Positions 1-64,000 of a stretch of DNA of 64,000 nt are shown here, in pieces. The stretch spans positions 434,001-498,000 of the forward strand of contig NW_026570256.1 in NCBI RefSeq assembly GCF_019649055.1, read 5' to 3'. Every line of letters starts with the position of its first letter. The stretch's first letter is position 1. The DNA comes from Paramacrobiotus metropolitanus. Its lineage: Eukaryota > Tardigrada > Eutardigrada > Parachela > Macrobiotidae. Position numbers and translations under genes: made by a program. The notes under the pieces are model-generated. The model saw only the letters and a list, made by a program, of their open reading frames with translations, did not search any database and had not been told where the DNA came from.

Positions 1-61
1 TGGAAAATTGCTTAAGTACACGTATGTTGCGTGCAAGATTGTTCACGTGTTCAAGGTTTAA

Positions 62-122
62 CGGTGTGAGCATATTGACGGGCGATGTAAGCATTTTCGC
101 CCGTCAAATATGCTCTCACCGT
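62..122. repeat. 61-nt imperfect hairpin in gene A intron 2
   Basis: Arms CGGTGTGAGCATATTGACGG and, on the other side, CCGTCAAATATGCTCTCACC pair over about 24 bp with one mismatch and one bulge around a 12-nt loop. The size is like a microRNA precursor, but a small transposon remnant would look the same. Confidence 0.5.
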
Positions 123-374
123 GAACCGGGAACAGGTTAATTACGGTACAATTTTGCCGGCTACATACGTACAGTATTTCACAACTGCTTAAACATGCAG
201 GATTAGTAAGCGGATTGTCTTTATATCAAGTTTAGCACTGGCAAGAAACTTTTCGAAATTCGAAAAAATAGTTGTAAATGTTTGAAGCTTTTTTTAAAGT
301 ACTAACAAACTGGTCATAACAACTATGTATAACAAACGGCCGTCGGTTCGCAAAAAATCAGTCGTTTTCCTCAC

Positions 375-676
375 TAAAATCGCTGCTGATATAATAAGGA
401 ATCGCTGTGTGATTTGGCCAAAGTGTGGAGCCTGTTTCCGTCTCGGCACTGACGTCGGAAAAGTCGCCCGGCTGATAGAATAAATCTAAAAAGAAACCTT
501 TTCTAGGTAAACTTTTTCAGAAAACAAACTGAATGTAAATATATTAATTTTGAGGGCAACCTTTTACCTGCTGTTACCTCAACGTTACCGCTTTCATCGG
601 ATACTGCCGCAACGATGTCCAAATGAAGTACGAAGACTACTAAGACACGGAACAGTGAGCAAGGTTTTCTATCCAT
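375..676 (-). CDS. Gene A: astacin-LRR family member, exons 1-2 only (runs off left edge)
   Basis: Exon 1 (676-568) encodes a hydrophobic signal peptide (LFRVLVVFVLHLDIVAA) followed by VSDESGNVEVTA, the acidic propeptide segment seen in all other members. Exon 2 (485-375) encodes DLFYQPGDFSDVSAETETG and then LWPNHTAIPYYISSDF, the mature N-terminus of the astacin domain. Both exons end in GT donors (GTAAAA, GTGAGG), and exon 2 follows a TTTAG acceptor in the family phase. Exons 3 and 4 are not in the window: intron 2 fills positions 374 to 1 without a recognisable exon 3, so the gene continues to the left. It is transcribed away from gene B, the only inverted member here. I see no damage in the two visible exons. 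Whether the protease core is intact cannot be told. Confidence 0.8.
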
Positions 677-1140
677 AGAAAAAATTAGTATTTCTAAAGA
701 AGCTGTCAAATGCTCGAGCTGTCAAATGTAGACAACTTTTGTGTGCCAAAGATTAATAACATGAAATATAAAAATTTACGACTGGATTGCTGATGAAATT
801 TTTCTTGCTTTGCTGTCCTCACTACTCTTTTTTTTAATTCCAATGTTAGTTGCTTGTTTGTCCGTGCAAGCGGTACTGCTTGTCAGCAATAACCCTATAT
901 TATGTACGGTCAAATTATTATTATGACTTGTATGTCCATACCGTCACGGCGTACACATCTGACATGTATACATAATTATGCACTGTATGATGTACAACCT
1001 GTTGCACATAACCGCAGGCAATGGCTATGAAAATGTAACCGGAATTCACGATAGTTGTTATCCTTCGCTGCAAATCTAAATAAATTAATGAGGTAACCTC
1101 TCGTGGTTGCAAATGGCCGCAAGCAATAAATGTAATTTCT

Positions 1141-1186
1141 TTGCATCAAAAATATGACAACATCTGTCGTGTCTATGTCGTCATCG
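1141..1186 (-). promoter_or_regulatory. Putative shared motif upstream of gene A
   Basis: Plus-strand TTGCATCA (1141-1148) and TGTCGTCATCG (1176-1186) lie 465-510 nt upstream of the gene A start, so both blocks are reversed relative to this gene compared with the other copies. A TTTGCAAC-type block also lies nearby (about 1105-1115, minus reading CATTTGCAACC). This is weaker than the other members. Confidence 0.35.
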
Positions 1187-1401
1187 CCCACGAATCGAAG
1201 TATCTTTTGTTTCCGGGAATAGCCTCAAACTACTGCAGTTAATTTAGCATCCTTCCACAAGTCAACACCGATTTTTATACTCATCTGCGGTAGTACCTGT
1301 ACCTGCTATTCGTTCTGTAGAGAACTGTTTAAAGTAAGCCAATATTTGCAACAGGCATTGTAACGCACGGGCGCATCTTGTAAAATTTATCGAATTGAAA
1401 A

Positions 1402-1728
1402 CTATGTGAGGAGGGGTGGCCTCTCCGTTCACCCGCGTACAGGCGGCTGCTAGGTTGTTTTGCTGTTTTTGCCGTGTTTTTCTTCATCTACCAGATTCTA
1501 AATCTGGTAGATTCTTTAGTTGCTAGATTTCGTCGTCTGAGCTGGATGCTTTTTCCTTTTTGCCCCGCAGCAAGGTGCTGCGGTGGCCTTTGATGTGTTG
1601 TATGAGAGAGAGATAAAGTGTGCACTGTGCAGTGTGATGGCGTTCAGTTTCCGTTTCTGTTCGCGCACAGGGGTGAACTAGCCGTTCATCCCCTGTTAGA
1701 ACTACGTGAAAGTGTAGTGGTTGCACTA
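1402..1728. repeat. Hairpin-chain dispersed repeat, copy 1
   Basis: Matches 24792-25205 in the same orientation, most clearly over the first 260 bp. It folds as consecutive small hairpins: GGAG...CTCC (1410-1426), CTACCAGATT / AATCTGGTAG with a 3-nt loop (1488-1510), and CCGCAGCA / TGCTGCGG with a 3-nt loop (1565-1583). Loops differ between copies while stems stay paired. Confidence 0.7.
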
Positions 1729-2239
1729 TGGAGCAAATTACGCTAGCGCTCAGCTAAAAGCTTGCTAGGAATAACGCTCCCGGATATAAAATTTTAAAAG
1801 GTCACTTGCAATTTGCCCTTTGCGCAAAGTACCACAGATACAATACAAAAGAATAAAAATGCTCATTTAAAAGACAATCGCGGTTCACGGCTGAGAATAG
1901 GGCTTTTTTTGTTTAATTAAGTCCAGCTCAACGACAAATGCCACTCTCAACATTAGCATTCTACTAGGCTAAGTTTCTCCGCACGCTAATTTGGTGGCTT
2001 AGCTTATGACAATTACTGTATTGTTTCAATAAGTTAACGTCAGCCACCACGTAATTAGGCATCTGTCAAACCAGAAGCAAAACTGACGTGATTGTTTCCA
2101 AACATTGTTAATATGAAAGTTACACAACAGGGTATTACAGTGTCCAGAATTATAAGCAGTATTAAATTCCAAATTAAAATTTGTACGATTGCCACTCTCC
2201 TGTAGACTAATAATTCAGAAACGAATGAAAAGATTGTCA

Positions 2240-2450
2240 AGTATTGAACGAACGGCATAATCTTTTATTATGTCCGCTCGGGACAGCAGCAAACAACCAA
2301 CTAAACAGTAAACACTAGACATGGCAACAATAACGGAGAACAACAATACCGTTGCTACGGCACAATAGCCATAGGCCATTATCCATTTCACGAGATACTC
2401 GTACAACCTTTGTATGAGTACTGTACTTATTTACATACACTACACAGATC
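2240..2450. repeat. 210-bp dispersed repeat, inverted copy of 27066-27268
   Basis: About 90% identical to the reverse complement of 27066-27268, including AATCTTTTATTATGTCCGCT and CATAGGCCATTATCCATTTC. No inverted ends or coding function recognised. Confidence 0.75.
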
Positions 2451-5400
2451 ATGCTGTATGACGTTGCACCCCTGAAGAGTGGCAATGATTATACCCAAAT
2501 TAAATTACTAGTATTTGTTTTGCAGTATATACATAAGGTATTAATTTATACATTAATTTCACATATTTTGCACTGTGTAGGTACATAACGTTACCTGTTT
2601 CGGCTAATTTAGATAAAATGTTAAAACAACCGTGGCCCTATGATTAGGCCAATCGTTTATACTGTTAGATAACAATAATTTACATATTGTAGCCGTAGAA
2701 TCATGTTCTACAGATTGTCATCGGTAACAACTCAGCCGGAAACAGATGTACCGCTTATCTCAGTAGAATTGCGAATCCATGTTATCGGTTACGAAGAATT
2801 CTGAGATGTTCTGACTTTTCTGGAGGTGAAATCAGTAGACGTGCTCACGCTGCCTTGACCGGCAGACGGTTGACTTTCCCACATGTTCTTGCTCTTGCCC
2901 TTGCTCTTGCATTTGCTCTGATTCTGATTAAATTGATGATGATGTTCCTGAATTCGCGCGTTACGTAAGATTGTGATTTACTTAAGATCTGGGTAATTAC
3001 CGACGAACCATCGAACCTCCAGTTTTATCGTGGTACGGGTGTGTAACCCAACCCACTAGGGGCAGCTTAGAAGTTGCCATTGCAATATAGCGATCACAAA
3101 ACTGCATAGCCAATAGAAACACTAATATCAAAATGATTATTGGTAATAATCTAGTGCTCATACCTCTACAGCCATGTAAATAATTGAAATATTCATACAG
3201 CAAAGCAGTGTAATGCTAATTAAACATTTCCAATAACACTCAACTGCAAGCCATCAGTAGTATTAAGGACTACAAACAGTTCGACCGGAAATTAAACTCT
3301 AGTGCTATAAATGCTTGCAAACATTACGGTCTGCAGAGAAAAAGATAGTCAGTTTATTTTTTATTGAATGAAGCCGCGATTTTGTTAGTGTTTTGACTAC
3401 CAATTACATGCCAGAGTAAGCAAGATGGTACATGGTGACTATCTAATGTCTATCATGTTTTAACTTTTAATCTGGAGTGTTCTACAGTATCGGTCACTGG
3501 TTCGTATCAGATGTGCCCGTATATTTGAACAGGAACTTTGCTGCTATTCCAAAAAAAGGCGCCATGTATACGCGCACTTTTACATACGCACGGTAGCAAA
3601 CAGCTAGCCTTATCTTCTTGTTTCGCTAACTGATTATTTTGCCGTTGTATAATATTATAGCGGCGAAAATAAGCCACGCAACACAAGCAGCTGAACCGGA
3701 GCGCCCGTATAGATATGTATATCCAACTGTGCGGTGTGCATACGTTAAACCTTGTTGCCGAGTTGCGTTGAAGAGTTACCTCTAACTCTGATTCTGGCGC
3801 TAATTTTTTAAGTACCGAACGGCGAACAATGCCCGCACTTGCTGTCACTGTCATGTTCATGAAATATGGACGCTTTTAAACTGGACAGGAAATTAGAAAT
3901 CACAGGATCATAGTAGGGTTTAAATTCACGAGGCTTGAACCCACTTGTGAAAAGAAGTGATCATCATAGTGTAAAAATAAATTCGTAAAAATAAATTCGT
4001 ATCAGTCAGTATCTGCGTTCCCGGTGCTGTATTCGAGTACTTATTCGACTACGATGCCAATTTGGGTAAGTACAGTAGTACTTCCATTTAGTAACTTAAT
4101 TTGTTGTTCAACCTATTTTTGCCTTACTTGTACTTATTATTGACATATGACAGTTTTTTACGTTAAAACTTCTAATAAGTCTGAGCACACTGCACGGTGT
4201 ATTTTTAATATGCGTATTACAACCTCAATAAAAAAATTTGGTGGTTCACGGGCTACTTAAAAGGTCCCACAATCAATAGATTTTGTACAGATTTGCTTGA
4301 AAATTTGGACAGGGAGCGTGATATTACTTGTACACTGCACCGGCAAGCGTCAAGTTTATTTGCAAATACTACACTAACAAGTTATCGACGTCATTATGTA
4401 CTGTATGCATAATTTGAGTTAGTTAGAGTGGCAACGATTTTAGTCGCAGGTTGCATAACACTAATAATGCTCGGTATTTACATGTATCTCGTACAATGGG
4501 TGTATTATGTACGATCCCAACTCATGCTGGTTGGAGCATATTCTTCATTTAGTTGTATTTGTAAGCAAAGCTGTACGATATATTGCGAAATAAAGCCTCT
4601 AACACTAATTGAGATTATGTAATTAACAACATGTTAACACGTTAATAGTTTTGCACTACTCACAAGCATTCATGCTGTTATGCAGCTGGCGCACAGTATT
4701 ACAGTAATTTCTAAATGCCTTTACATTTTAACGTGGAAAAAAATAGAAACACATAAAAACGTCAGATCTACGAAGAATATAACTTGCGCACCATAAAAAC
4801 AAAAACGTTAAAGCGTTCTGCATTAGGAGCGATTGTTGGATACTTTGATCCTACGAACACTCGTAGTCTGAGAGTATTGTTACCGAATACCAAGCAACAT
4901 CACAAAGTTCGCCATGGCAGGTTACATTAATACAATACACTGCGTACTTTAAAGCCATCAGACAACTGTGATGACGTGTACTTTATTTCAGTAGCGCGAT
5001 AACAGTGTCGAGATCTAATTACGGTGACAACTTTTTCTTGTTATAGGGTAATTGCTAACTTGCTACTGCAATCACAGCGGCGCCGGTAAACATCATGCAG
5101 TTACGCTTGTAACGCCCTGTAGGCATGGTTTATTAAATTATTTCTACACAGAGTAAAACCCAGATTACAGCCTCGGCACACTCGGCACTGCCTAAGCGGC
5201 TTGTATGCGGAATCACCTATCGTGCCAGTACCGTGCCTAAAATTCTGCCATATTTAATTAACGGATTAAAGCTCCACGTTAAACTGCGTCTATTCTAGTT
5301 ATGTACTGTATATTAAAGCCGGGATGCTTCTGTTTCATTCAGCCTTGTGCATTCAGGACGTGATACGAACGTATTTTAGCAGGGCTCTTAATTTTTTTGT

Positions 5401-5689
5401 AACGGTTCTTCGGGCTAGCAGCATGATGTAAAGTTGACCTTTTAAAATTTTTTGTATTTTTTATCCATGAAAAGGATTCGTAAAAAGCAATATTAGGCCG
5501 AGAGTGCCGAGTGTGTCCCCGACCGTGTTGTTCAAACAGACAAAATAAAGCATGTACAACTGTTCATTAGAAGGTTTTTTCTCGCTGCATTTGGTCCTGC
5601 ATTTATAGCGCTAGTAATCGTTTCCTTTGTGGCGAGTAACTTGTCTGCCATTTTTTATTGTCGACTAACACGCAAGGAATGGCTGATAG

Positions 5690-5778
5690 GTTATTCTTAG
5701 CTTTCTTAGGTTTTCTTAGGTTTCTAAGTTTTTGGATATCTTAGGTTTTCTTGGGTTTCTTAGGTTTCTTAGGTTTGT
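5690..5778. repeat. Degenerate TTCTTAGGT microsatellite
   Basis: About ten imperfect copies of TTCTTAGG(T) in tandem, with small length changes. Confidence 0.8.
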
Positions 5779-6184
5779 TGCATCGCGGCTAATCAACCGA
5801 ACGAACACAAAACAATCCCACATAAAGCACAGAGGTCGTTGCCGACTGTGTCGCACATTTGTAAGAACATAAATCCCCCGTACATTCGGCATTAGCCAGG
5901 TCTCGCATACACTACCCTTGGAAGAAACATATCAAGAAGAACGTCTGCATTAAATATTATTGTTCTGCAATAAGATCTGCAGCACAAATACTCGTATGTA
6001 CAGAGTACTAGTACTTCTACAAATTTGCTGCCGCCGTTTTTATTTTTTCTTTTGTTTATCGCTACTGGATAGTCTGAATTACAGTTTTATAATAGTAGAA
6101 TCCAAGTGCGCTATAGACTCGCTCGCATGCTTCAGTTTATAATATTGTTATGGTTTTATTACAGAGACTTTGGTCATCACCGGC

Positions 6185-6318
6185 CAGGTTCCGAGCCTTC
6201 CCATTCATATTCAGAATTTCAGTATTCAGATCCAGGATTCCAGTAATCAGAATCAGAGTTTCAGACTCAGACTTTTAGCATTCAGAATCAGAACCAGATT
6301 CAGACTTTCAGCGCAGGC
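6185..6318. repeat. CAGACTCAG-type tandem stretch, third copy of a dispersed family
   Basis: Runs of CAGACTCAGACTTTTAG and CAGATTCAG followed by CTTTCAGCGCAGGCCG. The same word and the same GCGC-GGCC ending occur at 39910-40055 (same orientation) and 26287-26420 (opposite). Confidence 0.6.
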
Positions 6319-6480
6319 CGATTCCGGCAGTAAGATGGATTGGTGGATGTTGGACGTTCAATGAAATCGCATCCATCTTCCTGCCGAATTCCGGCGGATT
6401 GGCGGATGAGTGGTCCACTCATTCACCAATCTGCCGGAGCGCGTCTGCCTTTCCGTCGGAATTCGGTGGATGCAGTACCG
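6310..6480. repeat. Palindromic cluster, CCGGAATTCGG / GGCGGATTGG words
   Basis: Two adjoining hairpins. The first pairs CCGGCAGTAAGATGGAT with the ATCCATCTTCCTGCCG side (6320-6395). The second pairs CCGGCGGATTGGCGGATGAG with CTCATTCACCAATCTGCCGG, about 21 of 24 positions, around 6390-6440. The same words return at 6465-6480. Confidence 0.75.
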
Positions 6481-7982
6481 GGTACGGTTTGCAACCTCTA
6501 GTTTGAGCGCAGTCTGTTTCGGTGATCCGCAACAGGTCTTAAACATGAAAGGATTTCAATACTGGCACTGGAGGTAAATGAAACATTTTGTAATGTGTGG
6601 GTCTGTGGTCCAGTACGTGCATTAAAGCCACCTGCCTGTTTAACTACGTCGTTTTACGGATATCGTTATGCGGCGGCAAACGTTCGAAATGCTGTTGCGA
6701 AAATCGAAGCCGAACTTTGGGCCAACTGCACAGGCGCTTCATATATAATCGGTAGCAGAATTGTCACGTTAGTTTATACATAACGATTTGAGTATCCGCA
6801 CATACAAAAATGCAAGACAAGCAACGCATAACGTAGAATTCAGTTTACGTCATCGTTTGTAGACTCTACAACGGTGGCAGGAATAGATGTAAATATATTC
6901 AAGAATAGACATCGACGCTTCGAACATTTTACCCTGGATTTTGTTCCGGGTTGCCGGTTGCAGTAGTACTTGGTTTACGTAGCATTTTGTTTGCTCCTCA
7001 AAGGCTGACGATCGAGTTCAAGACACCTTATCAAATTGCAATGATGGAAAGTGTCGTCACATCCTGTACACAAGAATTTCAATTGTGCCTGAAGTTACTG
7101 TATCTGCAAGCATCTGCTACTTACAGTACTGCAACAGCCTGCAAAAAGTGACATCGCTGCACAAAAAACGATAACTTTAGTTTTTGCACTGTGACCAACA
7201 ACTTTTGCCGGCGCTAACGACGCATTACAGGTATATGTTTTAAGAATTGAAATAATTCGTTGTATTTCAGTGCATGTTCTTTGGCTGCTTTTTGCGCTTG
7301 TGTTGATTTTTAAGCCATCCATATCTTTAAAGGGAAAATAACAAAAATAAAAATAGAAGTATGCATATACCGCCCTGACAGACCGAATATAAGTTCTTGT
7401 AAAATTCGAATTTTGTTTAAGCCCAGGCCCCAGGTTTTGGAGACTTACGCTTTGTATCACAACCTCTGTGCACAGTAGACTGAGTAAACTCAGTACAGTA
7501 TCAGCCGAAGGACTACTCTATGGTTTTGGTATGACAATGGACTATAATTTTATGAACCTACACCAAATTATATGTGCCTACTGCCTAGTAAAAAAATACG
7601 TCTGAAAAATGCCAGCGGTTTTAGTCACTTATACATGCGTTTTCTCACTAGATTTGTTTTTACAAACTAAACCTTTTTCCAAGCAATTCAGGTTATATTA
7701 GCGGATGTAGACGCAGTATTACTGGACATAAGTCACGTAACCAACAGGTCTCCTACAAGCTACAACCAATTCGGCTACATTTGAAGACATGTGCTTCGCC
7801 GGCTGAAAAACGAAAGGAGAGGCGAATGTAGTTTCAACAAACTGTTTCTCAAGTTTTTTCAGCCGGGTAAACGTTACTGATGAACCTACAGTATGTTTAG
7901 TGTGGCATATGCCAGGTAGAGTTTCCGGAAGGCAAACGGTGCCTGATTCTGACTATTATAGCTAGCCGACTATGAGGAGAAT

Positions 7983-8062
7983 TATCGTCAGTTCCGGTTA
8001 ACAAAACATCATCCGCTACGCTGGTGGTTATTTGCAACATCTCCTACGTATTACATCAGGCA
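7983..8062 (+). promoter_or_regulatory. Three-part upstream motif of gene B
   Basis: TATCGTCAGTTCCGG (7983-7997), GGTTATTTGCAAC (8026-8038) and ATTACATCAGGCA (8050-8062). The same blocks stand in the same order and orientation upstream of C, E, G and I. The third block has one change in the TTGCATCA core. It ends 216 nt before the chosen ATG. Confidence 0.6.
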
Positions 8063-8155
8063 AAGAAAGCGTGATCATTGCAAAAAAACACACACACAGT
8101 TTGTCAATGTGGCAGATTGCCTCTATCTCAGCGCTCACGGCATGTACCGGCGTCG

Positions 8156-8165
8156 TTTATAAAAA
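8156..8165 (+). promoter_or_regulatory. TATA-like box of gene B
   Basis: TTTATAAAAA, 114 nt before ATG 8279. It follows the shared upstream motif by about 95 nt. A transcript starting about 30 nt downstream would meet an out-of-frame ATG near 8205 before the coding start. Confidence 0.4.
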
Positions 8166-8278
8166 CCAGACAGATTCTTTTTACCAAGCCTTGCTTGCTT
8201 TTATGGTTTCTGTTCACGTATATGCAACAGCAAATCCTAATCAACACTCTTTTTGCTACGATGGCGTCAGCCTTTTTA

Positions 8279-11200
8279 ATGAAGACAGAACTCTTTGTTT
8301 TATTTTGTTTTTTGGTCGCCGCGGTATTTTTCGATCCAGCATCAGCGATTGCGGACAATGAAGACGTAGAGATAACGGAAGGTAAGCTCAGTTTATGGAC
8401 TTGTTCGGTTAAATTCAGCCGGGCAGCTTTCCTTAGATAATTTGGAAAATGCATGCACAAGAAGGCGCAGCGATTTAGCGTGTGAGCTAGATTTAAGCAG
8501 AGAAAATAAATTTTTTCGGTCTTGTGCCATCAGTTTTTAATGCAATCTATCCACACAAAAAACGGAAACGTTTTTGTTTCTGTCGAAGTTTCTTTGGTCT
8601 GATCAAAAGCCAGCGGGTAATTTTAATTCAGCTAATCAAAATTCTTTATTTGAACTGACCGTGGAAACCAGAAAAAGCGGACGCGAAGCCGAAGCTTTTC
8701 TTGTACGGTGCATGGTGACAGTAAAATATTTATTAAATATTTTACGCTCCGAACCGTTTGCCGGAGCGTTTGCCGAAAGCCTTATTATTAATACCGCACA
8801 AATATCCTTATTGGAAAATCGCCTGAATAGAGCCGTGTGACGCCACACGCGATTATCTCGTACGTCGTCACCGGTGCACTTCTGTAAAAATCAGACACCC
8901 AATTTCGTGTGTTTCCTGTTTCTCAGTTAGGAGACATTCTCTGCGCTCTGGTCGCTTATCAATGTGATGGTCAGCGACCTTTGGCAGACACCCTAATCAT
9001 AATGCACCTTTAAATTAGCTGGTCAATAAACTCAACGCTCTTATCACACTCTTTCGTATTGTGAACGATGAGACAGACGTCTTCATCAACTTTATTATAT
9101 GCGAACGTTCTTATTTTTAGATCTTTTCAACACACCACTCAGCTTTTCGGACGTAAACGCTATTGCCAAAACCGGACCTCGGCTATGGCCCAACCCCACC
9201 GCCATCCCTTATTACATGAGCACGTATAGCCTTAGTAAGTACACAGAATAAGTTGTTCTATCGTAACGGTTTTCTAAAACGCAAATTTTTTCTATTCAAG
9301 TATATGTATGTCGTATTATTTATATCCGCAGAAGAGGCACTGCAGTCAGCAGTTTCGATTAATTTTTAAATGCTATTATATTTATCACTAGTTTATAACT
9401 CGAACAATAATACATTACTAGAGTAGTACATTGATATCATTACCAATTTATTAGGTTTAGCTCGCGTTCAAGTTGCTGTACAACTCATACAGTTATTGAA
9501 ATACAAAGTACGTAGTAGACTTATTTATGGCATAGGACGATACATATTTTTCGGCCAGCTGTGTGTAAAACGTACTTTATTTGCACAGATCAGACAGAAC
9601 AGCAAGTGGTTTTGAAAACTCTTCGCACAATGGAGAGAAGGACGAAAGGCTGCATCTTGTTCAAGCCCAGAACAAATGAAACTGACTACCTCTACTTTCA
9701 AGGCAGCAGCACCGGAAAGTACGTCACGATTCTTCTAGACTTTATAAGCCCGTATTAAAAGGCACCAAGCGTAACTATTTTATACGAGTACTTATATCCC
9801 GCAGGTGCAGTACGGACCTTGGAAGAACAGGCGGTTATCAAGATGTTAACCTGGGAAGTCCGTCGTATTTATCATCCTATTACACTAGCCCATGCTTCAG
9901 CCCAGGTGACATCCAGATGGTAATCATGCGTGCTCTAGGATTCGACTACGAACACAAGCGCCCAGATCGTGACCAGTATGTGGAAGTACGCAACAGCAGC
10001 ATTGACAGTGACTATTTTTACTCTTCCTATGCGATCAATCCAAATATGTACACATTTGGAACCAAGTACGATTACGAATCCATCCTGCACTACTTCACGT
10101 GGGCTAACGCTCTGGGACGAAATCCTGGCATGATAGCCAGAAAAGGCCTCACAGCACGAATGGGGAGAAGAAAGAAACTCAGTCCGACAGACGTTGCAAA
10201 GATCATGCTTGCCTATAACTGCCCGCCAAACGTTACTCGCGGCACAAAACAGCCTAATGCTGACGACGACTTCCCCAAGTTCTCCCTTGAAAAAATGACC
10301 GACGAGGAGTGTGGCGCACAGTTCAACCGCTATTGCAAATCCGACATCACCACTACATTCAACTGCACCGACCGCACTGATTTCCGGATTGTTTGCCGGT
10401 CAAACGCATCGCTGAACATACTTGCGCGAATGGCAGTGGATATGGCTGAACCACCGCTGCGAATGGTTTCCATGGATTTGGAAGAACAGCTGATTGTTAA
10501 ATACTCTTTTGCGCCAATACAACGCCAAGTCGTCAAGCTACAGCTGCGCAACTGCACCACGGAGCGCGTGACATCGAGGTTGGTCGATCTTAATTTCACC
10601 AGTATGCTGGATTTTCAACTGTACGACGCTCGCAATTTGGTCATTGTTAAGAAGGATTTTACCACCTCCAAGCGGCTGCGAATAGTCATATTTTACAACA
10701 CCACCATAAAAACCATGCAACAAGAAACTTTTACCGATTTGCCAAACCTGCAGATACTGTCACTGGAAGCGCTGTTTGAGGACCAAAAATACTACAATTT
10801 TGACCAGTCTTTCCGAAGCTTCTTGCAGAATCTTCACTGCAGCTGCGAGTTTGCTTGGTATCGTTCATGGTGGCGCAAGAATAAAAAGTTGCGGATGCGT
10901 GCCCAAATCGGCGATATATATTCCTTCGATGGTCGGTACTCGGATGAAGTCTTCGATAGCTCTGGATTCGGCAAGGAGGATCTCTATCATCCTGTAAATT
11001 GTCGCGCTGATCCGTTTCCTTTCGGCACGGAATGGATTAATTACTATACACAAATTGATTACTCGGTTAACGAGCCGCCTTGCGATGCGTCAATTATGCA
11101 CGGGAGCAACGCAGTCACTACGGCCAAAATTACAATGGTCACGAAATCGCCATCAACTACAAAAACCACATCGTCCGTCATCTTTTCTTCTACCGGTGAG

Positions 11201-11380
11201 CCAGTTCCTGCAGAAACCGTTGCATCAGACAGCATTAATTCTACGAACGAATCGATTCCCCTGGAAAGCTCAACCACAGCTAACAACAGTTCTCCCAACG
11301 AAACGATTCCTGAACAAACCATGGCACCAGTGAACGACCCTTCTACAAACGAACCGCTTCCTACAACGGCGTCCGAATAA
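8279..11380 (+). CDS. Gene B: pseudo-astacin with LRR-type C-terminal half (all zinc ligands of the HExxH motif lost)
   Basis: Exons 8279-8381, 9121-9234, 9589-9718 and 9805-11380 join in frame to about 640 residues. Signal peptide MKTELFVLFCFLVAAVFF; exon 2 LWPNPTAIPYYMS; exon 3 TLRTMERRTKGCILFKPRT. In exon 4 the zinc motif HExxHxxGFxHExxRPDRD reads MVIMRALGFDYEHKRPDRD. Met154, Val155, Arg158 and Tyr164 replace the three His and the catalytic Glu, while GF and RPDRD remain. The Met-turn is ILHY. The rest is conserved: the four-Cys module, LRR-like segments, the LRRCT-like NLHCSCEFAWYRSWW cap, and a Thr/Ser-rich tail with repeated NE-x-P motifs. There is no transmembrane helix, so it is probably secreted. 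The long open frame argues for a retained pseudoenzyme rather than decay. In-frame ATGs also lie at 8222 and 8261; 8279 gives a first exon like its paralogues. A late AATAAA lies at 11818. Confidence 0.85.
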
Positions 11381-12671
11381 TTTTTTCTCTTAATTCATTA
11401 ATGCCACAGCAAATTGATTCCCTAAATGTCTTTATTTAAATGGAATAACTGAATAATTTTTCTGTCATCTGTTTTGAGTCGCTCTTCGTCACGGAAAAAT
11501 TCAAACATGAAATGTCACGTCGCTGCGGTAATCAGAGGAAACCGTACGGGTGTTTGTTCTGCCCATTCTGTTTTGGTTTTCATCTTTTTACTAAATTTAA
11601 TAAGAACGATCTGAGTTATTCTCGTAATTAAATGCGTGTACGTATTTGTTCTGCGTAACCTAAGGTCAAAACCAGAAAATTGACTCCCACGAAGACCTTC
11701 GTGCTAAACTGCGTCGTGAAACTAAGAAGGCATCGGCATTTCGATACAGATCAAACAATTAAATATTTATTTAAATGTTTGCATCGTACAAATGGGGAAT
11801 GTTTTTTTAATTTCCAAAATAAATTATAAGGAATATGTAGTCGCAAGGATTAACTAAGCGCACGAGTTACGTACTTTGTACAGCACTTTCTTATAGCAAG
11901 CATGGCTGATTCCTGAATGGTTTGTGCGCTGGAGCAATTGTGGTAACTGATTTAAGATCGGAATTTACGGACGGCCGGACGGGTGTTTATTAAAGCCACA
12001 TAACTGAAACAGTGGGGCGTACCGGCAATACCACACACTTGTTGAGATTTGTTATTTTCTTCCTGTAAACATCATTGTGCGTGTTTCTCTTCAGGTGTTT
12101 CGTTTAGGCGCTAACTTATGTATCGTCGCTCTATTAATTTTTAATGGCGTGCTGAACTATTGCCTTTCCGACGGTTGGGCATGTGTTACAGACCAGTTAC
12201 TCATAAGCACCTCCATTTGATTGATAAAAAACAGACGGCTTTAAAGTTTTCGATCGTACAGAATTGTGAGGCGCAAGATTATTTTCATTTTCGATAATGG
12301 TTGTCCAAAATTTTCAGTACTTAAAGAATTTGAATAGATTGGTTTTGCTTGGATCTCTGTAAGAAAATCGCACTGTACTAACGGAAATACCGCAGTATGC
12401 ACTCATTTAATGTTAAATAAATCTCGTACCGAATAAACTAACTATGTACATGTATGTATCTGTACTAACTATGTAAGCGCGTATTTACACTTTTAAAAAA
12501 TTTTGACGCCAAGTTACACCATATTTAGGTTATTGACATAATCAATATAGTCTCCTTTCTGTTTTTTTTGGAAGTAGAAATATAAAACGGATAATATTTA
12601 GCGGCGCGCAAGGTTTGTTTCCTGAGGTTAATAAAAACACAGTTTGGAAACCGACAAAAATCTCATTTTTT

Positions 12672-12751
12672 TCGTCATTTCCGGGAAGCTTAAATTTTAT
12701 CGCTGTTCACGGTAATTTGCAACATCGCGATCGCGATTATTGCATCAGGCA
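12672..12751 (+). promoter_or_regulatory. Three-part upstream motif of gene C
   Basis: TCGTCATTTCCGG (12672-12684), GGTAATTTGCAAC (12711-12723) and ATTGCATCAGGCA (12739-12751), 180-260 nt before the ATG. The last block contains an exact ATTGCATCA, the core of the known C/EBP-ATF composite site. Confidence 0.6.
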
Positions 12752-12843
12752 ATAAAGTGTCACCAATACCATCGGGCAGTCACTGACACTTTACAGAGTT
12801 AAGTTCATTGACACTTAATTATTAAGATTGGTTGTCGGGGAAG

Positions 12844-12853
12844 TTTTATAAGG
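12844..12853 (+). promoter_or_regulatory. TATA-like box of gene C
   Basis: TTTTATAAGG, 80-89 nt before ATG 12933 and about 92 nt after the shared motif, the same order as in gene B. Confidence 0.45.
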
Positions 12854-12932
12854 CGCAGCCAAATCCGTCACAGCATCACTGACTTTCAGTACTACATATT
12901 TCACAAAAAATTGCTGAATATCGCTGAAAATT

Positions 12933-15900
12933 ATGGGAACAATTTCTTTAAGCGTACTTCATCGCTTTTCCGTGTATAGATGGATTTTAATAAATTTTCT
13001 TTTATTTACTGCTGTAGTCTTTGACACCACGGCAGCAATAGCTGATGAAAACGAGAATGTGGAGATAACCGCTGGTAAGTTAACTACATATTAGAGGTAA
13101 GAAACGAATTCTCCTAACATTTTTTATCATTGGGTCTTGATTAGCACAAGCCAGTCAAACCGGAGAAATTAGTGATGGTGAAATTACTTATGCAGTCAAG
13201 AAATCATAAAACATAAGGATTATGCTGCAGTATATCCGTACATTTTTGTTTACAGACATTTTCATCAGCCCGGTCAAATATTCGGACCCAAATGCCGATT
13301 GGAGAACTGGCCTCAAATTATGGCCGAACCGTACAGCTATTCCTTATTGGATCAGCAGTGAATTTGGTAAGGAATAATTAACGCAAAGCGTTTCAGGCAT
13401 CCGGTAAAGTTGCTGCGGTATTACTGTTCCGGGCGTCTCGGTTGCGCAGGCAAAATATGGCAAAACTACATGCGTAAAATACTAAAGGAATGTACGACCG
13501 TAGTACGCGCTCGAGGCGACCTTTTGCCGCGTTATTGATTGTGCATATGATTTCACACTTCCAACGTGTTTAACCACAGATAAATCACAGAAGCGAGTGA
13601 TTTGGAAAGCTCTTCGCATTATGGAACGGAAGACTGGAGGTTGTATTTTGTTTAAACTCCGAACAAACGAAATCGACTATATCTACATTTCGCCCATATA
13701 TGCCTCGAAGTACGTCGCTCATTCGCTTCGCCAAATAAAATTGTTGCGTGTCAGTGTATTATTCCGTAACGGCGTTCGATAACTAATTTAGCGTTTGATA
13801 TAATCTTTACGCTAGCCAATAAATTTTGCGTTACTTCACGGTTCAGTACAATCTGGCCAATGGAAGTTATACGTACTTAACGTAAGTACGAGGCGTGTGT
13901 CCCTTGCTTAGATAGAGCACATTTACCTTACCATACTAAGATAACTGTGCCCGTGTTGTGCAGCGCTGTCAACCACCCAAAGATGGCAACGTCAGGGAGA
14001 ATTTGAAAAATCTGTTGAATGAGCCGTTGATAACTTCAATTGCTAACATCTCGTGAATGTGGGAACAAAACTGTTCCAGGAATATCTCAAAAGATGTGGA
14101 AAAAATTCACAAGTTTTTTGATACCAAGTAAGTCAGGATTTAGAGCGACTGAAATAAATTAGAGCCATTTCTGTTTCCCATAGACATAGCATAGTAAGTA
14201 TTACGTTGAAGGGGTCCACGAAGAGATCCTATAGTGTGTCTACGAGAAACTCAAAAAGGCTGCACCTTTTTTCAGTTGCTCTAAACCTATATTACTTGGT
14301 ATCAAATATCTTGTGAATTTTTTCTGCATCTTTTGAGATATTGCTTGAACAGTTTTGTTCCCACATTCACGAGATGTGAGCAATTGAAGTTATCAACGGC
14401 TGAATCAACACATTTTTCAAATTCGCCCTAGCGTTGCCATCTCTGGGTGGTTGACAGCGCTGCACATTGAGTGCACAACACGGACACAGTTATCTAAGTA
14501 TGGTAAGGTAAATGTGCTCTATCTAAGTAAGGGACACACGCCTCGTATTGTAATATTTATAATATTTATGGCGTTAGGTGCTCTTCTGAAACTATTGGAG
14601 GGAAAGGCGGTGGCTCTCAGTACATTTATCTGGCTATACCTGGTTTATTCTCATCAGCATCGTGCATGGACACAGGAAGAATCCAGCATGAGATCCTGCA
14701 TGCCCTAGGCTTTGACCACGAACACAAGCGCCCCGACCGGGACCAGTATGTTGACGTGCGCCATGCCAACATCAACTACGACCTCTTGACCGATTTTGAC
14801 TTCCGGTTAGACAGTTCCATCCACACCTTCGGGATCAAGTATGACTATCAGTCCATTCTTCACTACAGCGCATTTGATGCCAGTACTACCGGCAATCGCC
14901 GCCCAGCTATGGTGCCAAAACAAGGCCTTATTATCCGCGCGGGAAAACAAGCGGGTTTAAGCCCAGCCGATATTGCGAAAGTCCTGACCGCCTATCAGTG
15001 TGCACTAAACATCGTCGCCACGCATAAAGAGAACGGAATGAGCGATGACGATTTTCCCAATTTTTCTTTGGAGCCAATGGGCGAAGACGAGTGTGGCGCG
15101 CAGTTCAATCGCTACTGCCAATCTGACGTCTCCACAATATCCAACTGCTTAAAACGGTTGGATTATCGTATTGTCTGCCGCTCAAATGCGTCCGTTGCGA
15201 TTCTCGAGCGAATGGCGTTGGATATGGCAGAGAAGCCGCTGAGGCTGGTATCCATAAACGCGGAAGAGGAACTGGTTGCCAAGTACTCGTTCACGCCCAT
15301 AAAACGACAAGTCCTGAAATTACAGTTACATAACTGCACCACTGAACGCGTGACGTCCCGGTTGAACGAACTGAATTTTACCAACCTGCTGCATTTTGAA
15401 CTTTCCGACTGCTACAACTTGACTATCGAAAGAAATGATTTCACGATTTTCCGACGGCTGCGAATAATTTTATCAATAGTACAGTTAATGTACTGCAACC
15501 GGGTACATTTACGGATTTACCCAGCCTGCAAATACTGTCTTTGGAAGCGCTGTCGGAGAGCCAAAAGAACTATAATTTTCAACCGGATTACCGCTCGTTT
15601 TTGCAAAAACTTCACTGCGGTTGCGAGTTGGCTTGGTATCGCGCCTGGTGGCGGAGCAATAAAACGCTGCGCCTTAGAGTTGAGGTTGGCGAATTGCATT
15701 CATTCGACGGACGTTATCTCAATGAATTTTTCGAAAACGCTGCGTTTGGCAGAGAGGATCTTTATCATCCTGTGAACTGCCTCGCGGATCCGTTTCCTCT
15801 CGGCACAGAGTGGATTAATTACTACGTTAACACTGAGTATTCGGTTAACGAGCCGAACTGCGAGAAATCAGCAGGCTACGAGAGTAGCACTAGCCCCGCG

Positions 15901-15996
15901 GTGATCACAACATCATATTCTACCGTTCAACCACCACTTGCAACATCTGTGATGTTGGCCAGTTTCTCTTCTGCTGACCCGGTTTACACCGCGTAA
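12933..15996 (+). pseudogene. Gene C: astacin-LRR gene with a frameshift in the LRR region
   Basis: Exons 12933-13074, 13256-13366, 13580-13709 and 14578-15996 carry signal peptide (ILINFLLFTAVVF), propeptide (ADENENVEITA), LWPNRTAIPYWISSEF, ALRIMERKTGGCILFKLRT, and an intact active site HEILHALGFDHEHKRPDRD (H165, E166, H169, H175) with ILHY Met-turn. At about 15470-15474 the frame breaks: compared with gene G, four bases are missing between RLRII and the NSTVN segment. Reading on in the old frame gives roughly 100 foreign residues and a stop at 15775. The original frame continues from the break as NVLQPGTFTDLPSLQILSLE and through the LRRCT-like cap (LHCGCELAWYRAWW) to a stop at 15996, without other stops. 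The astacin domain would still be made. It belongs to the same subtype as B and G (CGAQFNRYC, GTEWI, no transmembrane helix). Intron 3 holds a foldback element. AATAAA lies at 16207. Confidence 0.8.
13889..14545. mobile_element. Foldback (long-TIR) DNA transposon in intron 3 of gene C
   Basis: A 657 bp element made almost wholly of two inverted arms of about 280 bp, roughly 90% alike, around a loop of about 80 nt. Both ends begin CGAGGCGTGTGTCCCTT and both are flanked by TA (13887-13888 and 14546-14547), consistent with a Tc1/mariner-type target. No transposase frame is present, so it is non-autonomous. It ends 32 nt before the exon 4 acceptor. The arms would form a very stable hairpin in the pre-mRNA. 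Confidence 0.85.
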
Positions 15997-17696
15997 TAAT
16001 GGTAGCATTGTAAGTGGACCCGGCAGCTTTATACCGCATAATACCGGTAACTTTTTTTGAACTACAGATAAGCTTGCAAGTTTGAGGTAAAGTAAATGCA
16101 CGAAATAAAAATCGAAAAAGGCGCAGAATTGTATTCCATATTGTCGTTCTGTACCTACATAGCTCTGAACAACATTTCGTTAAAAATTTTAAATATATTG
16201 CATTTAAATAAATAAAGCGGTTACACATTGCCTGCGATAATGCGCATGGGAATGATAATGCCCTGCCAAAACCCCACTCTAAAAAGTTATTACTCATTAT
16301 CTGAAAACTTTTGCTCAGGAACAGGTCGTTGAAGGTGATGTTTTTCCTTAAAAACGATATCGGTAAAGATGAATCATCAAATTCGAACAAAAGTGGAAAG
16401 AAGGTTTCCGTGCCACATTCTCTGACAGAGTCCTACAATAAAAGAGATAAGCTTTGAAGGTACACGTGTACAAGTGCTGCATGTACATGTTTTAAGTAAA
16501 CAAGTCCACGTGTCCAAGTACATGGTGTACACGATTAAAAATTCGATTACGAAGAACATGGAATCGGAAACCTTTGCGGTGTCCGACTGTCCGTTAGCGC
16601 CTGATTCACTTCATCAGATATCAGCTGGCATCGCAAATTATTACGACCACACATGTCGTCATTTATCAGACAACTACATTACGATTTACGGGCATCTTTC
16701 ATCGTTGCAATAATAATTTCATTATTGTAATATGCAGTTCCCTAAAGGCTTGCTAATAAGGTCCCTTTGAGGCGGCTCTCGTCACCACCCATGGGTGGGT
16801 CCCGTATACAAGATAACAGCCCCAAGTGGCGACCCCCGTGAGGAGCAGATGTTCTGAACATTTAACAGCCGTTTGTACGGAACGAAAATTTGAGAACCGG
16901 TGGTATTCAAAGTACGCAGGTTTTACTGAATTGTCTAAACAAGAAATGAGATTTTGACGAGTTAAGACCCGGAAAATTTGCCCTGGCTACATATATAAAG
17001 TGCGCTCCTACAACTGTTCAAAAAATTTCTCTGACAAGGCTGCATCGTGAGTAAAAGCTTAGCTCCAAACGAGAACGCTTTAAAAGCCAGTATACGGTAT
17101 ACCAGTACAAAAGGCAAAGTGCCTGACCAAAAGTCAGATAAATCAGAAACTTAAAGCGGGACCCAGTGTGGTGTACCGCTGCATTTAACAGCGCATGAAT
17201 CAAATGCGCATCATTTAACAGCGCATGTTAAATGCAGCGGTACACCACACTGGGTCCCGCTGCATTTAACAGCGCATGAATCGTGAGTGTTTCAGACAGT
17301 ATCATCGCTGTCATTACTGATCGGGGAGTGACCGCAAAGTTGAGGCTTATCGCACAAATCTTGCTACCGACATCCGGCATCGGTACAGCATTTTTACATA
17401 CCGGGTTATCTGCTATACGGTACATGATGCAGTGGTTTTAAATATTGCTCGCGTGTATCTGCTCAAAACTCCGACACATGTGCAGGAATTTATAGTTGGT
17501 GATGTACGGTGAATTTTTATTGTTGGCGTCAAACTTGTTTGCTATAGGGAGCAAAATATATTGTTTTCTTTTTTTTGATTTCATTGCGCTGTGCTAAAAG
17601 GTTGAGTGCTAATCCAGAAATTTATTACAGTCCGTGATTTTTGAACAGCAGTACAAAAAGGTGCTGGGCAATTTGGTTGCCCATGGTTCGACAGAT
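15997..17696. other. Intergenic C-D
   Basis: AATAAA of gene C at 16207, a palindrome CCACCCATGGGTGGG near 16787, a 33-bp perfect inverted repeat (17156-17260) and a lone TGTCGTCATTTA at 16654. I do not find the full three-part upstream motif for gene D. Confidence 0.55.
17156..17286. repeat. 33-bp perfect inverted repeat with an overlapping direct repeat
   Basis: Arms 17156-17188 and 17228-17260 are exact reverse complements (GCGGGACCCAGTGTGGTGTA onward) around a 39-nt spacer. The unit CGCTGCATTTAACAGCGCAT recurs directly after the right arm (17259-17280). It lies about 410 nt before the gene D start. Confidence 0.85.
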
Positions 17697-20355
17697 ATGG
17701 GTAGGAAATTACACTCCCTATCATATCTGTTAATTCCGTTCTTTTATTTGAACAACGCAAAGGCAGTCTCGGACGAGGATGGAAATGTTGTAATAACAGA
17801 AGGTACAGTTGTGTATGAATAATACCTGCCTTTCCGTTAATATAATTATACGAGTATACCAATACGCGCATCGGCTTTGCTCACCGGTGCCAGTCAATTG
17901 GATTAATATTTTTTTCCGCAACCGTTTGTAAATCCGGCGACACTTAGAAGTGTCGCATCAATTTGACCGCTTATTATCAGTTTTTTATGAAGAATGTCGT
18001 TGTGCTAGAATTCTGATACTATACCTAGACCAAAATTTTAATGAAAATAAAATTTGGCATAATATCATAATTAATCCTCATTGTGCAGAAAATTCATTGT
18101 ACAAAGTTGACCTTTCCAGAATTTTGCTGTGCACGGATTTTGTTACATTAGCTACAAAGGTTTTTTGTGTTTGTTTAATATCATTTGGATTACTGCAAAA
18201 TCAGTTTTTCGTGAGGCAGTTTAACAATTGTGTATTTCGCAGATCTTTTTCAAACGCCTATCAAATATGTGGACGATCCAAGTATTAACCTATGGCCGAA
18301 TCGCACCGCCATCCCTTATGTGATCAGCGAAATTTTTAGTAAGCATAAAAAAAATTTTATGGACTTGGCATAGTTCAACAGTCTTATAACCAACCTTAAA
18401 TTTCATTCTCGCTATTCGATATTAAGGATGAGTTGCCATCTCCTTTTATATGATTTCTGTAGTACGAGTATTAAAATGTCCAAACCATGTGAAAAAAATT
18501 TGAATATAATAAATTCATAATTCAGGTGCATCAGAACAGCAAGCGATTGTTAAGGCTCTCCGCATCATGGAGAAGAAAACAGGAGGATGTATTTTGTTCA
18601 AGCCTAAGACCAGTGAAGATGATTATATCTACTTCTTTGGAAACTTTCTGGACAAGTGAGTTTAGGCTCTAGTATCTTTAACCAACAACGACTACCTGAC
18701 ACCAACGTTTCTGTACCAGATGCGACTCAAAAGTAGGCAGAGTAGGCGGGAGACAGTATGTTGATCTGGCCCGGCCCATACACCTTACTTCAACATCATG
18801 TATAAACACGGGAAGGATCCAGCACGAGCTGATGCACGCTTTGGGCTTTCGTCACGAACAACAACGCCCCGACCGCGACCAGTATGTCGACGTACGCAGC
18901 GGAAACGTAATACCGGCAGATTACCCTGATAATTTCGTTAGAATATCCTCGATAAACACTTTTGGACTCAAGTACGATTACCATTCCGTAATGCATTATG
19001 ATGCCTTCGCTTTCGCCGTATTCAATAACAGTCCTGTGTTGATCCCCAAAAAAGGCCTAGTGGTCCGTATGGGTCAACAATTGGCCATGACCCCGAGCGA
19101 TGTTGCAAAGATAGCATTGACCTATAAATGCCCTTTAACCATTCGTCGCGTCAGCCAAACGGCCCGTAAAAGGGAGAACTTCCCAAATTTCTCACTGGAA
19201 CCGATAGAGGGAGATCGGTGCCAGGTGCAGTTTAACGATTACTGTGCGCCCGGTCAAATCACGCAAGAGAACTGCAGACGCCGGAATTATTTTCATATTC
19301 GTTGCCGGTCGGACGCTCCGGTGCCGGTTCTAGAAAGTATGACGGCTGTTATGGCCGATAAGACTGTGCGACCGGTATCCATAGATGTCGACGAACGACT
19401 CATTTCCAGTTATTCCTTCGAGCCGATTCGGATCCAAGTTCTGAAGCTGCAGATACACAATTGCACCACCGAACGCGTGACCCTGAGACTTAAGCAGCTC
19501 AATTTTGTCAACTTACTACACTTAGAACTTCACCACTGCCACAATCTGATTATTGAGAAGACGGACATTTCGGTATTCCAACAGTTGCGGATAACTACTT
19601 TTCGCAACAGTACCGTCCATGTTATGCAACCGGGAACATTTACCGATTTGCCAGAAATGCGGATAATTTCTTTAGAAGCATTATCGGCCACCCAGAAAAA
19701 CCAAAATTTCGAAGCTCCTTATCGAGAATTTCTCCGCCGTTTGCACTGCAGCTGTGAATTTAGCTGGTATCGATCATGGTGGCGGAGCAATAAGCAATTA
19801 CGTCTAAAAGCGCAAATAGAGGAATTGTATTCGTTCGATGGACCTACCTCTGCCCTACTTTGCAATGATGAATTTAGCAAAGAAGGTTTGTTTCATCCAA
19901 TCAACTGTAGCGATAAACCGTTTCCTCTCAGCACGGAGTGGATCAGCTATTACACGCAAATTGAATATTCTATAAACGAGCCACTGTGCAACCAAACACT
20001 CACGGTTACGTCTTCGACCGCTATGTTTTCGACATTGATACTGGACCCCACTGCAACAGGGGCCCCAACGTTCCCTTTGGCTCCCTTCTCCACGACGCTT
20101 TTACCACGGAAAATCGGGCCTCTCGCACTGTCGCCACAAAGACTAAGGTCGCAATCGATCCCGGGTATCTTGGTAGGCGCTCTGTTTGGGATCGCCACTC
20201 TGTTTACAGCTATTACTTTATTAATTAAGAATGGACGATGCAGAACCTGGGTTTCATCCTTGCGAAATAGCAGCTTATCATTCAGGGTTTTCAGAAACAG
20301 AGAACCAAGTAGTGCCGATGGTATCGCGATAGTTTCGAGCGGAGTAAGCTCTTGA
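17697..20355 (+). CDS. Gene D: membrane-anchored astacin-LRR metalloprotease
   Basis: Exons 17697-17802, 18243-18338, 18526-18655 and 18720-20355 give 655 residues in one frame. Signal peptide GRKLHSLSYLLIPFFYL; propeptide AVSDEDGNVVITE; exon 2 is shorter than usual (DLFQTPIKYVDDPSINLWP). Astacin core: HELMHALGFRHEQQRPDRD, with H146, H150 and H156 as zinc ligands, E147 as the general base, and SVMHY Met-turn (M202, Y204); the domain ends at C248. Then come the C-x7-C-x9-C-x9-C module (C278 to C306), LRR-like segments (about 345-440), the LRRCT-like cap (RRLHCSCEFSWYRSWW; C454, C456, C507, C534), a Pro/Thr stalk, one transmembrane helix (about 592-613, ILVGALFGIATLFTAITLLI) and a basic 42-residue tail. 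Expected topology is type I with the protease outside the cell. An upstream in-frame ATG at 17634 gives a worse signal peptide. Intron 3 is only 64 nt. Confidence 0.88.
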
Positions 20356-21572
20356 AAGGATGCGCCGGCTGGACGTTTTTGTGTTATTAATTTGTCTTCG
20401 ATTTTGTTGGTTGGCCGCACAGTGCGCCATAATAACCTTTTACTATTTTGCTGCATTGTAAAGCTCAATTATATCTACTCGAGCAAGTTTTTTTTATAAT
20501 TTTTACGTTTAAGTTGTAGCTTTCTGTTTTGTTTGATTTATTTTAGAATTCTTGGATGTTGAAAAACACCCATTAGCTGTACAAAGGTGAAGCGTTTCCG
20601 GGATCTGTCGCCTTGAGATTAGTCTGCCGCTTTATGCTAAGTTTGTAATTGTTCCTTGCTGGCATCGTTTGATGCAAAATGCGCATTTCTTAAATATTTG
20701 AATTAATAAATTGCGCACACTCCCAAGTCCAAACTGTAAGAAAACAACGAATTTATTGTACGTGCGTTTGTATTCTACCATTTATATAGTGCGGTAACGC
20801 AACCTTGTACCGCTTTTACGTAGTTGCCTTTTCATAGTATCAAATTAACCCTACTCAATCCTTTTTAATTCAGTTTGTGCAAAATCGGCTGCGAAGGATT
20901 GTAACGTAATTTGTGATCTCGGTTTTGGTTCAGATTTGTCTTCATGATCATGCGCCTTCTACAAGAAATTTTCATGAGATCGGTTAAAAATTGTAACCTG
21001 ACCACATAACAGCTCTTGGATTTGGTGGTAATGTGTCTTTATACGTGTATAGCGGGTCTGGCAGAGAGACTCATGGATGCGGATAACGTTCAAGTTTTGA
21101 TTTTCTCAGGCAAATTCATATGCATATGTGTAGTAAAACCGTTGGTCAAGAAAAAAACTTAAAGAGGTTAAATTAATTAGACTTGGCTTCCCGCTTTGCT
21201 TTGGTCTTTTCGTGCACGCCAAGAGCGGTGCTCTTTCCTAGTTTATTCCTGTATTAGCCGACCTGCCTTGGAACCAGCGGTGCTGGTATTTGAACAGATG
21301 GCCGTTGGTATGACAAAGGCACCCTTAAAATTTCCTTTTATTCCAGTTTTACCCGTTATTTATACAAAGAAAGAAAAAAATCTCGTTAATTAAATTTTAT
21401 GCGGATCAATCCGATTGAACATCGCCCCAGTCAAAATATTGTAAAAACTATAAAAACGTAACACTAAACTTGTTCATTGCTGTAATATACGAAACAGAAC
21501 GAGTGCGCGCAAACAGAAAATGCACACACTTCTCTTGAAAAAACGGCCGATTTGGCCATTGGCCACCGATTA
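20356..21572. other. Intergenic D to F-box gene (convergent)
   Basis: Two genes end toward each other here. AATAAA of gene D at 20705. No clear AATAAA for the F-box gene was found in the first 200 nt left of 21573. No repeats recognised. Confidence 0.5.
20705..20710 (+). terminator. Poly(A) signal, gene D
   Basis: AATAAA about 350 nt after the stop of gene D, the first canonical hexamer downstream. Confidence 0.4.
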
Positions 21573-24500
21573 TCAGCCGTATCGCCATCCCTTTTCCGAT
21601 GGCAGCGCTAGCTGCCAGAGGAAGAGCAGCGCAATACGCGACAGCTTCTCCAACTGCAGCCCTTCAAGACCTTCGTAGCACCAATGCTTTCCGCGGTAAT
21701 GCGACGACGAACGCGGGTCATTGGACTGCGTGGCACGCAATACCTGTGAACAAACAACCGCAGCGTCAACGTTAAGGAAAACAGCAGTTAAAGCGGAGCA
21801 ACCTTACCTTGCAAACAACTACCGATACGTTGAGTTCCTCTTCCTCGTCATCATCCAGATCAGGATCAGCCAACCCAGTGACCCACTGCATCAGCTGTTG
21901 CAGATCTTCGTCACTCAGCGCCGGCAACATTATTTCACAGGCCTCCCACAGCATGCAACCGAAATCCTTGGTGACATTCAGACACACTTCCGGAAATTCC
22001 ATCTCCAAAGCGGGACCCCTTTTCTGCGGTCTACTCCGGTGATCGTCGAATGGGCAGAACCATTTGACCGTACAATTGACCAGGCGCGGTGATTCGCACG
22101 GCAAACTACTAAAAATTTTAATGAAATCCTGCAGACGGCAGTGTTCGCGAACCAGACGTGGACGATAAGTTCCCGCAGACCAGGGGTCGGGATTATGCTG
22201 CACACACGGGCTTGGCTCTTCACAGTGGTCGGTGGCGCGGTTGACCAGGAAGGAAATCTGCCAACCAATCAGATGCAGCGCGGTTAATCGGATTTCTGGT
22301 CGATGCTTCGCCGTGTACAGCAACATGTCGCTCATATTCAGCAGGTCGTTTGGCGTCATCGTTCCCTCTCCATCCACCAACGCAACGTGGCGGGTGCCTG
22401 GACGGAGACGTTTGAAAAGCGCCGCCGACAATAAAGGGTGAAAATGTTCGCAGGGAAACCGTTTACATGGGACACAGCGGCGTTCTAGGACGATGAGAGC
22501 CGAGAGCGCTGGCGAATCCATGAGCATGTTCCACGTGGAGCAGACGATACGCAGCCGAGTCTGTGACACCGTGTCCAACTCGGAAAACACTTCCCGCCAA
22601 AGTTCCACCGGCAGCCCGCTGTAGTCCTCCTTGATCATCTTCTTGGCCATGAAGGTCCAGTCATCTTGCAAACCTTTCACTACATTCTGGAACATATATA
22701 TAGCGTACTATCTAAATGCTGATTTCTACAGGAAATGGTCTGGTACAGGGTACCGAATTCGTACTGTAAATACAAAGAAATCTTCCGTTTCCGCGCAGCT
22801 CGAATACTTTTGCGCAAAAATTTTATGTCTTTTTTGCAGCTAAATAATTTTTCTACGTTGCTCTGAAAGTCTTTTGCGCTCTTCATATCCGATTGCCGAA
22901 AAGTGTCGATTGAAAATGGACCAAGAGTCTACACTCTACATGCTGTAGAAAAAGTCGGATTGTTGCCCGGATCTTCGTAAAATTTGGTTGAAAATTGCGC
23001 ATTATTATGCAGACAAAGTGGAATCCGAATCAATGTCAGTTCGTCAGCACTTACATTTTTCAAAATCAAAACAAATGACGAAATAAATAAACGTAAAAAT
23101 TCATTTTGCAATTCTAGGAAACTGTGTAATTTCATACTCTAGATTCTAGAATCATGTGCGTTTAACAGCAAACTTTGTAAAAAATAATCAGCATTTTGGT
23201 ACACGAGTCACACGACAATGCACTTTTGCCAATTTTAAATCGTCCTATCTCGGCAATCGGAAGTTGCGGCGCGGCGCGCTGATGGTTTTCAGACCAATTT
23301 AAACAATTCACTTATTTGAAGTATGTTATAAGTGTTACAAAAAAGGGCTTCGCAAGTATCGGGTAATTTTAATCTAAAAACATCAAACCGAACACTCCTT
23401 ACCACAAGGCATAATATTTCAATCGGGTCCGATATAACACAGCCAGATTTGTACAAGTAGTCCAACCGATCGCCAACGATGTCTACTAAGCGGATGCCCT
23501 TGCAGGCGTACCACAGAGTGCCGGTATTCCAACGCTGGACGAGTGTTTGCGCCTCCTCGGGCGACAACGAACGCAATGCACCGTCTAGCTGCACATTGGC
23601 ATAGGTCAATTGCTCTGTGTAAGCATTACGCGACGCGCAAGCGGCAGTCGGGTAAAAAAAACATGACGTCACGGCGCGTAAGCAGGTAAACGATTTGATT
23701 GGTAAACCAGAATTCTGGGATGGGTTTTCAGCTTACCCGTCCGCGTAACCGTTGCGCTTCGACGTCGAAGCGCAACCGTTACCCAAACTACGAGTAACTC
23801 GTAACTCTCCTGCCCAGATCAACAAAATTTTTGTTTTTTGAACCAAAAGTGCATCCGGCGACCCAGATTGACACTTCTAAACTCAGAATCAACTTTTTTG
23901 ACGTTTTACCGCATTAAAGCATCAAAACAGATTTTTCAGTTCCACTTCAGTTTTTCCGTTGTTCAATTTCTTTCTTGGCACGGAAGCGTACTCGCCTTAC
24001 GATTGGACGATATTTTTTTCGCTGAGTCATGGACAGATTTTTACCCGTTTCTCCGTTACCCGACGCGCATCGGTTACCCAAATGCAATTGACCTATACCA
24101 CTGTGTCGGATGAACGTGTCTCGCTGCATGCGCGGGTGAAGTGCTGTGTATTCAACCGTTTGAACAGCACGGCGTCTTTTCCCGTCCTGGAAGCAGCGGA
24201 TGCGGTCGATCGGGACGACATCGGTGCGGGGGATTCCCGTCAGGACATCTTGCCAACGAACAACCGCCTCTTCGTAGAACGCATACTGCACACCGCGTCC
24301 ATGGCAGGATATTTCGCCGGGAACCCAAATCCACGGACCGCGAGGAGTCTCCAAGACGAGGACGACTACGGGAACGGTGGAGTCGGATTTTGAAGCGCTG
24401 TGATTAGCCAGGACGTCTCCCGATAGAAATTCAGGCGAAAAGCACTTGTCGCTTGGGAAGAATTCGCGTCGTCGGTTGGAACAGAGCATGTCGACAAAGA

Positions 24501-24588
24501 GCCCGTTGTCTGCCACGTCGACCACGCGGCCGTAGCGCAGTCGACCGTCGCGGCCCAGAACGTGCACACCGAATCCATCGCATATCAT
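21573..24588 (-). CDS. F-box protein gene, four exons
   Basis: Read on the minus strand: exon 1 24588-24078, exon 2 23614-23403, exon 3 22686-21808, exon 4 21743-21573, joining in frame to about 590 residues. The N-terminal part (about 1-150) is a beta-rich, SH3/Tudor-like stretch with ETPRGPWIWVPGE and RTDVVPIDRIR. Exon 2 has VQRWNTGTLWYACKGIRLVD. Exon 3 opens with an F-box, GLPVELWREVFSELD followed by RLRIVCSTWN (about 265-298), the segment that docks on Skp1 in SCF ubiquitin ligases. It continues into a Cys/His-containing C-terminal region with an acidic run (DLDDDEEEEL). Donors are GTAACC, GTAAGG and GTAAGG. The acceptor of exon 2 (ACACAG at 23615) is weak and was chosen because it fits the phase. 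I recognise the domain, not the orthologue. The target-binding part has no repeats I can name. The gene interrupts the astacin array on the opposite strand. Confidence 0.7.
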
Positions 24589-24791
24589 CTTGGCTGTGCT
24601 GGGACTGGGAGATCAACGAAAGCGTCTTCCACTCTGCGCGCATTAAAATAAGCTAACCTCAAGAGTGAAACAGGGTCGTGAATCGTTACCGATCAAAGTG
24701 TCAATATGGAATTAAGTACGTCATTACGAAATACGAGGGATGCGGTATTGAGTAGTGTTAGAGGCACGACAGCCTGCGTGATAGATACGCC

Positions 24792-25205
24792 ATGTGAGGA
24801 GGAGTGGCCTCCCCGCCCACCCGCACTGGTGCGGGTGCTTAGTTGTTTTGCTGTATTTTGATGTTGATTTTCTTCATCTACCAGATCTTCAATCTGGTAG
24901 ATTCTTCAGTTGCTAGCCATCGTCGTCTGAGTAACTTGCTGTACTTTTGGCCCCGCAGCATTCTGCTGCGGGAGCATCTGTAGTGCCATATGAATGGGAT
25001 ATAAAAGTGTGCAGTTGATTGTCGGGTGTCTTGCGTTTCCGCATAGCTCGTAGTATACAACACTGCTCACTACACGGGATCCTGTCAGTCTGGGTCTCCG
25101 TCCTGGACTCATTCCTAGTCCACGGTAATAGCCACTTTGCGTATGCGTATCACTGCACACATGCTGATTCGCCCCCTCTTGTACGTACGTGAGTGGCTGC
25201 ACTGC
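24792..25205. repeat. Hairpin-chain dispersed repeat, copy 2
   Basis: Copy of 1402-1728. Stems: GGAG/CTCC; ACCCGCAC/GTGCGGGT (24819-24836), stronger than in copy 1; CTACCAGAT/ATCTGGTAG (24878-24900); CCCGCAGCA/TGCTGCGGG (24952-24972). It lies just upstream of the F-box gene start (24588, minus strand), so it may sit in that gene's promoter region. Confidence 0.7.
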
Positions 25206-26286
25206 ACTCTCCGCCTAGCGAATCACACCGCGGGCGCACTCACTGAGCATACTTGCTCTCTCGTTCCTCTCTCGCTGTATGAATCAGCGCTTATACGCTC
25301 GCGTTGGATACGAGTCCAGTCTGCGCACTCACATTCCGTGTGTCTGGACAGCGTGACGCCGTTGCCGCCAGCACATTCTATTCTCTACATTTCTTTACGC
25401 GTTAGAACTCGCTTGCAGCAACTTGACTTGCTGATTTCTGCCAGACATTAGCAGACCTCAAGGATATCCAGCTTTATCATTCCCAGCCTGGTATTGCTTT
25501 AACAATTTTTTTGGCTCGAAGTCCAAAGAGATAAGCAGTAACCAATAAAAACACATACCGATGGACTTATGCGAGCGATGTTTGAATGCTGCGCTTGATA
25601 GTCACGCATCACCGGTAAATGCATTTATCGTAAAACGATTTGCATGAGCGGCATCAGAGATTCGGAGAGCAGCGAAGGGATAAGGAATGAGAAATAACAG
25701 GAAATGATACTTCAAGAATTTTGACTAAAAGAACCTCATATTTGTCTTACAAAATAATTGTTTAAGTTGTCGCTTTAAATTTTCTACAAAAAAAAATACG
25801 TAGTATGTACGTTGCTAATTGCACGTATAAGACTAATAAGAGGGAAACAATTAGCGCGATGGATCAGAATGTTTTGCACTGCTCTTCTAAAGAATATGCT
25901 GGGATGTTTTTTGCAAAGAAGGTTTCGCCTTTGTTAAAAATTAATTAATTAAGCTGAATAATTGACTAAGTAAGCATATCAGTTGCTAATTAAGTGTCAG
26001 TTCATTTTGTGGCGCTGAATTAAACTGGAAACGTTTACCGTTGTTAGCCTACATGGTACAGTACATTAATGAATTAATTAAAGCAGTGTAAACTGTAATT
26101 GTAATTAACGTAAGTAGATAAATTACCTAATAGTCCGATAACAGATTACTTATTAACTGCTCATTTAGACACATATATATATATATATGTATTAAAGTGT
26201 ATGTGCATAGTAGACTGTTATTTTCATGACTTGCATGCCTGATGCCGTGACGAGTATTTGCAAAACGGAGCTGTTCACGCGGGTAT

Positions 26287-26690
26287 TTGTAAAGGCCCGC
26301 GCTGAAGCGCTGAGTCTGAGTCTGAACCCTAAAAGGCTGAGTCTGACTACTGAAAGGCTGAGTCTGAGTACTAAAAAGCTGAGTCTGACTATTAAAGTGC
26401 TGAGTGTTCCTGAGACTGCTAAAGTAATATCTCGATAACTTTTAACTCTTGACCGGAAATATGCGCCATATGGTCCAGCGAATCCCCATATCACAAGCAA
26501 CGCTAAAACAACGTACAGTAGTGTAAAACTGCAAGATTTTATTTGACAACAACCCATGCGGTAATCGAATACGGGAAATTTGTACTAGTGTAACTGCAGC
26601 AACACGAATGTTGAAAAGAAAGAATTAACCATAATTATAGCCGCTATTCAACATTTCCGGCCAAAATAAAACTAAATCTATTTTAAATAA
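26287..26690. repeat. 400-bp dispersed repeat, inverted with 39640-40055
   Basis: Starts with GGCCCGCGCTGAAGCGCTGA, continues with CTGAGTCTGA tandem units, then unique sequence (ATGCGCCATATGGTCCAGCG) and ends at TTCCGGCCAAAATAAAA. The whole block recurs as reverse complement at 39640-40055. Confidence 0.85.
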
Positions 26691-26749
26691 GACTGTAAAT
26701 ACCATGTATAACTATTGAACTGCTGAGAACTTCACGTCTGAGTCTGGAA

Positions 26750-26890
26750 CCATTGACCAAGGTCAAAAAGAGGAAGGAATAAATAAAGGAAGGAATGTTT
26801 TTTGGTCAAAAAGAGGAAAGCAATTTCGATGGTAAAAAAAGGAAGAGAATTTTTGCGGCCAAAAAAGCATTAGATTTCTGATGGTCCAAA
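26750..26890. repeat. Degenerate GGTCAAAAAGAGGAAGGAAT tandem
   Basis: Four to five imperfect copies of a unit of about 35 bp with GGTCAAAAAGAGGAA cores, A-rich. Confidence 0.55.
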
Positions 26891-27065
26891 ACAAGTGGAA
26901 ACTGCGCTAAAAAATTTTAAAGCTGTGTAGTTGCACTTGATGGACTGTACGTTTTAAAACAAAGTAAATGAAGTACTTAATGCAATTGCAATAAGCGTTA
27001 CAACTAAACATATTTGTCGAGAAAAAGTAATTACCCGTACACTTAGTGTGCTATGAATCGTGAGA

Positions 27066-27268
27066 AAAAATAACATAGAGTAGGTGTATGTAAGTACTCG
27101 TACAAACGTTGTACGAGTATCTCGTGAAATGGATAATGGCCTATGGCTAATGCGCCGTAGCAACGGTATTGTTGTTGTCCGTTATTGTTGCCATGTCTGG
27201 TGTTTAGTTGGTTGTTTGCTGCTGTCCCGAGCGGACATAATAAAAGATTATGCCGTTCGTTCAATACA
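27066..27268. repeat. 210-bp dispersed repeat, inverted copy of 2240-2450
   Basis: Partner of the 2240-2450 copy in the opposite orientation. It directly precedes the 30-bp satellite at 27310, which the other copy lacks. Confidence 0.75.
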
Positions 27269-27309
27269 TGACATTGGGTATTAAAGAAATGCGCTTTGAT
27301 GTGCTGAAT

Positions 27310-27460
27310 CATGCAGAGCAGAACTGAAGTTTGAACGAAGTTTGCAGAGCAAACTGACGTTTGAACGAAGTTTGCAGAGCAAACTGACGTTTGAACGAAG
27401 TTTGCAGAGCAAACTGACGTTTGAACGAAGTTTGCAGAGCAAACTGAAGTTTGAACGTCG
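27310..27460. repeat. 30-bp minisatellite
   Basis: Four full units of exactly 30 bp from 27330 to 27449 with partial units on both sides. Each unit contains the palindrome AGTTTGCAGAGCAAACT. Units are nearly identical. Open frames through it only reflect the period being a multiple of three. Confidence 0.9.
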
Positions 27461-28529
27461 TGAAAGACCAGATGTTGCACGCCATTGATGCATCACATAT
27501 TTCCATCTAGTGGGCTATTCGGAAAGCGACAAAAAAATGAAAGATCACTGCTCTTTACCGTTTAATCGTTAAACTTTTAATGCAATCGGTACATCTTCAA
27601 ATTAATGCAAGTTATTACCGTGAAAAGTGGTTTTGACGCTTATGCAAACAAATTATCTAGCTAAAGAATATTATAACAAAGAAAAAAGTGTTTGGGAGTG
27701 GGCGGAAGTGAAAGCTTTCGCGCGTGTAAACGAATTTGACACCATGTACGGGGTGTCACCATGTACCGAATTTGACACCATGTACCGGTGACACCACTTC
27801 CCTCAAGGTAACCACTCCGTAAACTATAAACTATCTTTTTCTCCGTACACTGCCTTATGCATTATTTCCTTTTATTTCGAGCACTACCTTTTCGGGCACT
27901 ACTCTTTATTCGGTAAACTACCTGAACACTACCATTCATTCGGTGTTCTATCAATCGATGCCACCTTTGGCGTTGAGATACCTTTATATGAAACACCCAG
28001 CGGCGACTTCTATTAAGTACAGAAAGACCTGCGAAATGTTCAAAATGCGAATTCGTTTAAAAATGAAACCCTGCGAAGAAAAACCGGCACAGGTGCGCGG
28101 AGATTCACTTATGTATGATTGCTAACGACGCTTTCAAATTACGCAGCAATGACAGCTGTCAACGAAAAAACGGCAGTTTCGGAAATAGCGTTGACGTGAA
28201 GAAATTTAAAGAATAAACGCTCGTGTGCGCAGAAAAAGTAAAGCCGAACGGTAATGTACGAAGAGGTAAGATGTTGGTAAAGGTGGCATAATTATACGGA
28301 GTGGTCACCATAACCTAAATACGTGTACGCTGCAATATAGATACATGTATATTCTTATATCCACTAAGTATTGCACTTTACGTGTATATATATACTGTAC
28401 TTTACGTGTATATACTATACCGGCTGTATGGTATATACACGTACAATGGGCGACAAAATTTACTTTGCCTCGGAACCGGTTTTGCGGCTTTAGCTGTAGA
28501 CTAAGGAACGACCGTCCAAGGAAAATGGA

Positions 28530-28660
28530 ATTCCACGGATGGAATCCAATTTCCAAATCCGCGCTCCTCGCGGGCGGCTCGGATTTGGAAATTGGAATTT
28601 AGGAAATCCGTGGAATTCCAATTTTTGCTTGGAATTCCAGATTCTCTGTATTTGGAATTC
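28530..28660. repeat. Palindromic cluster, GGAATTCCA words
   Basis: A perfect 14-bp stem AATTTCCAAATCCG / CGGATTTGGAAATT around a GC-rich 18-nt loop, flanked on both sides by repeated GGAATTCCA and GGAATCC words. Confidence 0.8.
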
Positions 28661-29284
28661 CAAGCGCATAGAAATGTCAGGGAAAAACAATGAAACAAAA
28701 CATTTTTCGTGTTGTTTTTCGACAGGTGGCTGCAAATTTTTACATTATCTCGTCTTCCGGTCTCATACGATTTATTTTGGAAATAGCGTAGTCGCCAGTA
28801 TAGTAGCCGCCAACGTTACTGTTTCTATTTTATTTCTTTTGTATTGTCAATAAATCAAGAAGTCAAAATATGAAGTCAAAATATGAAACCGTATACTTAA
28901 ATTGACCAAAACAAGAGAAAAATCAAAGTCATCTTCTTGGAAAGGATGATACGGAGTTACTAACGACAGCGCTCAGTAGCTAACAATCTACAATCTGCCG
29001 ACTTTTTATGTTGTTTTCCGCTTTCTTCAAATTGCGTATGCATGGCCGACAGTATTCGTAAATCGTACCGGTACTATACAGTCTATACTACAGCAGCATA
29101 TAATACTGCCAGTCTGCCTTGCTTTATGATAGGCAGATAGTAAATGTTTAGGTTTCTTTAATCTGTTTGGAGTTTCAAATGAAGTTTTTAATGACGAATG
29201 CGCAGTAATTAAGCAGCTGAAGTTAATCAAAATGATTTTTTGTTCATAGTTATGTAAATAGATAGTTAAATAACGGTATTCCAA

Positions 29285-29405
29285 CGAAAACTAAGAAATC
29301 CTTGGAATTACGGAAATCCGTTTGGATTTCCTTAAATCCACGGATTCCATGGAATTCCATGGCAATTTCCTTTCCAAATCCTTTCCACGGGCTCGCGCCC
29401 GTGGA
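29285..29405. repeat. Palindromic cluster, GGAAATCC / CCATGGAATTCCATGG words
   Basis: Contains GGAAATCCGTTTGGATTTCC, CCATGGAATTCCATGG and TCCACGGGCTCGCGCCCGTGGA, each self-complementary. Related in words to the cluster at 28530-28660 but not a simple copy. Confidence 0.8.
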
Positions 29406-30682
29406 TTTGTCCTCCTTACTGTAGACGGAGAACAGAGAGAACACGGTTGCCGCGCTTACTGCTCAGTAAGCGGGTATAGCGCCGGATATGCGGCGCTCAT
29501 TTACTGTATCGTATGCGCTGTAACCGACAGCGGCTAATGGTCCGGGGTAAAGTACTGTAGCGGCTCCATCAAGTTATACCACAGCGTTGGTATACCGGAA
29601 AAATGCACGCCCAATATACACACGCTAACCGGGCAAAATGCACAGTTTTTGCGCCAGGCGATAGCCATGCGACAGCGGGTGCTTAGCACCCGAGGACGTA
29701 TGGGCTCTGTTGTGTGTAGAATTTGTAAGGGTAGTATTTTTTGTAGAAGCTGTAGTCTGCCTATATGTCCTCTGGAGAGGACAATTTTCGACATGGGTAT
29801 TTCGATATAAATGAGGCCGCTTTTGAAGTTCGCTGACGAAATGGTCTTTGATTGGGAGATTGAGTAGGCAGTGGGTTGAGATTTCTTCTGTATTGGTTGT
29901 TTTGTCGAGTATAGTGTGGTTTGGGTATATAAAGGAGTCCGAGTGCAGTTTGAAATTAGTTGGTGAGTTGGTTATTTGAGAGTTTGTTGGTGAAAATCTT
30001 TGTGTTGTGCGCACTGATTCCGAAGTTGGAGATTTGATGGTGTTGGAAGTTGGTATTTTTGTTAGTTGAATTTGTTATTAGCGATTGAGGGTTTAATTTT
30101 AATTGTAGTAACATAATATTACTGGTTGGTGGGAGAAGAGAAATTTGTTAAATTAATCACGGATGGTGGAAGTTGGACGAATAGCGGAAGTACATGGTGG
30201 TTTTGGAAAAAGTATTTTTGTTTTGATCATGTTATTTTAATATTTTTTTAGTACTTTGATATGGTTCAATTCTAAATAATAGAAATTTGTCGTTATTTTG
30301 ATTTTAAGATTTTATGGGTTATAGCTGGTATTTTCTATAAACGTGTCTTCTGTCGTTAGTTTATGCTTATTGTGGTTTCTTGTTTTTATACAATTATTAA
30401 ACTAAATATTAAATTTTTAATGGTTCAGGTAATAGTAATGAAGAAGGGTTACGAAACGCCAAAAGGTTATAATTGGCTTTAGCGTGTTTTGCTGGTCAAA
30501 TAATGCTAACCAACGTGGAAAAATTATGAGATTGATAGCATATTAATCGATTAGATAATTACTTTTGGTTACATGTTCTGTGCAATTAGATACTGAAAAA
30601 ATTCTGACACATTTTGAACATGTATAGAATTGTGATAGTTCTCGTAAAAGTGATATGTAGTAAATTTATAGCTAATAATTTA

Positions 30683-30793
30683 AATAGACTAATTAGATAG
30701 ACTAATTATTTTAGTCTAATTTTAGTCTATTATTTAGTCTAATTTTAGTCTATAAATAGACTAATTATTTTAGTCTAATTTAGATAGACTAAA
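30683..30793. repeat. Palindromic cluster, TAGTCTA / TAGACTA words
   Basis: About ten copies of AGACTAA or its complement TTAGTCT in 110 bp, in mixed orientations, so that several alternative hairpins are possible. Confidence 0.8.
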
Positions 30794-31079
30794 AATAAAA
30801 ATAAATTTTATGAAAGTACAATTTTAAAACAATAATAAACGTACGTTTTTTATGTAGTGTATATTGCATTACATATGATGGATTGCCATTACTTGCATTA
30901 ATATTGTTTTTTCTCTAAGATATTAAGGAAAGAATTTTGAGGGTTCATTTGGGGTTTATACTGCGGACAAATGATTTTCTCCGATAAATTTAGTTGGGGA
31001 TTTGCAATAAAATTTTGTCATGAGAAAATTTGACATAAGAAACAGGTGGATTCAGTCATGCGCTCCACGGCTTCAGTTA

Positions 31080-31243
31080 GGCCTTGTCCCGAATTCAAAG
31101 CGAATCTTGTTGCGATACAGCAACTCCACCTCGCGAGGTGGCTTCGCGTACCGTATCTGTAGGCGTGGCCACTGCGTAGAGCCACCTCGTGCGGTTGAGC
31201 AACCATACCAAATCTAGATTCGCCTTGAATTCGAGACGAGGCC
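31080..31243. mobile_element. Small MITE, PIF/Harbinger-like by its TTA duplication
   Basis: 164 bp with terminal inverted repeats GGCCTTGTCCCGAATTC on the left and GGCCTCGTCTCGAATTC read inward from the right, flanked by TTA on both sides (31077-31079, 31244-31246). The match extends to about 27 bp with few differences. The middle carries a perfect palindrome, CCACCTCGCGAGGTGG. A 3-bp TTA duplication fits PIF/Harbinger. No coding capacity. Confidence 0.65.
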
Positions 31244-32279
31244 TTAGTCGTTTCAGTGAATCATTGAACCGTCTCCGCAGCTGTAGAAATCTTACAAGAT
31301 TTAACGCATTAAGATGAAATGCTTTTTCGAAAATTTTTTCGTTGGAGTATTTTCGACAGAATTAATGAATTGTGAAGCTGACATGAAAATATCCGTCTAA
31401 TTTAATGCTGCCAAGAAGATAACAGATTCTAGATAAACTGAATCATCACAAGCAGGTGGCTGCAACAGTTTGTATGATTTGGTGGCTGCACATTTGGCTA
31501 GCAGCCTAGCTTATTTATTGACGTCAAATTATCTAAAAGTTCAGATGAAATATTGTATTTTTCAAACAAAATAGTATTGGTACTTATTATTTGGTAGGCA
31601 TTTAGTATTGGTTGGGCGCGGTTGGGCGCATACTTACAACATACAAAAGAAAAATGCGTAACGATATATGGCCTGACTAACCACTTCCATGAGTTGGGAT
31701 TCTGTGCAGCGCCCTGGCGTTTTGCCGCCACAGCCGCTAGTTTGTTTGTTTGTGTGGAACGGAAGAAAAAAACGTGACTGAGTGATTTGCCCAAGCGGCA
31801 GCACCGCCGCAAAGGATACAGTAGCCTAAAATGAGCAAATTTTAATTTATGTACTTTGAAGGAGTATTATAAACGATAAATACCTAGAATGTGCTTCTAC
31901 TGTGTGCCCCTATAATGTTCTCCTGTCTGTTTTTCCACTGTCAGTTATATATTGTTGTTAAATTTGTAAAGGTAAAAACCATAAGAAACCAAGGAAAAAC
32001 ATAACAAACCATAAGAAAACATAAGTTCACAAGAAAAAATTTCACAATCCAATATGGGCGAAATGTCCTTTTTGCCAAAATGAAAGCTAGCCGAAGTGAT
32101 TCAGTGCGGCGGAAATGTAACGCGGCCGAAGTGATCGGACGCGGTAGAATTCATCCTGAAAATAATTCCCGCCTGGCAATTAGAGTGCTCCTGGATCAGA
32201 CTGCTCGGGAGCACTCTTCCCGTTAGGTTTTGATTTGATTTATCATTTACCAGTAAATTTGGTCGCCCATTGTAAATAC

Positions 32280-32490
32280 TGTCAGCAGCCGGTCTGATAG
32301 CTGTTCCAGTGGGTTGGTTAATCCACCTTAGCACGATCTGTCGGCTGGTAATGTGGGAAAGGCTTGCACGGTTGGCAGTGATGCTGACCGGAAGCTGACT
32401 ACCGTTTACAGGGTGACAAAGATAGGAGATGCACGACCATCCCCTAGCAATTACACAACACAGCACAAGGTCATCGCAGGTGTTTATTAG
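32280..32490. repeat. 210-bp dispersed repeat, inverted with 55228-55440
   Basis: Includes ACACCTGCGATGACCTTGTG, GTCACCCTGTAAACGG and CCGACAGATCGTG read on the minus strand; about 80% identical to the partner. A minus-strand frame of 132 aa across it is not preserved in the partner, so it is probably not coding. Confidence 0.75.
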
Positions 32491-33724
32491 CAAGTACAAC
32501 GTGCCCCATCAATAATAAACATATGAGTCATAGTAATATCGGTACATTCATTTAGACGTTTACTTAGACGGGAAACGTATGGATCACAATCACCCTTAAA
32601 TCAGTGTTTTTTTGTCTTGAAAAAGACAAAATTTGTCCTGGAAGTATTTTGTCGCAAGCCGACATAACAGAACAATTTTGTCGGTACAAATTGTGCCCTC
32701 CCGCCCCCCATCGTTGCGGCTGTTTTCTAAATATTTTATTATGCGTACTATTGATTGTATTCTGTAGTACGATACTATTACAGTAACTTTAATGAGCTTG
32801 TGCGGATTCTTTTGTATGGGCGCTTTTCTTTATTAATCAGCAGGGCGATTTAGATTTAGTAGTTGTACATGTGGTGTATGTATAAATGTTGGAAGAACAG
32901 TTTTGACTGATACAGAAATGGCACCCGCAACGACCATTTAATTATTCCCGGCAACGAACATTTAGTTAATTTTGGGTAAAATTATATTCATCCTTTCCTG
33001 GAAACAAAATTTTGCTGACTGCGTTCTCCGGACAGCTACAGGTTTCTGTGTGGATGATTTGTACAAACCATCCACTCCAGTTACCCTTGATTAGAATAAA
33101 ACTCGTGGTTCGATTGGGAAGCAGTTAGAGATTCATAACGGTGCAATTCGCACAATAACTGTGCAACAATTCGCTGCTTTCCAAAGCAAAGAAATAAGCA
33201 TCAATTCGTAATAAAATGCGGCTGCACTGTTCAAACGATTTCAAAACCTTTGCCTAAAAGACGCAGTGACACAGCCTGATGCTCCCGGTTGTTATCCCAA
33301 TAAATTAAATAGATCCATATGAGCTGCGGCTGATAATTATTTATTCGGAAATGTAAGACCAGTGAAATCAAAGATTCAGTGGTGCAGTGCGGTATGAAGC
33401 TTGCGATCGACTGAAATATCAAGTTTTGAGTTTGCAACTTTGCATCGCGCTGACAACTTTTGCCGCGCGCAATGGAACTTTACATATGGCGCATTGAGCC
33501 GTTGCGACGCGACTCCGTGTGAAATCCTGATAACTTGTGATAAGAGATTTTTTTGATACCAGTAATATTATCACGGACGCGTCCGTGCGCGTCTGCTATG
33601 GGAGTTAAGCTATTAACTGTTTAATGTCTTCTGTTAATTAATCATATGGTTAATGAACGGAAACAGGAAAAATGAAATGAAAAACGTTTTACAGTACTTT
33701 CGTGGTGTTCGTTATATACCGTAA

Positions 33725-33825
33725 GCACGGTACAAAATAATCTGGGTACAAAATAATCTGTGTATTAATACAGTAATCTGTGTATGCACGGTACACAGAT
33801 TATATTGTACCGTGCCGTAAGTATA
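33725..33825. repeat. Inverted cluster, GGTACAAAATAATCTG words
   Basis: ACGGTACAAAATAATCTG, repeated once as GGTACAAAATAATCTG, faces CAGATTATATTGTACCGTG. This is an imperfect stem of about 18 bp with a duplicated left arm. Confidence 0.7.
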
Positions 33826-34939
33826 CATATACAGTAATATAAGTAAGCATATAGCGATAACATGGGTACATATGTTGTGTAAGTATGTGTATCGAGCTAA
33901 ATTTAGCTAGATTAGTTTAACTTTACCGCCGGTATACCAGGTATTTTGGCTTTTGACGTAATTTATTGCTACATATATCACAAGATCATAAGAGCCGTTA
34001 TTTTAAAATTTAGCAGTAAGTGCTATGGAAAAAAGCGGACCGTTTCGGTTTTGTGCTTACCGTGATTAGGAATCGGTTTAATTTACAGTCACAAGGCGAT
34101 TATGTTTTTAATGTATTTAAGTAATCACCGTTATCGGTTAGTATTTCATGGCGCATGTGAAAAATTACATATGCGGATATGCCGACTTTCATTCACAGTG
34201 TCTAATTATTTTTTAGCTGCTCCCAAAATTCAGAAGTCCATAGGTCATACTATCTCTGTTATTGTGCGTACTCTCTGTAGTCTGCGTAGATCTCTCTCCA
34301 GATTTGTGAAGTGAAGTATTTATAAAGTGATATTATATGAAGTATTTTAGATGTTTATACGAAGTGCGGAAGTGGTACCTATATATACATATAATTATAT
34401 AAGTACGTATATGCAGATGCATAATGATGCATACTGCGCCTTATACATAATTACTGATCAGAGGCAGATTTTATAACCAACTATCAAGAACAAAATATGA
34501 AGAAAAACCTAATATTTTAAGGTACTTGTACACCAAGATTCATAGAGGTTTTTCCGTGTATACTACTCGTATTTTATGGAGGTTTATCAATATTATAATA
34601 GCGTTTTTTAATAATGCGGTCGAAAGTCCCGTTACGCATTATAATTATTATACCGTACGTAGGTGCGCAAGCAAAAAACGCGCAAAATGGGTGACTGGAA
34701 AGTGCAGCGGCTGATCACCCTATTTTCCCAGTTTTTCACAATGACGATGCATGAGAGCGTATCCCTTTTTTAAAAATTAAAAAAAGGAAAAAATTTTAAT
34801 GTAAAACATAACAAAAAATCAAGTATATAAAAATACACAAAGTGTATGCAACTGAGCTTTTTGTCGATAAAATACAGGATTACTAGTAGGTATGTGTATA
34901 AGATAGCTGCCGATAGGTGCTTGGCATCTGAAGTCAGTC

Positions 34940-35146
34940 TTTGTATTTTCGTACAAAATCTGCCAAGCCACGACAATACTCGTGCGAAACGAGATAAAAT
35001 TATAACTGCTAAGGCGTTATCAGTCAGCGCTGAAAGCGATTTGCATGAACCGACATGCAGACCTGTGTACCATATGCGTTTTTTTGTGAATCACTCATCC
35101 GAAACATATAAAACTGTCTTTCCATATAGATGTTATTAATAGGGGT
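34940..35146. repeat. Dispersed fragment, direct copy of 37090-37300
   Basis: Similar to 37090-37300 in the same orientation. The shared plus frame reads ESDLHEPTCRPVYHMRFFV here and ESDLSELKCRLVYRMPFFV there. It ends next to the 35140 repeat. Confidence 0.6.
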
Positions 35147-35425
35147 GGCAAGAACCAGCGAGCAAAATAAGATGAGGAGCAAGAATGCATATGCGTGGGC
35201 AAGAAGCGCGGGAATAGCAAGAAGCGCGGAAGGCGCGGAGCAAGATTCGGAGCAAGCTGCAGCAAGACTAATTTCAAAGTGTTTCTGACCGTGAGATGCG
35301 GTCGGTAAAACTTGGAAAATAAGGATTTTGACCTTCGTAACACAACAACCAATAAACAGCAAAGAAAAACAATTAACACTCCTACTGGCAGTACATCTAA
35401 TTTCTATCGCTACAATACTATGTCG
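35140..35425. repeat. 285-bp dispersed repeat, inverted with 54950-55210
   Basis: Contains a tandem of AGCAAGAA / AAGCGCGG words, then CTGACCGTGAGATGCGGTCGG (a hairpin) and CAACCAATAA. The whole recurs as reverse complement at 54950-55210. Confidence 0.8.
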
Positions 35426-35969
35426 GCTTTTCTATGTCGGCTTTTCCCGCATGAAAACGTGGGACAAATTGGCGATAGAACCAGTTTTTTCCTTAAATCT
35501 CAGCAGACCGTTAAGCACAAACAAAGCTACCGCTCGAAAGAAATGAGAACTGGACCGCCTGCGCCAGCTGTTCTACGAGTAATTAAACATACAAACTTCG
35601 TTCGCAAAAGTTTAATAGTATAAGTAAATCTAATAAAATGTCTCATAGGCAATCTTTCACCAGTAATTATTACGGATATTGCAGGCAGTGAAAGGAACAA
35701 TTGCTCAGTGCTTCAACATCCGTACCCGTAATTCATTTTCCCAGTTCTATATACTTCTCCAAATACTCGTATTAACTGTACTTAACATTCCTGTACTTAA
35801 CATTCTAAAAGTCATGTATTAATTATATGCTGCATATATCGATATGAATTAAGAAGCGATGCCATACATATTAGTGCAACTTGACCCATTAACAGTAAAT
35901 AAGAGATTCATATTTATTTCCCCACATGTAAACACATGTTAGGTCACCAGTAGTCTGCGTGGGTCACAC

Positions 35970-36350
35970 CGTCACAGTACCCCTTAAATCAGCACTTTTT
36001 TGGTGGAAAAAACAGATTTTGTAACGGTCCATATTTTGCCGCATTCAGACATACCGTAATTATCGAATTATAAGCTTCCCCCGAAATAAAAGCTCCCCCC
36101 GTAATTAGAGCCCACCCTTAAGGTCATTTGAAAGTTATAAGCTCCCCCCGAAATACAAGCCCATGGGCTTAACTAAATGCTATATAGCCCATATTAGCCA
36201 ATGCCAAAAAAGTTAAGTTGAAAAACTGAAGCCCCCTCCGAAATACAAGCCCATGCCCGTAATTGGAGCCCACCCCGTAAGGCGATTGAAATATTTGTAA
36301 CCCTGGGGCTCTAATTCGATAATTACGGTAAACTGTACGGGTATAAACGA
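35970..36350. repeat. CTTAAATCAGCACTTTTT dispersed repeat, interrupted by the 36054 MITE
   Basis: Before and after the MITE it matches the reverse complement of 37476-37550 (CCTTAAATCAGCACTTTT, CATATTTTGCCGCA, AACTGTACGG). A more diverged relative lies at 32585-32690. Confidence 0.7.
36054..36328. mobile_element. TA-flanked MITE inserted in a dispersed repeat
   Basis: 275 bp with 17-bp perfect inverted ends CCGTAATTATCGAATTA, flanked by TA on both sides (36052-36053, 36329-36330). The interior repeats CCCCGAAATAAAAGC / GTAATTAGAGCCC modules. The host repeat has an uninterrupted copy at 37476-37550 (minus orientation) with a single TA at the matching point, so the boundaries and the target duplication are directly visible. 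Confidence 0.88.
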
Positions 36351-37089
36351 TGTTCTACTCGTACAAAATCTATTTTATTTGTCACCTGCATATCTGTAGC
36401 TGATTTTGTAACAATTCATAATTACTGGATATCTTATACTTTGCTAGTCAAAGTTGCTTGTGCATATTGAAGTACTGACTGCTTCTCAACGTGGTTAATT
36501 TTCTTTGGTGTTTTGTAATCCGCCCTGTGTTAATTTAGCAAACACAAATTTGCAATTAATGCACAAATTGCGACTACTAAAAGCATGATTTTACTCTTAT
36601 TATCAATAATTAATCAGTCCAGCATCTGACCAAAAACTCGAGTGCGGTCGCTTTTCGTAGAGTATTAAATTCGGTTTGTAACGAAGAAGATAACAGTCAT
36701 AACGTTTTTCAGCAAAACTACAACGAACTACGTTTTTGCTTCTTTAAAAATCAGTTTTTAATATGTCTACAATTTAGCGTCATGCAGTCTAATTAGTTCA
36801 GAGTTGAAACTTGTGGTCGTAAGGCGTATATCTTACGTATGTGCATTAATTAAGGCATAAATCAGTCATCATTGCACGCTCATGCCACCCGCCACAATAG
36901 TTTTCATGAACGCGCAACGGTAAATACTTATTTTAACACTAAAGATGTTTTAAGTTTAAACGTGAGTGTTTGCGCTTTTTTTGGAATTAAAATGAATAAA
37001 TAGCACTGAAGGCAAAACATATTGTGTCTATTAAAGGTGGGCAATATGGAAGCTCAACTGCCGACAAACCTTTGTCAGTTGAAATCAAA

Positions 37090-37300
37090 TTTTGTGTTTT
37101 CCGGAAGAAATATGTCCTATCAAGACGGCTTTCGTGCTGCATCAGATAAAAGATGTAACTGTCCAGCTGTTATTTGTGAGCGCGAAAGTGATTTAAGCGA
37201 ACTTAAATGCAGACTTGTGTATCGCATGCCGTTTTTTGTGATTCAGTCACCCGAAATACACAGATTTGTGATTTCATGTAAACAATGTTAATAGGGTTGG
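37090..37300. repeat. Dispersed fragment, direct copy of 34940-35146
   Basis: Partner of 34940-35146. Both end in a TGTTAATAGGG sequence. The similarity extends less clearly upstream to about 37040. Confidence 0.6.
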
Positions 37301-37475
37301 AATTTGGGCTATACTGTACGTTGTGTTCCTGAACAATTAGTGGCTCTTTAAAGATTAGAGTAGGCTTTTATTCTTATGAGGTATTCTAATTTTATATGTC
37401 GACAAATATAAAAGTTATTGCAAATTTTCAAATGGTAGATTTAGATACGACAAACTTTCAACAAATAGAACAAAT

Positions 37476-37550
37476 CCGTACAGTTTATGCCTGTGTGCGG
37501 CAAAATATGACCCGTTATCAAAAAGTGCTGATTTAAGAGGTACTGTGAGT
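37476..37550. repeat. CTTAAATCAGCACTTTTT dispersed repeat, uninterrupted copy
   Basis: Minus-oriented copy with a single TA (37486-37487) where the 36054-36328 MITE sits in the other copy. Confidence 0.7.
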
Positions 37551-38894
37551 CATAATAAACAGTTGGTCATAATAAACTGCATCTGGGTAATTTTTACATG
37601 ACGACAATTTCATTACGATTTTGTGGCTACTTCTAAAATTTAGACTGTTCATTGCGGTCTTTGCTTAGTTATTTCGGATAAAGTTCCCAGTGCAATTTCT
37701 AGAAACGAAATTAAGCCAGGTTGGGGCACGAAATACTCTGGCCTATCTGGAACATTTTCTGTTTTCATTTTCTGTTTTCATTTTCTGTACAAAGCGCAAA
37801 TTTATAAATTCTCTTCTTCCACTGCTTTTAAGTTTTACGATATCCTCTGTTTCTCCTTTTAATTATTGTAATCACAAAGGCATTTTAGTGTACATCAGAC
37901 CTATAAAGACTGCTCCTGGTAGATGGTTCATAGCGCTGCATGTCTTTGTGCTGTTATTTCATGCAGTTTAGCGTTTACTGTTGCAACGGTTCGTGAGTTT
38001 TGCCAACTCTGGACTTGCGTCAGCTGTCTGATCGTCGAAAAACTTTTTTCCACCTTGTCGAAACCTCCCATGGTATATGTCCAACAAGAGAAAGAAGTTC
38101 CGGAAAATGTGGAAATCATAAGTAACTGATAAACAGGATATTCCCGTGCAGGTGCGTGCGTTGCGTTAAAAGTACTTTGAAAGCCATATGCAAACAAATG
38201 TGCTGTATATTTTATTTGCATATTGGGAACTTTGTTTCAACTTTTTACTGATAGTTAAATTTCTATTTTTGTTTTATTTTTTAAATGTTTAATTATTGTC
38301 GTGCATTATTATGATTTTCTTCGCGTGTACGGTGTATATGTAGGTTCCAGTTTGTGGAGAAAACCCAAATCATTTGTAGGCCCATTTTAATTATTTTCAG
38401 AATGCAGTAAATCATTGATTCTAAATAATAAATAATTTTTTATTAACTATTGAGTTGATCAATAAGTTTGTTATTTAATTTCAGGATTTTGCGCATAGAT
38501 TCTCCATTATCCGATGAAAATTTTTCACGAACTCCTGCCCGCTGCCGTTTATAAACCTACCGAAGCTGCCGAATATTTCCGATGAGAAGAAGTAGCGAGA
38601 GAAGCTGTATGCCATCGAGTCGGAGGGCGTTTTCGAACAGAGCTGATGCGGATGTTAATTACGAATTTTTGCGCCGAAATGTTAAGAAATAAATGTAGTT
38701 ATATATACGCTGTGCATCATGTTTTTATGTTTATGACGTGATTAACGCAGACCTATGATCAGTGCATATGATGCGCTACGTGATCATAAATAAAGCTTAA
38801 TAGGTTACTTAAATCATGCAAAGCAGCATTCGATTCAAGTAAACATGTAAAATATAAAACGAAAAAGCAACCGCAAATTCAAAGTAATTTTAAT

Positions 38895-39100
38895 GTTTGG
38901 ACTGGGCCAGAACGCTGCTACATATCGTGTTTAGATAGGCCCAGGCGGAACCAGAACTTGCTCAGAGTGGGTCTACAAATAGGCCTTCCGCCCGTTTGCC
39001 GGTAGGCCTGAGCTCTCTGGCCCGCACAATGGCACCTCGGACTTTGTTTCTGGTCCCGAACAGGGGAGTTTGACAGGCCCAAACAACCCCTGTTCGGGTT
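38895..39100. repeat. GC-rich inverted-repeat element
   Basis: Locally GC-rich block in AT-rich DNA with a perfect 12-bp stem CCCGAACAGGGG / CCCCTGTTCGGG (39054-39098) and recurring GGCCCA, CTGGGCC and AGGCC words. Possibly a small MITE. Ends not determined. Confidence 0.5.
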
Positions 39101-39639
39101 ACAGATTAGCACTGGGGCATGCAGCTAATCAGCTACGAAGGGAATCGGTGGTTTGTATGCCTATGTCGTGTATTATCGAAATTGTAATACTACTTCGGGA
39201 AAATATGCTACTGTAGCATAATTATTATACGTAGGCTGATAATGCTGCTGCTATTAACGCTGTATGGGTTTTATGCTTCATTTACGTTAGCTATAATTAG
39301 CGCTGTATTTAGCTAAATTATTTTAAACCTGCATGTAACGAGCATCATCGTACAAAGACCTCATATTATTATTTTAGCGAGAACCCGACAGGTGCTTTTT
39401 ACTTTCAATTAATGCTGACCTGCTCTATTCTCTATTACTCTATTGCTGTAATGCATTTGTTTTATTCGATTTATTGAGCTTTATTGCACAGGTTTACCGT
39501 CAGTTCGCACATTAACGTATTGTACGTAGATAACGCATATTTACGTATTATTGTACGTAGATAGATCTGGTTACATGCGCACATTACCGGCTTATTATTT
39601 GGTACACACGGTACAGTAATTACATAGTTGTAAAAGAAA

Positions 39640-40055
39640 TAAATTTAATTTTATTTTGGCCGGAAATGTCTAATAGGGCTACAATTATGGTTAATTCTTT
39701 TGTTCTTTCAACATTCGTGTTGCTGCAAGTTATACTCGCAAAAACGTACAGGTGCACGTCCTGTATTTGATTCTGAATGGGTTTGTGTCCAATTAAAATG
39801 TTGCAGTTGCACTTGTACATTACTTAAGTTGCATGTAATACGGGGATTCGCTGGACCATATGGCGCATATTTCCAGTCAAGAGTTAAATGTTATCGAGAT
39901 ATTACTTAAGTAGTCTTAGGAACACTCAGCATTTTAATAGTCAGACTCAGCCTTTTAGTACTCAGACTCAGCCTTTCAGTAGTCAGACTCAGCCTTTTAG
40001 GGGTCAGACTCAGACTCAGACTCAGCGCTTCAGCGCGGGCCATTTGTAAAACGTG
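39640..40055. repeat. 400-bp dispersed repeat, inverted with 26287-26690
   Basis: Reverse-complement partner 13 kb away. The two copies differ in the number of CTGAGTCTGA units and by a small indel in the unique part. Confidence 0.85.
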
Positions 40056-40279
40056 CCGTATCTTTCCTTCGACCAGTTAAAAAGCAGATCGGTTCGGAAT
40101 GTTATGAATCATAATCCTGGTCAAAACAAAACCAGACCGGAGATCAGAAACCAGAGGTGATTGAGGATGCGTATTGGCTTTGTTGTCTTTTTCTCCCGCA
40201 ATCACGCGGTACTTGCTCCCTTTATTTGTCAATAAAGATCACTGTGAGCCTCCTGCATTTGTCTGTCATAGTAGACTCA

Positions 40280-40400
40280 GTAGGGATAGCAACGGCTCAG
40301 CCGAAGCCGTGCGAGCCGCGGCTAAACCGGCTTCGGCTGCGCCGGCTCGAAGTCTCAGCCAGCCGAGAGCTAGCCGGAAGCCGATTTCGGCATACGGCTT
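40280..40400. repeat. Palindromic cluster, AGCCGAAGCCG words
   Basis: Repeated CGGCTTCGGC, AGCCGGAAGCCG, AGCCGCGGCT and related words in both orientations, continuing weakly to about 40490. Confidence 0.75.
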
Positions 40401-41068
40401 ACGCATTGTAAGGAATCGATTAGAAAGTAGCAATATTTTGGCCCGCTCAAAGCCGATTTTGAGGCTCGAAAACTCGGCGAAAACTCGTTACTCTTATAAA
40501 AAAGCACTCTTTTTTTGTTTCAGAGGTCACTGTTTCCATTAAAAATCGACCAAAAACAATTATTTTTCTTAAAAAAGTCAGAAAAAAATGAAATTATTGC
40601 TTTTTATTTAAAAATACTTGCGCTTTTCCGCGCTAAAAAATCAATCGGCTAAGCCAGCTCACGTTTATACATTCGTGTACTGGCGTTGCCAGTATGGATG
40701 GGCACCACTCTGTGTGACGGACAAAAGAATTGTTATCGAGTGGATCAAATTTTCCTTCGGTTCCGTCCCGTTTGTTTTTGCCACCGCTAATGCTCCAGCG
40801 TTTTCAATGGTCTTCCTCCAAGTCTTTTTGGTAGCCCTTACCATTATCACGGAAAGGGTTATCTATAGGCTACCGTCAGCACAATAACTACTATTAACAT
40901 AATTTTGTAGTTATTTTGTAGTACTGAACTTAATAAACCTGTCATTCCGACAGCAGCTGTAGTTTAATGGATATCACTTCAAACCACAACACCGCACTGA
41001 ATGGCCAATGCGTCCACTTGTACCTTAATACGCAGCCCATTTGAAATCCGGCTTGTACTCGTATATTA

Positions 41069-41157
41069 TGTCGTCATTTTCCGGATACAATAAAATTACA
41101 GTCACTGCCTGCGGGTACAGTACTTATTTGCAGCAGCGTGTAGGTTTCGCATCACGC
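41069..41157 (+). promoter_or_regulatory. Three-part upstream motif of gene E
   Basis: TGTCGTCATTTTCCGG (41069-41084), TTATTTGCAGCA (41124-41135) and TTTCGCATCACGC (41145-41157). The first two blocks are strong and the third diverged. About 290-370 nt before the ATG. Confidence 0.5.
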
Positions 41158-41442
41158 AATGTATGCATGTCTAACAACACTCACAACTGTTATGGGTGAC
41201 AACGGACAAGTTACCGCTTGTACGCACAAAGCAATCGACTGCTGCTTTATTCAATCTGCGAAATGAATAATGAAATCTATTGCAATAATAAAACTTTCTA
41301 TAATAATTCTACCGGCACTTTTGAAATTACTGTACTCGTTCTGCTTTCTAAAAATTTTGCATTAATTAAGCATTTACCAGCTTAACGCGGTTTATATCGA
41401 AGTTCCAGTTAAAGGGCCTCGGCGTAACCGCGCATTTTCTCC

Positions 41443-43616
41443 ATGAAAATAAGGTTCAGTTCACTCCTCCCTGCCGTACTAACTGCCCTACTGAATGCTG
41501 TCGCCGTGATGGCAGTATCCGATGAAAGCGGTAACGTCCAGATAACAGCAGGTAAGCTGTCGTCTTCGCAAATTTGCTGTTAATTATTATCCTGCCAAAA
41601 TAAACCTAATAACTGACTTTGCAGATCTTTTTCTGCAGCCGGGCAACTTTTCAGATGTAAATTATCAAGCGGGAACCGGCCCCCGGCTGTGGTCAAATCG
41701 CACAGCCATTCCTTATTATATTAGCAGCGATTTTGGTGAGGAGACGATAATTTGTTCTTCTAACTGTGGTTATATTTTGATACCTGTAGTTTTTAAATAT
41801 CCCGAATTTCCGCAATTTTTTCACGGTATTATTAATTTAGATCTGTCAGAAAAGCAAATGATCCTTAAGACTCTTCGCATCATGGAGAAAAAGACAGAAG
41901 GATGCATTTTATTCAACGAAAGAAGCGCCGAACCTGACTATATCTATTTTGCCGCAAACCATCAGGGCCCATGTGAGTTTAGGGCAGCAGCATTTGCATC
42001 TTTTAATAAACCGCTAATTGCTAAATCGTTTTCTAATTCCTTTCATCAGATGCGACTCAAGCATCGGTAGAAGAGGCGGGATGCAATACATCCATCTGGG
42101 CCACCCCGGACCTTTTACCTCATCATCATGTATGGACACGGGAAGTATCCAGCATGAAGTCATCCATACTTTGGGCTTTTATCACGAGCAACAGCGTCCT
42201 GATCGTGACCATTATGTCAACGTCCGCAGCGCCCACATTAAACCGGACGAGTTGGATGTAAATTTCGCTATAACGTCGTCATCGTACACTTTTGGAACTA
42301 AGTACGACTACCATTCCGTTATGCAATACGATGCCTTCGGTTTTGCCTTATCCAATACGATTCCCGGGTTGGTTCCTAAAAGAGGCCTTATTGTTCGCAT
42401 GGGTCAACAGCTGGGTATGAGTCCAAGCGATATTGCGAGGATATCATTGGCGTACAAATGTCCCTTAACTGTTATTCTTAACACCATAACAACTTCCCAA
42501 ATCGAAAATTTTCCAAATTTCTCTCTGGAGCCGATGACGAGCGATCAGTGCCAGTTGCAGTTTAACGATTATTGTGAATCGGACATAACCACGCAATGGA
42601 ATTGCACGAATCGAAGGGATTTACGTGTTCATTGCCAGGCGGATGCGGATGTGTTGGTGCTGGAACAAATGGCGGTTGGCATGGCAAAGCCACCGTTGCG
42701 GCCGGCATCCCTGGATGTAGGAGAGCAACTTATTGCCAGTTATTCGTTCGGGCCAATCCGAACCCAAATCCTTAAGCTGCAGCTGCGCAAGTGCATCTCC
42801 AGTCGAGTGACAAAAAGACTAAACGAGCTGAATTTCGTTAATTTACTACACTTTGAACTCCACCACTGCCACAACCTGATTATCGAGAGGACGGACTTTA
42901 CGGTATCCCCGCGGTTGCGGATAATAACCTTTTACAACACCACGGTGGACATTCTGCAGCCCGTCACCTTTACGGATTTATCAGAACTGAGCATTCTTTC
43001 TTTGGAAGCATTATCGGATAGTCAGAAAAACTATAATTTCGAGCCATCCTATCGTGATTACTTGCGCCGTCTGCACTGCAGCTGTGAATTCGCTTGGTAT
43101 CGCGCATGGTGGAAATCCAATGCAGCGTTACGCCTCAGAGTTCAGACAGGAGAATTGTATTCCTTCGAGGGACCTTTTATTGGCACTTTCTTGAATAGCG
43201 ATGGGTTTAACAAAGAAGATGTGTTCCATCCCATCGACTGCAATGCAGATCCGTTTCCTCTTAGCACAGAATGGATTGACTACTACTCGCAACTTGATTA
43301 CTCTATCAACGAACCCCACTGCAGCCAAGCACCCACTGCCACAACTTCTGCAGCGAGGTTATCAACTTTGATAGTGAACCCCATTACAACAACCGCTCCG
43401 ACTTTCACTCCAGCCGCGGTTATCACGACGACTTTACCGTGGACGGTTGGACCCCTCGAACTGTCCAAAAATAACTTAAGCCCCGGATCTATCGGGGGCA
43501 TCATGGTAGCCGTGCTTTTTGGCGTGGGCATTGTCCTTTATGCGGCTTCGGTGTTAATTAAGGAAAATCGATTTAAAGCGTGCTGGACATCGTTGCAAAA
43601 TGATGGATTAATATAA
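41443..43616 (+). CDS. Gene E: membrane-anchored astacin-LRR metalloprotease with an odd exon-3 donor
   Basis: Exons 41443-41551, 41625-41735, 41841 to about 41976, and 42050-43616. Signal peptide KIRFSSLLPAVLTALLNAVAV; LWSNRTAIPYYISSDF; TLRIMEKKTEGCILFNERS; active site HEVIHTLGFYHEQQRPDRD and a Met-turn of SVMQY. The Tyr ligand is kept and the His before it is Gln. The C-terminal half is complete: C-x7-C-x9-C-x9-C, LRR-like segments, LHCSCEFAWYRAWW cap, a Thr-rich stalk, a transmembrane helix (IMVAVLFGVGIVLYAASVLI) and a short basic tail. The consensus-looking donor of intron 3 (GTGAGT at 41973) makes exon 3 two bases too long for the family phase. The frame closes only if the weaker GTTTAG at 41977 is used, giving 640 residues and an extra Cys at the junction. 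AATAAA lies at 43888. Introns 1 to 3 are short (about 70-105 nt). Confidence 0.82.
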
Positions 43617-43887
43617 AGAGTTTTTAGGAAAGGAAAACCGAATGATGATTATTGCATACATTTATTAACGAATAGAGTTTTTAAAGGAAGGGACACGTAT
43701 CCAAAGCTTAGAATACTCGCATATAGGTACATTTCCACATAAAAAGCCTCAATACTTGTACACCTGTATTGTACAGTACGGCCTTACCATTAAATAAGCC
43801 TTTTGGCCATTTGTCTACGGGTTACGCCATTGTTCATGTACTCCGGTTAAGTTATAGGTCACGTAACACCGTAAATGTAACCAGAGA

Positions 43888-43893
43888 AATAAA
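43888..43893 (+). terminator. Poly(A) signal, gene E
   Basis: AATAAA about 270 nt after the stop of gene E. Confidence 0.4.
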
Positions 43894-44427
43894 TCAATGT
43901 TCACAGTGAGGCGCGAAAAAACAAAATCTTTATGTTCATGCTTCTACTAACAGGCAGCCGGGCAATTTTAAGAAGCAAATGCTTTATTTACTTCAGAGTT
44001 CAGACGGTTTGTTTGTACAACTTGCCTATCAGGCGAGCGCCCTCGTGAAAATGTTTAAGTTTTTTTGTAACAATCTTTGAACAGCGGCTATACCTTTTTG
44101 TGCCGTAAAAGTTAGTGTAGAACTTACAATTCCCAACTTAATTTGGCAGTCGTTTTTAGAAGTTTTGTACTGTATTCGGAGCTTTTGCTTTATCGTTGTC
44201 AGAAGCTTTATTGCAACTTTTGCCGCACATACTCGTAATTTTGCACATAGTTACTTCAATTCAACACACAAAAAATGACAATAAAATTACAGCAAAAAAA
44301 AAACACAAATAAACATCAAATTATCGTCTGATGTGCTGCACTTGCTGTTTTAAAATACAGAAATTCAGATAGATAGAATACAATTCAAAAGCCAAAAATC
44401 AAACCACAAGAAGCCTGCTTCGGTTCC

Positions 44428-45006
44428 GGAGTCGACTCCAGTCCATCAAATGGCAATGAAATTCGTTAGTTTCCTGAGTAACGGGAAAACATTTAAAATA
44501 AAACAATGATTTTGATCTGCACGTACAAAAATTCAGTTACTTAACAATTAACTCCACACCAATTTACTCAACGCGTAAATGAGGCTGAATCCAGTTTGTG
44601 GAGCTCACCTTTGTTTAAACTGGCAGTGTGCTCCACACCTCCATGATGGCTCCATCCAAAGGCCCAGTGTGCGCTCGTGTGCGCTCGCAACGAAGATGCC
44701 AGTAATTAATGCATAGCGAAGGGGAAGAGAGATCGTTCCATGGAGTCGACTCAGAAATAACCGAAGAACCTGTGACAAAATACAATAAAATTAGCTTGAC
44801 TGCCTTTAAGACTGACGAGCAGCATCGTCAATTTTTAAAACTCTAACGTGTAAAAGGATTTTCATAAGGATGTGAGCAAATTAGAGAGAGTCGACTCCGT
44901 CCAGCGTAAAATAAAGATAAAAAACCCAAATCGCTCTATTTCGGACATATTCCAAATTTTCGATTTTTCTACGCTTACTAGAACGAAGTCGACTCCAAAA
45001 TCGTAC
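44428..45006. repeat. Four spaced copies of the palindrome GGAGTCGACTCC
   Basis: GGAGTCGACTCC at 44428-44439, GGAGTCGACTC at 44742-44752, GAGTCGACTCC at 44888-44898 and AAGTCGACTCC at 44996-45006. The DNA between them is not repeated. Confidence 0.8.
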
Positions 45007-46059
45007 GGCTGCGTTTTATATATCGTTTTAAAACCAGTCATCATACCTGTTGAATGATTCAGAATCAAGGCAGTTTTGTCCAACAACCCAGCTGCAGGCT
45101 CCTCATTCAGCAGAGACGCTCTCAACGGTGATTCTGCTCGTGGACCCGTGAAAAAGTAATCTTAACCTGGTACTGCTTTCTGACTCAATGTTTCAAAATT
45201 CCATACAGGAAGCTACAAATCACGTCTGGTTTTCAGACCTTATCATTTTCCACTCAACCTCTAACATCAAAGCAAAGTGAAATAAAACTAAAAAGCGAAA
45301 CAAACTACAAGACTAACAAGAGTGTGAATGTCAACGGCTCGACTGCGTTATTAGCAAGCTGAGCTGTGCTAACGTGCTCGACCGTGCGCCCTTATCGCGG
45401 CTGCCACCTCGTGGGGTAACATGCATATCTTTCACATGGCTGATTTGTGAGGTTACACTTTTATACTGCCACATTAAATTTATTGCTATTTTGTCATTTG
45501 TTGTTATAAAATTTTATTTGCGTGTCTTATTTATTTACTAATTTGTTAGTAATAATTAAAAGTCACGTTGGTTAATTTTGCCGAATTATTTAATCATTGT
45601 TTATTATCTGTATAAACCATAGAAACATAAACTGAGATGGAATATCTATATCCCGAATATGTACAGATATTACAAGTGCAATTTACTAACAAAAATATTT
45701 TAAAACTACATAGCATAAAACCTTTTTGTGCAGTTACGCTGTATAAAGTAGCAATGCCACTATGCAGTTATGCAGTGATGCAACTTACGTCCACTGGTGG
45801 CTGTTTATTACTGCTTAAGATTTCAAAAAATGGATTTACAAAGTGAAACAGTGCGTGACTGTGCGTCAGTGCTGTAGTACAGATACGAGTAAGTAACTTT
45901 TGAACAACTTGAAGTATTCCGTAAGTTATATGAATGGTCCAAGTTATAATCGGCTGTCATGAAAACTTTTTTGTAACTTTAGCGTAACTTTACAAGTACT
46001 TCTTTTGTTAACTGGATGTTTTTAGTAACTTTTATTTTCACGAGGGGCGAGCTAATTTT

Positions 46060-46420
46060 TTGATTTCCCGACGGCTGCAAAGTGCAAACCATTTATTTCT
46101 CAATGATACGGTTAATTTATTGCATGCAGCTGGGTGCGTTTACGGGCTTGCAAAGTTAGCAAATGCTGTCTTTAGAATTTAGAAGCGTTTTAAATAGTAC
46201 TACTAACGTTTTATAGCAGAGCCTGTAACAAGAAAGCGCTGCTATTTAGAGTTGAGGTTAGCGAAGTATGCACATTCCTTGTACGGATATTATTCAAATG
46301 AATATCTCGAACGTGGCCCGTGGGAGGAAGAAGGCTTTTATCGACCAGTAAATTACCGCCGTTCGGTTTCCTTTCGGCTCGGAGTGGATCTATGCTAGTA
46401 CCTCCGTTGAGCTGTTGCGA
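46060..46420 (+). pseudogene. Relic of astacin-LRR exon 4 (LRR and cap region only)
   Basis: A decayed match to the late part of exon 4. It starts at CGACGGCTGC (the RRLR codons), then a degraded copy of the segment coding for NxTVNxLQPGxFTDLPxLQMLSLE, then LLFRVEVSEV matching LRLRVEVGEL of gene C. It ends with FGSEWI-like codons (TTTCGGCTCGGAGTGGATC), matching the FPLGTEWI region. The frame is broken several times by deletions and substitutions and the middle of the cap is missing. The GSEWI ending and RVEV point to the B/C/G subtype. No astacin core, exon 1-3 or stop region is seen near it. It lies between E and F at about one gene spacing, so it probably marks a former family member. Confidence 0.72.
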
Positions 46421-47492
46421 TTGCATAATCTAGTTGCCTTTTTCCACTTGAACGTTTCCGTGCTTGCGTACGTTAATTTGGTAATGCGCTTGTACGTAAT
46501 AATTACTCCTAAGTAATTTCACTCATAATGTATCCTCGTTAGACGAGCCGCGCTGCGTTATAACCGCATTTCGATCAAGTCAGCCACCGCCAAGTCACCG
46601 ACAGAAATTATGACGACAAGTCGACAACCAAGTTTTTGCTGATTCCAAACGTGCGCTTGGTTATTCAAAGTGTCAGTGAGTAGTTACCGGAAACCTTTCT
46701 GAAAAACATTTTATCTGTCATATATTCGTGATGTCGTCGTTGGAGAAAAGTGCCTGAAATTTTCTTCAGCACTTTAGTGTTTCTTTGTAACGGCCTGGGT
46801 TTAGAATAAGAAACTTCATTTATACAGGTGGTTTTTGACGTTTTGTTATTTGACGAGATATTTATTAGCTTCTTCCAGGTGTTTTTCACGGCAAAAAATG
46901 AAATAAACGCGAAAAGGGCAAAGGTCTTTGTTTATACTTCATTTGCACCTTCGAAAACTAGCGATGAAGACGATTAACTACAAGTACAAATGTACATGCT
47001 AACTGAGCAAGTGCGTACATATTTGTCCATGTTTTGAAGTAGCAGTAAATGTTACGAAATGCGGCAGCACGTGTGTCTGAAATCTATCTCTGATAAATTG
47101 AACTAGCATATCTTCGTAACGATCAAAACAGTAGCACTGACATCTGGCATCAAAATCTTCGTGCAGCAGCTTTAAAGCAAAATGCGAAGTACAAAGCAGA
47201 CTTGTTTAAAACCTTCTTGCTGTTATGGAACCGTCACGATTCATGTGTTTATGGACTACTGATGCAAAGAATTCAGGATGAACAGCATCTTCCTTCCTAC
47301 CTGCATGTGGTGAAGGTGAATTATTATGTTGAATTGAAATCTCCGTACCAGAAGTGGAAATGTTTGATCAAAAGTTTGATTGTTTATCAAGACCACAAAA
47401 CGGGAAGCAGTACGACACACCACTGTAACCAACGGGCAATGATTCTTTATTTATTCAGAAGATATGATCTTTTATCAAGAAATTACCACAAG

Positions 47493-47506
47493 TGTCGTCA
47501 TTTCTT
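47493..47506 (+). promoter_or_regulatory. First block of the shared motif upstream of gene F
   Basis: TGTCGTCATTTCTT, about 350 nt before the ATG. The second and third blocks are not convincing here (TTGCACAGC and GCATC remnants follow). Confidence 0.3.
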
Positions 47507-47785
47507 GCACAGCTGCTTTAGCGGCATCTATATCTTCGATCATTACGAGTTTTTATACACTATGTTTTGGAACACGCGCTACTTAATTCACTTGCTTACG
47601 CTCTGCAGTTTAGATTTGCGGTAACACTACAAAATCCATACAAGTTTCTAATGGTTTGTACTGTGTGTTTTCGTGGATTTTATTTATGGGTTGCCAGTTT
47701 CTACGTAATTAGAAGTGAAATAATGTATCTGTAGTTATCTTTACTTCCACTGCGATCAGGAACAGGGTGAGAAGCGGCTTTCGTG

Positions 47786-47796
47786 TTTTATAAAGG
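47786..47796 (+). promoter_or_regulatory. TATA-like box of gene F
   Basis: TTTTATAAAGG, 58-68 nt before ATG 47854, which would leave a 5' leader of about 30 nt. Confidence 0.5.
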
Positions 47797-47853
47797 CCAT
47801 ATCCTTATAAGAAATCGTAATACGACGTTCCTGGAGCCAACATTTCTGTAAAT

Positions 47854-50443
47854 ATGGTAGAGTATTGGTCCCTGTTTTATCTTATAATCGCTCCCCTGCT
47901 CTTGAACACCGCTAAAGCAGTATCTGACGAAGATGGAGATGTGCTTATAACAACAGGTATGCACATGTGTTTTCTCATTTAACTAATCAACAGTTCTGTG
48001 GGTCCATACTACAAGAACAATCAAAGTATAAATTTTCATCTGGCTACTGCAACACCAAATATGCAAATTTCAACGAGCGCCATGTTGGGTTTTCCGAATT
48101 TTTTATGCTAGAATTTTATTTGCCCTGGGCTGAAGTACTGTATATCAAATTCTGTAATGCCCGGGTTTCCATATGACAAAACCTTGTGACCTAAAATGAC
48201 CTTTCTAATAATCGTTTCCATACGAGTAAGTTCTAATAATTAATCAGTTACCAATATTATTCCGTGACGTCCAGTAAGTATTTGCTCGATGTACGGCTTT
48301 AATGCATCCAGGTTTTCTTCAGACCTTCCAGCAAAATTAATGCGTTTTTGGCAGATATTTTTCAAACTCCTGGCAACGTTTCTGACGGAAATGCGAGGGG
48401 AGATACAGGCCCTGCTCTCTGGCCAACTCGCACTGCCATTCCTTATATCATAAGCCCATTATTCAGTAAGGACTAAGGACACGCATTGACGATTCCCGAT
48501 CACATCGGTCAAACAATCCGACAAACTAACTTTTACTTCTACATTTTTTTCAGTTCCGCATTGCTTCTTTGGTTTCAGGTTGCTTCAGCATAGCACAACG
48601 CAAACTACCTATTTGTAATAAATTTCTTATTTAGGTTTACCAGAACAACTGACGATTCTTAAGGCTCTTCGCATCATGGAGAGAAAGACAAGGGGATGTG
48701 TAATGTTCAAGCCTAAAAGCGACGAAAATGATTATATTTTCTTTTCCGCCAACACCTACGGCAAGTGAGTTAAGCCTAAAATGCCTTCATCAGAAACGAG
48801 CCTCCTTTGATTACTATCGAATTTTCTCCATTAGATGCGACTCACAAGTTGGCAGATCCGGCGGCCTGCAGTACATTCATCTGGCCCACCCCGGTGACTA
48901 TTCTTCAACATCATGTATGGATACCGGAAGCATCCAGCATGAGGTCATGCACACTTTGGGCTTCCGTCACGAGCAGAAACGTCCGGACCGCGAACAGTAT
49001 GTCGATGTCCGCAGCGACAACATTGACGACGAAACGGCTGATAATGACTTCGCCATCAGCTCGTTAATGTTCACGTATGGAATAAAATACGATTACCATT
49101 CCATTTTGCATTACGAAGCCTTTGCTGGCGCCCTATCCCCTCAAGTTCCCGTGATTGTACCGAAAAGAGGCCTGATTGTTCGTATGGGATTGGAACTGCA
49201 AATGACCCCGAGCGATGTCGCTAAAATAATCTTGGCCTACCAATGTCCGTTAGTCATTTCTCCCGGCAGTACAACCGGCAAAAGCGAGAATTTCCCAAAT
49301 TTCTCCCTCGATCCAATGACGGAAGACCAGTGCCAGCAACAGTTTAACAAATACTGCGGATCTGACCTAACCATGTGGAACAATTGCACGAGGCGAAAGG
49401 ATCTTCGTATTCGTTGCTTATCGAATGCACCGTTATCAGTGCTTGAAAGAATGGCCGTGAACTTGGCGAAGGAACCGCTGCGATTAGCATCTATGGAAGT
49501 GGAAGAACGACTTCTGGCAATTTACTCCTTCAAGCCGATTCAAACCCAAGTCCTGAAGCTGCAGCTATGCAACTGCTTCACAGCCCGCGTGACACGAAGA
49601 CTGATCACGCTGAATTTTGAAAATTTAATACATTTTGAACTTTACCACTGCCACAATCTGATTATCGAAAAGGCGGACTTTACAATGTATCAACGGCTGC
49701 GGATAATCACCTTTTATAACACCACCGTCAACGCTCTGCAATCTGGCTCATTTGCGGATTTGCCGGAACTTCGGATCCTTTCATTGGAAGCACTCTCCAA
49801 CAGCCAAAAAAATTACAATTTTGAACCAACCTTTCGAGAGTATCTGCAACGTCTGCACTGTAGTTGTGAATTCGCTTGGTATCGATCATGGTGGCGCAAC
49901 AGTAAAGCGTTGCGACTCAGAGTTCAAACAGGGGAGCTGTATTCTTTCGAAGGACCGTCTGAAGGAACATTCTTTAACAGCGATCCGTTTATTAAAGAGG
50001 ACTTATATCATCCGATAAATTGTCATGCCGATCCGTTTCCGCTGAGCACAGAGTGGATCAACTATTACACGCAAATTGAGTACTCTGTCAACGAACCACT
50101 GTGCAACCAAACATCTGCTACATCTTCTGCAGCTAAACTTTCAACCCGGCTGGTAACTCCAGCTACAACTAGCGCACCGTCACCGGCAGCCAACGGGTCT
50201 GAACCGACTCATCTAGCGGTCACGCAAAGTAAATTAAACCCGGGATCGGTAACGGGTATTGTTATAGGCGTACTTATGGGCATGGCTCTTCTAATCGCCG
50301 CTATTTCCGCATTTATTATGAAAAACCGATGCAGAGCGTGGCAGGCAACATTACGAAACGATGGACTATCGGGAAGGCTCGTTAGGAATGGAGGAACCGA
50401 TGCCGGCGAAGGAATCGCATTTGGTGACGCAACAACACCCTAA
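47854..50443 (+). CDS. Gene F: membrane-anchored astacin-LRR metalloprotease
   Basis: Exons 47854-47956, 48355-48465, 48635-48764 and 48835-50443 join to 650 residues. Signal peptide VEYWSLFYLIIAPLLLNTA, propeptide VSDEDGDVLITT, then LWPTRTAIPYIIS and ALRIMERKTRGCVMFKPKS. Active site HEVMHTLGFRHEQKRPDRE (H150, E151, H154, H160); the Met-turn is SILHY with Leu for Met. The four-Cys module, LRR-like segments and RLHCSCEFAWYRSWW cap follow. A Ser/Thr/Ala stalk leads to a transmembrane helix (GIVIGVLMGMALLIAAISAF) and a tail of about 50 residues with basic and then acidic residues. The splice phases match D (exon 2 ends A, exon 3 opens GT). A TATA-like box lies 68-58 nt upstream of the ATG, and AATAAA at 50605. 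All residues needed for zinc binding and catalysis except the structural Met are present. Confidence 0.88.
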
Positions 50444-50604
50444 AAGAATGGGCGTGTCAGCCGCGTGTGGGCTTTGCGGAGGCCGTTAGTTGGTAACTGA
50501 CTTGTTTTATTTATTGCTTTTGCTGATTACCAACATTATTGTGAACGTTTTGAAGGCATTCTTTATAACTTGGCAAAAAATTTCCACTGATTTCCAAGCG
50601 CACG

Positions 50605-50610
50605 AATAAA
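50605..50610 (+). terminator. Poly(A) signal, gene F
   Basis: AATAAA about 160 nt after the stop of gene F, followed by T/G-rich sequence. Confidence 0.5.
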
Positions 50611-51389
50611 TAGGCTAGAATGTTGGATATCTCTAACGACTGTGGGTGTTTTAATGTTTAGCAAGCAGAAAATTCAATAAAACATTAGAGCGGATGCATT
50701 TCGTTTTTATCGAATAATAAGCTCTTACAAATAATAATACTGTATACTCGAATAATATGCTCTTGCTTTTTCGGATTAATAATTTTCGGTTTAAGATAAA
50801 TTCTGACAATGCATTCATTGTCAGTTGCGGGACTTGTAGTTCAAAGGCACTGCTTGTTGTTTCTGTCAATTTTTAAGAATTGCCACTTTTCAGTGTGACC
50901 GTTCGAATCAAATCAAAAGTAAATAAATAATCTTCAGAGAAGCAGGTATAGTAAATAATGGCTCTATAAAATTTGAACGATTTGGTGGTACACATAATGC
51001 TAAGTTGTGCGAATTCCACAGTAAAACTGCAGTGCTGATCAATTCTGCAAAATATTATGTGAAGTGGCCGGTGGTCAGCGGCGCATGCACAGGTAAAAGC
51101 AAAGCAGGGTTTAATTTTGCTGTCTTTATTCCAGTTTTATAATATTAATTTTACACATAATCTTACACACCCATGCATTTTAAAGCTTGTGTCAGGTACC
51201 GGCCGATTTTGAAAAGCACGCTGCACAATAGTGAACGGCATTCACCAGCTCACCGGCAACATTGTTGATGAATATCCTAGTTACCTTCCGAATTTCCTTT
51301 AAGCACAGCAGGATATAAAAGCAATCAATCTGATTGACGACTTTTCCAGGAGGCAGAAGATATCTCGATTGGTGGCCGATGATGACAAC

Positions 51390-51466
51390 TGTCGTCATAT
51401 TCCGTTCATAAACCACAGAGATTGCCTCCGGTTATTTGCAACAACGGGTAAGTGTTGCATCAGGCA
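51390..51466 (+). promoter_or_regulatory. Three-part upstream motif of gene G
   Basis: TGTCGTCAT (51390-51398), GGTTATTTGCAAC (51430-51442) and GTTGCATCAGGCA (51454-51466). The similarity to gene I extends over most of 51340-51500, so part of the match reflects recent duplication. Confidence 0.6.
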
Positions 51467-51537
51467 CTTCATGCGTGTTAGCCGACATGAAGACTTGCTG
51501 TTTTGACAAGTTACTCGTTGTCGCCACAAAGAAAACG

Positions 51538-51548
51538 TTATAAAAAGG
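51538..51548 (+). promoter_or_regulatory. TATA-like box of gene G
   Basis: TTATAAAAAGG, 160-170 nt before ATG 51708 and about 70 nt after the shared motif. It is followed by a short direct repeat, AAAGGGCCAAATG. Confidence 0.4.
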
Positions 51549-51707
51549 GCCAAATGAAAGGGCCAAATGCACCGCAAAAAAAAACTTTTTAGTAACAGCT
51601 GACATACGTATCATTTTGTTTTTTTGTTGGAACACGGGACGGGGGACCAGCAAGGTCGGCCTGATACTGTGCTGTACTAACTACTAAGTGTCTATCGAAT
51701 CCGTTTC

Positions 51708-54386
51708 ATGGATAAAATTCATAAATCATTTTGCCGCGCCTTAGTTACCGTCGTATTCGTCAGTACGGCTGTAGCAATTTCGCAGGAAAGTGGTGATGTT
51801 GAGATAACAGAAGGTAAATCACCGGTTCCAACTTCTCTGGAGCTGAAACAATTAGCCTTAGCAGTCAAAAATAATTTATCGCACTTTATCCTCAGTAAGC
51901 AAAAAATTGCGAATTCCCGTGCATACTGTCGTACAATTTTCCGACTTTCCAGTTGAGTACATGTGCGCTCCAATGGCTCCATTAACATAACTCGTACCAT
52001 ACAGCTTGTGCAGAGATCACGTACTCGGTAACCCCGTACTCGTAAGTAACAATCACAGCAGAAATAAAGCGGTCCTTGAAGGTGCCAAAATGAACAGGTT
52101 AATGTGGGCTGATTAATGGGGATTACAGATAGTGTGATTGCTTTTCAGATCTTTTCTATCAGCCTGGCAACTTTTTTGACGCAAATGCCGAAGCAGGAAC
52201 CGGCGCTAAATTGTGGCCAGATCGCACAGCAATTCCTTACTCCATAAGCAGTGACTTCGGTGAGTAGACTGCAATGGATGTGCAAATATAACGTGATGTT
52301 GCAACTAATTGTACGTGCTGGTGATTCGGCACCCTTGAAGGTATTCCTTAATATAAATGCAGGTTTAACTTAACATTGTGCTACGCCTTATTTGAATGCA
52401 AGTCTGTTTTCTACAATGCAGGTTTGCGTAAGAAAAACTGTCACTGGAAGCGGCCTTTAATTGTAAACGAAAACCCAAATTACTGAGCTCGCAAATTTAA
52501 CAGGAATTTGCAAACTTAACCTGACCGATAAGGCGACATATGTATCGAAAAAATTAAGGAGAAAAGGCGTAAATATGAGATACAGCGTTGAAATTCAGTT
52601 CATGTTTTTACTCAGGCTTTAGCATGCTTTTAATTTCGTTATCACTCGCTGCAGGAAAATCACATCAAGATTTGATTTTGAAAGCTCTTCGGATTATGGA
52701 GAAAAAGACGAATGACTGTATCTCATTCAAAGCCAGAACGACTGAGTTTGACTACATCTACTTCCGGCCAAGTTATTTTGGCGAGTAAGTTCTAAACAAC
52801 TATGTTTAAAAAAATAAAACTGAACACTTGATGCACAATTTTTAGCTCCCTAATGACTCTTTACTCATATTCCCCTTTTTATTCTCAGTTGCGCGTCGGC
52901 ACTTGGACAGCAGGGCTCGTACCAGACCATCCACCTAGCAGTACCCGGCTTATTCTCATCCGCATCGTGTATGTACATTGGAAGGATACAGCACGAAGTG
53001 ATGCATGCGCTCGGTTTCGATCACGAACAGAAACGCCCGGATCGAGACCAATACATTGACGTAAACAGCGCAAACATTGGTTACGATGAATACAGACGAG
53101 ACTTCGCTATCAATAAAACAATGTACACTTTCGGAACCAAGTACGACTACCATTCTATCCTGCACTACTATGCGTTTCAAGCGTCCGAGAACATAACCCG
53201 TCCGAGCATGGTACCCAAGAAAGGGCTGATTGTTCGCATGGGCCAAGCTGTGCGCATGAGCCCGACGGATGTCGCAAAAATCATGATTGCCTACAAGTGC
53301 CCTTTTACTGTTGCCCCCGCAATTAAAAAAACGGCTTCCGGTGATGATTTTCCAAATTTTTCCCTGGAACCAATGACTGCCGATGAATGTGGTGCGCAGT
53401 TCAATCGTTATTGCCAATCAGACCTGACCACCAAAGACAACTGCACAGACCGTCGGGACTACCGTATTGTCTGCCGGTCCAACGCATCAGTTGCCGTTTT
53501 GGAGCGGATGACTATGGATATGGCGGAACCGCCGCTGCGACTGGCGTCCATCAGTGTAGAGGAGGAACTAATCGCTAAATATTCATTCACACCCATCCAA
53601 CGCCACGTCCTGAAACTCCAGTTATGGAATTGCACCACAGATCGTGTGACCTCTCGGTTGCTGAAACTCAATTTCACGAACCTGCTGCATTTGGAAGTTT
53701 CCAGCTGTTACAACTTGGTTGTGGAAAAGGCGGACTTCACAATTTCTCAACAGCTGCGAATGATTCTGCTCTACAATAGTACCATTAAATCTTTGCAACA
53801 TGGTGCCTTTACGGACCTGCCGCAACTTCAAATACTTTCCCTGGAAGCTTTTAGTGATGACCAGAAGAACTACAAATTTGAGTCAGGATATCGAAATTAC
53901 CTTCGTAATCTTCATTGCGGCTGTGAGTTTGCATGGTATCGATCGTGGTGGCGCGCCAATCGAAAATTCAGAATAAAAGTGGAAGTCGGGGAGCTGTACT
54001 CGTTCGAAGGACCTATATCTGGAACATTTTTCAGCAGTGACGAATTAAACAGAGAAGATCTGTATCATCCGATCAACTGTACCGCTGATCCGTTTCCGCT
54101 TAGTACAGAATGGATTACTTACTACACGCAAACTGATTATTCGGTTAACGAGCCGATTTGTAATGCATCGTTACATTCTGTCATGCGACCAGCTACTGTG
54201 GACGCTGCTATGTCCACTACAAAGCTGCCATTACAGAGACATATTCCGGTGAATTTTACCAGCGGAATTCGTTTTGTAACGCCTTCATCGCGAGCAGCAA
54301 AGGATGATGCCACTGAGAATTCAACCAGCACAAAAAATGAAATTACATATATTGACCAGCGAGACGCCGGTAGCGTTGAAAAGTGA
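51708..54386 (+). CDS. Gene G: secreted-type astacin-LRR metalloprotease
   Basis: Exons 51708-51813, 52149-52259, 52655-52784 and 52889-54386 give 614 residues. Signal peptide KIHKSFCRALVTVVFVSTAVA; propeptide ISQESGDVEITE; LWPDRTAIPYSISSDF; ALRIMEKKTNDCISFKART. The segment before the active site departs from other members (CASALGQQGSYQTIHLAVPG) but keeps its length. The active site HEVMHALGFDHEQKRPDRD is intact (H151, E152, H155, H161), with a SILHY Met-turn. The C-terminal half holds the four-Cys module (CGAQFNRYC start), LRR-like segments and NLHCGCEFAWYRSWW cap. The last 70 residues are Thr/Ser/Asn-rich and charged, with no transmembrane helix, so the product should be secreted. AATAAA follows at 54467. 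It is closest to B and C in sequence, although it lies among membrane-type genes. Confidence 0.87.
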
Positions 54387-54466
54387 TGGGCAGGATGGAA
54401 TCGGTGAATTGGCACGTATGGCGTCCAGAATGCAGGATGCATGTTAGCTTATTTACAAAGCTATAA

Positions 54467-54472
54467 AATAAA
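54467..54472 (+). terminator. Poly(A) signal, gene G
   Basis: AATAAA about 80 nt after the stop of gene G, followed within 60 nt by a T-run and GTTGTTG sequence typical of a downstream element. Confidence 0.55.
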
Positions 54473-54949
54473 AAATTGAGCACATATTGTGCAGAGAGTT
54501 TGCGAAATGGTTTTTTTTCTTCAGTTATTGTTGTTAATCAGTTGTTGCTGTTGACAACTTGTTACTGAATGACTTTGGTCGGTGAACTGAGACATGCACT
54601 GCAGTGTACGTACGGATAGTTGTTAAAGAACGGATGTTCATTTGCGGAAAATAAAACAAACAATCATTGACAGATTGAGTGACAGACTTTTAACATTGTT
54701 TGATAATCACATGAGCTTAACTAATTGACACCGCCGCGTTCTTCAGTTTATTGACTGTAAAATTGGCTTTCTCTTATCAAATTTTTACTAGAGTTTGAAT
54801 TAATATAGCTTGATTATAAGCGGAGCTTGATTTTTCAATCGCCAAGGCATGAACTATCTAGTATTTTTACCGTACAAAGAACAAGCGGTATTTTTGTGGC
54901 GGTAAAAGCAGTGCTGCAGATAGTCAGTTTCCTTTGCGCGGGAGTATAG

Positions 54950-55210
54950 TGTAGCGATAGAAATTAGAGATGTACCGCCAGTAGGAGTGTTAACTGCCTT
55001 TCTCTACTGATTATTGGTTGTTGTGTTATGAAGATCACCTGATTTTCCTACTTTACCGACCGCATCTCACGGTCAGAAACATCTTGAAATTAGTCTTGCT
55101 GCAGCTTGCCCCGAATCTTGCTCCGCGCCTTCCGCGCTTCTTGCTATTCCCGCGCTTCTTGCCCACGCATATGCATTCTTGCTCCTCATCTTATTTTGCT
55201 CGCTGAATCT
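54950..55210. repeat. 260-bp dispersed repeat, inverted with 35140-35425
   Basis: Partner of 35140-35425, with CTTGCTCCGCG / CCGCGCTTCTTGC tandem words and the CCGACCGCATCTCACGGTCA hairpin. Confidence 0.8.
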
Positions 55211-55227
55211 TGCTTTGTGCACTTGTT

Positions 55228-55440
55228 AATAAACACCTGCGATGACCTTGTGTTGTGTTGCGTAATCGCCATGGGATGATCGTGCATCTCCCTCCATTGT
55301 CACCCTGTAAACGGTATTCAGCTTCCGGTCAGCATCGCTGCCGACTCTGCCAGTCTTTCGCACACTACATGTAACAACCGACAGATCGTGGTAAGGAAGA
55401 TTTACCAACCCACTAGAACAGCAGTCAACCCGGGTGCTGT
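55228..55440. repeat. 210-bp dispersed repeat, inverted with 32280-32490
   Basis: Plus-orientation copy. It directly abuts the 54950-55210 repeat, so two families that lie 3 kb apart elsewhere are joined here. Confidence 0.75.
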
Positions 55441-55755
55441 TACAATAGGTAATCCTTTGGGTAGGTTTAAAATTTAAACCTGCACAAAGGATTATTCTAG
55501 TACACTAGTACCTTCATGAATGCCATTTCGAAAACTTGTACCGGAAGTACACGTCATGGTGTTTCCATTAATTTTTATCGTTTTTTATCAGTATAGGACC
55601 AGCTTCGCAGGTATATAACGTACAGATATGGTCGATCCCTTAAGTATAAGTTCTCTAGAGATTTCTAGCGCTGCAGTATAATACCAGTCCGACTATGGTA
55701 ATGGAAAATCTTGTAGAAAATAACAGGTACCTCATTTCATAGCAAATTAATTAAC

Positions 55756-55822
55756 TGTCGTCATTTCCGGGTGCACGAGGAGTTTCATATTCATTGCCTT
55801 TGGGTGTTTGCATTGCATCAGC
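55756..55822 (+). promoter_or_regulatory. Upstream motif of gene H, second and third blocks fused
   Basis: TGTCGTCATTTCCGG (55756-55770) is a full match. GTGTTTGCATTGCATCAGC (55804-55822) looks like blocks two and three with the spacer removed, keeping an exact ATTGCATCA. About 275-340 nt before the ATG. Confidence 0.5.
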
Positions 55823-56097
55823 TTGTAGGAAATCATGCAGTGCGATGCGTGTTCACAAAAAAACAGCTATTACCGACAAGATACTGTTTGTATGTGTACT
55901 AGTACAGTTGCGCTCAATACGCACATTCAGCACCAAGAAAACAAAAATGTTGTAATAACTAATCTAGGAAAGGAGAAGTGTAAACCGTGGCACTTCACCA
56001 ATAACCATGTCGCAGAGCTGATCTAATTTATCTGAGATGTCAAACTGTGTTCCGCAGAGCAAATTAAAGAGGATTTGTGTAGCTCAAATTTTTTTCC

Positions 56098-58552
56098 ATG
56101 GATAGGATGTATGGCTTTGGACTTCGTATCGCACTGGTGGTGGCACTAAATTTGAAAATCCTTAGGGCAGCATCCGATGAAAGCGGCAACCTTAAGGTAA
56201 CAGCAGGTACGTAGCCGCAGCCATAAATCACATTCATTTATCCTGAAAACTAACTCTGAAAAGAGTCTCTTGTAGATCTCTTCTATCAACCGGGCATCTT
56301 CTCAGACAAAAATGTCGAATCGGGAACTGGCCCAAGTTTGTGGCCAGATCGGAAAGCGATTCCGTATTACATCAGCAGCGAATTTGGCGAGTTATCGAAT
56401 AATTTTTATGAGTACAACTGTAGAACAGCTTGCTGCAATTAGTGCTATAAATAAATAAGGCGAACACGGCGTATAATTATATTTGTACGATGTGGTGACA
56501 AAGTAAGTTAAATCCCGGCACAACGTTTTGAAATTTCATTCCGAACGAGTGCGCGCGTGAAATGGAAGGAAACGTTTTTGCAGAATTTCGCCATGAATTT
56601 TTGTTATAAAATGATCCAACCAATAGAATATAATATTAAATAAATTTATCTTTCAGATGTACCAGAACAGCATGCGATTCTTCAAGCTCTTCGTACCACG
56701 GAAAAAATTACAGGAGGCTGTATTTTTTTCAAGCCTAGAACCGACGAGAGTGACTTTATCTACTTTCTCGGAAATTTTCAGGACTTGTGGGTTAAAATCC
56801 TTGCACCATTCATTTTTATCAACAAAGATAAACCGTACATAAATGTCCTTCTTTAGATGCGACTCAAGCGTGGGAAGACGTGGAGGGTTGCAGTACATTC
56901 ATTTGGCCCGCGCCGGAATTTTTTCCACAAGATCATGTTTGGACACGGGAAGCATCCAGCACGAGGTCATGCACACTTTGGGCTTTTACCACGAGCATGA
57001 ACGCCCGGACCGTGATCACTATATCAACATACGCTACGACAACATCCAGTTTGACCAATACAATAATTTCGCTGTCGAATCGTCCATGTACACTTTCGGA
57101 GTCAAATATGACTACCATTCCGTTGTGCAGTATGAGGCCTTCGGTGATCCCATAAACCCTCTGATCCCTGTGATTGTACCAAAAACAGGTCTGGTTGTTC
57201 GTATGGGACGAGATAAGCGGATGAGCCCGAGCGATATCGCTAAGATTGCCTTGGCCTACAAATGCCCGCTAACCATTTTTCCCGGCAGCTTAACGGCCTC
57301 GGAAAGCCAAAACTTTCCAAATTTCTCCCTTGAGCCGTTGACGGAAGACCAGTGTCAGCTGCAGTTCAACGCCTACTGCGCGTCTGACCTAACCACGCAG
57401 ACAACCTGTGGAGAGCGAAATTATTTTCGTGTTGTCTGCCAGTCAGATGCAGCGGTGCCGGTGCTGGAAAGTATGGCCTTTGATATGGCCAAAGATCTTT
57501 TACGACCGGCGTCCATCCAGGTAGACGAACAAATTATCGACGAATATTTATTTGCACCGATTTCGACACAAGTCTTGAAGCTGCAGTTACGCAACTGCTT
57601 CACGGACCGCGTGACGCACAGACTCAACCAGCTGAACTTTGTTAATTTATTGCATTTTGAACTTCACCACTGTCACGACCTGGTCGTCCAAAAAACAGAC
57701 TTTATGCTAACTCCACGGCTGCGAATAATAATCCTTTACAACAGCACCGTCAGCGTCTTGGAGCCTGGCTCTTTTACGGATTTGTCAGAACTGCGGGTTC
57801 TTTCCTTGGAAGCCTTATCGGACAGCCAGAAAAACTACAATTTCGAGCCGACCTATCGTGATTACTTGCGCCGTCTGCACTGCAGCTGTAAATTTGCCGG
57901 ATATCGATCATGGTGGCGAAGTAATAAGCAACTGCGCTTAAGAGTGAAGAAGGAAGAAATATATTCTTTCGATGGGCCTACCTTTTCCCTCTTCAGTAAC
58001 GATGACTTTAACAAAGAAGACCTGTATCATCCCATCAACTGTGATGCTGAACCGTTCCCTCTCAGCACTGAGTGGATCAACTATTATGCACACGTTGAAT
58101 ACTCCATCAACGACCCACAATGTCGCCTAACTCCCACTGTAACATCCACTGCAGCTCCATATACAACTCTGATAGTAAATCCCACTACAGCTTCCACTAC
58201 AACACCCACTGCAGCTGCTCGTACATACACAACTCTGATAGTAAATTCTACTACAACGACCGCCTCGGCGACTACTGACGCTGTTGTTCCCACAACGCTT
58301 TCACCGTGGAAAATTCGGCCTTTAACACTGGCGCAAAATAAATTAAGCGCCGGATCTGTCACGGGTATCGTGCTTGGTGTACTTTTGGGCGTTTTGATTG
58401 TGAGTGTGGGTACTGTGGCGGTAATTGCGAAAGGGCGGTGTGCAGCTTGGTGGACATCCTTGCGCAATGGTGAATCAATATGGAGAGCATTTAGGAATAG
58501 AAAAGCCAACGAGGACTACGGCGTCGCATTTACTAATGAAATCAGCTCTTAA
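56098..58552 (+). CDS. Gene H: membrane-anchored astacin-LRR metalloprotease with a GC-AG intron
   Basis: Exons 56098-56206, 56276-56386, 56657-56786 and 56857-58552 give 681 residues, the longest member. Signal peptide FGLRIALVVALNL; propeptide ASDESGNLKVTA; LWPDRKAIPYYISSEF; ALRTTEKITGGCIFFKPRT. The active site HEVMHTLGFYHEHERPDRD is intact (H152, E153, H156, H162), but the Met-turn reads SVVQY, so the structural Met and the neighbouring His are both replaced. Cap: RLHCSCKFAGYRSWW. The stalk is extended by a short duplication (TTLIVNPTT and TTLIVNSTT). Transmembrane helix GIVLGVLLGVLIVSVGTVAV, then a basic tail. Intron 2 begins GCGAGT rather than GT. The only nearby GT (56391) is in the wrong phase. 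AATAAA overlaps the stop region (58553), with another at 58974. Confidence 0.86.
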
Positions 58553-59132
58553 AATAAAAGAACCCGTGGCGGCTTTATCGCCATGGGATTGTACTTTTCC
58601 TTGGTGAATACACAAATGCTGCTTAAATATTACCCGGTTCTACGGCAAGCAATTTTTTGACGTGCTTTAGACATCGTCTGAGCACAACACGCCGTCTTTA
58701 GAACGGCATGTTTCAGTATACTTATGGAGCCCCTTTTTATGTACATTTTCACGTCTAAAATACCTGGTCTACGGAACTATATTATGGCTTTTTGAAACTC
58801 AAAAAACACCCATCCAAAGGACATCTTTTGGATGAAGAATACATGGGTGCTTTTTTCTCAAATAGAACCGGGTTATTCAAACTTCGCTTTCAGTTGAATC
58901 CGATGCTTTCACTATTTTTCTACAAATGTTTATGGAGCTTGCTCAGCTTTGATTTTACGTTCCTGACAACTTAAATAAAATCATAAGTAAAAACTGTATT
59001 AAAGTAGCCGAGCATGTACAGAAGCTCTGTATTTAATAATTTCTGATGCGAAATAAAATTATTTATTTTGTTTGAATTCCGCAATACAGAACTCTCTACT
59101 GCAGCACAAGCCGGTTTTAAATAAGGTCACTT

Positions 59133-61899
59133 CTATGCGCCAGGAAATTTCCTGGCGCATAGTCAATTTGCTGTGCGCCAGAAAAATTCGTGGCGCATAG
59201 TCGTTTTGCTATGCGCCCGGAAATTCGCCGCCAAAATTAAAATTTATCGCTTTAAATTATTAATAACACAATACTGTCACTTGGTGAAAGTGCTTTTTAT
59301 ATAGCAAGCATAACAACACGTGAGATTCATTACAAAAAGCACAAACTACGCTATTAAGAACTCAATATTTAGGAAAAACTAAGAACTGGAGTACCAGCAA
59401 TACTTGTGATGGGCATTTGATGGGCATTAGACCTAAGGAAGCATTTGCGACTGCTCGAGCAGAACATGGCAAATAGAGCTGAGAGCGTTTTTGCCATGAT
59501 AAAAGCGGTAATGAGAGGATGAAGCCGGCGAACACCGAAGAAAATGCACATGTGGGAATGCATTGTGTTGTTATGGCCGCGTTGAAAAGTAAAAACACCA
59601 CTGTACAGTTTTGCCGAATTTACAAATCAGCAAAAAAGCAGGGCATGCACGATTTTCCGACAGTCGAACGGAATAAGAAGCAACGGTCTCACCGGCACGT
59701 TAGCAAGCCCGCGTTGGAGAGGGGGCGCAGCCCCCTTTTTCGATTTTTGGCCGCCGTGGGGGCGAATTTAACCCTCCAGCGGGCGGTACCCGAAGGAGTG
59801 CGAGTTTCCTATTGAAAATTGGGATTTCCCGATGAAAAAATTCAATTAAGAAAGAGAATTTTTTGTGAGCTTGTGCTGACCATAGGTCAGCGGTGGTGAC
59901 TATGTCGCCTGCTGACAACAATGCCCATGGACGGTCTACTGCATACAAACGTTTAATTTTGTAATAATTAGGAGAACAGGAAATACGTAAAAGCAATTAC
60001 TTCATTAAATACCCCCAAAAAAGTACTTCAAAACGGTAGTACAGAAGTGGTCAACAAATTGACCACTGGTCAGCAAAAAATAAAAAACTACTAAAACCCT
60101 TTTCCCTGCATTTTGACCACTACTGTATATATAAAACAGAAAACAAGCGATGCTGACAATGTTCCTTCGCAAACTTTCATCACTCTCTCATATGGCATTT
60201 CACGAAGCAGCCTTTCTGCAATTTAACAATGCACTTGCTGCCCTGATGAACACGCCGAGCCGTCCTTACACTGCGTGCATATTCGGACTTGTACGTTTCC
60301 TGGTGTGGCGGGAGCGGTGGGTATGGGGAAAGATGATCCAGGTGCAAAAGCGATTAGCGCCGAACCAAATATTAGTGGTCACTTGCACTTTTTCTAACAC
60401 ATTATCGGCCGGATGTAACCAACATAAGGCTGTCGCAAAGGTCAACATCACCAATCTGGTCATTACAGTTTGCAATCGCTTGAGACTGGTCAAAATTCAA
60501 AATTCGAAAGTTTCTTTAAAGCTGCGCTGCTCCATAGCTTTGCTTGCCCAAGCGGTATTCGGTATCGAAGGTAGAGAGCAGCAGAGTGCAGGGTTGTGGT
60601 GCCATTTCACAGTGCTACGTACACTGGCGTTATAATTATAATTATAACTAACGCATCAAGACTGCCATGCCGACCGCCCGGGGTGCCATTCTAGAACCCC
60701 ATTTTCTGTCAGCTTTCAACAACCAGAACCACATGGCGCATGTTTTGCGTCCGAACCGACAGTAACTTATTCCGTTTACGTAATGAAAAGAATCTGTCGA
60801 AAGTGCACCCGCCCGTATATTCACAACCCTTCATGGGCAATGGCGTTTAGGAGGCGACACACGTTTTTGACGGACTGTGGTCATCTATGGTTCAACCTAC
60901 AGAACCCATGTTGACCGTTTTTAGATTCAGCTTACTCAGTTGTACTTTGTTGATTTATCTCCGGTTTAATTAATCATTCACTAATTAGTTAATTAGCAAG
61001 ACCTACGGCAGCTAGGAAAGTCCAAAATTAGCGATTTTCGCGGACCTGTCGTTCGTAATTACCTTGAGACAAAAGTTTCAATTATGTTTTTACTGTTGCT
61101 TTAAAGTCCCATGTTGCTTACTACATTAAAGGATAACGATTAACTGTTGCCGATCGCAGGGGAAAAAATCTCAAACACCTTGTCGCCTCCTGAACGCCAA
61201 TGCCCGTCAATGGGTTAAAGTATGGCGCCCCCCTTCCGCACCCCTCCGCCCCGACCAGTTTCTGGCCGCCACCCCGGCAGATTTTAGCCAAAACGCCGCC
61301 CCCCCCCAAAAAAAACCCCAGCGCGGGCCTGCATGTTGGTACTGGAATGGGTTAATCCCAAAAATCGCGAGTACTATGCACAGTTAGACGGAAACCGATG
61401 GACTTGTATTAAGCTGTAAACCTGGATACATACATAATTACTTTGCACTCAAGGAAACGAAATGCACATTAAGTGCCCTTCCGTCCCGCAACAAAAGATC
61501 GGTTAGAGTAATTGTGGGGTATATGCACCAGCGTTTTGCGTCAAACATGCCCTTTCAAAAAATGCGAACATCAAAAGCGCGAATTATGCCAAACAGTCTA
61601 CATTTCGAAACTGGCTAAACGAAATTATTGAAAACGGATCGAAACCAGTTTCAAAAAATTCGGGGTGTCCTGGATAAAGTCCGTCTTGATGTAAAGAACG
61701 GTGTGCCGTATAAACAACTGGAATTACAGCCTTTCTGATCGAACCATCAAGTTGATAAATCGTAATCGGACGTGTGGGTTATGATTAGACTTCGTAAAGG
61801 GATATTAACAACTTAAAAACACTTACATTTTAATTTTTGCGAGAAATTTCCTGGCGCATAGCAAATTGACTATGCGCCAGGAATTTCCCTGGCGCATAG
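59133..61899. mobile_element. 2.77 kb DNA transposon with palindromic termini, family unknown
   Basis: Both ends carry the same inverted block: CTATGCGCCAGG, a palindrome back to CCTGGCGCATAG, TCAATTTGCT, another CGCCAG unit and then an AAAATTAAAAT tract (left 59133-59250, right 61815-61899). Each end is flanked by CACTT (59128-59132, 61900-61904), a likely 5-bp target duplication. The interior contains a GC-rich patch (59700-59790), an inverted pair of about 35 bp (about 60833-60870 and 61180-61215), a C-run (61285-61305), and a degraded helix-turn-helix-like stretch at 61535-61690 (reading NYAKQSTFRNWLNEIIENGS). I find no intact transposase. A 5-bp duplication does not fit Tc1/mariner, so the family is open. 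Confidence 0.65.
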
Positions 61900-62428
61900 C
61901 ACTTTCGTTTAAAAAAATGTCCTTATATGGCCTGATTCAGGGGCGGATTATGGTATTTTTTGAGACCGGCAACGGCCATTACTTTTTACCTATCCATCCG
62001 ATTTTTTTCCGGAATACAGATTCGAAATCTGCTCGCTTTTATCTATATTTTTGTGTAAAGATTTGCCAAAAAGTGCTCCGGATATTTTGCCCGGGGGAAA
62101 ATTTACGTTTGTGCCTTCGACTATCAATCAGGCCCTGATTGATAGTCTCTCGCCTTTTTAACTGAAACCATCGCAAATCTTTAATTCGCTGCCACTATTT
62201 TAATTCGGTAACACTTACAAGTTACACATAAATTACCCATGCGAGGCATGTGTCCTAAAAGCGCGCTTCGGTATAACCCGACTTTGACAACTCTCTAGCA
62301 ATGGCGTGCGGTCACAAAACTCGACACGCCAACGCTCTTGCAGACATGAATTTGCCACATTTACTTCCGAAATTCTATTGAGCCACAGTAGGATGTGGAA
62401 GCAGTATTCTTCCGGAAGGCAGAAGATA

Positions 62429-63360
62429 CAGAGGGTTATTCAGCCAAGTGTGGTCACTTTTTGGAAAATTTCTGCTTAGCCGCTGCAGGCTCATTTTACT
62501 TTTTTAAAAATTTTATCAAATAGCCACAACATTCAATCACATTTTGAATTCAACCGAGCCAAGATTTCGTTATCCTGTAGCCCAGGAAAAAATTCAGTTT
62601 ATCCCCACCATGTTGGCAACAGTTGACCAGTTCAGCTATAGGAAATGGATTCCCTTTACTCAAAATTAATTTAAAATTTGGGTTTTCGCCATAATCGACT
62701 GGAAACCTGTCATGGGTTTCGAACAAACCTTTTCAGAAGGAATTACCAGTTTTTTCGATCAGGAAGCAACATCCTTGTTTTTCTCAGCAGTGCTCCCGGA
62801 GCACATCTCTGGTTCTGGATGACTTCTTCCTCTCTGCCAGGCTTAATCCGTGGAGCGTCTTTTCGACCAATGAACATTGTAAATTGTGAAGGAAGACCTG
62901 CGTTACAACTTTAGTTTGTGGAGGAACGAAAAGGATAGCCATAGCTCCGTGAGTAACAATTCGCACATTGAGCATGGCTCTTGCGAGTGTCTTCCTGTTT
63001 TCGCGTTTTTCCAGCCGTCCTACCGCAAGAACGCGCAAGAATATGGAATCGTTTTGCTATAAAAAATATTCGGATCGTCGTTTTTCACAATTAAAACCAT
63101 CCAGATTTGAAAAGCAGACGATCCTTTTAAGGCCAGATCATCGAAAGCCAAATTTTGCCTGGTCAAAGGTTTAGAGTCGGAGTCTTTAGGTCAGTAGCCA
63201 ATATTGCGGGCTGTTTAAACCCGATTGTCACAAAAACTTGCAAAAAGCATCAAAACTAATTTGCCATAATAAAACAATTATTAGAATCTGACTCTGCGCA
63301 ACGGCTGAATTATAGGAATTTTTTTAATGCGCTGACCACACTTGGCTGAATAACCCTCTG
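62429..63360 (-). mobile_element. Internally decayed Tc1/mariner-like transposon upstream of gene I
   Basis: 932 bp with perfect 28-bp inverted ends that begin CAGAGGGTTATTCAGCC, flanked by TA (62427-62428, 63361-63362). The minus strand between about 63040 and 62790 keeps a degraded frame reading GAMAILFVPPQTKV followed by VTQVFLHNL, similar to the G(K/R)xPLVFVPxGVKVNxxVYLxxL stretch of mariner transposases. It is shorter than a full-length mariner (about 1.3 kb) and the frame does not extend to the ends, so it is dead. The homologous upstream region of gene G (near 51351) lacks it and shows the empty site. Confidence 0.75.
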
Positions 63361-63389
63361 TACTTTGGTGGATGGCCGATGATTACAAC

Positions 63390-63463
63390 TGTCGTCATTT
63401 CCGGATATAAAAAACTTGCTACCTCCGGTTATTTGCAACCATACGTAGGTGTTGCATCAGGCA
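63390..63463 (+). promoter_or_regulatory. Three-part upstream motif of gene I
   Basis: TGTCGTCATTTCCGG (63390-63404), GGTTATTTGCAAC (63427-63439) and GTTGCATCAGGCA (63451-63463), about 225-300 nt before the ATG. A transposon inserted just upstream, 28 nt before the first block. Confidence 0.6.
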
Positions 63464-63689
63464 CTTCATGCGTGTTATTCGACATGCACAATGTCTGTTT
63501 TAACACTCTACTTGTTGTCACCAAAAAGGAAGCGATCACAAAAAACCATTTAACCTACCCTGTCAGAAAAAGTGAGAGTACGTTTTTTTTAATTATTTAT
63601 CATTGCTGTACATATTTTGTATTTTTTGTTTGTACAACACTTAATCAATTCGGTGGTTTTAAATTGTGATGTAAGTTTAAAGCTTTCCC

Positions 63690-63939
63690 ATGGATGACAA
63701 ACATTACCGGTTCTTCTCCGCCCTAGCCGTTGCCGTATTCCTCAGCCGTATTCCTCAGCGCCAGAATAGAAAGGCTCTCTTGCCTGAAATGTATCTATTA
63801 CATAAAAATACATCCAATGCATTTTTAGATCTTTTCCACCATCCCGGCATCTATTTAGACGCAAATGCCGAAGCGATCACCGGTCCCGGACTGTGGCCAG
63901 ACCGCACAGCTGTTCCCTATGACATAAGCAGCGACTTTG
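63690..63939 (+). CDS. Gene I: astacin-LRR family member, first part only (runs off right edge), altered exon 1
   Basis: From ATG 63690 the sequence reads a signal-like DDKHYRFFSALAVAVFLS and then, unlike every other member, does not give the xSDExGxVxITE propeptide and a GT donor. It runs on in one open frame through what looks like the tail of intron 1 (ATGCATTTTTAG acceptor at 63821-63828) into exon 2 (63829-63939: LFHHPGIYLDANAEAITG, LWPDRTAVPYDISSDF) and ends at a GTGAGA donor. The end of exon 1 with its donor seems to have been deleted, fusing exon 1 to exon 2. The visible product would have a signal peptide followed by about 28 unrelated residues. Exons 3 and 4 lie beyond the window, so I cannot say whether the gene works. 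Its upstream DNA closely resembles that of gene G. Confidence 0.7.
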
Positions 63940-64000
63940 GTGAGAACCTAAAATAATGCTCCTTTTTGTGCACTTTTACGAGTGTACTCGTACTTCACGC

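What the first reader, a model, noticed from the sequence alone, without database searches (positions are those of the whole stretch)
8279..58552. Tandem family joining an astacin protease to a cysteine module, LRR-like repeats, an LRRCT cap and a membrane anchor
Known astacins carry MAM, TRAF, EGF, CUB, ShK or TSP1 modules. Here one long exon encodes the zinc core followed by a four-Cys module, LRR-like segments, an LRRCT-like cap, a Thr/Ser stalk and in four genes a transmembrane helix. The arrangement is kept in seven long copies, so it is not a misassembly of two genes. A protease fused to a recognition-type ectodomain at the cell surface suggests targeted shedding or matrix cutting (inference).
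Basis: partly seen in the sequence, partly recalled or inferred. Interest (0 to 1): 0.85.

Follow-up and report, generated by a model that had tools for sequence, protein, structure and literature searches.

The report
Tandem protease genes carrying recognition domains
A row of duplicated genes in this window joins, in one protein, a zinc protease of the astacin family to a leucine-rich-repeat binding domain and in some copies a membrane anchor, which might let the enzyme be aimed at particular targets.

Summary
Seven long tandem copies (A-G), plus two cut by the window edges, encode a signal-peptide-like start, short propeptide, astacin domain, four-Cys module, 3-4 leucine-rich repeats (LRR), an LRRCT-like cap and a Thr/Ser-rich tail; C, D, E and G add a transmembrane helix. 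The astacin C-half and all that follows lie in one exon; B has a frameshift there. A profile of the post-astacin part matched 48 solved-structure sequences at E<=1, all LRR proteins (5 at E<=0.001; best Toll-like receptor 13, 7e-7). AlphaFold models were poor, so the LRR fold rests on sequence; the cap is less certain and the four-Cys module has no clear relative. I read it as a new variant of a known kind: membrane-anchored or secreted astacins with an LRR docking module (inferred). Substrate, expression and species are unknown. A helminth survey with over 100 astacin partner domains could not be read.

The parts
8279..11380 (+). Copy A: exons 8279-8381, 9121-9234, 9589-9718, 9805-11380; complete ORF, no TM helix, Thr/Ser-rich tail; zinc motif replaced (MVIMRALGFDY)
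   Evidence: spliced model with GT-AG introns; zinc site; no TM
9911..9973 (+). Copy A degenerate zinc-binding site (all three His and the catalytic Glu replaced)
12933..15996 (+). Copy B: exon 1 about 12933-13074, exon 2 about 13256-13366, exon 3 about 13580-13709, exon 4 14578-15996 with a frameshift near 15469-15475; zinc site intact, no TM helix. Exons 1-3 placed by eye, not modelled in a script
17697..20355 (+). Copy C: exons 17697-17802, 18243-18338, 18526-18655, 18720-20355; TM helix near 20167-20223; SVMHY Met-turn
41443..43616 (+). Copy D: exons 41443-41551, 41625-41735, 41841-41976 (weak donor GTTTAG), 42050-43616; TM helix near 43500-43556; shortened cytoplasmic tail
47854..50443 (+). 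Copy E: exons 47854-47956, 48355-48465, 48635-48764, 48835-50443; TM helix near 50261-50317
51708..54386 (+). Copy F: exons 51708-51813, 52149-52259, 52655-52784, 52889-54386; no TM helix
56098..58552 (+). Copy G: exons 56098-56206, 56276-56386 (GC donor, my choice), 56657-56786, 56857-58552; TM helix near 58370-58426
52890..53303 (+). Copy F, C-terminal half of the astacin domain (zinc motif within 52986-53048)
   Evidence: PF01400
53388..53474 (+). Copy F, four-Cys module (no clear relative)
53607..53900 (+). Copy F, leucine-rich repeats, units starting at 53607, 53682, 53754 and 53826 (the last irregular and running into the cap)
   Evidence: unit borders 3 and 4 drawn by eye
53862..54161 (+). 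Copy F, LRRCT-like cap (LHCGCEFAWYRSWW ... C ... C) with the residues before it
   Evidence: not found alone
368..676 (-). Edge copy H: exons 1 and 2 only, minus strand, rest off the window
63690..64000 (+). Edge copy I: exon 2 about 63829-63939, exon 1 aberrant, rest off the window

Best explanation
A tandem family of secreted and membrane-anchored astacin metalloproteases whose C-terminal ectodomain is a short extracellular LRR domain with an LRRCT-like cap. SHOWN by sequence: astacin core with intact zinc motif in 6 of 7 copies, LRR homology, fusion within one exon, a TM-type hydrophobic helix in four copies, a hydrophobic N-terminal start (judged by eye) and a propeptide with a conserved Asp. 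INFERRED: the enzyme is secreted as a zymogen, the propeptide Asp holds the zinc until cleavage, and the LRR face docks a conserved partner (a matrix or membrane protein) so that the protease cuts it or its neighbours, at the cell surface for C, D, E and G and in the extracellular space for the A/B/F type. Copy A would be a secreted pseudoprotease that keeps the docking module and may compete with or scaffold the active copies.
For: Astacin matches in 7 of 7 copies. All 48 PDB sequences matched by the post-astacin profile at E<=1 are LRR proteins. Complete 4-exon models in 6 copies. The propeptide Asp is kept in 9 of 9 copies: FSD, YSD, YVD, FSD, VSD, FFD, FSD in A-G, FSD in H, YLD in I; compare the FXGDI aspartate switch in PMC9848320 (passages). 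Mean pairwise identity over 21 pairs rises from 0.55 in the astacin C-half to 0.61 in the LRR and 0.64 in the cap part, median dN/dS 0.26, 0.22 and 0.17; leaving out copy A, the means of the 15 remaining pairs are 0.56 (astacin part) and 0.63 (LRR part), averaged by hand. Copy A's astacin branch is the longest of seven (0.80) while its LRR branch (0.32) is second to C (0.37). TM helices. Pseudopeptidases that regulate active relatives are known in metallopeptidase families (abstract of PMC11266112 in the listing).
Against: No expression, substrate or activity data. dS is saturated in 4 to 10 of 21 pairs in six of the seven regions (1 of 10 in the tail), those pairs are left out of the medians, and the LRR/astacin difference was not tested formally. 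The Met-turn Met is Leu in A, B, E, F and Val in G, so activity of those copies is not certain. No confident model of the LRR fold. How the LRR face lies to the active site is unknown.
Confidence: 0.5

Rival explanations
1. The LRR module is not a substrate-docking exosite but a dimerisation, inhibitor-binding or autoregulatory module, as parts of the meprin ectodomain are.
For: The LRR/cap part is kept even in the zinc-less copy A; LRR ectodomains often dimerise (recalled); PMC9848320 describes the meprin beta EGF domain as a hinge that moves the dimer upon inhibitor binding (passages).
Against: No direct evidence for any of these; sequence cannot separate them from docking.
Confidence: 0.25
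2. Digestive, hatching or moulting astacin expansion in which tandem copies raise dose, and the LRR part only helps secretion, stability or matrix retention.
For: Best solved relatives of the catalytic part are hatching-type enzymes 3vtg (High choriolytic enzyme 1) and 3lqb (3lqb named zebrafish hatching enzyme 1 in PMC9848320); tandem arrays are usual in such families (recalled); spider digestive fluids contain many astacins and, as separate proteins, LRR or leucine-rich proteins (passages of PMC5553785 and PMC5013568).
Against: A membrane anchor in four copies and strong constraint on the LRR part fit a bulk digestive role poorly.
Confidence: 0.15
3. Immune recognition family in which the LRR diversifies to follow pathogens or parasites.
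For: Tandem array with decay (B) and edge copies; LRR module.
Against: LRR and cap are the best conserved parts, median dN/dS 0.22 and 0.17; only stalk (0.52) and tail (0.74) are looser. Whole-region averages could hide a few diversifying sites; no site test was run.
Confidence: 0.07
4. The post-astacin part is not LRR but another leucine-rich solenoid such as a receptor L domain, or a lineage-specific fold.
For: Pfam LRR models stay below the gathering score; AF2 models are poor; the cap and the four-Cys module have no significant relative alone.
Against: All 48 profile matches are LRR proteins and none is an insulin-receptor-type L domain; a CxC...W cap follows the repeats as in LRRCT.
Confidence: 0.08

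Closest known systems
Meprin beta (astacin family M12A, vertebrates)
   Same: Astacin core followed by further ectodomains and a membrane anchor; type I membrane protease (TM layout recalled)
   Different: Meprins carry MAM, TRAF and EGF domains (PMC9848320), not found here by Pfam; here LRR and an LRRCT-like cap. PMC9848320 says that MAM/EGF astacins of other phyla are apparently not membrane bound (passage)
BMP1/Tolloid proteinases
   Same: Astacin core with C-terminal modules
   Different: CUB and EGF modules not found here; Tolloids have no TM helix (recalled)
Hatching-type astacins (3vtg High choriolytic enzyme 1; 3lqb)
   Same: Best-scoring solved relatives of the catalytic part, E 6.3e-25 and 4.9e-23
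   Different: Solved chains of about 200 residues, catalytic domain only; LRR part or membrane anchor in hatching enzymes not known to me
Extracellular LRR proteins with LRRCT caps (TLR13, LRRC4B, TrkC, chondroadherin, Slit2)
   Same: LRR units running into a cysteine cap; matched ranges cover both
   Different: These proteins carry no protease domain (recalled); here only 3-4 repeats, and a four-Cys module without clear relative in front

Membership tests
Astacin family M12A | HEXXHXXGXXHE zinc site followed by XXRXDRD | tested here: met
   Met in 6 of 7 copies, with DRE for DRD in copy E; not met in copy A (MVIMRALGFDYE)
Astacin family M12A | SIMHY Met-turn with zinc-binding Tyr | tested here: inconclusive
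   Tyr kept in 7 of 7; Met kept only in C and D, Leu in A, B, E, F, Val in G; His before Tyr is Gln in D and G
Astacin family M12A | Pfam PF01400 above gathering score | tested here: met
   7 of 7 copies, 80.5-115.2 bits against a cut-off of 22.5
Astacin family M12A | Propeptide with FXGDI aspartate switch | tested here: inconclusive
   Asp kept in 9 of 9 copies as F/Y-x-D (V-x-D in E), without the Gly; motif from PMC9848320
Extracellular LRR proteins | Tandem LxxLxLxx(N/C) units of 20-30 residues | tested here: met
   A loose regular expression finds units 1 and 2 in 6 of 7 copies and unit 1 only in A; it also gave one chance hit in each of A, D and G, and missed units 3 and 4. Profile matches only LRR proteins, 48 of 48 at E<=1
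Extracellular LRR proteins | Pfam LRR model above gathering score | tested here: not met
   Best 21.0 bits against 27; a detection threshold rather than a defining property
Extracellular LRR proteins | Solenoid of stacked parallel strands | tested here: inconclusive
   Strands at 80-84, 105-109, 129-133 in the second model, but pLDDT about 45-55 there; Foldseek has no match at E<=0.001
LRRCT-capped LRR proteins | C-terminal cap CxC...W...C...C closing the repeats | tested here: inconclusive
   Four Cys invariant in 7 of 7, the Trp after CxC is Gly in G; covered by LRR matches, not found alone
Meprins | MAM, TRAF and EGF domains | tested here: not met
   No such Pfam match
BMP1/Tolloid | CUB and EGF domains | tested here: not met
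   No such Pfam match
Active proteases | Measured peptidase activity | not testable with these tools
   Needs expression

The most novel reading that the evidence does not exclude
An undescribed class of LRR-guided astacins: cell-surface sheddases whose substrate is chosen by an LRR ectodomain, regulated by secreted siblings of the same cluster, one of which (A) has become a dedicated pseudoprotease that binds the same partner without cutting it.
Probability: 0.3. Interest if true: 0.75.

Novelty: new variant of a known kind. Interest (0 to 1): 0.55.

Why it matters
Astacins carry many kinds of C-terminal modules, and the list of about thirty entries in the 2023 review (PMC9848320, Figure 1 legend) has no LRR. 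If true, an astacin joined to an LRR receptor-type ectodomain would give an animal a way to aim a zinc protease with a very adaptable binding module, and would be an invertebrate counterpart (invertebrate origin inferred) of the membrane-bound meprins. The cluster also offers a natural comparison of copies with intact, Met-turn-altered and lost active sites that share one docking part.

Tried and rejected
Structure prediction: two AlphaFold jobs (exon 4 of E, and the post-astacin part of F, each with eight rows: six copies plus two pieces of B) gave mean pLDDT 35.2 and 39.5, probably because the alignment is so shallow. A Foldseek search of the second model gave 147 matches at E<=10 and none at E<=0.001; of the 50 rows shown, 47 are LRR proteins by title or by my own knowledge, with the chain assumed from the title in complexes; CtBP1 appears twice and one engineered protein has no fold named. 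I count this as weak support only.

Relatives elsewhere: scans of viral contigs and genome contigs with the post-astacin alignment confirmed none (229 and 69 stretches matched a pattern). These collections are not of animal genomes, so this says little about how widespread the family is. No genome is held for the window.

Module tests alone: the profile of the cap part gave two hits at E<=10, a transposase (0.24) and a sybody; the profile of the four-Cys module with what follows gave MgtC (0.12) and Glr1262. Single sequences of copy F: for the four-Cys module and what follows, all five hits at E<=10 are the DNA repair protein XPA (best 0.029); this does not persist in the family profile and I treat it as chance, but it is a result outside my reading. 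For the last repeats and cap, five hits at E<=10, three of them LRR proteins (VLR/TLR4 0.86, TLR13 0.89, LRRC4B 5.2) and none significant. Other Pfam matches below the gathering score: DUF4690 (best E 0.0015) and Podoplanin (0.01) over the stalk and TM helix, LRR_4, HTH_38, NDUF_B7, ADP_ribosyl_GH, Adeno_E3_CR2, MGC-24. Bacterial-type promoter scan of bases 1-2000, Rfam and tRNA scans gave nothing useful.

Misassembly rejected: the astacin/four-Cys junction lies inside one open exon in all seven copies. Diversifying immune LRR disfavoured.

Literature: ten searches. Five joined astacin with LRR terms: 4 papers; 205 papers holding two of three terms, 40 listed; 4; 17; 6; no listed title or abstract start describes an astacin-LRR protein. 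The others were. Passages only were read in PMC9848320 (with its abstract), PMC2824743, PMC11250803, PMC8195603, PMC4300403, PMC11304992, PMC11266112, PMC12167791, PMC5553785 and PMC5013568. Martin-Galiano and Sotillo 2022 was not read: I tried one DOI from memory that is not held. PMC2859557 on the Met-turn is not held.
Full report
WHAT IS THERE. The genes have introns with GT-AG ends (one GC donor as I modelled it), so the window is taken to be from a eukaryote, by its astacins most likely an animal (inference). Seven long copies of one gene lie in tandem on the plus strand: A, B, C between 8.3 and 20.4 kb and D, E, F, G between 41.4 and 58.6 kb. Edge copies lie at both ends: H on the minus strand and I on the plus strand. 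Six copies have complete four-exon models; B was placed by eye. Exon 1 codes a hydrophobic, signal-peptide-like start (no predictor was run), exon 2 the propeptide and the start of the mature enzyme, exon 3 the next part of the astacin N-half, and exon 4 the rest: astacin C-half with the zinc site, linker, four-Cys module, LRRs, LRRCT-like cap, Thr/Ser-rich stalk and, in C, D, E and G, a TM-type helix and a short tail with a shared RCxxWxxxLRN in C, E and G (alignment).

IS IT MORE THAN CHANCE. Pfam astacin matches in 7 of 7 copies. The post-astacin profile (six copies) matched 48 distinct PDB sequences at E<=1 and all are LRR proteins by name or by my knowledge; five reach E<=0.001: TLR13 at 7.1e-7, LGR4 twice (3.7e-4, 7.0e-4) and chondroadherin twice (5.7e-4, 6.1e-4). 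The full exon-4 profile matched 39 sequences at E<=1, 20 of the astacin family and 19 LRR proteins. In TLR13 the best stretch runs through the last repeats into the CxC...W cap. Pfam's own LRR models stay below threshold, so automatic annotation would probably call these proteins just astacins. No shuffled-profile control was run.

WHAT IS WEAK. A profile of the cap alone (seven copies) and one of the four-Cys module with what follows (six copies) found no LRR protein; the single four-Cys sequence of copy F drew only weak XPA hits (best 0.029). Two AlphaFold jobs gave poor models; in the second, strands recur at 80-84, 105-109 and 129-133, the 24-25 residue spacing expected for LRRs, but at pLDDT near 50. 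Foldseek's list is dominated by LRR proteins without any match at E<=0.001.

WHICH COPIES ARE WHOLE. B has a frameshift between its second and third repeat. D joins exon 3 to exon 4 in frame only with GTTTAG as donor; the expected GTGAGT would shift the frame, so D may be damaged, mis-assembled or spliced oddly. A keeps its whole ORF, but its zinc site reads MVIMRALGFDY where F has HEVMHALGFDH, several base changes and not one sequencing error. The Met-turn Met is Leu in A, B, E, F and Val in G; PMC9848320 gives SIMHY as the family motif (abstract and passages). Whether Leu or Val supports activity I could not check here.

HOW IT EVOLVES. Unrooted trees separate A, B, F from C, D, E, G in both the astacin and the LRR part; the split coincides with absence and presence of the TM helix. 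Mean pairwise identity over 21 pairs: astacin C-half 0.55, linker 0.46, four-Cys 0.56, LRR 0.61, cap 0.64, stalk 0.26; median dN/dS 0.26, 0.34, 0.30, 0.22, 0.17, 0.52, over the 11 to 17 pairs per region in which dS was not saturated. The C-terminal TM and tail part, 10 pairs, has identity 0.31 and median dN/dS 0.74. The LRR/cap part is thus the best kept; this holds without copy A too (0.63 against 0.56, my averages of 15 pairs). In A the astacin branch is 0.80, the longest of the seven, and the LRR branch 0.32, second to C (0.37): consistent with relaxed constraint on a dead protease while the docking part is kept. No formal test of this was run.

HOW IT MAY WORK. Best reading (inferred): secreted zymogen, Asp-latched, activated by propeptide removal, then held at the cell surface (C, D, E, G) or released (F, and A and B by type), with the LRR face binding a conserved partner. 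Astacins are known as shedders of membrane-bound substrates (PMC9848320, passage). Rival readings are dimerisation or inhibition through the LRR part, and a hatching, moulting or digestive role. In Drosophila the astacin Tolkin cleaves Slit (start of the abstract of PMC7648596 in the listings; that Slit is an LRR protein is recalled and fits), and spider digestive fluids contain astacins and leucine-rich or LRR proteins as separate molecules (passages): the two partners of this fusion meet elsewhere, which is a lead and no more.

WHAT IS KNOWN. The 2023 review lists additional domains of astacins in its Figure 1 legend (passages): LRR is not among them, and LRR and leucine-rich do not occur in its main text. 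It also says that MAM/EGF astacins of other phyla are apparently not membrane bound. C. elegans astacin subgroups have EGF, CUB, ShK/SXC or TSP1 domains or none (passages of PMC2824743). The review cites a helminth survey with more than 100 partner domains that I could not read, so the domain order may be listed there. I therefore call it a new variant of a known kind and claim no absence from print beyond the searches named in Tried and rejected.

Noticed in passing
26291-26683 and 39637-40044: A 0.4 kb inverted repeat pair (84% identical) with internal 21-base repeats flanks 13 kb between copies C and D. Possible large non-autonomous mobile element that split the array; target-site duplication not determined.
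   Followed up: partly
21772-22707 minus: ORF with an F-box (PF00646, E 1.5e-8) inside the array on the opposite strand; no PDB relative at E<=1.
   Followed up: partly
23947-24612 minus: 221-residue ORF without Pfam match. From memory only, it and the F-box ORF recall tardigrade proteins; untested, and the species is not known.
   Followed up: no
13887-14547: 660-base near-palindrome (84% identical to its own reverse complement) inside the third intron of copy B.
   Followed up: no
63732-63759: A 13-base direct duplication in exon 1 of edge copy I; the usual end of exon 1 (VSDESGNV..) is missing, so I may be damaged.
   Followed up: no
35148-35417 and 54947-55213; 32283-32498 and 55218-55439: Dispersed repeats in inverted orientation, 91% and 83% identical, perhaps remnants of mobile elements.
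   Followed up: no
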